A stretch of DNA of 64,000 bases, taken from Candidatus Thermoplasmatota archaeon. Its GTDB lineage: Archaea; Thermoplasmatota; SW-10-69-26; JACQPN01; JAJPHT01. The DNA lies in contig DATLGO010000004.1 in the NCBI GenBank assembly GCA_035540375.1, positions 1 through 64,000 of the forward strand, read 5' to 3'. A model generated the notes under the pieces. The model was not told where the DNA came from. It searched no databases and saw only the letters and a program-made list of their open reading frames with translations. Numbering within the stretch: position 1 is the stretch's first letter; each line of letters starts with the position of its first letter. The translations under genes were made by a program, and so were the position numbers. Positions 1-64,000 of this stretch are shown here, piece after piece.

Positions 1-23
1 CGTCGCCCTGGACCCCGTTTGAC

Positions 24-2660
24 CTACTCCTCTTCGTCGGGCTCGGCGGGCTCCGGCTCGTCGGGCGGGAGCGGGAAGGGGCTCGGGGGCGCGGGCGGCC
101 CCGGTCGAGGCTCGCTCGCAAGCGCCGCGGCCTGGGCCTCGAGGTCGGCCTCCGCGACGTCCTCGTGCATGAGGACCGCGAGCGCGCGCACCTTGTCCCC
201 TTCGTCGAGGCGCATGATGCGGTTGCCCTGGACGTTCCGGCCGAGCACGCTGATCGTGCTCACGGGCACGCGGATGACCATGCCGCCCTCGCTCGTGACG
301 AGGATCTCGTCCACCTCGCGGACCTCGCGGACGGCCACCACGCGTCCGTTGCGCTCCGTCGTCTGGATCGTGATGATGCCGGACCCGCCGCGGTGCTGGA
401 GGCGGTATTCCTCGATCACGGTGCGCTTGCCGTAGCCGTTCTCCGTCACCGTGAGGAGCTGGCCCGCGGGGTCGCGGATGACGGCGAGGCTCACGACGCG
501 GTCGCCCGCGTCGAGCGAGACGCCGCGCACGCCCGTCGCGGGTCGGCCCATGGGGCGGACGTCGGCCTCGCTGAAGCGGATCGATTGACCCTGCGCCTTC
601 GCGAGGATGATGTCGTCCGAGCCGCCCGTGATGCGGACGCCCACGAGCGCGTCGCCCTCGTCGAGGCCGAGCGCGATGATGCCGGACGTGCGGGGGCGGC
701 TGTACTCGGCGAGGCTCGTCTTCTTGACGGTGCCGTTCCGGGTCGCGAAGAAGAGGTACTTGTCCTCCGCGAACTCCGCGACGGGGACGGCGGCCTCCAC
801 GACCTCGCCCTGCTCAAGGCCTTCGAGCAGGTTCACGATCGCCTTGCCCTTGCCCTGGCGAGAGCCTTCGGGGATCTGCCAGGCCTTGAGCCAGTACACC
901 TTCCCGACGTTCGTGAAGAAGAGGATGTAGCGGTGCGTCGTCGTGACGAAGAGGTCGACGACGTAGTCCTCCTCCTTCGTCTGCATGCCCACGAGGCCCT
1001 TGCCGCCGCGGCGCTGGGCGCGGTAGGTGTTGAGCGGGATGCGCTTGATGTAGCCGTCGTTCGTGATGGTCACGACGACGTGCTCGTCGGGGATGAGGTC
1101 CTCGACCTGGATCTCGCCCTCGGCGTCGACGATGGCCGTGCGGCGCGCGTCCGCGTAGGTCCCGCGGAGCTCGTCGAGCTCGGCGACGATGATCGCCTTG
1201 ACGCGCTCGGGCTTCGCGAGGATGTCCTCGTAATCGAGGATCTGGCCGTGGAGCGATTCGGCCTCCTCGCGGAGCTTGCGGACCTCGAGGCCCGTGAGCT
1301 TCGAGAGGCGCATGTCGAGGATGGCCTTCGCCTGCTCGTCGTCGAGGCGCGTGCCCACGTAGTCGAGCCCGACGCCGAGGTATTCCTCGGCGACGAGGGC
1401 GGCGCGGGCCGCGTCCGGGTCGGCCGACTCGCGGATGATGCGGATGACCTTGTCGAGGTTCGCGCGCTCGCCGACCGCGAGGAGGAGGCCCTTCACGATG
1501 TGGAGGCGCGCCTCGGCCTTCTTGAGGAGGAACTGCGTCCGCCGCGTCACGACCACCGTGCGGTGTCCGAGGTACTCCTCGAGGAGGCCCTTGAGCGTGA
1601 GGACGCGGGGCTGGTTGTCGACGAGGGCGAGGTTCAGGATGCCGAAGCTCGCCTCGAGCTGCGTGTGCTTGAAGAGGTTGTTGAGGACGACGTCCGTGAC
1701 CGCGTCGCGCTTGAGCTCGATGACCATGCGCATGCCTTCGCGGTCGGACTCGTCGCGCAGGTCGCTGATGCCCTCGAGCTTCTTCTCCTTCACGAGATCC
1801 GCGATGGCGGCGAGGAGGTTCGCCTTGTTGACCATGTAGGGGAGCTCCGTGAAGACGAGCCGTTCGCGGTCGCCCTTCATCTCCTCGATCTCGTGCTTCG
1901 CGCGGACGCGGATGACGCCGCGGCCCGTCGCGTAGGCCTGGAGGATGCCGGAGCGGCCCTGGATGATGCCGCCCGTCGGGAAATCGGGCCCGGGAACGAG
2001 CTTGACGAGCTCCGCGATGGAGATGTCGGGGTTCGCGGCGAGCGCCTTGAGCGCATCCACGATCTCGCCGAGGTTGTGGGGCGGCATGTTGGTGGCCATG
2101 CCGACCGCGATGCCGGAGGATCCGTTCACGAGGAGGTTCGGGAGCTTCGCGGGCAGGACCGTCGGCTCCTCGAGCGAGGCGTCGAAGTTGGGCGCGAAGT
2201 CCACGGTCTCCTTGTCGAGGTCCTCGAGCAGCTCGCCCGCGATGCGGGAGAGGCGGGCTTCGGTGTAACGCATGGCCGCCGCGTTGTCGCCGTCGACCGA
2301 GCCGAAGTTGCCCTGGCCGTCGACGAGGGGGTACCGCAGGGAGAAATCCTGCGCCATGCGGACCATCGTGTCGTACACGGCGGAGTCGCCGTGCGGGTGG
2401 TACTTTCCGAGCACCTCGCCGACGACGCGGGCGCTCTTCTTGTGCGCCTTGTCGGCGGTGAGGCCCAGCTCCTGCATCGCGTACAGGATGCGGCGGTGGA
2501 CGGGCTTGAGGCCGTCGCGCGCGTCGGGAAGCGCTCTGCCCACGATGACGGACATCGCGTAGTCGATGTACGCGGTGCGCATCTCGCTCTCGATGGGGCG
2601 GTCGACGAGGGTTCCGTGGCCGCCGTTCGGAATCGTGTCGGGATTCGGTTCTTCCACCAT
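24..2660 (-). CDS. gyrA: DNA gyrase subunit A
   Basis: Breakage-reunion subunit of DNA gyrase, which with GyrB introduces negative supercoils using ATP. The 878-aa product opens with the canonical GyrA N-terminus ([20 protein letters not shown]) and keeps the active-site tyrosine at about residue 132 in [12 protein letters not shown]. The GyrA box QRRGGKG, needed for DNA wrapping rather than plain decatenation, lies near residue 548, so this is gyrase A rather than ParC. The C-terminal beta-pinwheel domain is followed by a Pro-rich, acidic tail ending in Glu residues. The ATG lies 11 nt after the gyrB stop, so the two genes form an operon. Many euryarchaea carry gyrase of bacterial origin. 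No anomalies seen. Confidence 0.98.
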
Positions 2661-2671
2661 CGCGCTTCACC

Positions 2672-4621
<1,950 letters not shown>

Positions 4622-4644
4622 TTATGAATGCCCGGTGCAACCCA

Positions 4645-4652
4645 CTTATAAA
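4645..4652 (-). promoter_or_regulatory. TATA-like box for gyrBA
   Basis: CTTTATAA on the minus strand, 54-61 nt upstream of the gyrB ATG, in an otherwise GC-rich divergent spacer. It predicts a start site near 4620 and a short leader that contains the AGGAG ribosome binding site. Inferred from position and composition only. Confidence 0.45.
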
Positions 4653-4670
4653 GGGAAACGCCGGAATGGC

Positions 4671-4678
4671 TTATATAG
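4671..4678 (+). promoter_or_regulatory. TATA-like box for nob1
   Basis: TTATATAG, centred about 36 nt upstream of the nob1 ATG at 4711. No ribosome binding site precedes that ATG, so a leaderless or very short-leader transcript is expected. The box also argues against the longer in-frame start at 4624, which lies upstream of it. Confidence 0.6.
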
Positions 4679-4710
4679 ATTCCGCGGCTGTCCCCCGATT
4701 CGGACCGCCC

Positions 4711-5205
4711 ATGGACGCCCCCCTCGTGCTCGACACCTCCGCGCTCCTCTCCGGCCGCCCCGTGCGGCTTGCGGGCGCGACGTACGTGCCGCCCGAGGTC
4801 CTCGACGAGATGCGCCGCCCCGGCGCGAGCGCGCGCAACCTGGAGTATCTGCTCGCCGCGGGCCTCGCGGTGCGCGCGGCGACGCCGGGGGCCCTCGCGG
4901 CGGCGCGCGCCGCGGCCGAGCGCACGGGCGACCTTCCGCGCCTCTCCCGCGCCGACCTCGCGGTGCTCGCGCTCGCGGTCGACCTCGGGGCGCGGATCGC
5001 GACCGACGACTACCGCGTGCAGAACGTCGCGGTCGCGCTCGGGATCGCGCACGAGGGACGCGCGGAGCGCGGCATCACGGAGGCGTGGACCTGGGTCTAT
5101 CGCTGCAACGGATGTCGCCGGGTGCACGCGACCGACCCCGGAGCGTGCCCGGTGTGCGGCGCCGCGACGCGCGCGGTGCGGGCGCGACCCGGCCAGAAGC
5201 CTTGA
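4711..5205 (+). CDS. nob1: Nob1-like PIN-domain rRNA maturation endonuclease
   Basis: Archaeal Nob1 cleaves the 3' end of pre-16S rRNA during small-subunit maturation. The 164-aa product starts with a PIN domain: LVLDTSALLSG carries the first acidic residue, PEVLDEM the second, LSRADLAVLALA and IATDDYRVQNVA the others. It ends with a zinc ribbon holding two CxxC pairs (CNGC about 20 residues before CPVC). PIN plus C-terminal ribbon is the Nob1 order; VapC toxins lack the ribbon. The ATG at 4711 is chosen because it gives the usual short lead-in to the first Asp and lies at leaderless spacing from the TATA box at 4671. No paired antitoxin gene is present. tRNA-Leu follows 28 nt downstream on the same strand. 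Confidence 0.88.
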   Translation: MDAPLVLDTSALLSGRPVRLAGATYVPPEVLDEMRRPGASARNLEYLLAAGLAVRAATPGALAAARAAAERTGDLPRLSRADLAVLALAVDLGARIATDDYRVQNVAVALGIAHEGRAERGITEAWTWVYRCNGCRRVHATDPGACPVCGAATRAVRARPGQKP

Positions 5206-5233
5206 TGCCGCGCGGCCCGCATGCGCGCTCGAC

Positions 5234-5317
5234 GCGGAGGTCCCCTAGCTGGTCAATGGGGCGAGACTTAGGATCTCGTGCCGCAGGGCTTCGCAGGTTC
5301 GAATCCTGCCCTCCGCA
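5234..5317 (+). tRNA. tRNA-Leu (UAG)
   Basis: Complete type II cloverleaf. The acceptor stem GCGGAGG (5234-5240) pairs with CCTCCGC (5310-5316), with A5317 as discriminator; CCA is not encoded. The anticodon stem CGAGA/TCTCG encloses the loop CTTAGGA with anticodon TAG at 5269-5271, which reads CUA-type leucine codons. A long variable arm follows, then the T arm GCAGG-TTCGAAT-CCTGC. No intron is visible. Confidence 0.94.
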
Positions 5318-5338
5318 TGTCCGGTTCGCGCCGCGGTG

Positions 5339-6595
5339 CTAATGCCTCACGGGCTTGAGCTTCGGGCACTTCGTCTTGAGCTTCGGCTCCTCGACGAGCC
5401 AGGGGTCGTACGGCACGAAGCCGGTCGATTCGAGGGCCGCGCCCGATCCGGCGCCGACGCCCGAGGGGCCGGTCGCGTCGCCCCACCAGTTGCGCGTGGC
5501 GTTGCCCGGCAGCCCGGCCTCGGCGACGAGGCCCGTCGCGGACCGGACGATCGAGTTGTTGTGGAAGGCCCAGCCGCCGGCGTTGAAGATCGACGCGGCT
5601 GTGCCCGCGTCCTCGAACCGGTTCTTCTCCACGAGGCCCCGGTCCCCGAGATCGAGCCGGAGGCCGCGCGTGACGTTGGAGAAGAGATTGCCCACGATGT
5701 GGACGTCCTGCGACTTCGCAAGCCACAGGGCGGCTTCAGGGTGCCGCGAGCCCTCGAACGTGTTGCCGCAGACGAGCGCCGACGGCAGCCTCGTGGGGAA
5801 CTCGATCTCCTCGCTCGCCCGGAACGCGGACGAGGCGCCCACGAAGAGGTTGTCGACGAGCGAGAAGGCCTCGTGATCGCCGTCCACGAGCACCGTCGCG
5901 TCCGCGAAACGGTTCTCCTTGAGCGTCACCGCGCGGCTCGCCTCTCCGAAAAACAGCGAATCCAGGGGCGTGCGCCGGAAGGTCGAGCCCTCCACGAGCA
6001 CGTTTGCGGACGCGCGGACCGCGAGGCCCGATTCCGACCCCGCGAACACGACGTTCGAGATGCGGACGTCCTCGGACCGCAGGACGTAGACGCCGAGATA
6101 CGTGAGGAGGAGGTCCGGGACCGGCGGCGTGAAGTCGGTGTCCTCGATTGCGATGCCGCGGGACGACTCGACGAAGACGTTGAACCGGTGGTCCGTGACG
6201 CGGACGTCCCGGACGACGACGTTCTCGGCCTGCGCGAGATGGATGCCGATGGGCTCCCGACATTCGGGGCCCGGTCTCGTCGCGCAGCCGGGCGCGGCCG
6301 CGACGCGTCCCGTGAGGTCCCGGATGACGACGTCCTCGATGACGACGTGCGCGGTGGTCCCTTCTAGCCGGATGCCGGCCTGCGCCGTGTGGACGATCTC
6401 CCAACCGCGGATGACGTAGGGGTCGTCGGCCGTGCCGACGCCGTCCACGACCCCCGAGAAGGGGCCGTCGAAGGCGGCGTCGCCCACGATCGTGATGCTC
6501 GGATGCGGGAGGTGGGACGGCGCCACCGCGACCGGCGCCGACGCGAAGCCGACGCCGGTCGCAAGGAGGCTCACCGCAAGGAGAACGGGCCACAT
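5339..6595 (-). CDS. secreted right-handed beta-helix (NosD/PbH1-type) protein
   Basis: A 418-aa exported protein. A hydrophobic signal segment (MWPVLLAVSLLATGVGFASA) precedes a mature region of short repeated strand motifs (for example VVIEDVVIRD, VVVRDVRVTDH, VRISNVVFAGS, VLVEGSTFRR, VTLKENRFADA), each about 22-25 residues apart and often ending in N or D. This is the pattern of parallel beta-helix repeats of the NosD/PbH1 family, used as carbohydrate-active or surface-binding scaffolds. The motif TADDPYVIRGWEI near residue 60 is the usual NosD-type entry strand. No C-terminal membrane anchor is seen; the tail is Lys/Pro-rich. The ATG lies about 27 nt from a TATA-like box at 6618-6625, so it is transcribed separately from the giant operon upstream. 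Substrate unknown. Confidence 0.8.
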   Translation of the reverse strand: MWPVLLAVSLLATGVGFASAPVAVAPSHLPHPSITIVGDAAFDGPFSGVVDGVGTADDPYVIRGWEIVHTAQAGIRLEGTTAHVVIEDVVIRDLTGRVAAAPGCATRPGPECREPIGIHLAQAENVVVRDVRVTDHRFNVFVESSRGIAIEDTDFTPPVPDLLLTYLGVYVLRSEDVRISNVVFAGSESGLAVRASANVLVEGSTFRRTPLDSLFFGEASRAVTLKENRFADATVLVDGDHEAFSLVDNLFVGASSAFRASEEIEFPTRLPSALVCGNTFEGSRHPEAALWLAKSQDVHIVGNLFSNVTRGLRLDLGDRGLVEKNRFEDAGTAASIFNAGGWAFHNNSIVRSATGLVAEAGLPGNATRNWWGDATGPSGVGAGSGAALESTGFVPYDPWLVEEPKLKTKCPKLKPVRH

Positions 6596-6617
6596 GATCG
6601 CGCGCTCGCTACCGGGG

Positions 6618-6625
6618 CCTTATAG
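6618..6625 (-). promoter_or_regulatory. TATA-like box for the beta-helix gene
   Basis: CCTATAAG on the minus strand, centred about 27 nt before the ATG at 6595, the distance expected of a leaderless archaeal transcript. It lies between the 250-aa gene and the beta-helix gene and separates two transcription units on the same strand. Confidence 0.6.
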
Positions 6626-6651
6626 GTCTTTCAGTCCGCTCCTTGGCCGCC

Positions 6652-7404
6652 TCAATAGGAAATCCAGCCGGACGCGTACTTGAACGGCACGGGGTCGCCC
6701 GTCATCGTGACCTCCACGTGGTAGTAGTTCACGTCCCCCTCCCGGTTCGTGGCGCCCTTGTCCTTGAAGACCGTCCCGTTCAACTGGTAGGCCCAGACGC
6801 AGTCGTGGATCGATTGAAGGACGGTGCACTTCGAGGCCGTCGTGCAGTCCGCAGGTCCGATGTTCGCTCCGCTGATGGTCTGCCGGTACGTGACGCAGGC
6901 CTTCACCGCGTACTCCTTGCCGATGGAATCGATCACACGGTTCGCGACGCGCCAGCCGAAGGTGTCGGTTCCGCGGACGTCCCCGTCGAACCGAGCGTAC
7001 CAGATGCACTTCCCGTAGGAGTAGGTGCTCGTGTTGACCCACCAGGGGCCCGTGTAGGCGCACTGCGGAACGCTGAACTGGGAATCCGTGTTCGCGCACG
7101 ACTGCGATCCGTCGGGACAGCCTCCCGGGGTTTCCGACGCCGTTTCGAGCCCGCGGATGCCGATCGAGTACCACTCGAGGTGACCGTTGTTCCGGGTCGG
7201 CGCCGCGCCCCGGTCGATCATGACGCCCGACGACGCATCGTAGTAGACGATGTGGTTGTCGAGGGTCCGGAGGTAGTCGCCGCTCGAGGGATTGAGGGGG
7301 TCGCTCTGCAACGCCCCTCCGCCTCCGCCGAAGGTGATCGCGGCGGCGGCGCCGGAGACGATGAGCAAGGTCGCGATGCAAGCCGATAGCCGGGGGATCC
7401 TCAT
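6652..7404 (-). CDS. small Cys-rich secreted protein, last gene of giant operon
   Basis: I do not recognise the family. The 250-aa product has an N-terminal signal peptide (LSACIATLLIVSGAAAAITF), a Gly run just after it, and about eight cysteines in the mature part, mostly between residues 100 and 205, which suggests disulfide-stabilised extracellular structure. It is rich in Tyr, Trp, Thr and Asn and contains N-glycosylation-type sequons (NTST, NGT). No transmembrane segment follows the signal. The ATG lies 6 nt after the stop of the 5,280-aa gene and the GGAGG-like ribosome binding site overlaps that gene's end, so translation is probably coupled and the product probably works with the giant protein. 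Possible roles such as a chaperone, processing factor or minor subunit are speculation. Confidence 0.7.
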   Translation of the reverse strand: MRIPRLSACIATLLIVSGAAAAITFGGGGGALQSDPLNPSSGDYLRTLDNHIVYYDASSGVMIDRGAAPTRNNGHLEWYSIGIRGLETASETPGGCPDGSQSCANTDSQFSVPQCAYTGPWWVNTSTYSYGKCIWYARFDGDVRGTDTFGWRVANRVIDSIGKEYAVKACVTYRQTISGANIGPADCTTASKCTVLQSIHDCVWAYQLNGTVFKDKGATNREGDVNYYHVEVTMTGDPVPFKYASGWISY

Positions 7405-7410
7405 GGTTTC

Positions 7411-10400
7411 CTAGCCTCCCTGATTGTTCGTGTTGAACTCCCTGGTGCCAAGTGAAACTTCCGCTCCCTGGTCCACGATCACGTCGATCGTGTGCGGCCC
7501 GTTCGAGCGGGTCCTCGTGTCCCACGCGTAGGACCACTTCGGCGCGCGTCCCAGGTTCGCGATGGCCGCCTGGTCGTGGTCGACGACGAGGCGGATCCGG
7601 TCGACGAGATCGCCCGCGTCGGGGTCGATCGCGGTACCCGTCAGGGTCGCCGTACCCGAGAAGGTCGCCCCCTCGGCCTGGTCGAAGGTGACGACGGGGA
7701 GGGCGTTCGCGGCGCGGATCACGATGTCGTCCACGTAGATCTCGCCGGCGCCCGTCGGGGTCGAGGCATCGAGGTCGCCGATCGCGAGCCGCGTGAGGGC
7801 GCCCGCAAGCGGCAGCTCGGTGTACATCTTGTTGTTGAACTCGATCGCCCACAGCCCGCGGTTCTGGTCGACGTCGATGCGGATCGGGTACCACGTGTTG
7901 GCGCTGATCGTTCCGAGGGCGAATTGGCTCCAGGAACCGCCGTACCGCGTCCGGGCGTAGGCCTCCGTGGCGCCCGTCACGGTGTTCGAGTGCAGCGAAA
8001 GGCCGATCTCGAACGTCGAGCCGGTGCCGAGCGCGAGCGCGTACATGTGGTTGAACTGCACGCTCGGCGAGGCGGTTGCGGCCGGATCGGCGGCGGGTCC
8101 GCTCGCGGTGGTCGAGCCCACGTCGACCTCCTGACGGAGGGAGCCCGCGGCCGGGTAGAGCACCATGGCGTCGACCACGAACCGCGACGGCAGGTTGAGC
8201 GATCGCGTGACGTGGGACACCTCGTTGGGCACGCCCGTCGACCGGAGGTGCGCCGCGCGCGACCCCGTCAGGGTGAAGTTGTCCGACCAGTCGGCATGGG
8301 ACGTGGGACGGTACGGGGGCTTGACCCAGAGCAGGGACGTCGTGTCGTCGAACCCTTCGGAGGCGACAAGGCGGCCGCGGTGGACGAGGAGCGACCGCCA
8401 GCGGAGGTCCGCGTCGCCGCCCCCGAGGACGATGCCGTCCGGCGCGAGCGCGCTCGAGGTCGAATAGCTTCCGACGAACGCGTCGTTGACCTTGAGTGTC
8501 CAGCGCCCGTCGAGGACGCTCACGACCAGCCTGTTGTAGGCAAGCGGCGCGAGCGACGCGCCCGTCGCGACGGACGAGGCCCCGTCGTGGACGACGATCG
8601 CATTGGAGACGCATCGGATCCTCACGACCGGATCGGTTGCGCTTGTGAGGCGGAGGAGATCGCCGTTTGCGCACCCGCCCTCGAATCGGCCGACGTCGAC
8701 GCTTGCCCAGTAGGCCGTTCCCGTCGCAGGAAGAGGCGCAGAAAGCGTCGCGCTCACGGTCGATGCGCCCTGGGTGCGGACGCTCTCGACCTTCTTCCAG
8801 GGATCCTTCGAAACCGACACGGGACCCGCGGTCGTCCAGCCTTCGGTGGTCGAGAGGGCCGCGTCGAGGAGGCCTCTCGCGAGGACGTCGCTCAGCGCCG
8901 ACCCCACGTCGTCGATCCACACCTCGCCCGAGGTGGCGGCCGCCGGAACGGCGAACCGAAGGGCCGAGACGGGCGCGGCGCCGAGTCGCGTGTACGTGCC
9001 GCGCGGGACGTCGTCCACGATGAGCGTCCACGTGGAGGCCCCGGGATCCTTGATCTCGAGCTTCGTCCACGCGCCCGTCGCGAGCGTGGCGCCCGTCGCG
9101 ACCCAGGCTCCGCCGGACAGCGCAAGGAGCGAGCCGCCCGGCTCGGCGCGCAGCGCGGCGACGGTGGTCGACCCGCCCGTCCTCAGCTCGAGGAGGTCGA
9201 TCGACCCGCCCGCCCCGGGCCGGAGGTTGACGAACGCCCAGTGGCGGCCGGCGGGGACGTTCTCGCCGATGGCCCATTGCGCGGACGGCGATGCGGCGCC
9301 GCTCGTCGCGAGGAGACGGATGCCCTGCGCGCCCTGCCGGGCCGCGATCGCCTCGGCCTTCGCGAATTCCGCGCCGGTTGTCGGATTGAGCGTCCAGTAC
9401 GGATCGCTTTCCACCGCGCCCGTGCGGACGACGGGGGTCGTGACCGGGGTCGCGTTGAACCGGTAGGTGACGACGGTCTTGGATTCCTTCGCGGTCGTCG
9501 CCGTGAGCTCGAGGACCTGGTTGAGGCCGAGGCCGTTCAGATCCTGCACGTAGTTCAGCGAGAGCGCGGGCGTGCCCGTCGCCTGGTACTTGAGGCCGCC
9601 GTTCAGCTTCACCTGCACGGTGACCGGCTCGGATCCCGCCTCCACCGTTCCTTTGATCGTGAACTTGTCGCCCACGACCTTGCCGTGCCCGCCCGAGACG
9701 CCGACGAGCTGGTCGTTCACGACCGCCCCGCCCACGAGATCCCGCGCGAGGTTGAAGACGGGCTCGGGCACGATCCGCCAGAGGAACGGCGGCGAGACCG
9801 CGTCGCGGAAGTTCCCCGCGAAGTCCTTGGCCTCGATCTTGAGCTCGTAGGAGGTGCCGTGCGTCATCGACCACGTCGTTGTCGTGACGACGTTCTGGCC
9901 GGGGACGAGCGTCACGCCGGTGAGCTGCGACCACGATCCGCCGACGACGCGGCGGTAGAGCTTGATCGAGTTGCGGTTGACGCCCGAGCCGTCGTCGAGG
10001 ATGGTCGTCTTGACCGAGAGCCACTTGTCGGCGAAGCCGCCTCCCGGAAGCTCGTTCGGCAGCACCGAGAGCGTGGGCGCGACGGTATCGACGTAGGCGA
10101 GCGCCTCGGCCGCGCCGAGCGGCTCGACGTTGCCGGACTTGTCGGTCGCCGAGGCGCGGACCTGGACGGGAACGTTCGTGGGGATCACGACGGACGCGCC
10201 CGGGTACGCTCCCGTGGTCGAGGCGCTCCACGCGCCGGCGGGAACGTAATGGTCGATCGGCCGGTACGCGAGGTTCGGGACGGGCGAGAGGGCTGTCTTG
10301 CGGCCATCGCCCGCGCTGACGCCGACGTGCGAGACGCGGGCGGTCTCCGGGAAGGCCCCGTAGCGGGCCTCGATCTCGCCCGTGCGCTTGAGGACGAGCG

Positions 10401-13400
10401 CGAAGTTGTTGCTCGTCGCCGGGTTCGCGGTCGACCCCACGTTCCAGATGATCGTCGCGCGGTCGTCGGTCGCCGAGACGCGCAGGCCCTTCGAGGCGCC
10501 CGTCCCGACGACGAAGGCGCCCCACGCGGGGGCGATCACGCGCTGCCCGTCGAAGTTCGCGGCGGTCGGCGAGGCCTCGAAGCCTTCGCTGAAGCCGACG
10601 ACGCCCTTCTCGTCGGCCCAGAGCGCGGTGACCGGTTGGCCGTACACCTTGAAGGCGAACGGCAGGTCGAGCCTCTGGCGGGACGCCGTCGAGAGCGCGC
10701 CGGTCGTCCAGCTGAACACGGGCTCGGCCGGGACGTGCCGTGGGTTGAGGTTCGCGTTGCCGTTCTGCTCCGTCCATCCCGAGAAGGCCGTGAACCCGTC
10801 GTCCACGAAGGCCGTGCCGAGGCTGTCGACGAAGCGCACGCGCTTCACGAAGGCCTCGAACTCGGGATAGCACGTCTTCCATTGGCCGAGCGCGCGGATG
10901 GAGACCTCGAAGAACGGCGAATTGCTCTGCGTCTGGTACGGCGTCACGACGAGGCCGGGCGCCGTCGTCGTGAGGTCGTGGTCGTACGTGTAGGGCCCCA
11001 TGACGATGCGCAGCGCGAGCTTGCCTGCAAGCGACTCGGATCCGCATCCGGTCATCCAGCTTTCGAGGTTGTCGACGAGGTCGACTTCGGCGCGCATGCT
11101 GCGGGAGGCTCCGACGTACGGGTAACGGTAGATCCGGGCCCACGCGCCGGACGCGACGTCCGTTCCCGCGACGCGCGAGAAGACGTACCCGGATGGCCGC
11201 GCGGTCGTCGAGGTCTCGTGGGTGTACAGCGACCCGTCGAGAACGCGCGTCTCGATCGCGACCGACGCGACGCCGCTTGCGAGGCCGCCCGCCGGCGCCG
11301 GGTCGGCGGCGATCGGCGCGACGGTCGTCGAGGGGCGATAGAGGGTGGCCACGAGGGGGGTTGCGGTCGGGGCCGTGCGGTCGAGCAGGATCTTCGCCGG
11401 CGCGGGCCGCGCGGCGGCGACGTAGGGCCGTTTCGAGACCTCGTCGATCTCGAGCGCGGGGAGGACGCGCCGGTAGAGGCGGAACTCGTCGAGCGCTCCG
11501 GAGTAGAACTTCGCGCCGCCGCCCGCGCTCGCCGCGTTCGAGCCGATGAAGCGGAACTGCGTGGGGGACTCGGAGACGGCGCCGCTTGCGGCGCCCGACA
11601 CGGTCTTCGGGACGCCATCCACCCAGAGCGTGAGCGTCGTTCCGTCCCAGGTCATGGCGAGGTGCGTCCAGGCGTGCACCGGAAGCGCCGCGTCGGACGC
11701 GACCGCGACGGAGCCCGCGGCCGTCTTCACCGTGGCCTTGGCCTTCCCGGCTTCGAGCCAGAGCGTCCAATCGTCGGCCGCGTTCGCCTTCGTGGACAGG
11801 GGCGCCGTCTGCGAGGCGACGTCCGGCTTCACCCAGGCCATGACCGTGAACGCGGACCCGAGCGCCCAGGTCGTGCCCGACGACCACTGCAGGTACCGGT
11901 TCGTCCCGAAGCGGTAGGCCATGCCCCAGGGCGAGGTCTCGTGCACGGGGTGCTGCGTGGTGGTGAGCGTCTGGCCCATCGTGCCGAGATCGCTGTACAC
12001 GTTCGCGGCGCCGTCGAAGGCGAGCAGGTTGACCTCGTCCGTGCGGCGGCTCGTCGCGCCGGTCGCGGCGCCCGAGTCGGACCCGTGGCCGACCGCGTCG
12101 CGCACGTAGGCGCGGGCCGAGTACTCGACGCCGTCGACGCCGGCGAGGTCGACGTCCGCGAGGGTCCACGTGCCGCGCGGCGGGACGTTCTCGCCCGCAA
12201 GGTCGGCGAGGACGAGCGGACGGTGGGTCGCGCCCGTCGTCTCCACCTCGAGCGCGAGGCGACCGAGGCGGCCCGCCCACCGGTCGACGGGGGCCGCGTT
12301 CGTGACGACGACGTCGACCCGGAGCGGAAGGTCCTTCGCGAAGCCGTCGCCCGCGTCGCCCTTCGGCACCACCGTGACGGTCGGGGGCGTGAGGTCGAGG
12401 ATCGTCGACGCGACGGGCGTCCACGGTCCCGCGAGGCCCGAGACGTCGACCGCGCGGATCCTCCACGCGTATTTCGTTCCGTCGTCGGCGGAGGAGCCGA
12501 GATTCCGCGTCCACGTGAACTCGGATTGCACCGCGCCGACCTCGCGCGTCGCGACGTCCACGCCGAGGGGCGCGGGGAGGTCGTATCCGAGCCGGGTCGT
12601 CTCGAGCTCGACATAATCGACGCCGGAGGCGTAGCCGTCCGGGACGGAGTCGTCCACCTGGACGAGGAGGTCCTGCGCGAGGAGGAGCGTCTCGCCCTTG
12701 ACCGGCGCGAGGATGGCGCCGGGGGGACGGTTGTCCCACGCGAAGCCGTCGAGGAGGAGCGCGGGGCCTTCGACGTTGCCCGCGACGTCCCGACCGCTCA
12801 CCTCGAAGCGGTGGAGGCGGTTCGGCGCGATCGCGATCGAGGTCTCGTACTCGCGCCAGCCGGGGCCGCCGGCCACCTCCGAGACGGCGAGCTCCGTCCG
12901 GTGGCCGCTCGCGACGTCGACGAGCCACACCTTGAGCCCGTCGGCCCCGGGTCGGATGCCGGAGGCCTCGAGCGCGCCCTCGACGAGCGGGTCCGTCACG
13001 CGGAAGACCGCGTGGACGTTCGCGCCGGTCCAGGGTCGGATCGCGGGGAACCCGTTGAACGACTTGAGCGCGGTCGCCGGAGCGTGCACGTCCACGAGGA
13101 AGCCGCCGAGGATCTCGATCGACTCCGGGGGTTCGACGTTGCCGGCCGCGTCCGAGGCGATCGATCGGAACCAGTAGCGCTGGCCGCTCGCGACGGGGTG
13201 CGGATCGGTCGCGGGCGTCCAGGCCCCGTTCGCGCCGACGCGCGCCTCGAGGGCGACGGACGTCGGCGCCGAGTCGCGCGGCGGGTCCTGCACCGCGACG
13301 TCGAGGTCGATGAGGAGGGGCTCGCCCGCGCGCACGTAGCCGTCGGCGACGTGCGGCGGAAGCGTCAGCGTCGAAAGCGGCGGCGTGACGTCGACGAGCG

Positions 13401-16400
13401 TGACGTTCTTGTTGACCTCGCGCAGGAGGCCCGCGCGGTCCGTCGCCCGGACAACGAAGCGCCAGGGCTTGCCGTCGTCGAGCGCGAGCCGGTCCGCGCC
13501 GTAGGTCACGCTCGCGTCGCCGCGCGCCGTCGGCTGCGCGGCGTTCGGCTCCGCGTACCAGGGCGCGGGCGGCGCGTCGCCGTTCCCAGCGAGGATCTCG
13601 ATCTTCGCGAGTCCCGCCGTCGCGTCGGCCGCGATCCAGCGGAGGTCCACGGTCTTGTTCGTGTACGTCGGGAGATCGTCGACGAAGAGCGTGGGTCCGG
13701 TGACGTCGACGGTGAACTCCACGGCGGGTCGGTCGGCCTGGCAGTTGCCGGCGGCGTCGCAGACGACGAGCACGACGCGGTATCGCTGGCCGTCGGCGAG
13801 GTCGAGTCGGTACGTGCCGTTCGGAAGCGGCGCCTTCTCGACGGGGAGGGCCGGCGGGCCGAAGAGGACCTTCACGACGAGGTCGCTCTGGACGCCCGCG
13901 CCGAGGTTCTCTAGGTTCGGACGGAACCAGACGCGCGGCTCGCTCACGAAGCCGTCGGGATTCACCTGGCGCGCGAGGTCGGCGAGGTCCCCCGCGGGCG
14001 CCGTGAGGTCGAAGCGGAACGTGGCCGCGGTCGAGCGGTTCGCGTTGCCCGCGCGGTCCCACGTCGTGGCCGTCACCGTCCAGAGCGCGCCGTCCTCCGC
14101 CGCGAGGTTTGCGGGACGGATCGCCCATTGGCCCGTCGCGTCGGGGGTCGCGTGCGTGCGACGGTCCCCGCGCTCGCTCTCGGCGACGAGGACGACGCGA
14201 TCGATCGCGCCTTCGTGGTCGACCGCGAGCCAGCTCACGGTGGGGGAGTCGTTCACGAACGCGGGGACGAAGGGCGGAAGCCAGTGGATGTCGGGCTTGA
14301 AGAGATCGAGCGTCGTCTCGACGGCCTCGCTCAGCGCGAGGTTGCCCGCGGCGTCGTAGACGGCGCACGCGGCCTCGACTGGCCAGAGCCTGCGCGCCTC
14401 GAGCCAGGCGGGGACGGGGCCTTCGCGCATGCGGATGGTCGCGTCGCCCTCCGCGGCCGGGAGATAGGCGTAGAGGTGCCAGTCGGCGGCGACGCCTTCG
14501 GGTCGCACGAGGAGGCTCGCGTTCACGACGGCGCCCGCGACGGCCTGGTCGGAGTCGTTCGAGGCCCAGACGAGGGGGATCGCGTGGCCGCCGTCGAGGC
14601 CGATGTCGAGGACGCGGCAGACGGGCGGCGCGCGGTCGATGTGGAAGGCGAAGTCGGCCTGCGGCTTCGTCTCGCGGTTACCGGCCTCGTCGCTTGCGAC
14701 GACGCGGACCTCGACGAGCCGGCCCGAGATGCTCCGGTTGTCGAGGCCGAACGCGGCCGCGTCGACGCGGACCATGCGGTCGATCGAGACGGTCGGGTTG
14801 AGGGAGCGGTTCGTCGCGGGGTCGATGCCGCCGCCGACGTGCTCGCGGTCGAGCGTGATCCAGCCCGAGTCGCCGACGCGCGCCTGGACGCGGACGTCGT
14901 GGATCGAGGCCGCGATCTCGCACAGGTTCCTGGAGGTCGACTGCCCGAGCACGTTGAAGTGGTCGTCGCGCAGCCACGAGGGATCGATGCCGACGGGGAC
15001 GCCGAGCGCCGGCGGATCGGTCACGAGCGGCGCGTGCGAGCTGACCTTCCGCCACGAGAGACCGTCCGTCACCGGGGCGAGCGTGTCGACGATCGTGCGG
15101 GCACCGACCTCGACCTCCTTGCCGAAGACGTCCTTCGCTCGGACGGTGAGATCCATGAGGCCGCAGTCGCCGCCCGAGAAGAGCTTCCTCGCGCTGAGCA
15201 CGTCGAGCGTGACACGGCCGTCGCGCGGATAGAGCGTCGCGATCTTCGCGAGTCCCGCCTCGGAGGGCGCGTAGACGTCCGCGAGGCGCAGCCCGCAGTC
15301 GGGATCGAAGAGGGCGAGCTCGGCCTCGAGGGTCGAGAGGTCCACCGTGGCCCCTGCGCCGACGACGCTTGCGAGGACGCGCTCGCGCGCCGTGTCGCCG
15401 AGGAGGTAGAGGAGGCTCGTGGGACCGAAGACGTCGGCGATGACGGGCTCGTACCACGTCGCTTCGTTGCCGAGCCGGTCCCGGACGACGACCTTGACGG
15501 CGGCGACGAGCGGATTGAGCGCCGTCACGTCGTCGACCGCGGGAACCGCGGCCTCGAGGGCCGCGTCCTGGACGCGCTTGCGCTCCCACACGTCGGTCGC
15601 GAGCGCCGTCGCGAGGTGCGCGTTCTTCGCGAGGAAGTCCTGGAGGTTGTCGATGCCGTTGAAGTGCACGTGCGTCGTGTCCCGATCGAACTCGCCGACG
15701 AGGTTCCACGTGAGGCCCTGCGGGAGATTCGATTCAATGAAGGCCTTGAGGGCCTGGTTGACGCTCAGGCGTTCGAGCATCTCCGCGTTGAACGCGGGAG
15801 CCTGCACGTCCCGGTTCAGTTCGCTCATCGCCATCCGCGTGTGATGGAGGACCCAGGCGTGGTCGAGGGGCGCCCAGTACACGGCGTACGTCCAGCCTTC
15901 CCCCGCCGGGCGAAGGCCGCTGCCCACGACGGGGTCGTGCCCGCGCCAGCGCAGGTTCCAGCCGACGAGGTCGCCGCACGCGTTCTCGGCGTGGATCCAG
16001 CCGCGCGGAGGCGTTCGGTCGAACGTGATGCTCCGGGCGACGCCCGTCGCGACGTTCCCGGCGCGGTCGAGGACCTCGGGCTCGAGCGTGAGGCGCTCGC
16101 CCGTGACGAGCGGGAGCGCCCCGAGCGCGCCTTCGCCGAGCGCGCCGAAGGGCCCGCGGAAGCCGGCCGTGGGCTGGGTTCGGGCGAGGCCGGGGCTTCC
16201 GTCGGGGTTCTCGGTCGAGAGCCTGAAGCGCGTGAGCGCGAGACCCGAGCCCGCGTCCGCGGCGGCGATCTCGAAGGGCACGGTGAGGTCGCGCGTGAAG
16301 CCCGCGATCTCGTTCGGGGAAAACGTGACGGCCGCGGAGGGCGCGACCGTGTCGAGGATCGCCGGCCACGTCCAGCTTTCGGAGCCGGGCTCGAGACCCG

Positions 16401-19400
16401 CGGGGGCCGCCGCGAGCGCAAGCGCGCGGTCCGGCGCAGCGAGCGCGAGGACGCCGTCCTCGAGGGCGAGGCGCGCGGGGGGAACGACCGCGAGGTCGAA
16501 GGCGGAGGCGGTCGCGCGGGCGGGGAGCGTGTAGGCCGGGCTCGCGTATCCGACGTGAGGCCTCGCGACGACGGCGCGCCACGCGGGGTCGGGGGTGCCG
16601 GGGTCGACGGGCGCGACGGGCGGTTCGTGGACGCACGTCGAGGGCTCGTCCGAAAGCCGCGACGTCGCGACGTCGATCGGTCCCGTCGCGACGCCGGCGA
16701 CGCACACGAGCGCGTCGTAAAAGCGCGACGCGCGCGCCTCGAGCGAGGCTCCGGCGTCGAGCGCGACGGGGCGTTCGACGACCGCGCGGTCGAGACGGAG
16801 CCGGGCGCCGATCACGTGCACGCCGTCTTCCGCGGCTTCGTCGAAGCGGGCCTGGTGGAGGTCGACGTCCGCGCGCGCGAGCAGGTCGCGGGCGTTCGCC
16901 GTCCACGTCACGTCGTGCATGACCGCGCGGCCCGTGTCGAGGCCCTCGAAAACCGCGACGGCCGCGTCGCCGGCGCGGGCGTTCCACGCGAACGTGGCGC
17001 CGGACACGGCGACGAGGGCGTCCTGCGCGAGGAGCGCGCCGCCCTCGTTCGAGGTGAAGAGCGTGTCGGCGACGAAGACGTGGCCGCCCGGCGCCACGAG
17101 GCCGCGGCGGTTCGCGTCGACGAGGGCGCCGTCGAGCTCGACGCTCCCGCCGTCCACGAGGAGGGCGGTCGCGAGCGCCGAGAACGCGGCCTCGCGGGCG
17201 ACGAGCGCGCCGCCCGCGGGAATCCGCGCGCCGACCGCGCCGGCGAGGATGCCGCCGCGCGCGAGTTCGGCGACGCCCTCCACGACGAGCGTCGCCCCCG
17301 TCTGCGGGTGTCCGCCGCGCACGAAGAACGCGTCCGCCGCCTCGAGGCGGCCGCCCTTCTCGACGACGAGGCTCCACGGGGCGTCCGGGACGCGCGGAAC
17401 GATCGTCACGTTCGCGAGCCGGAGCGTCGCGCCGGCGGGCACGCGGAGGATCGCCTCCGCGCCCTTCTCGCCGCCGACGACGAGCGTCCGGTCGGCGAGG
17501 GTCCATACGCCTTCGACGACGAAGCCCGCGGGAAGGCGCATCACGGACGCCGTTGAGGCGACCGCTTCGGCGGGTCCGAGCGTCGCGGGATCGCTCCACG
17601 GCGCGTCGTGGAGGACGTCGCGAAGGCGCGAGGTCACGGGATCCACGAAGAGCGCGCTCGCGTCCATCCGCTCGCCCGGAAGCGCCGCGGCGGTCGCGTG
17701 GGCGACCGTTCCGAGAACGTTCCAGAGGCCGCCGGTGGACGTCGCGAGGACGCTCACGCGGCGACCGGACCAGCTCGAGAGGTCGAAGGCGTCGACGCGC
17801 GTCGCGCGGTCGAAGGGGTCCGTGGGCGCGAAGCGCGCGTCGCCTTCGACGGTCGCGAGGCCGAGGGGGCGGGCGCCGTTCGAGGGCGCGAGCGCGAAGG
17901 TGACGGCGTCCGCGGCGTCGGCCGGCGGGAACGCGTGCTCCACCACGAGGAGCCCCCCGTGGGGCACGACGCCGCTCCAGAGCGCGACCGTCCCGTTCAC
18001 GAGCCCCGCGTAGCCGGGGCCGGACGGGGTGACGGGCGTCTGGAATCGGCCCCGCGCGAGGCCCGTGAGGTCGAGCACGAAGTCGAGGAGGTCTCCAAGG
18101 CAACGGGTCGCGTCCGCGGATCGGTAACGGCATTCGTCGCGGACGACCCGGAGGAACGCGTCCGCGTCCGTGACGTTCGCGTCGCCGTCCTGCGTGACGT
18201 TGCCGAGCGTCGAGGCGGCGTCGTCGTAGGCGTCCTCCGCGAGCGCGCGGTACGCCTCGACGACGAGGCTCGCGTTGTAGCCGATCTCGCCTCCGGGACC
18301 GTAGAGGTGCGTCCGGTTGCCGTAGCTGAACGCGAGGACGCCATAGCCGCCGCCCGGGGCGTAGGCGAGGCCCCGCGCGCACGTCGCGGCGCCGGCCGGC
18401 AGGAGGACCGGCGATCGGACGACGTCCTGCGGAAAGAGGCAGTGGAAATCGTGGCCGGGGACCGCGGGCGAGGGATCCGCGAGGTCCGCGACGGGTTCCT
18501 CGACGCGCGCGAACGCGACGCGGGCGCTCGACCCGGCCGTGAACCGCACCTCGACGTCGCCCGTTTCGCTCGCGTCGCCGAGCGCCCGCTCGTCGAGGCG
18601 CCAGAGACCGGCTCCCGGCGCCGCGAAGGTGACGTGGCGCGCCGCGAGCGGGTGGACCTGGGGCGTGACGTACGCGTAGGCATCGAGCACGCCGATCGGG
18701 TGGAGGTCGGGATAATAGACGGGCCCGAGGGCCCGGCCGAACGCGAAGGACACCGCGACGGGCGCGGGCGCCACCGCGTTCGAGAGCGCGATCCCCGTGT
18801 CCTCGGTCGATCCGGGCGCGGGCGAAGGCACCGTCCCCTCGCCGCCCTCGAGGACGAGCCGCCCGTCGGGGCCGCGCAGGTACACGTCGATCGACTCGCC
18901 GACGAGGCGGCCGCGCGCGTCGTGCGGCTCGACGCGGATGGCGGGCGCGGCGAGCGGGTCGTCGCCGCCGCCCGGCAGGAGGTTCGGGAGGTTCGCGACG
19001 TCGAGCCGAAGGGATTCGAGGTCGAGCCGGGCCTCGCCCGCGGTCCAGGCGGCGAGGGCCGCGCCGTCGAGCGCGAAGCGGACGCCCTGCGTCCCGTCGA
19101 GCGGGCCGGATCCGAACGCGCGACCCGAGAGGTCCGTCCGGTCCGGCCGGATCACGATCGCGACGTCGAGCGCGGGGGCCTCCGCGGCGAGGTCGTGGAA
19201 CGCGACGGGAACGACGTAGCCGCCGGGGGTCGCGGGCGCGAGCTTGACGCCCGCGCGGCCGAGCGCGTGCGTGTGTCCCGCGCCCGAGAGGAGGCCGCCC
19301 GCGTGCGTTTCGGGCATCGTGTCGTTCACGTCGCGCTTGTGCGGCCAGGCGAGACCCTCGCGCGGCGCGGGGATCCAGAGACCGTCCGGCGTCGCGAGGT

Positions 19401-22400
19401 ACGTGAGCGAACGGCCCGCGACGGAGAGGGTGACGTACGCGACGCCGTTCTCGACCGAAAGCGGCAGGAGCAGGGCGCCGTGGATCTCCGAGAGGGGCCG
19501 CGGGAGCGGGAACGTCGCGGTGACGAGCGCGTCGGGGAGCGTCGCGTTGCCCGCAAGCAGGAACGGTCGGGTGTCGAGGTGGCCCGTGAGGCGCTCGTAG
19601 CGGAAGGCGGCGGGGTCCGCGAGGTGGGCCTCGTAGCGGGCGCGCGTCGCGGCGACGTCGTGGGCGCCGAGGCCTTCCGGCGGCGCGCGGCCGACGGTCG
19701 CGAAGGACCAGCCGATCTTCGTCTCCCCCCAGGGGAGTCGCTCGGAGGGCGCGTGCGTCGAATCGGCGCGCGCGCGGCCGCCGCGGCGGTTCCACGACCC
19801 TTCCGCGTAGGGCTCGACCTGCGCGGGCGCCTGCATCGGGTGCGCGATCGGAAGGATGGAGCGCGCGTCGAACGCGGAGCCCTGCTCGATGTCGAGGAAG
19901 CGGTACGCGACGGGGAGCGGGAGCGTCAGGACGCGATCGGCGTCGGGAATCGTCGCGGCGGCGTCGAGGCGGCCCGCGAGGAACGCGAAGGTGCGCGCGC
20001 GGCCCGACTCGCGGATCCCGTCCGGACCCTCCTCGCTCGGGACGGGAAGGGTCGCGCGCACGGCGAGCGCGACCGCGTAGGCCGCGGGCGGCACGAGGCC
20101 GAACTCCGCGCGCGCGTCGCGGAGGGTCGCGGAGGCGGCGGGCGCGAGGGGGAAGGGTTCGTACTCCAGGCGGTCGGGGCCGGATTCGGTCGGGGGCACG
20201 AGCCACGCCGTCGCCGATTCGGGAACGGGAAGGTGCGCGAGGGGCACCGTGAAGACGACGCCGCGCGTCGCGAAGACGGGGATCGTGAACGGGCGGTGGA
20301 GCGGGCTTGCGACGCCGCTCGACTCGATCGTCACCCTGAGGTGCGTCGCGTAGACGCCCGGGGCGGGCGGGAGCGTCAGCGTCACGTCCAGGTGTCGCGC
20401 GTTCGCCCGGTTCGGGAACGTCTCCCCCTGGTCGGGGTCCTCGTCCCACGCGATCGCGGGGGCCTCCGCGCCGGTGACGCGCGTCACGGCGAGGCCGCCC
20501 GGGGTCGCGTCGATGCGGTGCCAGACGAGGCTCCCCGGGTCGAGCGCGACGCGATCGGGGTCGAGGAAGCGGTTCGCGAGGAGCGCGAGGTGCGCGGTCG
20601 CGGAGGCGTCGCGCACGCCGAAATCGAGGCCGGCCGCGGAGGGCGTGACCGTCGCGGCGAGCACCTGGGCGAGGTCCTTGATCTCGAGGTCGAGCTCGCC
20701 CGCGCCCTGCGCGAACGGAGGCACGCCCGCGAGCGGGACCGCGAGGGCGGTGAGCCGTCCGCGGATGTATTGCAGCCGGTCGACGCCGGAGAGCCCGTTC
20801 TCGATCGCGAAGTTCTTGTCCATGACGAGGGCGAGCGCGCCGACATACGCCGCGGCGACGCGCGTCGTGGGGCGCAGGGCGTAGGCGCCGCCCGCGGCGT
20901 TCGCGGAGGGCCCGTAATCGATCTTCGCCTCTCCGGAAAGACCCCGCGCGTGGACGTCGTCGAGGGTCGCCCGCGTCTTCGCGCCCGCGACCTCGGCCTC
21001 GAAGACGAGCCGGTCGCAGCGGCAGGCGCCGCCCGTGGGCGCTTTCGGGACCTCGCGGTGGAGCGTCGCGAACGGCGCGCCCGTCGCGGCGTCGAGGATC
21101 TCGAAGGCGACCACCGTGTGGGGCGGGTCGATCGAGGTCCCGCGGTAGTCGCGGCCGGTGTCGCGCACGCGGACCTTGAGAAGCCGTCCGGACGGCGCCG
21201 CTTCCGAGGAATCCGTCGCGCACTCGACGCACGGCTCGACGGGCACGCACACGAGACCTTCGCACACGGTGCGCGGCTCCGGCCGGTAGTCCATGCGATG
21301 GTCGACGACCACGAACGGGTCGGCGAGCACGCGGCCCGTGCCGGTCACGCGCAGGTCGAGGCCGAGGGCGTTGCGGGGTTCCGCGCCGGCGTTTGCGTCG
21401 GAGAGCGCGAGACGGTACGCCGTGCCGGGGACCCCGAGGCCGCTCGGCTGGAGCAGGATCTTCGCCTCGAACCACGTGCCCGCGGGGGCGGGTCGGGCGC
21501 CGGGCCACGTCGCGCCCGAGGCGACGGTGGGGCTCGCGTCGACGACGAGCGCGCCCTGTTCGATGCGGGCGGCGCCCGCGAGGACGCGCCCCGGGTCGTG
21601 GTCGAAGCGGTCGTCGAGGTTGTAGGTCGCGGCCCGCGAGGACCCGCCCATCGCGGCGAGGGCGTCGTTCATCACGATCGGGATGTCCGCGGGGGCGACG
21701 AGGTCCGGCTTCACGCCGTAGAAGGCGCGCGTCGGTCCGGCGCCGCTCGTCGGCAAAAGGACGCGCCGCGTGCCCCCTCCGGGCGTCTCGTCGCTCGTGG
21801 TCGCGCCCACCGTGATGACCTGCGGGAGGTCCGCGAGCCCGCCGAGCGACTGGAGGTCCCATCGGCCGAGGTCGACGTCGTGCCTCGCGCCGTCGCCCGC
21901 GGGAACGATGACCGGAACGCCTTCGTGGACCATCTGCGAGAGCGCGAGGTGGAGACACACGCGCTCCTCGAGGTGGCTCGCCTCGTGGGCGAGGATCGCG
22001 GCTTCGGCGGGCGAGAGGTGCGAGAAGTCGAGCGCCTCGAGTCCGAACGGGAGCTTGATCGACGGCTCGAAGACGTGGTAGTCCGGAACCGTCCCGCCCG
22101 CGCGGCGCGGCCCGGCCCACGGGAGCGGCGCGCAGAGCAGTCCGTCGCCGTCGTGGTGACCGTCGACGCCGCCGTGGCCGCCGCCGTGGCCTCCACCGTG
22201 CCCGCCGTGGCCGTGCTGGTGCGCGGGTTGCGCGTTGCCGTAGAGGCTCTGATCGTGGAACGGCAGGGGCGCGCTCTCGTTGAAGCCGTTGGGAAGGGGA
22301 TAGGCGTGGTTCTCGCCGCCGTAATCGTACATCGCGAGATTCGCGGCGACCGCGCGCCAGAGGACGGCGCGCGCGGCCTCGAGCGCGCCGCCCGCGGGGG

Positions 22401-23253
22401 GCGTCGCGCCCGGCGCGCTCGCCCCCGTGTAGGGGTCGGCCGCGGAGAGCGCGTCCGGGACGCGGTGGAACCCGGCTTCGGGCGGGAGGAGCGAGACGAC
22501 GACGTCCGCGCCCTCCTCGAGGGCGTACGCGAGGCTCCGCGCGATCGCGCGGACGCTCAGGCGCCCCTCGTCGTCGGTGACGCGGATGACGAGGTACGAG
22601 GCGCCGAAGGCCTTCTGGAGCATGACGGAAAGGGCGCCTGTCGAGGCCCCGTCCGGATCGCGCGCGGCCGAGAGGTCGAGCGAGGCGCAGGGCCAGGCGT
22701 CGCACCGCGCGTAGGTCAGGTCGAGGCCCGACACCCCTCCGATCGCCGGGAGGACCGTGGGGTCGAGGCCGGACACGAGCACGGCCGCCTTCGCGGCGAG
22801 CGTCGTGCCCGCGGGCGCGGCCTGGATGAGCTCGCGCGCGTCGTTTGGCTGCACGTCGCTTGCGGCGAGGCGGCGGGCCTCTTCGCCCGCCCACGCCTCG
22901 GGCTCGAGGGCCTCGACGCGCACGCGCGCGTAGGCCTTCGCGCTCTCGCCGGTGGGTCCCGTGATCGTGAGCGTGATCACGTGCTCACCCGTCGCGCGGT
23001 AGCGGTGGACGGCCGCGACGCCGGTCGCGGTCGCGCCGTCGCCCCAGTCCCAGGCCCAGGTCGACCCGGGCGGCGCGTAGGCGCTTGCGGCGTCCGCGAC
23101 GAAGGTCGTCGCCGTCGTCCCGACGTCGGGCGTCACGACGAACTCCGCGTACGGTTTCGCGGGCGGAGGCGCCGCCGCCCCCGTCACGAACGCGGAGCCG
23201 GGGGAGACGAGAAGCACGGCGAGGACGACGAGCGGGACGCGGGGAGTCTTCAC
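7411..23253 (-). CDS. giant secreted multidomain protein (5,280 aa) with PKD and degenerate subtilase domains
   Basis: Exported extracellular giant of unknown function. Start is GTG at 23253: it has GGAGGTG 7 nt upstream and opens a signal peptide (VPLVVLAVLLVSPGSAFVTG); the frame stays open far upstream but that part is Arg/Pro-rich shadow of the previous gene. Domains in order: PKD at about 36-110; subtilisin-like fold at about 150-865 with an inserted cysteine-bearing beta domain (about 552-775) and a His/Gly-rich loop (343-370); beta-sandwich stretches; parallel beta-helix at about 1940-2180; a long tandem of Ig-like modules introduced by D-x-T/R-x-P-P motifs (2300-3700); a LamG-like jelly roll (3740-3945); more Ig-like modules; three tandem jelly-roll modules (4610-5180); a final Ig-like domain. 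It has no C-terminal anchor or sorting tail. The catalytic residues of the subtilase fold seem lost. It overlaps the upstream 4,320-aa gene by GTGA, so translation is coupled. An adhesin or matrix fibre is the most natural inference. Confidence 0.9.
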   Translation of the reverse strand: MKTPRVPLVVLAVLLVSPGSAFVTGAAAPPPAKPYAEFVVTPDVGTTATTFVADAASAYAPPGSTWAWDWGDGATATGVAAVHRYRATGEHVITLTITGPTGESAKAYARVRVEALEPEAWAGEEARRLAASDVQPNDARELIQAAPAGTTLAAKAAVLVSGLDPTVLPAIGGVSGLDLTYARCDAWPCASLDLSAARDPDGASTGALSVMLQKAFGASYLVIRVTDDEGRLSVRAIARSLAYALEEGADVVVSLLPPEAGFHRVPDALSAADPYTGASAPGATPPAGGALEAARAVLWRAVAANLAMYDYGGENHAYPLPNGFNESAPLPFHDQSLYGNAQPAHQHGHGGHGGGHGGGHGGVDGHHDGDGLLCAPLPWAGPRRAGGTVPDYHVFEPSIKLPFGLEALDFSHLSPAEAAILAHEASHLEERVCLHLALSQMVHEGVPVIVPAGDGARHDVDLGRWDLQSLGGLADLPQVITVGATTSDETPGGGTRRVLLPTSGAGPTRAFYGVKPDLVAPADIPIVMNDALAAMGGSSRAATYNLDDRFDHDPGRVLAGAARIEQGALVVDASPTVASGATWPGARPAPAGTWFEAKILLQPSGLGVPGTAYRLALSDANAGAEPRNALGLDLRVTGTGRVLADPFVVVDHRMDYRPEPRTVCEGLVCVPVEPCVECATDSSEAAPSGRLLKVRVRDTGRDYRGTSIDPPHTVVAFEILDAATGAPFATLHREVPKAPTGGACRCDRLVFEAEVAGAKTRATLDDVHARGLSGEAKIDYGPSANAAGGAYALRPTTRVAAAYVGALALVMDKNFAIENGLSGVDRLQYIRGRLTALAVPLAGVPPFAQGAGELDLEIKDLAQVLAATVTPSAAGLDFGVRDASATAHLALLANRFLDPDRVALDPGSLVWHRIDATPGGLAVTRVTGAEAPAIAWDEDPDQGETFPNRANARHLDVTLTLPPAPGVYATHLRVTIESSGVASPLHRPFTIPVFATRGVVFTVPLAHLPVPESATAWLVPPTESGPDRLEYEPFPLAPAASATLRDARAEFGLVPPAAYAVALAVRATLPVPSEEGPDGIRESGRARTFAFLAGRLDAAATIPDADRVLTLPLPVAYRFLDIEQGSAFDARSILPIAHPMQAPAQVEPYAEGSWNRRGGRARADSTHAPSERLPWGETKIGWSFATVGRAPPEGLGAHDVAATRARYEAHLADPAAFRYERLTGHLDTRPFLLAGNATLPDALVTATFPLPRPLSEIHGALLLPLSVENGVAYVTLSVAGRSLTYLATPDGLWIPAPREGLAWPHKRDVNDTMPETHAGGLLSGAGHTHALGRAGVKLAPATPGGYVVPVAFHDLAAEAPALDVAIVIRPDRTDLSGRAFGSGPLDGTQGVRFALDGAALAAWTAGEARLDLESLRLDVANLPNLLPGGGDDPLAAPAIRVEPHDARGRLVGESIDVYLRGPDGRLVLEGGEGTVPSPAPGSTEDTGIALSNAVAPAPVAVSFAFGRALGPVYYPDLHPIGVLDAYAYVTPQVHPLAARHVTFAAPGAGLWRLDERALGDASETGDVEVRFTAGSSARVAFARVEEPVADLADPSPAVPGHDFHCLFPQDVVRSPVLLPAGAATCARGLAYAPGGGYGVLAFSYGNRTHLYGPGGEIGYNASLVVEAYRALAEDAYDDAASTLGNVTQDGDANVTDADAFLRVVRDECRYRSADATRCLGDLLDFVLDLTGLARGRFQTPVTPSGPGYAGLVNGTVALWSGVVPHGGLLVVEHAFPPADAADAVTFALAPSNGARPLGLATVEGDARFAPTDPFDRATRVDAFDLSSWSGRRVSVLATSTGGLWNVLGTVAHATAAALPGERMDASALFVDPVTSRLRDVLHDAPWSDPATLGPAEAVASTASVMRLPAGFVVEGVWTLADRTLVVGGEKGAEAILRVPAGATLRLANVTIVPRVPDAPWSLVVEKGGRLEAADAFFVRGGHPQTGATLVVEGVAELARGGILAGAVGARIPAGGALVAREAAFSALATALLVDGGSVELDGALVDANRRGLVAPGGHVFVADTLFTSNEGGALLAQDALVAVSGATFAWNARAGDAAVAVFEGLDTGRAVMHDVTWTANARDLLARADVDLHQARFDEAAEDGVHVIGARLRLDRAVVERPVALDAGASLEARASRFYDALVCVAGVATGPIDVATSRLSDEPSTCVHEPPVAPVDPGTPDPAWRAVVARPHVGYASPAYTLPARATASAFDLAVVPPARLALEDGVLALAAPDRALALAAAPAGLEPGSESWTWPAILDTVAPSAAVTFSPNEIAGFTRDLTVPFEIAAADAGSGLALTRFRLSTENPDGSPGLARTQPTAGFRGPFGALGEGALGALPLVTGERLTLEPEVLDRAGNVATGVARSITFDRTPPRGWIHAENACGDLVGWNLRWRGHDPVVGSGLRPAGEGWTYAVYWAPLDHAWVLHHTRMAMSELNRDVQAPAFNAEMLERLSVNQALKAFIESNLPQGLTWNLVGEFDRDTTHVHFNGIDNLQDFLAKNAHLATALATDVWERKRVQDAALEAAVPAVDDVTALNPLVAAVKVVVRDRLGNEATWYEPVIADVFGPTSLLYLLGDTARERVLASVVGAGATVDLSTLEAELALFDPDCGLRLADVYAPSEAGLAKIATLYPRDGRVTLDVLSARKLFSGGDCGLMDLTVRAKDVFGKEVEVGARTIVDTLAPVTDGLSWRKVSSHAPLVTDPPALGVPVGIDPSWLRDDHFNVLGQSTSRNLCEIAASIHDVRVQARVGDSGWITLDREHVGGGIDPATNRSLNPTVSIDRMVRVDAAAFGLDNRSISGRLVEVRVVASDEAGNRETKPQADFAFHIDRAPPVCRVLDIGLDGGHAIPLVWASNDSDQAVAGAVVNASLLVRPEGVAADWHLYAYLPAAEGDATIRMREGPVPAWLEARRLWPVEAACAVYDAAGNLALSEAVETTLDLFKPDIHWLPPFVPAFVNDSPTVSWLAVDHEGAIDRVVLVAESERGDRRTHATPDATGQWAIRPANLAAEDGALWTVTATTWDRAGNANRSTAATFRFDLTAPAGDLADLARQVNPDGFVSEPRVWFRPNLENLGAGVQSDLVVKVLFGPPALPVEKAPLPNGTYRLDLADGQRYRVVLVVCDAAGNCQADRPAVEFTVDVTGPTLFVDDLPTYTNKTVDLRWIAADATAGLAKIEILAGNGDAPPAPWYAEPNAAQPTARGDASVTYGADRLALDDGKPWRFVVRATDRAGLLREVNKNVTLVDVTPPLSTLTLPPHVADGYVRAGEPLLIDLDVAVQDPPRDSAPTSVALEARVGANGAWTPATDPHPVASGQRYWFRSIASDAAGNVEPPESIEILGGFLVDVHAPATALKSFNGFPAIRPWTGANVHAVFRVTDPLVEGALEASGIRPGADGLKVWLVDVASGHRTELAVSEVAGGPGWREYETSIAIAPNRLHRFEVSGRDVAGNVEGPALLLDGFAWDNRPPGAILAPVKGETLLLAQDLLVQVDDSVPDGYASGVDYVELETTRLGYDLPAPLGVDVATREVGAVQSEFTWTRNLGSSADDGTKYAWRIRAVDVSGLAGPWTPVASTILDLTPPTVTVVPKGDAGDGFAKDLPLRVDVVVTNAAPVDRWAGRLGRLALEVETTGATHRPLVLADLAGENVPPRGTWTLADVDLAGVDGVEYSARAYVRDAVGHGSDSGAATGATSRRTDEVNLLAFDGAANVYSDLGTMGQTLTTTQHPVHETSPWGMAYRFGTNRYLQWSSGTTWALGSAFTVMAWVKPDVASQTAPLSTKANAADDWTLWLEAGKAKATVKTAAGSVAVASDAALPVHAWTHLAMTWDGTTLTLWVDGVPKTVSGAASGAVSESPTQFRFIGSNAASAGGGAKFYSGALDEFRLYRRVLPALEIDEVSKRPYVAAARPAPAKILLDRTAPTATPLVATLYRPSTTVAPIAADPAPAGGLASGVASVAIETRVLDGSLYTHETSTTARPSGYVFSRVAGTDVASGAWARIYRYPYVGASRSMRAEVDLVDNLESWMTGCGSESLAGKLALRIVMGPYTYDHDLTTTAPGLVVTPYQTQSNSPFFEVSIRALGQWKTCYPEFEAFVKRVRFVDSLGTAFVDDGFTAFSGWTEQNGNANLNPRHVPAEPVFSWTTGALSTASRQRLDLPFAFKVYGQPVTALWADEKGVVGFSEGFEASPTAANFDGQRVIAPAWGAFVVGTGASKGLRVSATDDRATIIWNVGSTANPATSNNFALVLKRTGEIEARYGAFPETARVSHVGVSAGDGRKTALSPVPNLAYRPIDHYVPAGAWSASTTGAYPGASVVIPTNVPVQVRASATDKSGNVEPLGAAEALAYVDTVAPTLSVLPNELPGGGFADKWLSVKTTILDDGSGVNRNSIKLYRRVVGGSWSQLTGVTLVPGQNVVTTTTWSMTHGTSYELKIEAKDFAGNFRDAVSPPFLWRIVPEPVFNLARDLVGGAVVNDQLVGVSGGHGKVVGDKFTIKGTVEAGSEPVTVQVKLNGGLKYQATGTPALSLNYVQDLNGLGLNQVLELTATTAKESKTVVTYRFNATPVTTPVVRTGAVESDPYWTLNPTTGAEFAKAEAIAARQGAQGIRLLATSGAASPSAQWAIGENVPAGRHWAFVNLRPGAGGSIDLLELRTGGSTTVAALRAEPGGSLLALSGGAWVATGATLATGAWTKLEIKDPGASTWTLIVDDVPRGTYTRLGAAPVSALRFAVPAAATSGEVWIDDVGSALSDVLARGLLDAALSTTEGWTTAGPVSVSKDPWKKVESVRTQGASTVSATLSAPLPATGTAYWASVDVGRFEGGCANGDLLRLTSATDPVVRIRCVSNAIVVHDGASSVATGASLAPLAYNRLVVSVLDGRWTLKVNDAFVGSYSTSSALAPDGIVLGGGDADLRWRSLLVHRGRLVASEGFDDTTSLLWVKPPYRPTSHADWSDNFTLTGSRAAHLRSTGVPNEVSHVTRSLNLPSRFVVDAMVLYPAAGSLRQEVDVGSTTASGPAADPAATASPSVQFNHMYALALGTGSTFEIGLSLHSNTVTGATEAYARTRYGGSWSQFALGTISANTWYPIRIDVDQNRGLWAIEFNNKMYTELPLAGALTRLAIGDLDASTPTGAGEIYVDDIVIRAANALPVVTFDQAEGATFSGTATLTGTAIDPDAGDLVDRIRLVVDHDQAAIANLGRAPKWSYAWDTRTRSNGPHTIDVIVDQGAEVSLGTREFNTNNQGG

Positions 23254-26200
23254 GATGAGCCACCTCCGAAGATGGGGTCGGGCCGATCGAGGACCGCGTC
23301 CACGCGGAGCCTCGGGGCGATGTCGGGGCCGAGACGATCGACGTACACGGTGCCGCCGACCGCGAACACCTCGATCGACGTGATCGCGAGCCCGCAGTGC
23401 CACGGCAGGATGAACTTGTCGTAGTTCTGGAAGAGAAAGACCCACGACGGGATGTGGTAGTCGTAGGGCTCCTTGTCCACGATGTCCTTGTGGCGGAAGC
23501 CGCCGACGCTGTCGACGCGCTCCGTGAACGTGACGGGGCGAAGGCGCTCGTAGATCGCCCGCGCGTCGCCGAGGTGGCGCGGAAGCCACAGGCTCGTGTC
23601 GGGGCCCCGGAACGTCTCGAGGGCGTCGAGGACGCGTTCGACGATCGACCGGTCGCGCTGGAAGCGCTGCGCGGCGACCTCGAGCGCGAGCTGACCCGTG
23701 TCGAAGGTGAGCGTGACCCAGCGTCCGCGCTGCAGCGGCACGCCGCCCGCGTGGAGCCCCGTGAAGTTCTCGCGCGGATGCAGCAGGTTCGCGCCGTGGT
23801 CCAGCTCGCCGTCGTGGTCGAGCGTGAGCGCGCCCGTCGCGGGATCGAGCACGACGAGCTCGTCGCCCCACGTCACGAGGGCGGGGCCGTCGTAGCGGCC
23901 ATACACGCCGCACGAACGCCCGGCGGTGCCTTCGGCGCGCGTCACGACGCTGCCCGAGATCTTGAGGCCGATCTGGCGCGGGGCCTCGCCTTCGGGGATG
24001 AAGACGTCCATCTTGATGGGCGCATCGAACGGCACGGTGGCGACGCCGTCGGGGGCAAACCCGAGCGAGGCGATGTCGCCGATGCCGCCGAGCTTCACGG
24101 ACCGCACGCCGGACGAAGCGGGAGCGGCCCACGGGAACGCGTCGGGTCCGCGACCGTCGGCCCAGGGGAGCATGCGCGCGCCGGGGCCGCGGCCCTCGAC
24201 GCCGAGCGCGTCGTCGAGCCACGTGCGGGCTTCGCGGGCGGCGTACACCGCGGCGCCGCTCGGGACGTGCTCCGCCTGCTTGCGGAGCGTCACCGCGAGG
24301 TCGCCGTCGCCGTCGCGCCGCAGGGCGGGAAGGAGATCGTAGCGCCGCCACGTCTCGCTGCGAGTGCCCTGCCGGTCGATGCCGTCGTCGCCGCGCCAGT
24401 ATTCCGTGCGCGGCTGGTTCGCCCAGGAGAGGTGGCGCGTATCGAAGCCGGTCGACCCCGAAACGTAGGCGCCGATCGCGTTCTCGGCGCAGTTGAACGC
24501 GGTCTCCTGGAGCTCGAGGTCGCGGGACACGTCCTTGCAGCCGAGGTCGAAGTGCAGCGGCTCGGGGTCGGCCGGCGTGCAGGCCGCGCCGAGGCCGGTT
24601 GCGCCCTGGATGAGGTCGTCGGGGCACGGGATCGCGGGCACGACGAACGTGCCGATGAACGCGTGGAGGAACGCGTCGTAAGCCTCGTTGCCGAAGACCT
24701 CGCGGACGTACGATCCTCCGCCGGGGACGAGCTTGTCGGCCCAGTAGCTCGCCTCCTCCGCGGTCTCGATCTCGATCGTGTCGAAGGCGCTCTCGGCGAG
24801 GTTCTCGCTGTACCCGAGCGTCATGAGGAGCTCTTCGAGCGTGGGCGGGCGTGAGATGGCGGAGCTCACGGCCTCGCCGTTCTGCGTGGCATAGACGAGG
24901 AACGTCGCCGCGCCCATCTCGGACGGCGCGATCGCGCGTCCGCGGGCGTCCGCGATCGAGGAGGCATTGACCTTGAGCACGGATCGCCAGACGGTGCCGC
25001 CCGCGCCGCCCACCTGAAGCGTGGGCGCGCCCTCGAAGACGCGCCGGTCCTCGCTCGGCGAGCCGTGACGGTGCGCGATCGAGGCGTCGGCCGCGACGGG
25101 GATCATCGCGGGCATGACGACGGCCCGCGCGTCGGACGGGGGACCCACCTGGTCGAGCCCCGGCCCGAGGGCGTTCACGCCCTGCACCGCGTAGGCGAGC
25201 CGCGTGCCGACCGGGAGCCCGTGGCTCGTCGGGTCGGAGAGCGCGCGCAGGTGGCCCGCGGCCGTCGTCGCGACGATCTCCGCGGAGGCGTTCGCGTCGA
25301 GGTCGCGGCGCAGGAGGTTGAAGTCGACGAGGGGCGCGCCGCCGTCCTCCGGCATGTACCAGCGGACCGTCGCGAAGTCGTGGTTCTCGGGAACCTTGAC
25401 GGCCTCGAGAACGGGCGCGGGAGGCTTGATCGCGTCCCCGAAGCGGATGTCGTCGACGAGGACCTCGATCGGGATGTGCGTGCCGCCGATGCGGAGCGCG
25501 TTCGGGACCGCTCCACTCGTCGTGCGGAACTGGCCGACGAACTGGCCGTCGAGCGCGACCGCGTACACGTCCGCGTCCTTCGCGGGGGCGTAGACATCGA
25601 TCGTGTGCCAGCGATCCGGGTGGGCGCCGCCGACGATCTCGCGGTTCGTCGCGGTGTCCCCGGCCGCGATGCCGTAGGAGAGGGGCAGCTTGTTGCCGAC
25701 GACCGCGCCCACGGGGTCGGGCAGCGCCGACACCCAGCTCACGGCGCCTTCCGGGTCGAGGGGCGCGAGGATGTGCGGATCGAGGTCGACGCGCAGCGTC
25801 TCCTCGAACGCTCCGCCGGTCGCGCGGCCGAGCTGCACGAGATGGAACCGGTCGCCCGGGATGAGCGCGTTGAAGAGCCCGGGCTGGAGGCCGGGCACGA
25901 GGAACCGCACACGCGCGTGGTAGGGCCCCGTGACCTCGGCCGTGCGCCACGTGACGGTCGCGGGCGTGCCGTGGAGGATGTCCTCGATGGACAGGTCGAT
26001 CCTCCGATCCGCGAGAAGGCCGGCGAGTGCGTCGTGGAAGGCCAGGTTCACCTCGGCGTTGCCGGAACCGACCGGAGGATTCACGCGAAGCGGCGGGAGC
26101 GAGGGGTCGGTCTCGCCGATCGCGAGGGCTTGAAGGATCGTCTCCGTCGCAAGGCCGTTCAGCTGTTGCGCGAGCTTCTCGACGGAGGGACAGAGGTCGA

Positions 26201-29200
26201 GGTCGACCGAGGCGAGCGGCTGGTCGATGCTTGCAAGGTTCATGGGAACCGCGTCCAGGTCGCGGTTGAGCTGGTTCAGGATCGAGAACAGCGTGTCGAG
26301 GCCGCGCTCCTGGATGCGGAGCGCGCGCGACCAGCGGGCCTGGTGCGCGTCGTGCGGGAAGCTCGTCTCGCGCGTGATCTCCACCATGTCGCCGAGGCAC
26401 GTGTCGAGGCGCGCGTCGACGAGGCCCCATGGATCGAGGCGGATCTCGCCCGATTCGTAGACGGGTTCGACGCCGGTCGAGGGCGCAAGACGGCCCTCGC
26501 GATGGAGGGCGAAGCGCTCCTCGAGAAGGGCGGGGCGGACGCGGTACGGGAGCGAGGACTCGCCCGCGAGGCCGTCCTTGTTCACCCCGCGCACGGTGAT
26601 GTAGCGCCACTCGCGATCGAAGGCGGGATCGAGCGTCGAGGTCTCGAACGTGACGAAGTCCACGCCGGGGCGCCAGTCCGCTTCGCCGATGGGCCCTTCG
26701 AGCGCGCGGTAGCCGGGCGTCACGTGACCGAGCTTCACCGCCTTGCCGTCGGGGCGCGGCGACGCGAAGACCTCGTAGTACGCGACGGCCGGGTTCGCGA
26801 GGCCCGACGGCTGGAAGCTCACCTGGAGCTTCTCGGCGAGGCCGGGCGCGCGGTGGAGGCGCGCGTCGAACACGAACGGCGCGGGCGGGGCCCCGAGCGG
26901 AGGACCGACCGTGGGGGCGCCCTTCGCGCCGCCGGCCGACACGCTGATCTCCTGCACGGCGCCGGGCGCGAGGTCGACGGTGGCGAGGTGGACCTCGGGA
27001 TGGTCCGCGCGGAGCGCGACGGCCTCCGGGACCTGGTCGAGCGTGCGCGCCGTGTCGGTCGCGCGGTGGAACGCGTCCGGCCGGCGGGCGGCGGAAGCGT
27101 CGGGAAGGCTCGCGCGCGCGTCCTCGGCGGCGCGGCGGCGGTTCACGAAGGCCTCGAGGGCGTCGCTTGCGAGACCCTCAGGGCTGCGCGTCACCCACGT
27201 CGTGTGGACGGACGCGGAGGGGCGCGTCGCGTCGCGCGGCTCCGCCGCGGCCGACGCCCGCGTTCCCGGATGGTCGGTGGTCACGACGGACCACATGGGC
27301 TTCATGACGCCGTTGAAGCCGTCGATGAGCGTGCCGCCCCGGCCGCCCCAGATCGCGTCGATCTCGGCCGAATGCGCGCCGATCGACGTGAACGTCATGG
27401 ACGCGTGGACGCGTTGGGCGGGCGGGAGATTGACGGTTCCCTCGTCGAGGATCCTGTCGCCCACGCGCACGAACGCCGCGCGCGTGGAGGCGTCGTAGCC
27501 GAGAACGACTTGCGATTGCGAGGGCGCGCCGAGCCTCAGACCCGAGACGCTTCCGTCGAAGACCGCGATGAACCGCTTCGGATCGACGCGCTCGTACGCC
27601 GCGGCCGTGGCGTTCAGGAGCTCGCGCATCGCGAGGGTCGCGTTTCGCCGCGCGCTCATGACGCGCTCGTCGAGCTCCCGGACGTCGCGTCGCTCGATCG
27701 CGTCCACCCAATCCTCGGCCCAGGCGAGGAGCGCGTCGTTCGCCGCAAGGAGCTCGGCGACCGCGAGTTTGCCGTTCTCGTCGGCGGCCGCGACCTCCGC
27801 GAGGGCCGCGTCCCTTTGGCTCTGCACGTGGAGGCGATAGGCGGCTTCGCGCTCGGCCACGCTGTCGAGCGTCACGTTCGTCATCGCGTTTCCGGCCCAC
27901 CGCGCGATCTCCGCGCGACGGGCGTCCGCGAGGGCGAGCGCCGCGTCGGAAACCTCCTCGACGTGGAGGCGCGCTTCGGCCGTGATGGCGTTCAGCGTGA
28001 GATCCACGGCCGCGATCCGCTGGCCCCTCGCCACGACCTGCGCCTTGCTCGCGCCGAAGGCCGTCTCGAGCCCGCGGAAGAGCGTGGGCTCGCCGATGAT
28101 CGAGGCCACGTCCTTCTCGAGCGCCGTCACGAGCGGCAGCGCCCGGGCGAGGTCCTCGCCTTCGCGCTCGAGGTGCTTCGCGGCGACGAGATAGCGACCG
28201 AAGGGAACGATCGCGTCGAGGCGAGCGAGCGCTTCGCGGAGCTCGCGCTCCTCCTCGGATCCCTCGAAGTCGACGATGGTCTCGACGTCGTCCACGACCT
28301 CGTAGCCGACGAGGAACACGACGCCCGCGCCCGTGTCCATGAACGTCATGCGAGCGAGGGTCTTCGAGAGGTCCGCGGAGCCGTCCGCCTTCTCGGGGTG
28401 TAGCGCGTAGGTGAACACGTAGGCCTCGAGGAGGCCCGCGTGGAGGAGCTTCGTCACCTCGGCGAAGGCGTCCTCCGTGAGGTCGGCGAGGTTGCGCACG
28501 ACGATCGTGCGGTTCGTGGCGCTCGTCCGCGCGAAGCGGTCCGCGCCGGTCCCGACGGCCTTCGCCGAGGCGAGCGAATCGCGCAGGACGTCCAAAGACT
28601 CCGGCATCGCGCCGAGGCGGATCTGCATCCGGACCCCCGCGCTCGCGTCCTGGGATTCCGTCGTCACGACCCGGACGGTCGCGGGGCGGACCACGAGCGA
28701 ATCGAGCAGGATGTCCGGGATCGAAAGGGGATCCGTCTTCACCGCTTCGATCACTTCGCGGGAGGTCTTCGCCGCGTTCTCGAGGATGGCGAGCATCTCC
28801 GGCGTCGGATCCGAGAGGTCGAGATCCAGCGTGCGCCCGCGGGCCGAAAGCACGAGCGCGCCCGTGTCCGCCTGCCAGGCGACGCGCTGCGGGCCCGCGC
28901 CGTCCTCGACCCACGGGTCGACGAGGAGTTCCGGCGCGCGCCGCGAGGCGCCGACCACGACGGTCTCCTGCCGCGTCGCGACGCGCCCGCCGTCGTCCGT
29001 CACCTCGAGCTTCACGACGTGCGCGCCCGCCGAGGGGAACGTCGCCGTGACGGAGGGCGTGAAGCAGCCGTCGGCCTCGTACGCGACGACGATGCCGTCG
29101 GCCGTCTCCTCGACCGTGAGCCTCCGGAGGTTGCGACCGAAGCCGGTCGCGAGGGCGTTCGTGAAGAAGTCGTCCGCGGGGTCGTCGTTCGCGTCGGGCG

Positions 29201-32200
29201 CAAGCGGCGCGCCGAGGGAAACGAGGGAGGCGTCGGGAACGGGCAGCGTCCACCGGTAGGACACGACGCGCCCGTCGGGGTCCTCGAGGTTCGCGAGGGC
29301 CGGTGTGGCGCGGTTGGGCGCGAAGACGACGGGCCTTCCCGGTTCGACGGGCCCGACCCAGACGAACGTCGCGTCCGGGGCCTCGTTCGCGCCGGCCGCG
29401 CGGCCGACGTTGAACCAGAACGGGCCGTAGTCCATCTCGTACACGAGGCCGGGAACGGGCGCGTCGCCCGCCTTGAGAACGGCCTCGATCTCGATCGCGT
29501 AGTCGCCCGTCTCGGGCAGGAGCCGCTCGGCCTCGGCGGCGTCGAGCGTGACGCGCAGCTTCTCGAACCGCGCGACGTCGAGGCCCACCTTGACGTCGAA
29601 GAAGCCGGGCGCCTTGGACGCGGCGAGCGTGACGCGCACGTCGCCCGCGGGCGGCTCCGGCTCGAAGGGCAGCACGGGCCCGTCGATCGCGTCGCGCGTC
29701 GCGACGAGCGCGCGGCCGCCGGTCTCGTTCACGAGCCACACGCGCACGCGGTGACCCTGCCCGAAGGTCGGAAGCGACATCTGGAGCCGGTCGAGGTCGT
29801 TCAGGATCTCGCTCATGGGCACGCGCACCGAGAGCAGCTTGCTTGCCGCCTCGAGGGTCGTGTCGAGGAGATCCTCGAGCGTGTAGCCGAGGTCGGCGAG
29901 CGTGTGCTCGCGGAGCCAGCGCACGTCCGAGGCGAAGGCGCCCGTCAGGTTCTCGTCGCCCACGAGCTTGCGGATCTCGCTCTCGGCGAGGTCGAGCTTG
30001 TCGAGCGTGACGTTGTTGAGGATGTAGCGCAGGAGCTCGAGGTCGACGCGCGGGAGCTGCGGATCCATGAGGACCTGGTAGCTTTCGACGCGGTTGCGGA
30101 CCGCGAAGTCGAAGGCGAGGTCGACGGAGGTCGGCGCCGCGTGGTCGCGCTCGAACCGGAAGCGGTGGATGAGGCGCTCGCCCGCGATCTGCCGGAGGGC
30201 CGGGGTGCCTTCGACGAGGTAGCGGTCGACGGGCGGCTCGCGGAAGCCGAACTGGCCGCGCTGGAGAGCCATCGTCGAGGCGCGGAGGAACTCGCGGATG
30301 ATGAGCTCCTCCTCGATGGAGACGCCGTCCTCGTCCATCGGCCCGCCCTGCGCGTTCTGCGTGATCTGGTCGAGCGTCGTCAGCACGGGCGTGGGCTCGC
30401 GCAGGCGCGACACGTGACTCACGTTCAGCCACTGCCCCTCCTCGCGGAGCACGCGGCGGAGGTCCTCGGGCAGGCGCTCGAGGTCGGAGTCGGCGGGCGT
30501 GACGACGAGCGCGCGCCGCCGCTGGATGCCGTCCGTCACGAGCGCGGCCGCCTCGGTCACGAGGTCCTGCTTGTTGAAGGTGAACCAATTGGCGCTGCCG
30601 GGCGGGACCTCGATGAGCACGGCGCGCGAGCCGACGTGGACCTCGCCCGGGGCCGGGTCGAGGATGGCGTCCACGCGCCCGATCGTGAAATTGACCGGCG
30701 TGTCCTTCGGGATCACGTCGCCCATGCCGTCCGCCATCGGATCGAACACGTACGCGGGATACGCGAGGCCCATGGGGTCGATCTCGCGCCGCTCCCAGTA
30801 GCTCTCCGTGAAGCCGGGATCCATGAACGTGTCCTCGACGATCGCGGGTCCGCGGCCGTCCGTCTGGCGGTGCTCCGTGACGTGGCCCGCGAGGTCCCGG
30901 CCCACGAACGAGAGGCCGTGGCCGCCGGGCGGTCTCAGGAAGCGGCCGCTCCACGTTCCGAATCCGCGGTGGTCGAGACGGCAGGCGAGACCGGCGATGC
31001 CGCCCGCGGCGTCGGGATACGCGTACGTGCCCACGTCGTTCGAGAAGCGGAACCCGGCGCCGTCGCGCCACCACGCGGGGTTGACGCCCGGGACGGTCGG
31101 GAGGCCCGCCGGCGTGCCGAGCGCGACCTCGCTTGTCGCAAGGAGGGTGCCGTTCGCGCGCGCGACCTTGAGGAGCCTCGGGTATTCGATGCGCCAGCCG
31201 GGGTAGCCGTTCGCGACCGGATCGATCGCGTCGAACGCGAAGCGGAAGACGACGTCGCGCGGGTTTGCGGTCCCGCCGAAGCTCGCCGCGGCGCGGCCCG
31301 TCGCGACGTCGACGAGCCCGCTCACGTTCGCGAGGACGGCGCTTGGCACGGGTTGCGAGGGATCGCGGCTGTCGCGCATCCAGACGGTGCGCCACGTGAC
31401 GCCGCCGTCGAGCGACGCCTCGACCGACAGGCGGTCGACGGGCGCGTGCGCCACGCGACCGCGCCCCGCGGGCTCGACGTCCTGGCGGTGCCGGATCACG
31501 AGGACGGGATCCTCGAACGGGACGTCGACCTCGAAGCTGAAGGCGCCGCGGGCGGGGCCCGCCGCCTCGTAGGTTCCCTTCGTGGCGTTGCGGAAGGCGA
31601 GGGCGGGAACGGGGGCCGCGCCCGCGGCGGGATCGATGACGTCGACGGTCGCGAGCATTCCCGAGGACGCGAAGCCCGGAAGCGACGCGGGCACGGCCGC
31701 GTACACGATGGGGTCGCCGACGGGCGTTTTGTTCTCGACGCGGACCTGGACGATCGACCAACCGCCGTGGCGGTTGTCGATCGCGTCCACCGAATCGAAA
31801 TCGAAGGCCACGGTGGCCTTGTCGCCGCCCTTCGTGAAAGCGGAAAGCGGGACGCGGCTCTCGAACCAGGCGTCGCCGATCGCGTTCGAGGACGACCACG
31901 TCGCGGCGCGCGCGAGGGTCTCGAACGGGGGGCCGATGCTCACGGTCATGCGGTCGGGGTCGAGTGGCGCCGTCTGGGGCGCGCGCTCCACCTGCCAGGC
32001 GGCTTCGAAGGCGAGGAACCACTCGTCGCCCGGGTTCGGGTCCGCCGCGAGGGCGGCGCCGGAGGCGGGACCGATGCGGAGGGCGCCCTGCGGAATGCGC
32101 GCGCGGGCGGGCGTGTCGACCTCGACCCAGGCGGAGGCGAGCTCCTCGGTCGCCTGCAGGCCGGCCGAGACGTCGCGCGACTCGACGCGCGCGTGCGGCG

Positions 32201-35200
32201 CCGTCACGCGGAGGCCCGCGGGAACGTTGTCGGGGTCGATGAAGAGGTGGATCATGCCGAAGTTCAGGTGCTCGAACCCGATCTCCCAATAGACCTCCTC
32301 CCGCGAGGGGGCGGAGAGCCCGCTCTCGTCGTTGTCGCGGTAGGCCTTCTCGCCCCAGGGCGAGACGGCCTCCGGGACGTCGTCCACGCTCGGCTCGAGG
32401 TCGAAGATGTTGTAGCAGCGGCCGGAGTCGAAGTCGCCCGCGACGACCGCCTCCTCGGGTTTGTCGATCTTCGTGATGTCGTAGACCGCGCGGTAGTACG
32501 TGCAGCGCCAGAAGATGTTCACGGATTCGCCGGAATCTCCCGTCATCACCGGGACCCCGGTGATCGCTCGGCCGTTCACGTTCCAGGTCTGGGACCGGTT
32601 GTAGAACGGCTGCTCGTAGAGCCCGCGGCCCGGCGGCTTGATCTGGTCGGCCACCGCGTGGTGGTCGCCCGCGAGCACGAGGTCGGGGACGAGCGTGTAA
32701 TTGCGCAGGTCGATGACGCTCGTGTATCGCGCGATGTCCTCGAGGCGTCCCGTGAGGGGGTTGAGGACGGGGTGGTGCTCCATGAAATGCGTCGTGAAGA
32801 GCCGCTGCGAGGCGGGGTTCACGGCGAACCCCGTCGGGTTGGGATTCGGCACCGCGGCGGCGTTCGGGACGAGGTCGCGGCCGATGACGTGCGCCTCGGG
32901 AATGGCCCAGTCGATGCGGTTCTCCTCGAGCTGCGCCGCCATGACGAAGTCGCTGAGAAGGTGTCCCCCGTACACCTCGAAGGTGTAGGGATTCACGTTC
33001 AGATGGTGGGGCATGAAGTCCATCGACAGGAGCAGATTGGCCTGGAAGCCGGTCGTCACCATCGGGGGCACGACGCACGTCGTGCGCGGCACCTTGTCGG
33101 CGGGCTTGCCGATGATCGGCAGGTCGTTTTTCTTGGACATCTCCTTGTGGCAGGGGACGCTTCCGCCGCTCCGCTGGATGATGCTCAGCCAGCCGGGCAC
33201 GAGCGGCGCGTTGTCGTGGTTGCCGAGGTTCGAGATGTAGATGTTGCCGTCGCCGGGGTTGATCCAGATGTCGAAGGGCTGCAGCAGGCGCGGACGGACC
33301 TCGTACCAATAGTCGAGGAGGAGCGGACCCACGGGCTCGCGGATGATGAACACGTGGTGCTCGTTGCTCACGCCCGCGTAGTCGACCTGGATGGGCGTGG
33401 CGCGCGGATAATGGATCGGCTCGACGTCGTCGCAGTGCCAGGGGTGCTTGCCGCCGGCCTCCTTCTCCTTGCCGCGGGCCTCCCACGGATCCTCGCCCTC
33501 GGCGAGGTGGAAGAGCCAGTCGTCGGCGCTGTAGCGGACGCAGTAATCGAGCCACGTCGCGGTCCCGACGGCGCTTCCCGCCCCGGCGATCGGGATCATG
33601 GAGCGGACCGAGGCTTCGAGCGTGGGCGTGTCGACCGTGCCGTCCTCGAGGCCCACGAGGGAGCCGTCGCGCGCCGCGCCGAGCCACTTCTCAAGGAATT
33701 TCGCCGACGCGTTCGTGAAGGAGTGGTCCTCCTCCGCGAGGTCGACGAGGTCGGCCACGAACGCCTCCGTGCGGCCGGGCCAGCGCGCCTCGAGCGAGGC
33801 GAAGACCTCGACGACCGCCGGTGGCCGCTCGGGGGGCGTCACGCGCTCGATCGTCGCGAGCGACTTCTCGAGGAAGGCGAGGTCGTCGCGGCTTGTCAAC
33901 CGGTCGAACCACCGGTCGCGGAACGCGTCCGCCGCGGCCGGGAAGCTCGCGGGCTCGACGAGGAAGAGGTCGCGGAAGTCCTGGACGAGGTCGGCCCACG
34001 TCGTGTCCTCGAGGATGCGGCGCGTCATGGATTCCACGAGAGGCGAGACGAAGCCGAGGCGGTCGTCGCCCGCGCGCGTCGCCGCGGGCGCGTTGAACTC
34101 GAACCAGCCGCCGATCTCGTTGCCTTCCGGCAGGCGCGTCGAGTCCGGGTCGTGGTAGAGCGTGAGGTCGCGCGGGACCGCGTGGAGGCTCGACGCATCG
34201 AGCGTCACGGCCTGCACCGTGGGACCCTTGAGCTGCACCGAGGCCTTGTCGGTCGAGAAGCCCCGCTTCCCGTTGTGGAGGAGGAGCGAGAGCGTGTTCG
34301 ATTCGCGGTTGACGACGAATACGCTCCCGTCGCGCACGTCCACGTCCACGCTGATGGGATGCATGCCGTCGACGGGGCCGCCGACGTCCATGGGATAGGC
34401 CTTGCTCGCAAGGAGCACCTCGCCGCGCCCGCCGGGGCACGCGGCGTCACGCTTCGTCGCCGCGCACGACTCGGGCCCGGGTCCGCCCTTCGTGAGGTAA
34501 GGATTGTTGAACTTGGCGCTCGCGGGGTTGCCGTCGATGAAATGGATGGTCCAATCCGCGAGCATCCGGACGTCGGGATCGTTGAGCTGCCAGTAATGCG
34601 TGACGTACACGAGGCCCGTCACGGGGTTGTACACGACGTCGTGCGGACCGACCGAGACGTTCCCCACGATCTCGATGTAGCGCTCCCAGGCGTCGAGCTC
34701 CGCGTCGGCCTCGGCGACGTGCTTGCGGTGCTCGTCCCGGAGCACGGGATAGGGGACGAGGTTGTTCGTGTCGATGCGTCGCCGGATCTTCACCTCGATG
34801 TCCGAGGTCACCTCGAGGTACCGGATGAACCAGTCGCAGCGCCATCCGTCGCCGTCGCCGAGGCGCGAGGGATTGGATCGCGAGTAGAGGCCGGGCGAGT
34901 GGATGGCGTCGTAGCGCGCGAGGCGGCGCGTGTCGTAGGCGCAGAACTCGTTCGCGAACTCCGCGTCGTGCCAGAGGCGCGCGTCGATGCCGGTGAACGC
35001 GAGGAAGCACGCCCACCCGGTCGCGCCGGGCGGCGGGGGGTTCGAGACGACGGGCGGGTCCGTGCGCGCGGTGATGTAGGCGAGGGCGTCGTTCAGGTCC
35101 TTGTCCCAGAGGAACGACGTGTCGAGGCGGTCGCTCCAGCGGGCGCCCGCCGCGCGGTCGAAGCAATAGCGGTGGATGGTGTCGAGGGAACGCGCGAAGC

Positions 35201-36212
35201 GGTCCTCGACCTCGCGCGCGCCGAGCAGGAGGCTCGACGCATAGTAGAGGACGGCTTCGCGCGAGAAGACCGCGTTGTCGTCGAGCAGGAGCACGCGATA
35301 GCCCGTGCGCTCCTCGTACGAGGCGACCTTGCCCCAATCGACGACGTTGAGATTGACGATCGCGACCTTGCCCTGGTGCGAGAGCGCGGTGTAGATCCAG
35401 TTCAGCTCCGTGTTGAAGTCGAGGCCGTGGGGGCCGAGGTGGCCGTGGCCCTCGACCGAGCCCGTGAAGTCGACCGCGGTCGAGGTGTCGCCGATCGCGG
35501 CCCCGGTCGCGTTCACGCCGCGGCGGTGCGGGTCCTGCTCGTGGTAGTCGGCTTCGCCCCAGCCCGGCTCGTCCTCGAAGAACGGCTGGTAGCGGCATTG
35601 GCTCGACGCGAGGATCTGCTTCGAAAGCGGGAGGGACTTGAGGTCGACGCTCTTGCGCTCGCCTTCGGGCGTCGTATACGACACGACGGGGAGGTCGCGC
35701 GCGTTCTCGAGCACCTGCTTCTTCGCGGAGCACACGGCGTCGATGTTCTCGCGCGTCACGCCGCGGTCCTCCAGCACCTGGAACATGAGCTCCTCGGCCG
35801 AGCGGAGGCCGAGCGCCTCGTAGTATTCGGGCTGCTCGTCGTACTGGCGCTCGAAATACGAGCGGTAGAGGTGGCCGAGGCTCCCGAAGTGGTCGCCGTT
35901 CGAGTGCGCGGAGAAGTAGGCCGCGTAGAGGTCGTGCTCGCACGTGAAGCCCGTGAGCGGGTTCGGGGAGGAGGCGTGGAGACACGGCGTGAGGTTCAGG
36001 CCGACGGTGCCGAGCCGCAGGAACGTGTTCGACCGGTGGAGGGTCGGAGGCTCGACGGCGGACAGCATGCCGTGCGAGACGGGCGACGACGGCGTCCCTT
36101 CGCGCACGCGGTCGAATCCGCCGTGGGACATCGCAAGGTTCGCCCCGAACAGGAGGGCGATCGCCATGAAGGCCGCGAGCTGACGCTGACGCTGGTTGAA
36201 TGGCCCGACCAA
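23250..36212 (-). CDS. giant secreted protein (4,320 aa) with N-terminal propeller-like region
   Basis: Exported giant, function unknown. TTG at 36212 is taken as start: GGGGAGG lies 8 nt upstream and the signal peptide follows (LAAFMAIALLFGANLAMS, then HGG). An internal ATG at codon 16 is the alternative. Residues 280-1270 contain repeats of the NHL/YVTN propeller kind, such as PHDVVYNPVTGLVYVTHYW, SVDVDVRDGSVFVVN, FDIWINPGDGNIYISNLG and GFAVNPASQRLFTTHF. A beta-rich middle follows, a PKD-like domain at about 2275-2415, a charged all-helical, coiled-coil-like segment at about 2730-2880, jelly-roll/Fn3-like modules (3120-3240, 3590-3700) and a Cys-containing C-terminal lectin-like region. No membrane anchor is seen. 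It lies 144 nt downstream of the anchored propeller gene and overlaps the 5,280-aa gene by 4 nt. Co-secretion and physical association of the two giants is inference. Confidence 0.88.
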   Translation of the reverse strand: MVGPFNQRQRQLAAFMAIALLFGANLAMSHGGFDRVREGTPSSPVSHGMLSAVEPPTLHRSNTFLRLGTVGLNLTPCLHASSPNPLTGFTCEHDLYAAYFSAHSNGDHFGSLGHLYRSYFERQYDEQPEYYEALGLRSAEELMFQVLEDRGVTRENIDAVCSAKKQVLENARDLPVVSYTTPEGERKSVDLKSLPLSKQILASSQCRYQPFFEDEPGWGEADYHEQDPHRRGVNATGAAIGDTSTAVDFTGSVEGHGHLGPHGLDFNTELNWIYTALSHQGKVAIVNLNVVDWGKVASYEERTGYRVLLLDDNAVFSREAVLYYASSLLLGAREVEDRFARSLDTIHRYCFDRAAGARWSDRLDTSFLWDKDLNDALAYITARTDPPVVSNPPPPGATGWACFLAFTGIDARLWHDAEFANEFCAYDTRRLARYDAIHSPGLYSRSNPSRLGDGDGWRCDWFIRYLEVTSDIEVKIRRRIDTNNLVPYPVLRDEHRKHVAEADAELDAWERYIEIVGNVSVGPHDVVYNPVTGLVYVTHYWQLNDPDVRMLADWTIHFIDGNPASAKFNNPYLTKGGPGPESCAATKRDAACPGGRGEVLLASKAYPMDVGGPVDGMHPISVDVDVRDGSVFVVNRESNTLSLLLHNGKRGFSTDKASVQLKGPTVQAVTLDASSLHAVPRDLTLYHDPDSTRLPEGNEIGGWFEFNAPAATRAGDDRLGFVSPLVESMTRRILEDTTWADLVQDFRDLFLVEPASFPAAADAFRDRWFDRLTSRDDLAFLEKSLATIERVTPPERPPAVVEVFASLEARWPGRTEAFVADLVDLAEEDHSFTNASAKFLEKWLGAARDGSLVGLEDGTVDTPTLEASVRSMIPIAGAGSAVGTATWLDYCVRYSADDWLFHLAEGEDPWEARGKEKEAGGKHPWHCDDVEPIHYPRATPIQVDYAGVSNEHHVFIIREPVGPLLLDYWYEVRPRLLQPFDIWINPGDGNIYISNLGNHDNAPLVPGWLSIIQRSGGSVPCHKEMSKKNDLPIIGKPADKVPRTTCVVPPMVTTGFQANLLLSMDFMPHHLNVNPYTFEVYGGHLLSDFVMAAQLEENRIDWAIPEAHVIGRDLVPNAAAVPNPNPTGFAVNPASQRLFTTHFMEHHPVLNPLTGRLEDIARYTSVIDLRNYTLVPDLVLAGDHHAVADQIKPPGRGLYEQPFYNRSQTWNVNGRAITGVPVMTGDSGESVNIFWRCTYYRAVYDITKIDKPEEAVVAGDFDSGRCYNIFDLEPSVDDVPEAVSPWGEKAYRDNDESGLSAPSREEVYWEIGFEHLNFGMIHLFIDPDNVPAGLRVTAPHARVESRDVSAGLQATEELASAWVEVDTPARARIPQGALRIGPASGAALAADPNPGDEWFLAFEAAWQVERAPQTAPLDPDRMTVSIGPPFETLARAATWSSSNAIGDAWFESRVPLSAFTKGGDKATVAFDFDSVDAIDNRHGGWSIVQVRVENKTPVGDPIVYAAVPASLPGFASSGMLATVDVIDPAAGAAPVPALAFRNATKGTYEAAGPARGAFSFEVDVPFEDPVLVIRHRQDVEPAGRGRVAHAPVDRLSVEASLDGGVTWRTVWMRDSRDPSQPVPSAVLANVSGLVDVATGRAAASFGGTANPRDVVFRFAFDAIDPVANGYPGWRIEYPRLLKVARANGTLLATSEVALGTPAGLPTVPGVNPAWWRDGAGFRFSNDVGTYAYPDAAGGIAGLACRLDHRGFGTWSGRFLRPPGGHGLSFVGRDLAGHVTEHRQTDGRGPAIVEDTFMDPGFTESYWERREIDPMGLAYPAYVFDPMADGMGDVIPKDTPVNFTIGRVDAILDPAPGEVHVGSRAVLIEVPPGSANWFTFNKQDLVTEAAALVTDGIQRRRALVVTPADSDLERLPEDLRRVLREEGQWLNVSHVSRLREPTPVLTTLDQITQNAQGGPMDEDGVSIEEELIIREFLRASTMALQRGQFGFREPPVDRYLVEGTPALRQIAGERLIHRFRFERDHAAPTSVDLAFDFAVRNRVESYQVLMDPQLPRVDLELLRYILNNVTLDKLDLAESEIRKLVGDENLTGAFASDVRWLREHTLADLGYTLEDLLDTTLEAASKLLSVRVPMSEILNDLDRLQMSLPTFGQGHRVRVWLVNETGGRALVATRDAIDGPVLPFEPEPPAGDVRVTLAASKAPGFFDVKVGLDVARFEKLRVTLDAAEAERLLPETGDYAIEIEAVLKAGDAPVPGLVYEMDYGPFWFNVGRAAGANEAPDATFVWVGPVEPGRPVVFAPNRATPALANLEDPDGRVVSYRWTLPVPDASLVSLGAPLAPDANDDPADDFFTNALATGFGRNLRRLTVEETADGIVVAYEADGCFTPSVTATFPSAGAHVVKLEVTDDGGRVATRQETVVVGASRRAPELLVDPWVEDGAGPQRVAWQADTGALVLSARGRTLDLDLSDPTPEMLAILENAAKTSREVIEAVKTDPLSIPDILLDSLVVRPATVRVVTTESQDASAGVRMQIRLGAMPESLDVLRDSLASAKAVGTGADRFARTSATNRTIVVRNLADLTEDAFAEVTKLLHAGLLEAYVFTYALHPEKADGSADLSKTLARMTFMDTGAGVVFLVGYEVVDDVETIVDFEGSEEERELREALARLDAIVPFGRYLVAAKHLEREGEDLARALPLVTALEKDVASIIGEPTLFRGLETAFGASKAQVVARGQRIAAVDLTLNAITAEARLHVEEVSDAALALADARRAEIARWAGNAMTNVTLDSVAEREAAYRLHVQSQRDAALAEVAAADENGKLAVAELLAANDALLAWAEDWVDAIERRDVRELDERVMSARRNATLAMRELLNATAAAYERVDPKRFIAVFDGSVSGLRLGAPSQSQVVLGYDASTRAAFVRVGDRILDEGTVNLPPAQRVHASMTFTSIGAHSAEIDAIWGGRGGTLIDGFNGVMKPMWSVVTTDHPGTRASAAAEPRDATRPSASVHTTWVTRSPEGLASDALEAFVNRRRAAEDARASLPDASAARRPDAFHRATDTARTLDQVPEAVALRADHPEVHLATVDLAPGAVQEISVSAGGAKGAPTVGPPLGAPPAPFVFDARLHRAPGLAEKLQVSFQPSGLANPAVAYYEVFASPRPDGKAVKLGHVTPGYRALEGPIGEADWRPGVDFVTFETSTLDPAFDREWRYITVRGVNKDGLAGESSLPYRVRPALLEERFALHREGRLAPSTGVEPVYESGEIRLDPWGLVDARLDTCLGDMVEITRETSFPHDAHQARWSRALRIQERGLDTLFSILNQLNRDLDAVPMNLASIDQPLASVDLDLCPSVEKLAQQLNGLATETILQALAIGETDPSLPPLRVNPPVGSGNAEVNLAFHDALAGLLADRRIDLSIEDILHGTPATVTWRTAEVTGPYHARVRFLVPGLQPGLFNALIPGDRFHLVQLGRATGGAFEETLRVDLDPHILAPLDPEGAVSWVSALPDPVGAVVGNKLPLSYGIAAGDTATNREIVGGAHPDRWHTIDVYAPAKDADVYAVALDGQFVGQFRTTSGAVPNALRIGGTHIPIEVLVDDIRFGDAIKPPAPVLEAVKVPENHDFATVRWYMPEDGGAPLVDFNLLRRDLDANASAEIVATTAAGHLRALSDPTSHGLPVGTRLAYAVQGVNALGPGLDQVGPPSDARAVVMPAMIPVAADASIAHRHGSPSEDRRVFEGAPTLQVGGAGGTVWRSVLKVNASSIADARGRAIAPSEMGAATFLVYATQNGEAVSSAISRPPTLEELLMTLGYSENLAESAFDTIEIETAEEASYWADKLVPGGGSYVREVFGNEAYDAFLHAFIGTFVVPAIPCPDDLIQGATGLGAACTPADPEPLHFDLGCKDVSRDLELQETAFNCAENAIGAYVSGSTGFDTRHLSWANQPRTEYWRGDDGIDRQGTRSETWRRYDLLPALRRDGDGDLAVTLRKQAEHVPSGAAVYAAREARTWLDDALGVEGRGPGARMLPWADGRGPDAFPWAAPASSGVRSVKLGGIGDIASLGFAPDGVATVPFDAPIKMDVFIPEGEAPRQIGLKISGSVVTRAEGTAGRSCGVYGRYDGPALVTWGDELVVLDPATGALTLDHDGELDHGANLLHPRENFTGLHAGGVPLQRGRWVTLTFDTGQLALEVAAQRFQRDRSIVERVLDALETFRGPDTSLWLPRHLGDARAIYERLRPVTFTERVDSVGGFRHKDIVDKEPYDYHIPSWVFLFQNYDKFILPWHCGLAITSIEVFAVGGTVYVDRLGPDIAPRLRVDAVLDRPDPIFGGGSS

Positions 36213-36356
36213 GGGCTGAACCTCCCCGATGGATGCGCCCGGGAAGGCCCGACGCGGGCCGGTCTCCCCGAACGAGTCTCCCTACCGAGCCGGGATATCG
36301 GACATGGCGACGATAAGGGTTGCCGTCCGCCGGTTAAAACGAGGCCTCGCCACGGG

Positions 36357-38099
36357 TCAGGGGCGGCCCCGGTCCGGTGCGACCGGTTCGAGTTCGACCT
36401 CGGGCCGCACCAATTCGACCTTGACCTTCCACCGGCGGCGCGCGAGGGCGCGCAGACGCTCCAGGGGGAGACGCCCGCGGACCCATGCGCGGGCGAAGAG
36501 CAGCGCCACGATGAGGAGGACGACCGCGACGAGGGCGATGAAGCCCGGATTGTCGATGAAGAAGGCGAGCGTCGCGCGGGCGTACGCGAAGGACACGCGC
36601 TCGAGGTCGAGGCCCTGGACGGGCGGCGCCATGCCGAAGGAGAGGCGCGCGTAGAGCGGGGCGCCGACGGCGTAGATCGCCCGCACCTGGAGGACGTGAG
36701 GGCCGGGACGGAAGTCGCCGGGCTTCAGGGTGACCGTGAACTCGGAGGCGGGCGGAATCTCCGTGTATCGGATGCCGTCCGTCGTCCATGCGAGGCTCAC
36801 GGGGGGACCCCATTCGCCCGGGGAGAAGGATCCGCGCACCACGACGTCGTTCCGCGTGAGGATGACGTTCGCCGTGACCGGCGGGTCGACGATGAGCAGC
36901 CGGGGCGCGCGCACGAGCGCGTGCGGACTCGGCCGGAAGGTCACGAGATCGAGGCCCGTGCCGTTCGCGAGCACGGCGTAGACGCGCTCGCCGTCGGTGT
37001 ACGGCCCCGCGTGGATCTTGAGCGTTCCCGTGAGCTGGACGCGCTGGCCGTTCGAGAGGTTCGCGGCGAAGATGAGGTTGTCCTTGCCGTCGTCCTCCTT
37101 CCACACGGCGAGGTCGCCCGCGATCGCCGGCGGGTGGCTCGACTTGAACGCGATCTGCATGTCGCGCACCGTCTTCGAGGCGGGGTCGAAGCGGAGGAGA
37201 CGCCACGCGCCGTCGCGCTGCTCGAGGTAGTGGATCGACTTCCCGTCCGAGACGGGCACGCTCGGCGCCGTGGGGCCCCGCGTGATGATGCCGGTTCGAC
37301 CCGTCGCGACGTCGAACCACGCAAGCTCCCACACGCCGTACTGGCTCGCGCGCCACACGACGACGCCGCCCGCGACGACCGGGTCCGTCTGGCGCGAGGG
37401 ACCGCTCGCGGCGACGATTGCGGGCGACCCGTCGAGCCGGCGCGCGTGGATGTCCCACGTGAGCTTGTTGTTGTTGTCCTGCCACGCGACGACGCCGCCC
37501 GCGACCGCGGGCGTGAGCTCGTCGAGGGACCCGTTCGAGACGCGGACGAGGCCGTTCGTGTCGAAATCGAGCGCCCAGATGTCGCCGCGGCGACGGTCGC
37601 GGTGGTCCACCCACACGGCCGTTTTGCCGTCGAAGTCGAGGTCGCGCTTCGCGCTCGAGACGTTCGTGACGAAAAGGCCCGTGCCGGCCTCGACGTTGTG
37701 CGCGTACACGTCGACCGCCCGCGTACCGGGACGCGTCGCGAGCCACACGGCCCACGGGTGCGCGAGGCGGACCTCGCGGTCGAGGATGACGGACGCGGGG
37801 GCCGGGACGGGGACGGCGGCGACCTTCCCCCACCACCACGACTCCGCGTGGAGGGAAAGCCACGGGCTCTGGTTCACGTACGCGCGGAGGGCGCGGCGCT
37901 TCGCCTCCTCGAACTGCTTGCGCTTCTCGGTCGCGTTCGGCTCGTCCTCGGGGTGGTCGTGGGGCTCGCCGCCCCCATGCGCGAGCGCAACCGGCACGGG
38001 CGCGAAGAGGGCCGGGACGAGGAGGAGCGCGAGGAGGGCGAGGGCGCCGGCCCTGGGGGCGCCTCGGCTCCGCTCGCGGACCTTTGTCAACGTGACCAC
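36357..38099 (-). CDS. membrane-anchored TolB-like beta-propeller protein
   Basis: A 580-aa cell-surface protein. A signal peptide (residues about 15-40, ending VALA) is followed by a His-rich mature N-terminus (HGGGEPHDHPEDE). Residues about 90-400 carry propeller blades of the TolB/WD40-like type, each with a strand motif such as PAVAGGVVAWQDNN, PVVAGGVVVWRAS or PAIAGDLAVWKEDD. An Ig-like domain follows (about 400-510), then one transmembrane helix (IALVAVVLLIVALLFA, about 532-550) and a basic cytoplasmic tail. GTG at 38099 is chosen: a TATA-like box lies about 33 nt upstream and no separate ribosome binding site is seen, so the mRNA is probably leaderless. It is the first gene on the strand leading into the giant operon and may be the only membrane-tethered partner for the two giants. 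Confidence 0.82.
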   Translation of the reverse strand: MVTLTKVRERSRGAPRAGALALLALLLVPALFAPVPVALAHGGGEPHDHPEDEPNATEKRKQFEEAKRRALRAYVNQSPWLSLHAESWWWGKVAAVPVPAPASVILDREVRLAHPWAVWLATRPGTRAVDVYAHNVEAGTGLFVTNVSSAKRDLDFDGKTAVWVDHRDRRRGDIWALDFDTNGLVRVSNGSLDELTPAVAGGVVAWQDNNNKLTWDIHARRLDGSPAIVAASGPSRQTDPVVAGGVVVWRASQYGVWELAWFDVATGRTGIITRGPTAPSVPVSDGKSIHYLEQRDGAWRLLRFDPASKTVRDMQIAFKSSHPPAIAGDLAVWKEDDGKDNLIFAANLSNGQRVQLTGTLKIHAGPYTDGERVYAVLANGTGLDLVTFRPSPHALVRAPRLLIVDPPVTANVILTRNDVVVRGSFSPGEWGPPVSLAWTTDGIRYTEIPPASEFTVTLKPGDFRPGPHVLQVRAIYAVGAPLYARLSFGMAPPVQGLDLERVSFAYARATLAFFIDNPGFIALVAVVLLIVALLFARAWVRGRLPLERLRALARRRWKVKVELVRPEVELEPVAPDRGRP

Positions 38100-38127
38100 T
38101 CCAGCGGCTTTCCGTTCGCCCGTCCGC

Positions 38128-38135
38128 TCTTAAAG
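38128..38135 (-). promoter_or_regulatory. TATA-like box for the propeller gene and perhaps the giant operon
   Basis: CTTTAAGA on the minus strand, centred about 33 nt upstream of the GTG at 38099. If no promoter acts in the 144-nt gap at 36213-36356, this one would drive a transcript of about 31 kb. The gap does contain weak AT-rich candidates (around 36310-36340). Confidence 0.55.
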
Positions 38136-38187
38136 GTTGTTGCCCACCCGGCGCCCGCCGCCCGCGACCCCTCGCCGCCTTCGCCAC

Positions 38188-38195
38188 CTATAAGA
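38188..38195 (+). promoter_or_regulatory. TATA-like box for the permease gene
   Basis: CTATAAGA, centred about 28 nt upstream of the GTG at 38219, typical of a leaderless archaeal gene. It lies back-to-back with the propeller promoter in a 119-bp divergent spacer. Confidence 0.6.
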
Positions 38196-38218
38196 CCCGT
38201 TCCCCTCCTCGCCGGCGC

Positions 38219-39580
38219 GTGGCGAAGCTGCGGCGCGACCTCGGCCTCTTCGAGGCGACGACCGTCGTCGTCGGCACGATGATCGGGTCCGGCATCTTCC
38301 TCGGGCCCGAGCGCATCGCGACCCTCCTCGCCGACCCGTTCCTCATGGTGCTCGTTTGGGCCTTCACGGGGCTCCTCATCCTCTTCGCCGCCCTCACCTA
38401 CGCGGAGCTCGGGTCGATCTTCCCTCAGTCGGGGGGCGACTACGCCTACCTGCGCGAGGCGTACGGACCGCTCGTCGGATTCTTCAACGGGTGGAGCGTC
38501 GTCAACTTCGGCAAGGGCGCAAGCCTCGCCGCCGTCGCGGTCGGCGCGGCCACCTACGCGACCGCGTTCCTCCCGATCGAAGGGTGGGGCGAGAAGGTCT
38601 TCGCCGTCGGCCTCATCGCGGCGCTCGCCCTCGTGAACGTCCTCGGCGTGCGCCACGCGGGCCGCTTGAGCAACGTCCTTGCGGGCGCGAAGATCGCGGG
38701 CATCGGGGGCCTCATCCTCATCGGCCTTTTCTACGCGGGCGCGCCGCCCGCCGCGCCCGGGCCCGCGCTCCGGGCGCCCGCCGGGCTCGATCTGGTCGCG
38801 GCCTTCGGCGTCGCGATGGTGCCCGCGCTCTTCGCCTACGACGGCTGGAGCGTCTCGACCCAGGTCGCGGAGGAGATCCGCGATCCGCAACGCACGCTCC
38901 CGAAGAGCCTCATCGTGAGCGTCCTCGTCGTCGCGACGCTCTACATCCTCGCGAACCTCGCGTACCTCAAGGTCCTCGGCATTGGCGGCATCGCGGGGAG
39001 CGAGTTCGCGGCGGCCGACACCGCGGGCCTCGTCTTCGGCGACACGGGCCGCACGCTCATGGCGCTCGCCGTGCTCCTCAGCATCGTGGGCACCGCGAAC
39101 GCGATCACCGTCACGGGCCCGCGCGTGAGCTACGCGATGGGCCGCGACGGCGTCTTCCCCGCGCGATTCGGAACCGTCACGCGCTGGGGCACGCCGGGCT
39201 TCGCGATCGTCGTCCAGGCCGCCTACGCGGCCGTCTTCGCGATCGCCCTCGACTTCGACACGCTCCTCAACGCGCTCGTCTTCGCGGGCTGGATCTTCTA
39301 CGGCCTCGCGGGCGCAAGCGTCATCGTGCTCCGGCTCAAGCGCCCCGAGCTCCCGCGCCCCTACAAGGTCCCGCTCTACCCGTGGGTGCCGCTCGCGTTC
39401 GTGGGCCTCAGCGCGTTCTTCGTCGTGAACACGCTCACGCAGATCCCCGTCGAAAGCGGGCTCGGGCTCCTCCTCCTCGCCCTCGGGTACCCCGTGTACG
39501 CGCTTGCGCGGCGCAAGTGGCAGACCGTCGTCCCGGCGCGGGAGTGGCGGGCGCTCGTCGAGGCCGAGCGGCCGCGGTGA
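38219..39580 (+). CDS. APC-family amino acid permease
   Basis: A 453-aa polytopic membrane protein of the amino acid-polyamine-organocation superfamily. TM1 carries the unwound substrate-binding motif GTMIGSGIF (residues 19-27); about 12 hydrophobic segments follow. The SGGDYAYLREAYGP stretch after TM2 and DPQRTLPKSLI after TM6 are hallmarks of the APC/LAT (SLC7-like) branch. It most likely imports or exchanges amino acids at the cytoplasmic membrane; the substrate cannot be read from the sequence. The GTG start lies at leaderless distance from the TATA box. Its TGA stop directly abuts the stop of the convergent secreted-protein gene, leaving no intergenic base. Confidence 0.92.
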   Translation: MAKLRRDLGLFEATTVVVGTMIGSGIFLGPERIATLLADPFLMVLVWAFTGLLILFAALTYAELGSIFPQSGGDYAYLREAYGPLVGFFNGWSVVNFGKGASLAAVAVGAATYATAFLPIEGWGEKVFAVGLIAALALVNVLGVRHAGRLSNVLAGAKIAGIGGLILIGLFYAGAPPAAPGPALRAPAGLDLVAAFGVAMVPALFAYDGWSVSTQVAEEIRDPQRTLPKSLIVSVLVVATLYILANLAYLKVLGIGGIAGSEFAAADTAGLVFGDTGRTLMALAVLLSIVGTANAITVTGPRVSYAMGRDGVFPARFGTVTRWGTPGFAIVVQAAYAAVFAIALDFDTLLNALVFAGWIFYGLAGASVIVLRLKRPELPRPYKVPLYPWVPLAFVGLSAFFVVNTLTQIPVESGLGLLLLALGYPVYALARRKWQTVVPAREWRALVEAERPR

Positions 39581-41284
39581 TCAGGGCGAAAGCCGCTCGA
39601 CGCGATCGCAGTCCTGCAGCGTCTCCGTCACGTCGACGTCCGCTTCCTTGAACTCGATCGACCTCGGCTCGGTGCACACCGTGAATCCGCCTTCGGCCGT
39701 TCCGCGCGGGAACCACAGATAGGGATTCGTCAGGCGGTGGCCGATCTGGGTCGCGTAGAAGGAGGGCGCATCGAGGACGATGGGCTCCGAGCCCGTGATG
39801 AACGAATATCCCTTGACGCAAGGGTTGGCGAGGAGGGTGCACGCGTCGTCCGCGACCGGCGTCGGGATCGACGACCATCGCATGACGCCGGGCGTTCCCC
39901 ACGTGGTGTCCGGCGTGAGAACGATGCGGAAGCTGTCCATGTTGGTGCCCGCGCGCTTGGTGTCCCAGGGCACGAACTCACCCTTCGCGTCGAGATAGCG
40001 GTGCCCGACGGGCCGGTTGCCGCCTTCGTACGGATCGTCGCCGACCGCCCCGACGAAACCGTCCCCGTTGAGGTCGCGGAAGACGCCCGTCCACACCTCG
40101 ACCGCGAAGAACCCGTTGGGGGGGACCGCGATCGCGCGGTTCCCATTGGCGTCGCGACCGAGGGCGGGGAGCGGATGCGCCTTCTTCAGCGCGCTTTCGC
40201 CGCCGGTCGGCGCTCCGAGGTTGGGGAGAAGGTCGATCCAGCCCGCGTAGCGCGACCGGTATTCTTCGAGGCGTCCCGCGTTCGTGCTCGCCGTGCGCGG
40301 GTCGGCCGCGTAGGAGGGGTCGATCTCGGCCTCGTAGGGCGCGTAGGCCGCGGCGACGACGGGAGCGGCCGCGGAAAGCGGCGCGGGCGGCACCGTGCAC
40401 GTTTCGGGGCACATGCCGAGGCCGGGCGTGCTCGCCTCGTTCACGGCGGAGCCCGCGGTCGCGCGGTAGAGGGCGGCCACGGGTCCGGGCGCAAGGGCGG
40501 CGTACGTGTCGACGTCGACGCGGCTCCACGGCTCGACGCTGTAGGGGCGCGCGTTCACGAGGTCGGGCACGAGCGAGACTTCGCTCACGGTTTCCATCGT
40601 GTACGTGAGGAGCAGCGACCCGTCGAGGAAGACGATGAAGATGTTCGCCTGGTGGAGGCGCGTCTCCGCGTCGACGCCGCCCGTGTAACGGAAGTCCGGC
40701 TCGTTCGCCGGCGGCCGGGTGGACGATTCCGTGAAATGCGGGTGCGACCCGGGCTCGATGAACGCGTAGAGGCGGTTCTTGAGCGGCGCGTGACCCCCGA
40801 CGGGCACGTACTCGTTCCCGGGGTCGTAGCCGTCGAACGCCACGCCGGCCGCGCCGGCGGGGCGGGTCCGCACCTTCTGGTCGATGACGCCATTCGCGTT
40901 CTCGTCGGCCCAGAATCCGTAGAAGGCGCGCGCGTTCACCGGGCCGGGCCAGATGGCCTCGGGCACGAACCCCGTTTCGCGCGAGAGCGAATGCGCGACG
41001 CCGGAGCTTCCCGCGCGCACCTGGGGATGCGCGGTGGACACGCCGGGGGACCAGAGCATGGCATCCAGGATGAGGACGCCCGAGGGCGGGGACGCCTGGT
41101 TCGTGCCGTAGACTTCGCAGGACGGGATGTCCGGCCACAGGTAGGCTTCCTCGACGCACGTCCGTTGGTGGGAAACGCGCGGCGATTCCTCGGTCTCGTA
41201 GCGCATCGTGCCGTGGTTCCCGGCGGCGATGGGCGCCGCGAGGACGGCGATCGCGATCAGGACGGGGGCGAAGCGGCGGAACAC
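39581..41284 (-). CDS. secreted protein of a three-copy paralogous family, copy 1
   Basis: A 567-aa exported protein of a family I do not recognise, with copies at 41352-43025 and 51428-53182. A signal peptide (VLIAIAVLAAPIAAG) leads to NHGTMRYETEE. Two EF-hand-like calcium loops are conserved across the copies: DENANGVID after FYGFWA, and DLNGDGFVG inside a long shared block ending DDPYEGGNRP. A shared LFLDGSLLLTYTMET-type stretch lies near residue 225. The C-terminus carries a conserved VCTE...LQDCDRVERL pair of cysteine motifs. No membrane anchor is seen. GTG at 41284 is preferred over the TTG one codon earlier because GGGAGG then sits 7 nt upstream. It is tandem with copy 2 (67 nt apart) and abuts the permease stop. 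Calcium binding is inferred from loop spacing only. Confidence 0.8.
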   Translation of the reverse strand: MFRRFAPVLIAIAVLAAPIAAGNHGTMRYETEESPRVSHQRTCVEEAYLWPDIPSCEVYGTNQASPPSGVLILDAMLWSPGVSTAHPQVRAGSSGVAHSLSRETGFVPEAIWPGPVNARAFYGFWADENANGVIDQKVRTRPAGAAGVAFDGYDPGNEYVPVGGHAPLKNRLYAFIEPGSHPHFTESSTRPPANEPDFRYTGGVDAETRLHQANIFIVFLDGSLLLTYTMETVSEVSLVPDLVNARPYSVEPWSRVDVDTYAALAPGPVAALYRATAGSAVNEASTPGLGMCPETCTVPPAPLSAAAPVVAAAYAPYEAEIDPSYAADPRTASTNAGRLEEYRSRYAGWIDLLPNLGAPTGGESALKKAHPLPALGRDANGNRAIAVPPNGFFAVEVWTGVFRDLNGDGFVGAVGDDPYEGGNRPVGHRYLDAKGEFVPWDTKRAGTNMDSFRIVLTPDTTWGTPGVMRWSSIPTPVADDACTLLANPCVKGYSFITGSEPIVLDAPSFYATQIGHRLTNPYLWFPRGTAEGGFTVCTEPRSIEFKEADVDVTETLQDCDRVERLSP

Positions 41285-41351
41285 CAAAGAGCCTCCCGAT
41301 GCGAAGGGGCCCGGGCGTGCCTTGACCCTTTCGGCCGGGCGTCGCGGCCCT

Positions 41352-43025
41352 TCAGGGCGCGAGGCGCTCGACGTGATCGCAGTCCCGCAGTGTCTCGACG
41401 ACGTCGAGCCCCCCTTCCCGGAAGCTCAGCGCGCGCAGGTCCGTGCAGACCGTGAACCCACCCGCCGCGGTGCCGGCCGGGAAGAGCACGTACAGCGTCG
41501 TGAGAAGGTGGCCGGGGCGCTGGTCGTGCACGGGCCATGCCTCGAGGACCACGCTCTCCGAACCCTCGACGAACGCATACCCGGAGATGCACGGGTCGGC
41601 GAGGACCTCGCAGCCCGAGCCGGGAGCCGGCGCGCCGCCCGGGGTCACGAGAAGGATGCCCGGGTCGCCCCACGTCGCGTCGGGCGTGAGCGTGATCCGC
41701 ATCGTGATGAACCCCGCCTCCGACCGCGTCGCGACGGGGACGAACTCGCCGGCCGAATCGCGGTAGCGGTGCGCGATGGGCCGGTTGCCGCCGTCGTAAG
41801 GATCCTCGCCGACGGCGCCCACGAAGCCGTCGCCCGTCGCGTCGAACCACAGCCCCGTGCGGACCTCGGCCGCGACGAGGCCGCCCGGCGGCACCGCAAG
41901 ACCGCTTGCGGCCCCGGGCGCGGCGGGAAGCGGCGCCGTGCGCGCAAGCGACCGCTCGCCGCCGTTCAGCGCCACGAGCATCGGCATCACGTCGATCCAC
42001 CCCGCGTAGCGCTCCTGGTACGTCGCGAGGCGGCCCGCGTTCGTGCTCGCGCGGCGCGGATCGTCGAGCCAGGCGGCCGAGACTTCGTCCTCGTACGCCG
42101 CGTACGCGAGCCGCACGACCGCGCCCGCGCCCGGGGCCGGCGCGGGCGGCGCGCTGCAGCCTTCCGGGCACGCGCCGAGGCCGGGCGACCCGACGTCCCG
42201 CACGAGCGGGGCGGCCGTCGCCGCGTAGAGCGCCGCGACGGGGCCAGGCGCGAGGGCCGCGTACACGTCGACGTCCACGCGGCTCCAAGGCTCGGGACGG
42301 TAGTGCCGGCCTTCGGCCCAATCCGGAACGAGGACCGCTTCCGCGACCGTCTCCATCGTGTACGTTTCGAGGAGCGACCCGTCGAGGAGGACGATCGGCG
42401 CGTCCGCGCGGTGGAGCCGGGTCGCGCCCTCGACGAACGCGAAGCGGACGTCCGGCTCCGACGCGGCCGGCCGCTCGTACGACGCCGTGACCGGCGGGTG
42501 GGCGCCCGGCTCGAGGAAGGCGACGAGGGCGCCCTCGTAGGGCGCGCGCCGGATCGCGGGCACGAACTCGTTGCCCGGTTCGTACCGCTCGAAACGGGAC
42601 CCCGACGCGACGACGACCGCCTGGTCGACGATCCCGTTCCCGTTCTCGTCCGCCCAGAAGCCGTAGAACGCGACCGCGTGCGCGAGGCCGGGCGCGACGA
42701 GCGCGGGCGCGACGCCCGTCTCGCGATCGGGGGATCCCGAGCCCCACGACGTCGCGACGCGCGCCTCCGGGTGCGCGGGGAAGACGCCCGGCGTCCAGAG
42801 CATCGCGTCGAGGATCGGGACGCCCGCGTCCGGGATCACGCCGAGCCCCACCACGGGTTCGCAGCCCGGGAGGACGTCCGGCCACGCGAGCGCTTCGGGC
42901 ACGCACGTGCGCTGGCGCGACGCGGGCGACGGCTCCTCCGCTTCGAAGCGGAGGGAACCATGGTTCGCGAGCGCGGCCGGGACGACGAGGAGCAGGAGCG
43001 CGAGGACGGCGAGCGTGCGCGGCAT
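41352..43025 (-). CDS. secreted protein of a three-copy paralogous family, copy 2
   Basis: A 557-aa exported protein, clearly a tandem paralogue of the gene at 39581. It shares FYGFWADENGNGIVD, LLDGSLLETYTMETV, PWSRVDVDVYAALAPGPVAALY, DATGDGFVGAVGEDPYDGG and the C-terminal VCTDLRALSF...LRDCDHVERLAP. ATG at 43025 is chosen: it has GGAGG about 10 nt upstream and directly begins a signal peptide (TLAVLALLLLVVPAALA) followed by NHGSLRFEAEE. The frame stays open to 43163 but the extra 46 residues are Arg-rich and unlike a coding N-terminus. As in copy 1, two Asp/Asn-rich EF-hand-like loops are present and there is no membrane anchor. Function unknown; the tandem arrangement suggests a recent duplication. 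Confidence 0.82.
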   Translation of the reverse strand: MPRTLAVLALLLLVVPAALANHGSLRFEAEEPSPASRQRTCVPEALAWPDVLPGCEPVVGLGVIPDAGVPILDAMLWTPGVFPAHPEARVATSWGSGSPDRETGVAPALVAPGLAHAVAFYGFWADENGNGIVDQAVVVASGSRFERYEPGNEFVPAIRRAPYEGALVAFLEPGAHPPVTASYERPAASEPDVRFAFVEGATRLHRADAPIVLLDGSLLETYTMETVAEAVLVPDWAEGRHYRPEPWSRVDVDVYAALAPGPVAALYAATAAPLVRDVGSPGLGACPEGCSAPPAPAPGAGAVVRLAYAAYEDEVSAAWLDDPRRASTNAGRLATYQERYAGWIDVMPMLVALNGGERSLARTAPLPAAPGAASGLAVPPGGLVAAEVRTGLWFDATGDGFVGAVGEDPYDGGNRPIAHRYRDSAGEFVPVATRSEAGFITMRITLTPDATWGDPGILLVTPGGAPAPGSGCEVLADPCISGYAFVEGSESVVLEAWPVHDQRPGHLLTTLYVLFPAGTAAGGFTVCTDLRALSFREGGLDVVETLRDCDHVERLAP

Positions 43026-43253
43026 CGGGCGGGAACCTCCGCGTGGGACGCGGAGGGAGGCACCATGAGCCTTCGCCCGCGCCGTCGCCGCCGAGCCCGC
43101 GTCGACGCGGGTGCGGCGCCATGGCAGGGATCGGTCCCCGCGCCGCCGCTCCTTGAACCGCAACCCTTATCCCGCAATGCGCGATAGGCGACTTCGCGGG
43201 CCCGGGAAACCGGGACGTCCTTCCTGAGGAACGACGAATCCCTCGTCGCCGCA

Positions 43254-43283
43254 TCGCACCAGCGGGGTGGGGTAGCCAGGAAA
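43254..43283 (+). repeat. direct repeat: partial copy of the tRNA-iMet 5' end
   Basis: Thirty bases identical to 43382-43411: 7 nt of upstream flank plus the first 23 nt of the initiator tRNA. The copy then diverges into an inserted hairpin and matches the tRNA again for 14 nt (43330-43343 against 43412-43425). It has no T arm or 3' acceptor strand, so it is not a functional tRNA by itself. Confidence 0.85.
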
Positions 43284-43380
43284 CGCTGGACGACCTTCGG
43301 GTCGTCCGCGGCGTTCGCTCCGCTCACGCTCCCGACGGGCTCAACACCCGTCACGAACGCAGGGAGAAATGCGTTCACCA
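43284..43380 (+). other. structured insert inside the tRNA-iMet partial copy
   Basis: A run of potential hairpins: GGACGACC-TTCG-GGTCGTCC (43288-43307, 8 bp with a UUCG tetraloop), an anticodon-arm-like GACGGG-CTCAACA-CCCGTC (about 43334-43352), and GAACGCA-GGGAGAAA-TGCGTTC (about 43355-43376). The middle one corresponds to the anticodon arm of tRNA-iMet but with loop triplet CAA in place of CAT. It could be a tRNA-derived noncoding RNA or a decayed duplication. Confidence 0.4.
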
Positions 43381-43381
43381 T

Positions 43382-43411
43382 TCGCACCAGCGGGGTGGGG
43401 TAGCCAGGAAA
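43382..43411 (+). repeat. direct repeat: second copy, within intact tRNA-iMet
   Basis: The intact partner of the repeat at 43254-43283, offset by 128 bp. It covers 7 nt of flank and nucleotides 1-23 of the initiator tRNA. Confidence 0.85.
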
Positions 43412-43463
43412 TCCCGACGGGCTCATAACCCGTAGATCAGTAGTTCAAATCTACTCCCCGCTA
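43389..43463 (+). tRNA. initiator tRNA-Met (CAU)
   Basis: A 75-nt intronless cloverleaf with the archaeal initiator features: the acceptor AGCGGGG (43389-43395) pairs with CCCCGCT (43456-43462) giving the characteristic A1:U72 pair, and the anticodon stem ends in three G:C pairs (ACGGG/CCCGT) around loop CTCATAA with anticodon CAT. The T arm is AGTAG-TTCAAAT-CTACT. The discriminator is A43463; CCA is not encoded. A T6 run follows 30 nt downstream. Confidence 0.95.
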
Positions 43464-43492
43464 CTCAAATTCCATAGACAACCAGCAATACA

Positions 43493-43498
43493 TTTTTT
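43493..43498 (+). terminator. oligo-T terminator after tRNA-iMet
   Basis: Six consecutive T residues 30 nt after the tRNA 3' end. Oligo-T on the non-template strand is the standard archaeal termination signal and is rare in a sequence this GC-rich. Confidence 0.55.
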
Positions 43499-43595
43499 GA
43501 TAGCCTGCGCCTTACGAGCCCTGTTCTCGTGTCTGGGATCTGTCTCGAGGCCCCGGGGAGAGCTCCGCCATGCCGGCGGCATGTGAAAAGATATC

Positions 43596-44063
43596 ATGTC
43601 TTGGGGTCCTATCGAGGTCCAAAGTTTCCTGGAATGGATCGGCGGCAAAGTCGTCAGCCAGCTTTATCCAGACGCGAAGGTACCTTTCCTCGGAGTACCG
43701 CATGACCCCGCTTGAGGGAGGTCGGGTCCCCGTCCAATAGGCCGACGGCCACAGCGACTCTGTCGAACTCTCTGCTTGCATCATTCTCGATGAGGAGCGG
43801 GTTGCCTTATTCGGCCTCTATAGCGGTGACGGAGCTAAAGGCTCCGAGAACCCAGATAATCGTACCCGGATTCGCGCGGCGATCTCGTTCTCGCAATGGG
43901 GCCAAACCTCGTCCGCTTCGCGGTCGACCCGTTCCGCAAGCTCTTCGGGAGCCCGATCCGCTTCACTTTTTCCCTCGACGAGGACGCAGCGTTCTTCATG
44001 GCTGGCGCGGGTGCCGCGGCACTCGCCAACCACTACGGAGGCACCGTTCCTCTCACGTGGTGA
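43596..44063 (+). pseudogene. frameshifted gene remnant of unknown family
   Basis: No intact frame spans this stretch, but three successive pieces in different frames read as normal globular protein. Piece 1 starts at ATG 43596 (MSWGPIEVQSFLEW ... LYPDAKVPFLGVPHDPA, stop at 43715). Piece 2 (about 43742-43855) reads DGHSDSVELSACIILDEE and then LFGLYSGDGAKGSENPDN. Piece 3 (about 43860-44063) reads GDLVLAMGPNLVRFAVD, FGSPIRFTFSLDEDAAFF and ends NHYGGTVPLTW. Two or more frameshifts and at least one in-frame stop are needed to join them. The DNA is visibly less GC-rich than its neighbours and lies directly downstream of tRNA-iMet with its duplicated 5' end, which suggests acquired, decaying DNA. 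I recognise no family. A minus-strand reading is possible but less protein-like. Confidence 0.5.
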
Positions 44064-45348
44064 CGCGGCCGTAGCGGCGCGGGTGTCCGTTTGCGTGGCT
44101 CGCGGCGAGACCGGCGGCCGCGGTAGCGCTCGCCGCAGATGCGTGAGCCAAGAGGCCATCGGGACCGACCCACTCGCCTGCCAGATAGAGGCCGGACACG
44201 CTCTCGACGAGGCTCGAGGGCCGGGAAACGTCTGGGCGGGGCCACCAGCTCGAAACCGTGATCTCGGGAAGGTCCTGCCTTGCCTCGACCCGCTGGGGCC
44301 AGCCGGGTTGCAGAAAGTCGAGGAATTGCTCCATCGCGCGCGAGGCGTCGTCGGGCGCCTCTCCGGGGGCAAGGTAGCGCATGACGTGGACGAGGGCGGA
44401 TCCGCGTGGCGCCAGCTCGGCGTAGCGGGAATGGACCGAATAGTAAAGCGGCTCGCCGAGGCCCAGGGCGTACGTGAGATCCGGCCGGGGCAAGTCGGAC
44501 AAGCCGACATCAAGGCATGCCATGCGCACGGGAAGGCTCGCGTCGGCTGCCGCCCGCAGTTCGGGCACGTCCGGAGCGATCTGGAGCGCGGAACGGGGCG
44601 GGACCGCGAGGATCACGGCATCGGCGGCCAGCGTGCGGCCGGCTTCGAGCTCGACGCCAGACACGCACCCATCCCTGTTCCGCAAAGCAGCAGCGCGCTC
44701 ACTCGTTTCGAGCACGACGCCATGCCGGGACGCCGCTTGACGCAGATCGTCAACGAGACTCTGCCAGCCGCCGTGCAGATACAGCGTCTTCGCGCGGGTC
44801 ACCATGACCATCTGCTCGATCGCGACGGCCGCGCTGGTCGTCGACGGGCCGTGCGCGAGCGTCGTGAGGCGCGCGAACATCTTGAGGAAGGCCTTCGCGC
44901 GCTCGCTGGAGAAGCGCTGGTCAAGGAAGTCCTCCAGGGTCCGTCCGACGAGCGTCGCGTCGGAAGCCTTTGGCGGGCGTGCAAGGAACGCGAGGAGCTC
45001 GCGCTTGCCACGGCGATCAAAGAGGTCGGACGCGAGGAGGGCCAGGGGACCCGTCGGAAGCGGAAAGATGCGGTCGTCGTGGACCACTCGGCCGGTCGCC
45101 GGCGCGACCACGCCGGCGCGCAGCTGAATACCAAGGCGTTTGAGGACGCGCCCCACGTGTCCTCCCGAGAACATGGCATGGGCGCCCAGGTTGAAGGCGT
45201 AACCATGCTCCCGGCGCGTGCGCGCCATGCCCCCCAGAGACGCGCTGGATTCGACGAGCCGCACTCGTGTGCCGTCCTTGGCGAGGAGCGCGGCGGCCAT
45301 CAGCCCTGAAAGGCCGCCGCCGACGACGACCACATCCTGCGAAGCCAC
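44053..45348 (-). CDS. FAD-dependent amine-oxidase-like oxidoreductase (phytoene desaturase/PPOX-type)
   Basis: A 431-aa soluble flavoprotein of the protoporphyrinogen-oxidase/phytoene-desaturase/monoamine-oxidase fold. The N-terminal dinucleotide-binding motif is VVVVGGGLSGLMAAALLAKDG with the acidic residue of beta2 in VRLVESSASLGGMARTRR. The C-terminal FAD motif is GLYLAGEWVGPDGLLAHASA. The middle region (about 110-330) is the variable substrate-binding domain. The substrate cannot be told: carotenoid-like, porphyrin and amine substrates all occur in the family, and no other carotenoid or haem gene is nearby. The start is GTG at 45348. It is divergent from a double-HTH regulator across a 77-bp spacer, which suggests that the regulator controls it. 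Confidence 0.85.
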   Translation of the reverse strand: MASQDVVVVGGGLSGLMAAALLAKDGTRVRLVESSASLGGMARTRREHGYAFNLGAHAMFSGGHVGRVLKRLGIQLRAGVVAPATGRVVHDDRIFPLPTGPLALLASDLFDRRGKRELLAFLARPPKASDATLVGRTLEDFLDQRFSSERAKAFLKMFARLTTLAHGPSTTSAAVAIEQMVMVTRAKTLYLHGGWQSLVDDLRQAASRHGVVLETSERAAALRNRDGCVSGVELEAGRTLAADAVILAVPPRSALQIAPDVPELRAAADASLPVRMACLDVGLSDLPRPDLTYALGLGEPLYYSVHSRYAELAPRGSALVHVMRYLAPGEAPDDASRAMEQFLDFLQPGWPQRVEARQDLPEITVSSWWPRPDVSRPSSLVESVSGLYLAGEWVGPDGLLAHASAASATAAAGLAASHANGHPRRYGRVTT

Positions 45349-45394
45349 GCCCGTGGCAGGTCGCCCCCGGGATTGGAACCTGTCCGGCTCCGGA

Positions 45395-45402
45395 GTTTAA
45401 GA
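45395..45402 (+). promoter_or_regulatory. TATA-like box for the double-HTH regulator
   Basis: GTTTAAGA, centred about 28 nt upstream of the GTG at 45426. Read on the other strand, the same AT-rich patch lies 47-54 nt upstream of the flavoprotein GTG and may serve both genes of this divergent pair. Confidence 0.5.
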
Positions 45403-45425
45403 TTGAGCACCTTGATAAGTGGGCC

Positions 45426-46319
45426 GTGGACGTGCGCGACTTCGCCATCCTCACGCACCTGCTCGCCCGGCCTTTCGACTCGTTCGAGCGGGTCGGCCGG
45501 GCGGCGGGCATGACCGGGGCGGCCGCGAAGGCTCGCGTGGCTCGACTCCAGGAAGAGGGTTTTCTCTCCGCCTTCCACTGCATCCCCGCACCCGAGGTCG
45601 TGGGCCGAACCGCTCACGGACACCTCTTCGTCGCAGAACCCGGCAGAATGCGCGTGGCCGACGTGCTGGCGGCCGACAGTGTCGTGACCGCGGTCGAGAA
45701 CAGCGGCGGGCGTATGAGCGTCATCAGCTACTCGCGACCTGGCGACCCGACAGTCCCCCCCGAACTCCTCGACGCGCTGGGAGAGCCGCTGCTCACGGCG
45801 GCGATCCGGGTGACCCGGCTCGACGCGCGTCGCGCGACGCTCGGGCCTCTCGATTGGCGCGTCATGCGGGCGCTCGTCCACGACCCGCGGGCATCCGTCA
45901 CGGATCTCGCCGCGGTCGTCGGGCTCACGAGACGGACCGTCGCCAGGCGGCGAGAAGCGCTTCTGAATGCGGGTGCCATCCGAACGATGCCGGCGCTCAG
46001 CGAAGCCAACGCGAGAGGGCTCGTGATCGCGCACTTCTTCGTCTTAGCCGAGAGCGCGACGGCGGCCGGGCGCGCGCTCCAAAATCCCGCGCGCGTTTTC
46101 CCGCTCGCGGAGTTCCTCGACCCCCCAGGAGTCTCGTTCGCGACGGTCGCGCCGACGCTCGGAGAGATCGTCGAAGTTGAGCAAGCCATCCGTGCGTTTC
46201 CCGGCGTGCTTGATGTGGGGTGGCAGACGCCGCTTCATGTCCACGTCGCCTGCGAGCGCGTCACGTGCTGGATCGAAGAGCAAGAGGCAGTCTGGAATTC
46301 GCGCTCCACGCCTCGGTGA
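45426..46319 (+). CDS. AsnC/Lrp-like transcriptional regulator with two HTH domains
   Basis: A 297-aa DNA-binding protein. An N-terminal winged helix-turn-helix (residues about 3-50: DFAILTHLLARP ... GAAAKARVARLQEEGFL) is followed by a ligand-binding-like alpha/beta domain (about 55-135), a second helix-turn-helix (141-186: LDWRVMRALVHDPRASVTDLA ... RRTVARRREALLNAGAI) and a second alpha/beta domain. The same layout occurs in the regulator at 59701, so the two are paralogues. GTG at 45426 is chosen because it is at leaderless distance from the TATA box and matches the short M-D-x-x-D lead-in of the paralogue; longer in-frame starts lie upstream of the promoter. It is divergent from the flavoprotein gene, its likeliest target; self-regulation is also plausible. 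Confidence 0.78.
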   Translation: MDVRDFAILTHLLARPFDSFERVGRAAGMTGAAAKARVARLQEEGFLSAFHCIPAPEVVGRTAHGHLFVAEPGRMRVADVLAADSVVTAVENSGGRMSVISYSRPGDPTVPPELLDALGEPLLTAAIRVTRLDARRATLGPLDWRVMRALVHDPRASVTDLAAVVGLTRRTVARRREALLNAGAIRTMPALSEANARGLVIAHFFVLAESATAAGRALQNPARVFPLAEFLDPPGVSFATVAPTLGEIVEVEQAIRAFPGVLDVGWQTPLHVHVACERVTCWIEEQEAVWNSRSTPR

Positions 46320-46502
46320 TCGCCGCACCCGCGGGATGCGCCGCGGCGTGCAGATTCCACGGCGGGTGACTTATGATGGTGCTCAAATTCGAAGCGCGGT
46401 ACACGACAGCGTCGTATCCCGCACCCGCAGTCCTCGCGGCACCGGCAACTGGCTCGGACCGAAGAACGGGCATGCGTGCTACGAAAGGCGGGAGGTCGAC
46501 AT

Positions 46503-47306
46503 TTGGATCGGGGACCACCATCAAGGCTCGAGCGCCGTCTCGTCGGGTTGTTTGCCAAGGCCGTCTTCGTCCGCGGCCGCCGCCGCACGCCGCCCGAGAA
46601 ACCGAAGCATCCGCCGAGCCAGGAGGTCGTCATCGAGGGAGACGTCGGACAACGGCTCGTCGCCCGCTGGTTCCCTGTGGAGCGGCCGCGCGGCGTCGTG
46701 GTCTTGGCGCACCCCGACACGAGGTGGGCGAAGGATTGGTTCGTCCAGCGCGGGTGGATCGACTTCATTCACGAGGCGGGGCTGGAGGCGCTCGCGTTCG
46801 ACTTCACCGGATACGGCGCGAGCGAAGGGCCGGCGACATATCCTCTCGATGACGTGTTGGCCGCCACGCGTTTCGCCCAAGCCGGGTCAGGCTTCCTGCC
46901 CGTCCATGTCGTTGGCGTCAGCTACGGCGCTTGCGCCGTTGCCAACGCCGCGCCCCGGCTTTCTGGCGTGAAGTCCATCGTGCTGGAGTCGCCGTTTCCA
47001 AATCTCAACATATGGTTTCGGGATAGACTTCGACGGCTTGCGATGGATGTCTTCGATCGTGCATTTCCCAAAACGTCGCGGTTCGCGCAAGCCGACGAGA
47101 ACATCGCGCACGCGCTTCCTGAACGCATCCTGTTCTGTCTCGCAGAGGAAGACGAGACAACGCCTCCTGCGCTCACGGAGGCCGTCGCACGTCGCGCGCC
47201 GCAAGAGCGCACAACGCTTCTACGGGTCCCTGGCGCAAGCCACCTCGAGCCCTTTACCACGAGCGAAGAATACCGCCAGGCGCTGCTGAAGACTTGGCTC
47301 GTGTAG
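46503..47306 (+). CDS. alpha/beta-fold hydrolase
   Basis: A 267-aa soluble hydrolase of the alpha/beta superfamily. The nucleophile elbow is GVSYGA with Ser at about residue 140; the acid is Asp at about 217 in CLAEEDETTPP and the base His at about 247 in PGASHLEPF, all in canonical order. The oxyanion-region strand VVVLAHPDTRWAKDW and FDFTGYGASEG match the family. The substrate is unknown; esterase, peptidase-like or lipase activities are all possible. TTG at 46503 is preferred to the GTG at 46476 because GGGAGGT lies 6 nt upstream of it. It lies 183 nt downstream of the regulator. Its DNA is less GC-biased at third codon positions than the neighbouring genes, hinting at a different history. 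Confidence 0.82.
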   Translation: MDRGPPSRLERRLVGLFAKAVFVRGRRRTPPEKPKHPPSQEVVIEGDVGQRLVARWFPVERPRGVVVLAHPDTRWAKDWFVQRGWIDFIHEAGLEALAFDFTGYGASEGPATYPLDDVLAATRFAQAGSGFLPVHVVGVSYGACAVANAAPRLSGVKSIVLESPFPNLNIWFRDRLRRLAMDVFDRAFPKTSRFAQADENIAHALPERILFCLAEEDETTPPALTEAVARRAPQERTTLLRVPGASHLEPFTTSEEYRQALLKTWLV

Positions 47307-47431
47307 CGCAGATCGCGCGCAGCACTGATGGGACCCAGCCTCCGAGGTTGGAATCGATAACGTCGCCGAACGTCAGGCGACGCCCACAGAGATGGGTCGT
47401 CCAGGATTTGGATCTGGCACGTGAACGTGCC

Positions 47432-47695
47432 TCAGCTTCGGGGCACGTCTTCCCGTGTAGGCGTCGTGTTGTTTCCGAGGAAACGCCACGGCTCCGGTGT
47501 TTCGTCGATCCACGCGCACGCGACCTTCACGTCGACAGGGTCGCCCTGAGCGATCTCCCGGCTGGCAAAGACGTAGGGGTCGGCAGCGGCCAGGTGCCCT
47601 GGCTTGATGAGGGGACGTGTACCGTGACTTTCGCGAGGCGTAGCGAAACCATTCGGCGTACAGCTCGCGCGAATAGCACAGTAATAGCAACTATA
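47432..47695 (-). pseudogene. possible remnant of a secreted-protein gene
   Basis: Within the 479-nt spacer at 47307-47785 one minus-strand frame reads like protein from about 47650 to its TGA at 47432: LIKPGHLAAADPYVFASREI, GDPVDVKVACAWIDETPEPW and FLGNNTTPTREDVPRS. The frame contains no ATG, GTG or TTG upstream, and a TATA-like CTCTATAG lies near 47692. A hairpin-forming palindrome (GGCACG-TGAA-CGTGCC, about 47416-47431) follows immediately after the stop. This looks like a gene that has lost its start or suffered a 5' frameshift. The rest of the spacer shows nothing I can assign. Confidence 0.3.
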
Positions 47696-47785
47696 GAGGT
47701 GTTCTACGGGGCGACTTGTCCAGCCGCTCTCTCGAACCTCAGCTTCGGTGGCGACTCATCGCGCATCCTCGTCGCGCCCCGGCTC

Positions 47786-48589
47786 TCAAATGAGTTCCTC
47801 GACGCGCTTTTCGAGCGCGGCAATTTTCACGTCGCGCTCTCTTATGAGCCGTTCGTAGTTGGCCCGGTCGAGTGTATCGCGCAGCGTGATGACGTAGCCG
47901 TCGCGCATGGGCAGGAGCGCGCCGCGCACGTCGTGGCGCGCGCCGTCGGCTCCCGTGAGCCGGGCTTCGAAGGTTCGGGACTCGCGTTTGCGGCGGGCCT
48001 GGGCGAGCACGAGGTCGAGGCTCGAGTTTCCGAGGCTCAGGGCCACGACTTCGGCGAGGTCCCGCCCGATCGCTTCCGCGTCCGATCGGGCGGTGAGGCT
48101 CCGGGCGGCCGGATTGAGGAAGGTGACGCGTCCATCCGCGTCGATGCCGATGACGGCTTCGTCGAGCGTGGCGAGGATGGCGCGGTGGCGCTCTTCGGCG
48201 CGTGCGAGGGCGACTTCCGCGTGGTGAATGTTGCGGGCGATTTCGAGCGTCGTCTTGAGATCGACTTCCTCGAAGGGCTTGAGGACGTATCCGTAGGGGC
48301 GAGCGAGCTTGGCTCGTTCGAGCGTGGCCGCGTCCGAGTGGGCGGTCAGGAAGACGACGGGGACGTCGTGGCCTCGATGGATCTCTCCCGCGGCTTCGAT
48401 GCCGTCCATGGGGCCCTTGAGTCGGATGTCCATCAAGATGACGTCCGGCTTGTTCTCGGTCGCGGCCGCGATGGCGTCGGGGCCCGTGTCGACGATTCCG
48501 GTCACCTCGTAACCGATCCGCGTCAGGGTGTGGGCGAGGTCCTGCGCGATGAGCCCCTCGTCCTCGACGACGAGCACGCGGGGCTTCAT
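47786..48589 (-). CDS. response regulator with REC and PAS domains
   Basis: A 267-aa cytosolic signalling protein. The N-terminal receiver domain (1-120) has the acidic pocket in VVEDEG, the phospho-acceptor Asp54 in LMDIRL, Thr in FLTAHSD and Lys104 in YVLKPFEE. A PAS domain follows (about 130-235: ATLDEAVIGIDADGRVTFLN), then a short coiled-coil-like tail (ERDVKIAALEKRVEELI). No DNA-binding or enzymatic output domain is present, so it probably signals by protein contacts. ATG at 48589 gives the best spacing to GAGG (7 nt); a GTG one codon earlier is the alternative. It overlaps the stop of the kinase gene (TGATG), so the two are translationally coupled and almost surely partners. Confidence 0.88.
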   Translation of the reverse strand: MKPRVLVVEDEGLIAQDLAHTLTRIGYEVTGIVDTGPDAIAAATENKPDVILMDIRLKGPMDGIEAAGEIHRGHDVPVVFLTAHSDAATLERAKLARPYGYVLKPFEEVDLKTTLEIARNIHHAEVALARAEERHRAILATLDEAVIGIDADGRVTFLNPAARSLTARSDAEAIGRDLAEVVALSLGNSSLDLVLAQARRKRESRTFEARLTGADGARHDVRGALLPMRDGYVITLRDTLDRANYERLIRERDVKIAALEKRVEELI

Positions 48590-49971
48590 CACGATTCCTC
48601 CGCTGACGGGGCGGGCATGCGGAGGACGAACCGCGTAGGGTCCCTGGGGCGGATGTCGAGCGTCGCGTCCAATTGGCGGGCGAGCGTGGCCACGACGCGC
48701 AAGCCCAGGGTCGTCGTGTGTTCGACGTCCAACCCCACCGGGAGCCCGACCCCGTCGTCCTCGACCGTGAGGAGGAGGGCGCCGGTGTCGTCGGGACCGA
48801 ACCGAACGAGCACGTGGCCGCGGCGGTTGCCCGGGAAGGCGTGCTTGATGGCGTTGCTGACGAGTTCGTTGACGACGAGCCCGAGGCTCATCGCGGTGTC
48901 GACCACGATGGGCTCGCCGGAGGCTTCGATCGTCACGTGCACTTTCCGGTCGCCGACTCCATAGGCCCGCAGGAGCTCCGAGGCGAGTTCCTCGATGTAG
49001 GGGCCGAAGGCGATGCGCGCGAACTCCTTCGAGCGGTAGAGCGTCTCGTGGACGAGCGCCATCGATTTCACGCGGTTCCGGCTTTCGGCGAAGGCGGCGC
49101 GAGCGGCGGGTTCGTCGATGGTGCCGCTCTGGAGATTGATGAGGCTCGCGATGACCTGCAGGTTGTTCTTGACCCGGTGGTGGATCTCGCTCAGGAGGAC
49201 TTCCTTCTCGCGGACGCTTTCCTTCAATCGCTCTTCCGCCCGCTTGCGTTCGGTGATGTCGCGGATCGCGCTGCTCACGAGCATGCCTTCCTCCGTCTCG
49301 AGGGGGCTGAGGCTGATCTCCACGGGGAACTCGGTTCCGTCCTTGCGCAGACCATGAAGTTCGAGCCCCGCGCCCATCTCGCGCACCCGCGGGTCCGAGA
49401 AGAATCCGTCCCGATGGGGGGGATGACGCGCCTTGAAACGATCGGGGATGAGGATCTCCACGGTCTTGCCGAGGATCTCTTCGCGCCCGTATCCGAAAAG
49501 GCGCTCGGTCTGCGTGTTCACGAGCACGATCTCGCCGGCCTTGTTGACGATCACGACGGCGTCGGGCGCGGCCTCGAGAAGTCCGCGGAACTTCGCCTCG
49601 GCTTGTTTCCGGTCCGACGTGTCGCGGATGGCGGCAAGCGTGACGGTGCGACCCCGGATGTGCAACGGGCTGAGGCTGATCTCGACGGGAAATTCCGTGC
49701 CGTCGCCGCGCAAAGCGCGCAGATCCATGCCGCGTCCCATGGATCGCGCCTGCGGCAGCGTCGAGAAGGCGGCGCGATGGGCCCCGTGCCGGGCGCGCAG
49801 CCTGGCGGGGACGAGGCTTTCGACCGGGCTGCCCACGAGATCGTCGCTTTGGAACAGCCGCGTGGCCTGCCGATTGGCCTTTTCGATGACACCTCCGCCG
49901 TTGACGACGATCATCGCGTCGGGCGCGGCTTCGAGGAAGGCCTCGAAATCAGGACCCAGGTCGGAAGGCAT
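48589..49971 (-). CDS. soluble PAS-PAS sensor histidine kinase (HisKA_2 type)
   Basis: A 460-aa kinase with no transmembrane segment, so the input is probably cytosolic. PAS1 (about 8-125, [21 protein letters not shown]) and PAS2 (about 130-250, [21 protein letters not shown]) both end in a [14 protein letters not shown] block, so they look like a recent tandem duplication. The dimerisation/phosphoacceptor region has [21 protein letters not shown] (around residue 262-282), the HisKA_2 signature, followed by a HATPase domain with [13 protein letters not shown] (N box) and VEDDGVGLP (G1 box). ATG at 49971 lies about 30 nt from a TATA-like box; the open frame further upstream is not protein-like. 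Its likely partner is the overlapping response regulator. The ligand or cofactor of the PAS domains is unknown. Confidence 0.9.
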
Positions 49972-49997
49972 CCGTACCCCTTTCAACCTGGTGTACT

Positions 49998-50005
49998 TGA
50001 TAAGT
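49998..50005 (-). promoter_or_regulatory. TATA-like box for the kinase-response regulator pair
   Basis: ACTTATCA on the minus strand, centred about 30 nt before the kinase ATG, predicting a leaderless mRNA. The 11-mer CTTGATAAGTG around it also occurs at 45411-45421, in the divergent spacer of the flavoprotein and regulator. Nothing else is recognisable in the 299-nt spacer 49972-50270. Confidence 0.5.
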
Positions 50006-50270
50006 GCTTTGCGGAAGCGGCCCGAAAAGCTCTTGGGCGGCCGGGCTCGAAATGGGGGGAGCGTGCGCGGAATCGTCGCCGACGCGAAAGCCGCGCCCGG
50101 TGCGGGCCGCGATCCGGTCGACGGGCCCGTCCGCGCGCTTGCCGTGGCCGGGCCCGGAGCTTCCTCGGCTGCGTGTGTGAGACCGGTTTCGTCGTGCGCG
50201 GTCGCGCTCGCCGCATGTGGTTCTCGCGAAAGTGTCCCGTAACGTTGGGCCGGCCGGACTCGCAACCGGA

Positions 50271-51041
50271 TCACACGAGGCTCAGCCGGGTCGCGTGCTC
50301 GGTCCCGTCGCCGACCTCGACGCGCAGGCGCCACGTGCCCGCCGTGAGGCTGCGCGTGTCGAGCTCATGGTGCCAGTGGTGACCGATCCACCGCATCGCG
50401 GACCCGGGGTGCGACGTCGAGGGCGCGGCCTGCTCGAGCGCGGGAAGCCCGCCATCGAGCTTCGACAGGAACAGCCTGGGCGCGACGGCGGGCGCGACGC
50501 CGTCGCAGAGGACCCGGAGCCGCACCGGGATCGTGGAGCCGAGCTCAAAGCGGTGCGAGCCGTCGAGCCGCGCATGGCCGGGGGCCGCGATCGGCGGGAG
50601 CGGCGCCGAGACCTCGCATGGGGCCGAGGCGATCGCCGACCCGCAGTCCACCGAGAAGGGCGCGCTCGTGATCGTCCAGATCTCGGGATTCTCGTACGCC
50701 GTGACGACGCGCAGCCCGGCGTGGCTCGAAGCGAGCGTGACGGGGCCCGCGAGGACCGCATACGTGCCGTACCCTTCCGGCGTGCCGACGAAGGGAACGG
50801 AGGCGAGGACGAGGTCCGGGGAGGCCTCTTCGTAGACGAGTAGGCGCCCCGTTTCCGCGAGGAGGCCTTCGCCGCGGATCCAGAACGCGCACGAAGGGAC
50901 CGCAGTCGAGGCCGGGGCCTCGGGGGTTTCGTGAACGGTCAGGGACACGAGCACGTCCGCCCCCGCGGTGGGCGTGAGCGCGACGGCGACGACGAGGAAG
51001 GCGAGCACAGCGGGGAGCATCCGGGATCGAGCGAGGGCCAT
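50271..51041 (-). CDS. secreted protein with C-terminal PxKF-like domain
   Basis: A 256-aa exported protein. ATG at 51041 begins a signal peptide ([21 protein letters not shown]) and lies about 29 nt from a TATA-like box; the frame stays open further upstream but without a plausible N-terminus. The first half is beta-rich with two cysteines (about residues 50-145). The C-terminal 110 residues match the PxKF-type domain: [17 protein letters not shown], then a short linker and [21 protein letters not shown]. The same domain ends the 1,043-aa protein at 60701-63832 (QMPVKFCLAG ... DLAKGTWRLRLDLGDG). PxKF domains are beta modules of extracellular proteins; their ligand is not established. It is divergent from family copy 3. 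Confidence 0.75.
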
Positions 51042-51427
51042 GCGGTCGATTGCGGGCGCGCGCGCGAAATAGAGCGTGGTACGCAAAGCGTTGCGACGGA
51101 CGCGATGCAGCAAGATCGGCGGGCATTCGGTCCCTTCCGCGACCGTGCGCGGGGAGACCGGCTCGGCGACCGATCGTCGTTCCTCGTCGCCGCTCGGCCG
51201 CGCCGCGTCGGACACCGAGAGCGACCGACGGCTCGCGCGTCAGATCCGTCGAGAATCATGCCGCGCAAGCGAGGCCGGGTGCCGGTCGCACGAGCCGGTT
51301 CAGGGGACGTGGAGCGGTCCACACAATCGCGCGCGCGAGGCCCCGCGCGGGCGAATGCATCGTCGAACGATAGCGGAACCGCGATTTTATGGCGCGCCGA
51401 CACGCTGCTCGATCGGGAGGCCCAACG
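51042..51427. promoter_or_regulatory. 386-nt divergent spacer with two TATA-like boxes
   Basis: CTCTATTTC at 51066-51074 (minus) lies about 29 nt before the PxKF-protein ATG. ATTTTATG at 51384-51391 (plus) lies upstream of the TTG of family copy 3 and predicts a short leader carrying GGGAGG at 51415-51420. Between about 51080 and 51380 I see no protein-like frame or RNA gene. Confidence 0.5.
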
Positions 51428-53182
51428 TTGCGCCGCGTCGTCATCTCGAGCGTTCTCGCGATCGCCCTTCTCGTTCCAGCCCTCGCCGCCGCCTACGACG
51501 GCGACGTGAGGTTCGAGGCCGAGGAGCACGACCGACTGCGCCTCGACGGGAAGGGCCAAAACAATCGCGTGGTTGAGGCCATCGCGGATCGCGGCGCGAC
51601 GCCCGGCGGCATCCTCCTTCTCGATGACTTCTGGGACACGACGGGAACGGCGCACACGGTGGACATGAAGGCCGTCCCGGGTTTCGTCCTCTCGGGCGCC
51701 GACGAGAATTATCAGCCCGGGATCACGACCCGCGGCGACCTCGAGCGGACCTCCGGCGGCATGCTTCCGAAGGCGATCCTTCCCGGCACGGGGATGTTCA
51801 ACGCCTGGTACGGTCGCTGGGAGGACAAGAACGGGGACGGCATCATCGACGACACCTACGAGGACCGCTCCCCGTTCGACGAATGGTTCCCGATCGAGAG
51901 AGCGAACCTCTACTCGTACGTCGTGCCCGGCGCGCACCCGAACCTCTACAGTTCCACGCGGCCCTCGGAAGACGGGCCCGATTTCACGTATGTCTATCGC
52001 GGCACCCCTCAGATGTACCGCTCCGCGAGTCACCTCGCGTTCGACCGCATCGTCTTCCTGGATGGATCGCTGTTCACGCACTACGTTGTGGATACGGTCG
52101 TGAATCCGCTTCTGGTTCCTTCGCCCGGCAAGCCCTTCACGCCCCAGGCGGATTCGCTCGTCGACATCGACGAGTACCCGGTGGTCGCGCCGGGCCCCGT
52201 GGCGCAGCTCTACAAACCTTTCGGGGATGCGATCGTCGCCCCGCTCGGTTCGCCGTCGTTTGCGACCTGCCCCGGGTCGTGCGAATACCCGCCCTTCGCC
52301 TTCCCCGCGCCGCTCGATGGGCCCGCCGCTCTCGTGCAGGGGCGCCTCTACGCGCCCTACGAGCAGGAGTCGCGCGCCGCGTCGGACTCCTCGGCCGCGG
52401 GCCGCCTCCTGGAATTCCAGACCGATTACCTCGGATGGGTCGACCTCATCCCCGACTACGCGGGCCCGGACCCCCTCGGGTATCTGCCGGTGCACCACGG
52501 CCCCGTCCCGGGCCGGTCGGCGGACGGGCGGCCCGCGATGATTCCAGGCCACCTCGGTTTCACGCTGAGGAGCGGCCTGTGGAAGGACCTCAACGAGGAC
52601 GGTTGGATCGGCGCGGCCGGACCCGACCCGCACCTCGGCGGCAACCGCCCCATCGCGGACGCCTACTTGGACGCGAAGGGGGAATACATTGCGGACTGGC
52701 TCGTGAACGCAGCCAACACGCGGCTCATCGGATTGCGCTACCTCACGGTCACGCTGACGCCGACGCCGGACTGGGGCCCGGCGGGCGCCTTCGTCATGAT
52801 GAACACGTACACGCCGGCCGTCGACGGACAGAGCGTCCTCGTGTGCGGCCTGCAGAACGTCGCGCCCATCGTGTTCAACGGCGCCCCCGACCCGTCGAAG
52901 GCGCAATGCGCGGTCGACTACGGAACCGCGAGCGTGAACGATCCGAACGCTCGCCTCCGGCGCGTCACGGGCAACGAGCCCGTCACGCTTTCGCTGCACT
53001 CGAAAACGCTCGACCCGGGCTTCTATCAGGCTCTGCAATATCTCTACCTGCCGCAGGGCACGCTCGGTTTCAGCGTCCGCGCGTGCACGGAGGAGGCGTT
53101 CGTGAAATACAACTCGGGCGGCCTCGACGTGAACGACCGGGTGTGGGACTGCGACACCCTCGCGCCGCTCGCGGTCGGCTGA
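51428..53182 (+). CDS. secreted protein of a three-copy paralogous family, copy 3
   Basis: A 584-aa exported protein, the most diverged member of the family found in tandem at 39581-43025. Shared elements are YGRWEDKNGDGIID, VFLDGSLFTHYVVDTV, DLNEDGWIGAAGPDPHLGGNRP, LTVTLTPTPDWGPAGAF and the C-terminal ACTEEAFVKY...VWDCDTLAPL. Both EF-hand-like loops (DKNGDGIID and DLNEDGWIG) fit the DxNxDGxxx pattern better here than in the other copies. TTG at 51428 is chosen: GGGAGG lies 7 nt upstream and a signal peptide follows (VVISSVLAIALLVPALAAA, then YDGDVRFEAEE). The ATG at 51389 overlaps the TATA-like box and would put 13 extra residues before the signal. No membrane anchor. Function unknown. Confidence 0.8.
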   Translation: MRRVVISSVLAIALLVPALAAAYDGDVRFEAEEHDRLRLDGKGQNNRVVEAIADRGATPGGILLLDDFWDTTGTAHTVDMKAVPGFVLSGADENYQPGITTRGDLERTSGGMLPKAILPGTGMFNAWYGRWEDKNGDGIIDDTYEDRSPFDEWFPIERANLYSYVVPGAHPNLYSSTRPSEDGPDFTYVYRGTPQMYRSASHLAFDRIVFLDGSLFTHYVVDTVVNPLLVPSPGKPFTPQADSLVDIDEYPVVAPGPVAQLYKPFGDAIVAPLGSPSFATCPGSCEYPPFAFPAPLDGPAALVQGRLYAPYEQESRAASDSSAAGRLLEFQTDYLGWVDLIPDYAGPDPLGYLPVHHGPVPGRSADGRPAMIPGHLGFTLRSGLWKDLNEDGWIGAAGPDPHLGGNRPIADAYLDAKGEYIADWLVNAANTRLIGLRYLTVTLTPTPDWGPAGAFVMMNTYTPAVDGQSVLVCGLQNVAPIVFNGAPDPSKAQCAVDYGTASVNDPNARLRRVTGNEPVTLSLHSKTLDPGFYQALQYLYLPQGTLGFSVRACTEEAFVKYNSGGLDVNDRVWDCDTLAPLAVG

Positions 53183-53253
53183 TTCCAGCGCCCGGCCCGC
53201 CGCGCGCGATCCACAAGAGCGAGCGCGCGGGGTGCAGGCCCCGATCGACTGTT

Positions 53254-53727
53254 CCCGATCCGGGGGGCGAACGCGCGAAGGCGGACCGCGATTTCTACGA
53301 GGTTGTCACGCACGCGCCCGAGGGGCCCTTCGCCGACGTGCTCGCGAGCGTCGGGTGGACCGTGGCCGTCGGCCCGGTCGAGGTGGCCGTCACGCGGACG
53401 CCTGCCGGCACGGGCGAGGCTTCGGGAAGCGCCGCTGACGGCGCGTCCGTCGCCTACGCGCTCGAGGCGAACGCGCTCGCGCCGAGCGCGCTCAAGGGGC
53501 TGCCGCGGTTCTGGCACGTGACGCCCGGCGGGACCGCGCACGTGGATTACAGCGTCGACGCCGCGGTGCTCGCGGGCGAGGCCGTCTGCGATCTGAAGGC
53601 GGGCTCCATGGCCGCAAGCGCCGTCGGCGGCGCGTGCGGCACGGGCGACGCGACGGTGGGCCTCATCGTTCCGTCGACAGCCTGGAAGGCGCAACGATAT
53701 TACTTCCCGGGAATCCATGCGGCTTGA
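53254..53727 (+). pseudogene. possible C-terminal remnant of a secreted-protein gene
   Basis: After copy 3 ends, a different plus-strand frame reads like normal protein to its TGA at 53727: RDFYEVVTHAPEGPFADVLA, GWTVAVGPVEVAVTRT, LPRFWHVTPGGTAHVDYSVD, two cysteines, and AWKAQRYYFPGIHAA at the end. No ribosome binding site or signal peptide precedes it; the only in-frame start is GTG at 53338, with no support. It is best read as the 3' part of a broken gene, though a small gene beginning at 53338 cannot be excluded. Family not recognised. Confidence 0.35.
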
Positions 53728-53745
53728 TCCGGGAGATCCTCGCGC

Positions 53746-54546
53746 TCACACGCGCACGAACGGCACCGCGAACTCCGCAACGACCGGAAAATGGTCGCTC
53801 GGGAACGTCTCCGCGGGCGTCTCGCGGATCACGCGGTATGCGAGCGTGCGCACCGCGGGTCGCACGAGGACCCAGTCGACGCGGATGAACGCGTGCTCCT
53901 TGAAGTGGTGGAACGTGCCCGCGTACCACGGGTCGCGCTCCTCTGCGAGCCGGAGCGCGTCCGTGAAGCGCGGCTCCTCGCCCGTGAGGATGCGATGGGG
54001 CTTCGCCCAGGCGGGGCTGTTGAAGTCGCCCGCGAGGATCGTGGGCTCGCCCGGCGTGGCGTCGCCGAGGCGCTCGTGCAGGAGGCGCGCCGTTTTCGTG
54101 CGCGACGTCGGCACGAGGTGGTCGAGGTGCACGTTGGCGATGCGGAAGCGCGCGCCCGTCGCGCGATCCTCGAGGCGCGCCCACGTCACGATGCGGGGCA
54201 CGTCGTTGCCCCACGTGAGCGTGCTCGGATCGTCCGGCGTCACGCCGAGCCAGAACTGGCCGTGAGCCTCGAGCGAAAACCGGCGCGTGTCGAACGCGAC
54301 GGGACACCCTTCGCCGTCAAATCCGCCTTGCCGGTCGCGGCCCACGATCCAATGATCCGGTAGGTTCTCGACGAGGTCGCTCGTCTGGCCAGGCGTCGCC
54401 TCCTGAAGGCAGAGGATGTCGGGGGCGACGGCGTCGACCGCGAGGCGCGCCATCTCGCGACGCTCTTCCCACGGATGCTCGATCGCCTCCTCGCAAGGCG
54501 TGTCGTGGAGGATGTTCCAGGTCATGAGGCGAAGTCGCGCGCCCAC
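53746..54546 (-). CDS. endonuclease/exonuclease/phosphatase (EEP) family hydrolase
   Basis: About 266 aa, of the DNase I/exonuclease III-like metal-dependent phosphohydrolase fold. Motifs in order: MTWNILHD (strand 1 Asn), DILCLQEATPG (metal-binding Glu), IANVHLDHL, LAGDFNSPAW (Asp/Asn pair) and the C-terminal SDHFPVVAEF (catalytic His). No signal peptide or membrane segment is seen, so it probably acts in the cytosol on nucleic acid, nucleotide or phospholipid phosphodiesters; the substrate is not determined by these motifs. GTG at 54546 is preferred because it keeps the complete first strand (ARLRLMTWNIL); the ATG at 54525 and a TTG at 54633 are alternatives. A TATA-like patch near 54640 fits either downstream start. 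Confidence 0.82.
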   Translation of the reverse strand: MGARLRLMTWNILHDTPCEEAIEHPWEERREMARLAVDAVAPDILCLQEATPGQTSDLVENLPDHWIVGRDRQGGFDGEGCPVAFDTRRFSLEAHGQFWLGVTPDDPSTLTWGNDVPRIVTWARLEDRATGARFRIANVHLDHLVPTSRTKTARLLHERLGDATPGEPTILAGDFNSPAWAKPHRILTGEEPRFTDALRLAEERDPWYAGTFHHFKEHAFIRVDWVLVRPAVRTLAYRVIRETPAETFPSDHFPVVAEFAVPFVRV

Positions 54547-54698
54547 GCTCGTTCGAGGCCGGACAACCGCATGGGGGTTCTGGTCGTCTCGCCGGTCGCG
54601 AGCGCCGTCGAGTCCCCGCGGGGCGTCGGCCAAGCCATTTCTATACGGAAGGGGAGATCACCGCGCGGGAACCTCCCCGCGCGGCGGACGTTCGTCGT

Positions 54699-55793
54699 TC
54701 AGGCGCGGCGGCGGAGCACGATGACTGCGGCGATGGCGCCGAGGCCGACGAGCGCGAGCGAGCCGAGCTCCGGCGTCGGGAACGGGGGCGCGTTCGCCGG
54801 AAGGCCGAGGTACGTCCGCGCGAGCGTGCAGTCGCCCGAGGCCTGGCCGGTCACGACCGTGATCGCCGACCCGGCGGGCGAGTTGGCGACGTTCTTGACG
54901 AGGAGCGCGAGCCGGTCGCCCGGCACGACGTCGAAGGCGCCCGTGACCGTGACCGTGCCGGTCGCGCGCGTGGCGGCGCTCGCGGCCACGGTGGCGCTGC
55001 CGAGGGACGTGAACGTGCCGTCGTAGCGGCCGACCTGCACTTCGTAGGTGCCGGTGTAGCCCTCGCTAAGCTGGATGGAGTAGCCCCAGACCGTGTTCGT
55101 GCCGAACGTGAACGTCTCGGTCGCCGCGACGTCGCTCGTGAAGAGGTGGCTTGCGCCCTCGGCGAGGACGACGGTGCCCGAGGGAGCGCAGGCGTTCTCC
55201 GTCAGGCCGCCGGCGGAGGCGTACCACGAGGGGCTCGCGGTGGCCGTCGAGCGGCAGAGCATCACGTCGTCGAGGAGCAGACCCATGTTGTCGCCGCCGA
55301 TGCCTTCGAAGGAGAGGCGGGCGCTCTGGTCGGCGGGGACCGCGATCTCGCGGTGGTACTTCTTGAAGAGAGCGGCGCCCGGGAGCGTGATCGTCTCGGT
55401 GAAGAGCGTGCCGAAGGTGATCGTGACGGAGTCGCTCGCGGTGTTGCGGGCGTTGCCCGATAGCTCGAACTCGACGACGTAGGTTCCGGTCGTGAGCGCG
55501 AAGGCCGCCTTCGAGGTGATCTTTCCTGCGTTGCTCGTGGAACCGTCCATGTCGAGGTAACGGCCGTGTCCGGGTCGGATGTCGTGGGCGCCGCCCGCGC
55601 CGATGACGTCGATCGTTCCGTCCGAGATCGTCCAGTGCGCGAGGGTCGCCTTGTTGAGGCCGAGAGCTTCCGCGTCGAAGGTGTCTTCGAAGATGGGGGA
55701 GCAGTGGGCGACGTCGAGCGCGCCCGCGCTCGCAAGGGGGGTCGCCATGATCATGAGTAGAGGAATCGCCAGCAGCGCCAACCGCGTGGACAT
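54699..55793 (-). CDS. secreted jelly-roll protein with PEF/PEP-CTERM-like sorting tail
   Basis: A 364-aa exported protein. ATG at 55793 begins the signal peptide (LALLAIPLLMIMATPLASA). The mature part has a jelly-roll module (about 30-175: FEDTFDAEALGL ... LSFEGIGGDNMGLLLDDVMLC) with paired cysteines, then a second beta domain (about 190-330) resembling the whole mature region of the protein at 57292. It ends in the tripartite tail of sortase-like substrates: the motif PTPEL, a hydrophobic helix (SLALVGLGAIAAVIVL) and RRRA. This is close to the PEF-CTERM/PEP-CTERM type cleaved by archaeosortase/exosortase enzymes; no such enzyme is in this window. Probably displayed on the cell surface. It is divergent from alkC over 152 nt. 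Confidence 0.8.
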   Translation of the reverse strand: MSTRLALLAIPLLMIMATPLASAGALDVAHCSPIFEDTFDAEALGLNKATLAHWTISDGTIDVIGAGGAHDIRPGHGRYLDMDGSTSNAGKITSKAAFALTTGTYVVEFELSGNARNTASDSVTITFGTLFTETITLPGAALFKKYHREIAVPADQSARLSFEGIGGDNMGLLLDDVMLCRSTATASPSWYASAGGLTENACAPSGTVVLAEGASHLFTSDVAATETFTFGTNTVWGYSIQLSEGYTGTYEVQVGRYDGTFTSLGSATVAASAATRATGTVTVTGAFDVVPGDRLALLVKNVANSPAGSAITVVTGQASGDCTLARTYLGLPANAPPFPTPELGSLALVGLGAIAAVIVLRRRA

Positions 55794-55945
55794 GAGCCCC
55801 GGGAGTCGGGCCCTTGGACATGAGGGGGCGGAAGGCCTTCTCGCGAACATATCCATCGAGGTCCGCTCTTGAGCCATCCTCCATTCGATGTCGGCGTGGG
55901 GGGCGGGCGGCATCTTCAAGGCCGCGGGGCGTCCCTCCTTCGGCG

Positions 55946-57055
55946 ATGGGCGAGGCCCTGAAATTCTTCTTCGACCGGCTCCGCGTGGAGCGGATTGCCG
56001 ACGAGTTTGCGCGCGCGTGGCCCGCCTTCCCTCGCGAAACCTTCAGGGCCGACGCCTCGACAGGCCTCGACGGGCTCGAGCTGCTCGACCGCGCTCGCCA
56101 CATCGCGGAGGCGCTCGCGCGGGCCTTGCCCCCGGCGTACGAGGAGGCCCTTCCGATCGTCCTGGCATCGCTCGGGGCCCCGCTCGCCGATCCGATGGGC
56201 CAGGGTATGGAGGCCTTCCATCATCACCCGCACGCGGTCTTTGTCGAGCGGCGCGGCCTCGGCCACCCGGAACCCTCGCTCGCGGCGATGCGCGAAATCA
56301 CGCGGCGGTCCAGCTGCGAGTTCGCAATCCGCCCCTTCATCGAGCGTTACCCGGCCCTCACGCTCCCGACGCTCGAACGGTGGACGCGAGACCCTGACGA
56401 GCGCGTGCGGCGACTCGTGTCTGAAGGGACGCGGCCGCGTCTCCCTTGGGCGGCGCGCCTCGCGCCATTCCAGGCGGATCCGTCGCCGGTGCTCGCGCTC
56501 CTCGAGAAGCTGAAGGACGATCCGAGCGCCTACGTGCGCCGCTCCGTAGCCAACAACCTGAATGACGTCGCGAAGGACCATCCCGAGGTCGCGCTCGCGG
56601 TGACCGCGCGCTGGCTCGACGAGGCGCCGCCCGAGCGCCGGAGGCTTGTTCTCCACGCCCTCCGAGGCCTCGTGCGCGCGGGCCACCCGGAGGCGATCCG
56701 CCTCGCGGGGGGCGAGGGCGGCGACGCGATTGAGGTTTCCGGGACTCTCGACCCGCCGCGCCCTCGCATCGGGAGCGACCTCCGGTTCGCGATCGTGCTC
56801 ACGAACAAGGGGGCCGAGACGACCGCCGTTCTCGCGCTCCGCGTCCGTTTCCCGAAATCCCGCGGACATCGGGGAACGACGAAAACTTTCAAGCTGCCCA
56901 CGAAACGCCTCGCGGCCGGCGGGACGGCGAAATTCTCGAAAACGGTGTCCTTCGCGCCCCGGACCACGCGACGCCATCGACCCGGTCTCCACGAGGTCGA
57001 CCTGGTGGTGAACGGCGTCGCGCGACCGTTCGGCGCGTTCGAGCTTCTCGCGTGA
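55946..57055 (+). CDS. alkC: AlkC-type DNA alkylation repair glycosylase
   Basis: A 369-aa HEAT-like repeat DNA glycosylase that removes cationic alkylated bases such as 3-methyladenine. Residues about 100-260 are helical repeats with the conserved stretches CEFAIRPFIERYPA, LVSEGTRPRLPWA and AYVRRSVANNLNDVAKDHP, which point to AlkC rather than AlkD. The C-terminal 95 residues form a beta-rich Ig-like domain (RFAIVLTNKGAETTAVLALRV ... LHEVDLVVNGVARPF), present in one AlkC subclass where it helps in DNA binding. ATG at 55946 is chosen because the preceding in-frame residues are Arg/Pro-rich without similarity to the family. It stands alone, divergent from the CTERM-tail protein. The 236-nt spacer downstream (57056-57291) shows nothing except a weak TATA-like patch at 57252. 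Confidence 0.85.
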   Translation: MGEALKFFFDRLRVERIADEFARAWPAFPRETFRADASTGLDGLELLDRARHIAEALARALPPAYEEALPIVLASLGAPLADPMGQGMEAFHHHPHAVFVERRGLGHPEPSLAAMREITRRSSCEFAIRPFIERYPALTLPTLERWTRDPDERVRRLVSEGTRPRLPWAARLAPFQADPSPVLALLEKLKDDPSAYVRRSVANNLNDVAKDHPEVALAVTARWLDEAPPERRRLVLHALRGLVRAGHPEAIRLAGGEGGDAIEVSGTLDPPRPRIGSDLRFAIVLTNKGAETTAVLALRVRFPKSRGHRGTTKTFKLPTKRLAAGGTAKFSKTVSFAPRTTRRHRPGLHEVDLVVNGVARPFGAFELLA

Positions 57056-57291
57056 GGACCGACCGACCTGAGCCGCCCGCGAGCGGCGTTCTTGCCGAGC
57101 GTCTTGCGACCCGGCGCAGGGTGCGCCGCTCGCGCGCTTTCGCGGAGCCGGAATTTGAACCATCGACCGCGGGGATCCGTTCCGGCGCTTCCTGGCGGCC
57201 TGGGGGGCCGATCCTAGAGGAAACCTCTCGATCAGCGCACCGACGGTGTTCAGATATGTTCGGGGCGTATCCGCGCTTGGAGGCCCCCGCC

Positions 57292-57921
57292 ATGACCCGT
57301 CGGATGACGCGCCAGCCCCTGATCGCCCTCGCGACCGCCCTTCTCGCTCTCACCGTGCATGCTCCCGCCGCCGAAGCGGCCGCAACCGAAGGATGGTATC
57401 TCTACCCGAACCTCGTCCTCAGCCGGACGGCCCCCGTCGGGGCGAGCGGGTGGCACGACATCGGCAATGGCGCCACCGCGATCTTCCAGGGCGACGTGTC
57501 CATCGCGACGTGGAACCTTTCGGGCGCTTGGCCCTACTCGATCAAGGTGAAGGGCCAGGGCAACGCCGACGCGTTCGACATCCAGATCGGCAAGATCAAC
57601 ACGACGGGCGCCTTCAAGGCCGCTGCGCCCCCGATCCCCCTTGCGACCGGGAACGGACCTCAGACGATCGTGACCGGGTCGGTCCAGGTCTCGAACTTCG
57701 TCATCGAGGAGGGCGAGCGCCTCGCGCTTCGCATCTACAACACGCCCGCGACGAAGGGCGGCGGCAACTCGGTGAACCTCCAGGTCGCCGTCAACGACCC
57801 GGCCTCCGGGGTCACGGCCCCGTCCCAGATGCCGACCCAGCCCGTGCCCGAGCTTCCGACGCTCGCGCTCGCCACGGTCGGCCTCGTCGGGCTCGGCCTC
57901 GTCGCCTGGCGCCGCCGCTGA
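57292..57921 (+). CDS. small secreted protein with PEF/PEP-CTERM-like sorting tail
   Basis: A 209-aa exported protein. ATG at 57292 has GGAGG 8 nt upstream (57279-57283) and starts a signal peptide (LIALATALLALTVHAPAAEA). The mature beta domain (about 30-170) aligns by eye with the C-terminal half of the protein at 54699: a W-x-YSI strand, an IGK/VGR strand, LATG, a V-x-F-x-I/V-x-x-G-x-RLAL strand and a final N-rich loop. The tail has the same tripartite form: PVPELP, the helix TLALATVGLVGLGLVAW and RRR. It is the clearer of the two CTERM-like signals here. It is probably cleaved and anchored by an archaeosortase-like enzyme encoded elsewhere. Function unknown. Confidence 0.8.
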   Translation: MTRRMTRQPLIALATALLALTVHAPAAEAAATEGWYLYPNLVLSRTAPVGASGWHDIGNGATAIFQGDVSIATWNLSGAWPYSIKVKGQGNADAFDIQIGKINTTGAFKAAAPPIPLATGNGPQTIVTGSVQVSNFVIEEGERLALRIYNTPATKGGGNSVNLQVAVNDPASGVTAPSQMPTQPVPELPTLALATVGLVGLGLVAWRRR

Positions 57922-58087
57922 ACCGTCGAACCAGGATCCAGGTCCGCGCGGACCCTCGGCCGACTCCACGCGTCCGAGGGCGCGCGGCCCGATGGCAGCG
58001 ACGCCTTGAGTCCGCATCGAGGTTCGACAGGGCGGCCTGTCGGGACGTCGCGGAGCGCCCACCGGCTTCGGGACGAACGGGACCGCT

Positions 58088-59380
58088 TCACGTCGTCGGT
58101 CGCACGTTGCGATTGGCGCGGAAGAGGTTCGACGGATCGTAGGCCCGCTTCACGCGGGCAAGCCGCGGGAGATTCGCCCCATAGGTCCCCCGCAGCCGGT
58201 CCTCCCCGTCGTCGGCCGTCTGGAAGTTGACGTAGTTGCCGCTCGAGTAGGCCCGGAACCGCGCCCACGCCTCCCGCACCCACGCGACGTGCATCGCGGC
58301 GTCCGGGTCGTCGGGCGCCCACATGCCGGTGACCCCCATGATGTAGAGAGTGCGGCGGTTGCCGACCGCGCCGTCATCGTCGGCCCGCTCGTTCAAGGCG
58401 CCTTCGACGTGGAGGAAGCCCACCTCGGCCTCGGGGATGGGATTCTCCTGCGACAACGCCGCGACGACGTCGACAAGAGCATCGGGGATCGACGCCACGT
58501 GCTCGGATTTCCAGTAGTAGTGCATCCCGTGCGGCTCGGCCCCATCGATGAAGCCTTGCTGCTCCGCGTAGGGTCGCGCCGCGACGGCGTCGACGATCGG
58601 CTCGCCGATCGCCTCGAGGAGCGGGTCCAGTTCGCGACGCGCGTCGTCGAGGGGGCCGCTGTGGCAGACGAGCGCGAGGGCGACGCGTCGATGATGCCAC
58701 GCTTCGGGAATGAACGGCGCCGGAGGCGCGCGACGGATGCTCAGGAACACCGTGAGGTGGCGAGGCGCCGAGGCCGTGAATTCCCGGTAGGCCGTGAAGA
58801 TGCGGCGCGCCTCCTCGACCGATTCGGCGGGCCACGCGATCGCCCCGCCGGTGATCATGGGACCGACGGGATGGAGGCGGAAGGTGAACTCGGTCACGAC
58901 GCCGAAGTTGCCTCCGCCGCCGCGCACGGCCCAGAAGAGATCGGGATGCGCGTCGTGGTTCGCGCGCAGGATCCGGCCGTCGGCCGTCACGATCTCGACC
59001 TCGAGGAGGTTGTCCACAGCCCATCCGAAGCGACGCGCGAGGTAGCCGAAACCCCCGCCGAGGGTAAGGCCCCCCACGCCCGTGTCGGAGACGAAACCGA
59101 GGACGGTCGCAAGGCCGTGCTTCTGCGTCTCGCGGTCGACGTCCTGAAGGAGCGCGCCGCCCCCGACGCGGGCCGTCTTCGTCCCGGGATCGACCGCGAC
59201 GGTCCGCATCCCTGAGAGGTCGATGACGAGCGCGTCGTCGGCGACGGCAAGCCCGGCGATGTGGTGACCGCCGCCCTTCACGGTGACGAGGAGACCCTGC
59301 TTGCGCGCGAACGACACGAGCGTCGCGACGTCGCGCGCGTGCCGTGGACGCGCCACGAGGGCGGGGCTGCGCCGGATCAT
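58088..59380 (-). CDS. FAD-linked oxidoreductase, BBE (berberine-bridge-enzyme) type
   Basis: At least 430 aa, soluble. The FAD-binding PCMH-type domain carries VTVKGGGHHIAG, whose His39 is the usual 8alpha covalent FAD attachment site, and SDTGVGGLTLGGGFGYL, where the second (cysteinyl) attachment residue is replaced, so the flavin is probably singly linked. The C-terminal BBE motif YVNFQT...YDPSNLFRANRN is intact. Such enzymes oxidise sugars, alcohols or alkaloid-like substrates with O2; the substrate here is unknown. The protein-like frame continues upstream of this ATG to about 59560 (LEETLEGPLLRPADPEF, then VKATRLWNG), matching the normal N-terminus, but it has no ATG, GTG or TTG; see findings. 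It is divergent from a double-HTH regulator. Confidence 0.82.
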   Translation of the reverse strand: MIRRSPALVARPRHARDVATLVSFARKQGLLVTVKGGGHHIAGLAVADDALVIDLSGMRTVAVDPGTKTARVGGGALLQDVDRETQKHGLATVLGFVSDTGVGGLTLGGGFGYLARRFGWAVDNLLEVEIVTADGRILRANHDAHPDLFWAVRGGGGNFGVVTEFTFRLHPVGPMITGGAIAWPAESVEEARRIFTAYREFTASAPRHLTVFLSIRRAPPAPFIPEAWHHRRVALALVCHSGPLDDARRELDPLLEAIGEPIVDAVAARPYAEQQGFIDGAEPHGMHYYWKSEHVASIPDALVDVVAALSQENPIPEAEVGFLHVEGALNERADDDGAVGNRRTLYIMGVTGMWAPDDPDAAMHVAWVREAWARFRAYSSGNYVNFQTADDGEDRLRGTYGANLPRLARVKRAYDPSNLFRANRNVRPTT

Positions 59381-59700
59381 GCCGTTCCAAAGGCGCGTGG
59401 CCTTTACGAACTCCGGATCCGCCGGCCGAAGAAGCGGCCCCTCGAGTGTCTCCTCGAGGCGCGCAAGGTCGCGCTCGGGGACGCGGCGGGTGCCTCCTTC
59501 GAGGGCTGCGAGCGTGAGGGTCCGGGAGTTCTCGGCGTGGCGGAACAGGTTCTCACCGAGAGGTCATGGCCGTCCACGGACCTTGGATGCTTGTCGCCGA
59601 TGCGTCGACTGCGGGGCGGGTCGCGCGCTCCCATGGCCCGGCGGTCGTGGCCAGGACGACGGATCGGACATTTGAAGCGCCACCGCCCCTCATCCGTGCC
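59381..59700. promoter_or_regulatory. divergent region with BBE 5' extension and regulator promoter
   Basis: Positions 59381 to about 59560 read on the minus strand as the missing N-terminus of the BBE enzyme. ACATTTGAAG at 59668-59677 (plus) lies about 28 nt before the regulator ATG at 59701 and is its probable TATA box. A minus-strand ATG at about 59567 runs into a TGA after four codons, one frame away from the BBE frame. Confidence 0.45.
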
Positions 59701-60669
59701 ATGGACCGGCTGGACGCGGCGATCCTGCGCGAGATGTACCGCGGCCGCGTCCTCCTTTGGGGCGGCGGCGATCCGCGCCTGGCCACCCCGGACCTCGCGC
59801 GCCGCCTGGGCGTCGACCGGTCGACCGTCTGGTCGCGCCTCAAGGCCTGGCGCGAGGCAGGCTTCCTCGTGCGCCAGGAGGTCGTCCCAAATCCATCGCT
59901 CTTCGGCGCCGGCCTTGCCGGAGGCGACGTCCGGGTGGACGACCCGCGACGCAAGGGCGAAGTCCTCGAGGCGCTCGCGCTCGTGGACGGCGTTCTCGCC
60001 GGCGTCGACCAGGTGGGCCCCTATGTCCTCCTCCTTTACGCGCAGGAAAGCGAGGCCGCGCTCGGACGATGCACCCGCCTCGTCGGAAAGCTTCCGGGCG
60101 TCGACGCCGTCTCCCTGTGCATCCCCTTCGAGCCGCCCGCGAGCGCGCTCGCGCCCACCGCGGCCGACTGGCGCATCCTCGCGTCGCTCCGCACGCACGC
60201 GGAGGCCTCGCTCGCGGACGTCGCCAGGACCGCAGGCGTCAGTCGTCGGACGCTGGACCGCCGCTACCGTGAGCTTCTCGCGTCGCGCGCGATCTGGACG
60301 TTCCCGGTCCTCGATTTCACGCGGTACCGCGGCGCCGTCCTCGCGCGCTTCGTCGTCCTCCTCGAAAACGCGGCGACGACGCCGGGTTTCCTGAACAGGT
60401 GCCGGCGGGAGCTGCCTTCGCTCGTCTGGTGGGACGCGATGCTCGAGGCCTCGCCGAGGCAGGCGCTCGCCCACCCGTGGGTCGACCTCTACTGTCACCT
60501 CGAGGCGGTCGCCGACGTGGAGGCGCTCACGCTGAGCCTTCTTGCGGCCCCGGGAGTCCGGGCCGTCGAGACCTATTTCCCGAAGGCGTGGTTCGTCGTC
60601 CCGTCGTGGTTCGACGAGCGCATCGCGAAGATGACGGGTGCCGCTCCCGCGAGGCGAGGGCGGCGTTGA
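59701..60669 (+). CDS. transcriptional regulator with two HTH domains, paralogue of 45426
   Basis: A 322-aa DNA-binding protein with the same four-part layout as the regulator at 45426: an N-terminal AsnC-like winged HTH (3-56, DAAILREMYRG ... GVDRSTVWSRLKAWREAGFL), an alpha/beta domain (about 60-145), a second HTH (153-198, TAADWRILASLRTHAEASLADVA ... RRTLDRRYRELLASRAI) and a second alpha/beta domain. ATG at 59701 is chosen for its leaderless spacing from the AT-rich box at 59668 and because it mirrors the short N-terminus of the paralogue; the frame is open upstream but not protein-like. It is divergent from the BBE-type flavoprotein, its likely target. The effector is unknown. Confidence 0.8.
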   Translation: MDRLDAAILREMYRGRVLLWGGGDPRLATPDLARRLGVDRSTVWSRLKAWREAGFLVRQEVVPNPSLFGAGLAGGDVRVDDPRRKGEVLEALALVDGVLAGVDQVGPYVLLLYAQESEAALGRCTRLVGKLPGVDAVSLCIPFEPPASALAPTAADWRILASLRTHAEASLADVARTAGVSRRTLDRRYRELLASRAIWTFPVLDFTRYRGAVLARFVVLLENAATTPGFLNRCRRELPSLVWWDAMLEASPRQALAHPWVDLYCHLEAVADVEALTLSLLAAPGVRAVETYFPKAWFVVPSWFDERIAKMTGAAPARRGRR

Positions 60670-60700
60670 GGCGCGGCGCGGCCGCAGCGCCTCACCGGCC

Positions 60701-63700
60701 TCACTTGATCACGATGTCGCGCGTGCGCAGGACGCCGTCGCCGAGGTCGAGGCGGAGACGCCACGTGCCCTTCGCGAGGTCCTTCGTCTCCACGTTCAGT
60801 TCGTAGATGCCGGAGGATCGCGTCGGGTCGTTCGGCGTGTGCTCGTTGTCGTCGCCGGCCTTGCCGTGGCCGCAGCCCGTGCTCATGCCCTGCCCGTGGC
60901 CCTCGAAGGGCATCCGGAACCGGTGGGCTTCGCTCGAATGCTTGAGGCCGTCGCCGGGGGCGGCGATCCACGTTCCGACGACGCCGTTCGCGACGGGCGC
61001 GAGGTAGAGCCGCGCGACCGCGTCGTTCACGACCGAGCTTGCGCCCGCGAGGCAGAACTTCACGGGCATCTGGGCGCCCTGGTTGAACGCGTGGCCCTCC
61101 ATCACGGGCGGGCGGAAGTGGAACCAGTCGAACGTGACGCTCACCTCGAAGGTGGCCGTCCCCGTGTTGCCCGCTCGGTCGGTGGCGCTGCACGTGACGA
61201 CCGTGGTGCCGAGCGGGAAGAGGGAGCCCGAAGCGGGCGCGCACGTCGCGGTGCCGGCGCCGTCCACGAGATCGTTGGAGGGGACGGGGCCGTACGTGAC
61301 GTAGGCGCCGCCGGCGGTCGTCGCGTACGCGGCGAGGTTCGCGGGCGGCGTCACGACGGGCGGCGTCGTGTCGCGCACGAGGATCCCGAACGCGGCCGCG
61401 CCGACGTTGCCCGCGCCGTCCGTCGCCGTGCAGACCACGGTCGACGCGCCAAGCGGGAAGGTCGAGCCGGACGGCGCTTCGCAGCCGAGGCTCGCGACGC
61501 CCGTGGCGACGTCGGTCGCGGTCGCCTCGAAGGTCGCGACCGCGCCGGAGGGGCCCGTGGCCTCGAGCACGATCGTCGCGGGGACGGTGATTGCCGGGGG
61601 CGTCGTGTCTTGGACGAGGATCGAGAAGGTTCCGGTGGTCGTGTGACCCGCGACGTCGGTCGCGACGCACGTCACCGTCGTCGCGCCGAGCGGGAAGACC
61701 TCGCCGGAGTCCGCATCGCAGACGAACGACGCAAGGCCGCTCGTCGCATCCGCCGCGTCGACGACGAAGGTCGCGACAGCGCCGTCGGGACCGGTCGCCT
61801 CGAGGACGAGGTCCGCGGGGACGACGACCGTCGGGGGCGTCGTGTCGATGCCGATCGTCGCGGTCGCCGTCGCGACGTGGCCCGCGAAGTCGCGCGCCGT
61901 GATGGTGGCGACGTGCTGACCATCGCCCGCGACGGTGCCCGTGCAGGGCGCCTCGGGGCCGTTGGCCGTGCAGAGCGGGTCGTGCGCGAGACCGAGCGTG
62001 TCGCTCGCCGTTCCCGCGTAGTCGGCGATGGGCGCGAGGCACCACTCGGCGCTCGTCGCGCTCCAGGCCGCGCACGTGAAGGCGATCGCGACCGTCGGGG
62101 GCGCGCCGTCGACGTAAACGATCCGGGTCGTCGTGTCCGAAAGACCGCCCGCGTCGAAGACCGTCAGCGTGACCGTGTAGACGCCTTCGGCGGCGTAGGC
62201 GTGGACCGGGTTCGCGAGCGTGGAGCCCGACCCGTCGCCGAAGCTCCACGCGCGCTGCGCGATGGGCCCCTCGGCGTCGACGCTCGTGTCCGTGAACTGG
62301 ACCGAACCGCCGATCGGGCTGTAGGTCGGGTCCGCCGTGAAGGAGGCGACAGGCGGCGTGTTCAAGCTCACGACGAGGTCCTTCGTGACGCGGCTCGAGA
62401 TGCCGGTGTTGTCCGTCACGACGAGTTGGACGCTGTACGTGCCCGGCGCGGTGTAGACGTGGACCGGGTGCTGGAGGATGCTCGTCGCTCCGTCGCCGAA
62501 GTGCCACGACCATGCCACGACCTCGCCGTCGGGATCCGTGCTGAGGTCCGTGAAGAGGACGGCCTGGCCCCGGGTCGGATCCGGCGTGCCCGGCGAGAAG
62601 TCGGCGATGGGCGCCGCGGTGTCGACGACGACGACCTCGACCGCGCAGAAGTGGCCGAAGTAGCCGGACGAGTCTCCGATCGTGAACACCACGAGGTAGG
62701 TGCCGACCTGCGCGGCCGCAGGCGTCCACGTGAACGTGGACGAGACGGCATTCGCCCCGGCGGGGAGCGGGAACGCGGCCCCCGCGGGAAGGCCGAGGTG
62801 GTTGAGGTACACGTGGCGGTTCTGGACGGGGGAGGAGGCGCTGACGTCGAAGCTCTCGGCGCTGCCGGCGCGGATCACGCGCTGCTTCCCGCACGGGCCC
62901 GCGCTGAAAGCCGGGATGGGCGAGCCCGGAGGCAGGAGTTCGATGAAGAAGTCCGTCGGGACCTTGTTGCGGCCGTCCGACACGTGGACCTGGGTCGAGT
63001 AGAGGTTGTGGACGTCGGGGAGGAGCGAGATCCCGGCCGGGTTCCAGAAGTACAGGCCGTTCGCGAGTCCGACCGCGGCGGGCGCGAGGCCCGGGGCGAC
63101 GGGCTGCGCGAACGCTGGGGTCGTCGCCGAGGCGGGGCCGGCCTCGTCGGGAAGGGCCATCGTGAAGTGGAGGAGGTCGCCCTCGACGTCGGTCGCGGGG
63201 ATGCGGAAGACGCACGGGCCGGGCATGACGCAGGGAACGATCGGCGGCACGAGCGTCCGGGGCGAGTCGTTCTCCGTGGGGCCGGCAAGGTCGACGACGA
63301 CGTTCAAGCGGTAGTTCGCGTCGGGATTGTTGATGTGGCGGTTGTTGTTCATCGCCCCGAGGCGGCAGCACTCGTCGTACGTGACGACCCAGGGCTTGCC
63401 GTTGTTCGTCTCGGTCTTGTAGACGTGCGTGATCTCGCGGCCGCCGCTCCAGACGAGCTTGCCCGTCATGACGTTCGCGGAGGGGTTCACGCTCTCGACG
63501 AGGAGGTAGAGCTGCTCGGCGGTCTTCCCGTCCCCGAAGCGGAGGAACTCCCAGTTGAGGCGCACGAGGTCGCCGACCTGGGGGTTGCGCGGCTCGAAGG
63601 TGGGATAGTTCCAGCGCCAGGAGAATCGCCCTTCGAAAATGACTTCGCGCGGCTCGTCGCCGTGTTTCCAGGAGAGCGTCCCGCCGCGGAAATGCGTGGC

Positions 63701-63832
63701 TTCGGCCTCCCCGGCGACCGCGGTCAAGGCGACGACCGCCAGGAACGCCGCGAATCCGATGAGCGCGAGGAACCGCGCGCCGTGACCAATCGAAAGGGTA
63801 AACTCTCTGGGGTTGACCTGACCTGCCGACAT
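60701..63832 (-). CDS. secreted PKD/HYR/PxKF multidomain protein
   Basis: A 1,043-aa extracellular protein. ATG at 63832 has GGAGG 8 nt upstream; the signal (FLALIGFAAFLAVVALTAVAG) ends before EAEATHFRGGTLSW, an N-terminal module (about 50-400) whose ATHFRGG opening recurs in PKD-containing surface proteins. Two PKD domains follow (about 410-580), recognisable by VAWSWHFGDG and AQRAWSFGDG with the VYTAPGTYSVQLVVTD-type exit strands; then an Ig-like/cysteine-rich linker and three HYR domains (about 680-925), each opening DTTPPxxxxP and carrying a V-x-C-x-ATDxAGN core with paired cysteines. A C-terminal PxKF domain (VKFCLAG ... GTWRLRLDLGDG) ends the protein, shared with the gene at 50271. No membrane anchor. 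Adhesion or matrix binding is the usual role of such arrays; the ligand is unknown. Confidence 0.87.
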   Translation of the reverse strand: MSAGQVNPREFTLSIGHGARFLALIGFAAFLAVVALTAVAGEAEATHFRGGTLSWKHGDEPREVIFEGRFSWRWNYPTFEPRNPQVGDLVRLNWEFLRFGDGKTAEQLYLLVESVNPSANVMTGKLVWSGGREITHVYKTETNNGKPWVVTYDECCRLGAMNNNRHINNPDANYRLNVVVDLAGPTENDSPRTLVPPIVPCVMPGPCVFRIPATDVEGDLLHFTMALPDEAGPASATTPAFAQPVAPGLAPAAVGLANGLYFWNPAGISLLPDVHNLYSTQVHVSDGRNKVPTDFFIELLPPGSPIPAFSAGPCGKQRVIRAGSAESFDVSASSPVQNRHVYLNHLGLPAGAAFPLPAGANAVSSTFTWTPAAAQVGTYLVVFTIGDSSGYFGHFCAVEVVVVDTAAPIADFSPGTPDPTRGQAVLFTDLSTDPDGEVVAWSWHFGDGATSILQHPVHVYTAPGTYSVQLVVTDNTGISSRVTKDLVVSLNTPPVASFTADPTYSPIGGSVQFTDTSVDAEGPIAQRAWSFGDGSGSTLANPVHAYAAEGVYTVTLTVFDAGGLSDTTTRIVYVDGAPPTVAIAFTCAAWSATSAEWCLAPIADYAGTASDTLGLAHDPLCTANGPEAPCTGTVAGDGQHVATITARDFAGHVATATATIGIDTTPPTVVVPADLVLEATGPDGAVATFVVDAADATSGLASFVCDADSGEVFPLGATTVTCVATDVAGHTTTGTFSILVQDTTPPAITVPATIVLEATGPSGAVATFEATATDVATGVASLGCEAPSGSTFPLGASTVVCTATDGAGNVGAAAFGILVRDTTPPVVTPPANLAAYATTAGGAYVTYGPVPSNDLVDGAGTATCAPASGSLFPLGTTVVTCSATDRAGNTGTATFEVSVTFDWFHFRPPVMEGHAFNQGAQMPVKFCLAGASSVVNDAVARLYLAPVANGVVGTWIAAPGDGLKHSSEAHRFRMPFEGHGQGMSTGCGHGKAGDDNEHTPNDPTRSSGIYELNVETKDLAKGTWRLRLDLGDGVLRTRDIVIK

Positions 63833-64000
63833 CGTGCCTGCCTCCAAAACGGGTCCCGGGGTGGGGACCCGCACCCCGTCCTGTCAACGGGACCCTGCGG
63901 GGCACGTCGCTTGTGGCCGGACAGGGATTCAACGTTCCGAAGCTCCGACCTAGAGCGAACCTCTATCACGGCGCGGGCGGGGACGGGCGTTATACCGCAA

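Follow-up and report, generated by a model that had tools for sequence, protein, structure and literature searches.

Two tandem genes for giant secreted proteins in a tRNA-bounded, probable surface-protein block of a Thermoplasmatota archaeon

Genes for giant exported proteins rank with the largest investments of an archaeal genome, and little is known of their origins. The SPEARE proteins of Nanohaloarchaeota combine LamG and adhesion domains with a serine-protease-type region. They also have a transmembrane anchor, usually C-terminal, and, on the cytoplasmic side, a type III restriction domain (PMC6642349). Halomucin of Haloquadratum walsbyi is a sugar-binding protein of ~9,000 aa (PMC6642349). 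Aloposons of Heimdallarchaeum contain tandem giant genes, Otus and Ephialtes, at tRNA sites (PMC8813620). A first-pass annotation of the DNA considered here stated that no archaeal system with its arrangement of genes was known to be described; the aloposons, in which archaeal giants lie in tandem at a tRNA gene, speak against that statement (PMC8813620).

The window, that is, the whole stretch of 64,000 nucleotides that was analysed, comes from a genome of 3.13 Mb in 110 contigs that is 97% complete. The genome is archaeal, as indicated by a full-length archaeal SSU rRNA match (1,508.9 bits). The first-pass annotation described four minus-strand genes in the window, encoding a propeller, two giants (giant1 and giant2), and a small Cys-rich protein (the Cys protein). 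An ORF and hydropathy check reproduced their coordinates, lengths, and signal peptides, as well as the spacing of 144 nt, a 4-nt overlap (GTGA), and 6 nt (Table 1). An N-terminal signal-type helix was found by hydropathy in all four proteins. A C-terminal hydrophobic helix, which would act as a membrane anchor, is present in the propeller only and in none of the other three, again as described. In particular, the N-terminal helix was the only hydrophobic helix that hydropathy detected in each giant, and no cell-surface anchor was recognised in them. A fifth minus-strand secreted gene, which encodes a beta-helix protein, and the tRNA-bounded context of the genes had been absent from the first-pass annotation.

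Table 1. Features of the block and its borders in the window (positions are those of the window)
Feature	Position	Strand	Remarks
Beta-propeller protein, 580 aa	36357..38099	-	Signal peptide, Methanosarcina-type propeller repeats, C-terminal transmembrane helix
TATA-like box CTTTAAG	38129..38135	-	30 nt upstream of propeller start
Gap between propeller and giant1, 144 nt	36213..36356	-	AT run TTTTAA at 36334-36339
Giant1, 4,320 aa	23250..36212	-	TTG start, Shine-Dalgarno, signal helix
Giant2, 5,280 aa	7411..23253	-	GTG start, Shine-Dalgarno, signal peptide
Subtilase-like region of giant2, aa 156-850	20706..22788	-	Apparently eroded catalytic motifs, ~240-aa insertion
Small Cys-rich secreted protein, 250 aa, 9 Cys	6652..7404	-	Shine-Dalgarno; 6 nt after giant2
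Secreted right-handed beta-helix protein (NosD-like), 418 aa	5339..6595	-	56 nt downstream of the Cys gene
TATA-like box of the beta-helix gene	6619-6625	-	24 nt before start codon
tRNA-Leu(TAG), left block border	5234..5317	+	Adjoins NOB1-like gene and gyrB-gyrA
tRNA-Met(CAT), right block border	43389..43464	+	92-95% identical to tRNA-Met of G002 and G003
Amino acid permease, divergent from propeller, inside block	38219..39580	+	Pfam AA_permease_2, E 3e-62
Two tandem paralogous secreted proteins, 54% identity, inside block	39581..43163	-	Genome-specific expanded family

Do the giant frames encode proteins? The giant region has a GC content of 71%, at which long antisense frames are common (e.g., 3,280 aa on the plus strand), so an open frame alone is little proof of coding. 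Across giant1 and giant2, GC content was at its maximum at codon position 3 in all 95 of 95 consecutive 300-nt windows. When the giant region was shuffled (n=200), the longest stop-free run was 681 codons. Internal stops are absent from the propeller, giant1, giant2, and Cys ORFs. Giant1 and giant2 are each a single intact coding frame, and the continuity ascribed to them in the first-pass annotation was confirmed by codon-position GC, which indicates coding throughout.

The sequences around the start codons suggest how these genes are grouped for expression. The motif GTGA comprises the end of giant1 and the start of giant2, and a Shine-Dalgarno-like GGAGG precedes the starts of giant1, giant2, and the Cys gene (3 of 3). 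At the propeller and beta-helix starts, a Shine-Dalgarno sequence is missing and a TATA-like box is present instead. There are six TATA-like boxes on the minus strand of the 64 kb, and the chance of finding one in a given 16-nt window is ~0.0015. A TATA-like box without a Shine-Dalgarno sequence is the pattern of a putative first gene with a short leader or none. Giant1, giant2, and the Cys gene look like a tight, translationally coupled unit, and the propeller gene is probably a separate or optional one. The TTTTAA run in the gap between the propeller and giant1, one of nine AT runs of 6 or more in the 64 kb, is a possible promoter or terminator. The best reading of the layout is three units (propeller, giant1-giant2-Cys, and beta-helix), and transcription may read through from the propeller.

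Giant2 is rich in domains of the adhesin type. It has a PKD domain near its N-terminus (PKD_4, E 4.6e-10), LamG (Laminin_G_3, E 4.3e-24), Ig-like domains (Big_13, E 3.3e-12, plus Big_7), and OmpL47-type repeats, and an internal profile identified at least seven related Ig-like units. In addition, aa 156-860 display, by reading, segments in the order seen in subtilases. These segments are, in order, AAVLVSGLDP, DPDGASTGAL, ASYLVIRVTDDEG, EGADVVVSL, GVPVIVPAGDG, VITVGAT, GVKPDLVAP, ALRPTTRVAAAYVG, and GAGELDL. An S8 profile made from 30 subtilases of the same archaeal class was run on this region, from which the insertion and a His/Gly-rich loop were omitted. The region scored 18.8 bits; the top shuffle out of 300 reached 5.8, and the top window out of 26 taken elsewhere in the giants reached -0.7. 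The program hhalign aligned the region with the S8 profile at a probability of 91% over 73 columns. The N-terminal half alone scored no better than the best shuffles, the NCBIfam subtilisin model QhpE gave a weak match to aa ~206-252 (E 0.029), and S8 was not reported in a Pfam scan of giant2. A single-sequence AlphaFold model of the region had a mean pLDDT of 36. The region is likely a subtilase fold, judging from the profile comparisons. Is it an active protease? VSG occurs in place of DTG (strand aa 156-169), AST in place of HGT (203-205), PTT near 795 in place of GTS, and AGD in place of AGN, with the Asp and His motif positions aligned by reading only. In other words, the catalytic motifs appear to be lost and the domain looks inactive. 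Giant2 was also compared with a divergent set of subtilases from the class that appear to be active, and it did not match them. Elsewhere in the class, frames of ~2,000-4,900 codons carry one or two subtilase domains (L069-L073, that is, G000:C24, G005:C34, G005:C33, G002:C12, and G000:C49).

Giant1 has fewer landmarks. One PKD domain lies at aa ~2373-2417, and tandem beta domains at aa 1383-1676 are shared with another frame of the same genome, 2,208 codons long. Propeller-like stretches were seen by reading at aa ~480-1290, where the NHL match is weak. No recognisable domain covers most of giant1 or large parts of giant2, and a different activity could be hidden in these parts. The Cys protein had no family match in domain-profile scans; one of its nine Cys falls in the signal peptide, and its single-sequence AlphaFold model had a mean pLDDT of 34. 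The propeller matched NCBIfam TIGR04275 at E 1.3e-14, under the model's curated cut-off. The beta-helix protein matched Pfam Beta_helix (E 1.9e-20) and NosD (E 2.1e-19). A PDB search with the subtilase-like region, the giant1 N-terminus, and the propeller returned no useful match.

The giants have no convincing relative among 390 phylum genomes. In that set, the N-terminal 1,350 aa of giant1 matched nothing besides itself, and aa 900-2250 of giant2 gave one 144-aa match (E 4e-4). Other matches to the giants were to common domains (PKD, Ig-like, and similar). The subtilase-like region of giant2 had no match in 194 phylum genomes, and the Cys protein had no relative in a 77-genome phylum sample (76 others besides its own genome). 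Conserved peptides of giant1 were found in none of 84,980 named genomes in a weak search by exact 8-mers only. The propeller has a single full-length relative, in G001, with 30% identity, and neither giants nor a Cys protein are present near it. These results argue against a conserved co-occurrence of the four genes, which the first-pass annotation had named as a check: the set was not found together in any related genome sampled, and only the propeller recurs, alone, in G001. That the genes are not neighbours in relatives is mainly due to the absence of the giants from the sampled relatives.

The position of these genes in the chromosome can be defined by comparison with other genomes of the class. 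In G002 and G003, the gene order is gyrA, gyrB, a NOB1-like gene, tRNA-Leu(TAG), and tRNA-Met(CAT), with the two tRNA genes ~0.7 kb apart. The window has the same genes and tRNAs, unchanged in order and orientation, with the tRNA genes 38 kb apart. This 38-kb interval contains the beta-helix, Cys, giant, propeller, and permease genes and two paralogous secreted proteins. In G001, which belongs to the same family, unrelated genes follow tRNA-Leu, and tRNA-Met is absent from the next ~55 kb. The interval beyond tRNA-Leu is thus variable in the class. How did the block arise? The tRNA-Leu 3' end was not found a second time in the window, the block genes scanned had no match to an integrase, MinD/ParA, or another mobility gene, and the GC content and codon-position pattern of the block are host-like. 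The insertion is therefore seen only as a gene-content difference, and the block may be the product of several events instead of a single insertion.

A 30-nt exact direct repeat was observed at the right border (43254-43283 and 43382-43411, 128 nt apart). It corresponds to the 5' part of tRNA-Met plus its upstream flank, which would fit a broken copy of this tRNA gene immediately ahead of the intact one. The two tandem secreted paralogs next to this border (39581-41287 and 41355-43163) are members of a family that has at least 29 open frames in the genome. Its members are roughly 30-55% identical; seven copies form a run on contig C70, and further copies are at L217-L229. The family had no Pfam or PDB match, and outside its own genome it was seen only as ~70-aa stretches in one other genome of the 77-genome phylum sample. 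Conserved Asp/Gly positions and DxNxDG-type loops, noted by reading, suggest calcium binding. Near the right end of the window, the minus strand (60701-63874) encodes a PKD/HYR protein of 1,057 aa that matches the SIBA-E integrin beta-like N-terminal domain (E 1.8e-8).

What is the function of the block? The reading preferred here, at a probability of roughly 0.55, is that it is a lineage-specific surface-protein block between tRNA-Leu(TAG) and tRNA-Met, in which the giants and the Cys protein form a fibre outside the cell, with an adhesive or matrix role. Such a fibre is the most likely product, given the domain content and the export signals. Giant1, giant2, and the Cys protein would be made together, exported by Sec, and assembled into a long fibre whose LamG, Ig, and PKD domains bind glycans or other cells. 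Since its catalytic motifs appear lost, the subtilase-like domain of giant2 would have a structural or binding role. The anchored propeller and the beta-helix protein would be neighbours with promoters of their own, which may, but need not, help to retain or bind the fibre; retention of the giants at the surface is an assumption of the fibre model. The first-pass annotation had instead proposed that all four genes form one co-transcribed extracellular assembly, with the propeller docking the giants and the Cys protein as an accessory. Part of this proposal stands, namely that all the products are secreted or at the surface, that giant2 has adhesin-type domains, and that giant1, giant2, and Cys are coupled. 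The membership of the propeller does not. The shared strand and order, the short gaps, and a C-terminal membrane anchor found in the propeller only are in its favor, but the promoter-like box of the propeller, the gap with its AT run, and the G001 homologue without giants, together with the failure to find any genome with a conserved set, make the four-gene assembly unlikely. Docking by the propeller is possible but not favored.

Another alternative is that the block is an aloposon-like mobile element, in which tandem giants integrate at a downstream tRNA gene as in Heimdallarchaeum. Several points would fit such an element: the giants form a tandem pair within the range of 3,000-6,000 aa, a tRNA gene lies downstream of them, the block begins just past the tRNA-Leu 3' end, other genes fill the same interval in G001, and there is a published precedent (PMC8813620). 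However, the scanned block genes gave no match to MinD/ParA or another mobility gene, a permease and the propeller lie upstream, no second tRNA-Leu 3' end was found in the window, and the composition is that of the host, which leaves this origin quite doubtful. A broader version, in which a non-Asgard, aloposon-like tRNA-associated element with paired secreted giants swaps surface coats between relatives at one tRNA-Leu site, is similarly speculative. It is a comparably long guess that the swapped coat would consist of the giants, the propeller, the beta-helix protein, and the expanded-family proteins. Finally, giant2 might be a secreted active subtilase with substrate-binding modules, one of the peptide-scavenging set of the class. 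The subtilase-like signal, the presence of 15-24 S8 matches in each genome of the class (several of them within frames of 2,000-4,900 codons), and the amino acid permease divergent from the cluster point in this direction, but the apparent loss of the catalytic motifs makes an active protease improbable.

The fibre reading places this locus beside the described systems without making it one of them. The comparison with aloposons is based on gene arrangement, in which two of three stated features are shared. Like aloposons, the locus has tandem genes for proteins of 3,000-6,000 aa (here 4,320 and 5,280 aa, with a 4-nt overlap) and a tRNA gene downstream, although tRNA-Leu lies 2.1 kb past the giant2 end with two small genes between. 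The feature absent among the block genes scanned is the set of four consecutive upstream genes that includes a MinD/ParA-like ATPase. Furthermore, aloposon hosts are Asgard archaea, whereas the source genome is not Asgard, judging from GyrB relatives. The named relatives in the GyrB scan were all distant, and the best of them included Altiarchaeales, Thermoplasmata-type, and Woesearchaeota genomes. The likeness to SPEARE proteins lies in the LamG, other adhesion domains, and protease-type region of giant2. In contrast to SPEARE, the locus encodes a coupled pair of secreted giants, its protease-like domain appears to be inactive, and neither giant had a match to a C-terminal membrane anchor or a type III restriction domain. 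Halomucin is likewise a giant archaeal protein that is thought to be extracellular, but it is encoded by a single gene instead of two. The large S8/PKD frames of the same class (G000, G001, G002, and G005) are also of the extracellular type and mix subtilase and PKD domains; their subtilase domains score well on the family profile, and they have no end-to-end relation to giant1 or giant2. On the features tested, the giants are archaeal giant surface proteins that belong to neither the aloposons nor the SPEARE proteins. Giants without convincing relatives in the phylum, located at a defined tRNA site, provide a place to ask whether archaeal surface giants are acquired as exchangeable cassettes, and they add a further archaeal lineage to the tandem-giant-at-tRNA arrangement of Heimdallarchaeum.
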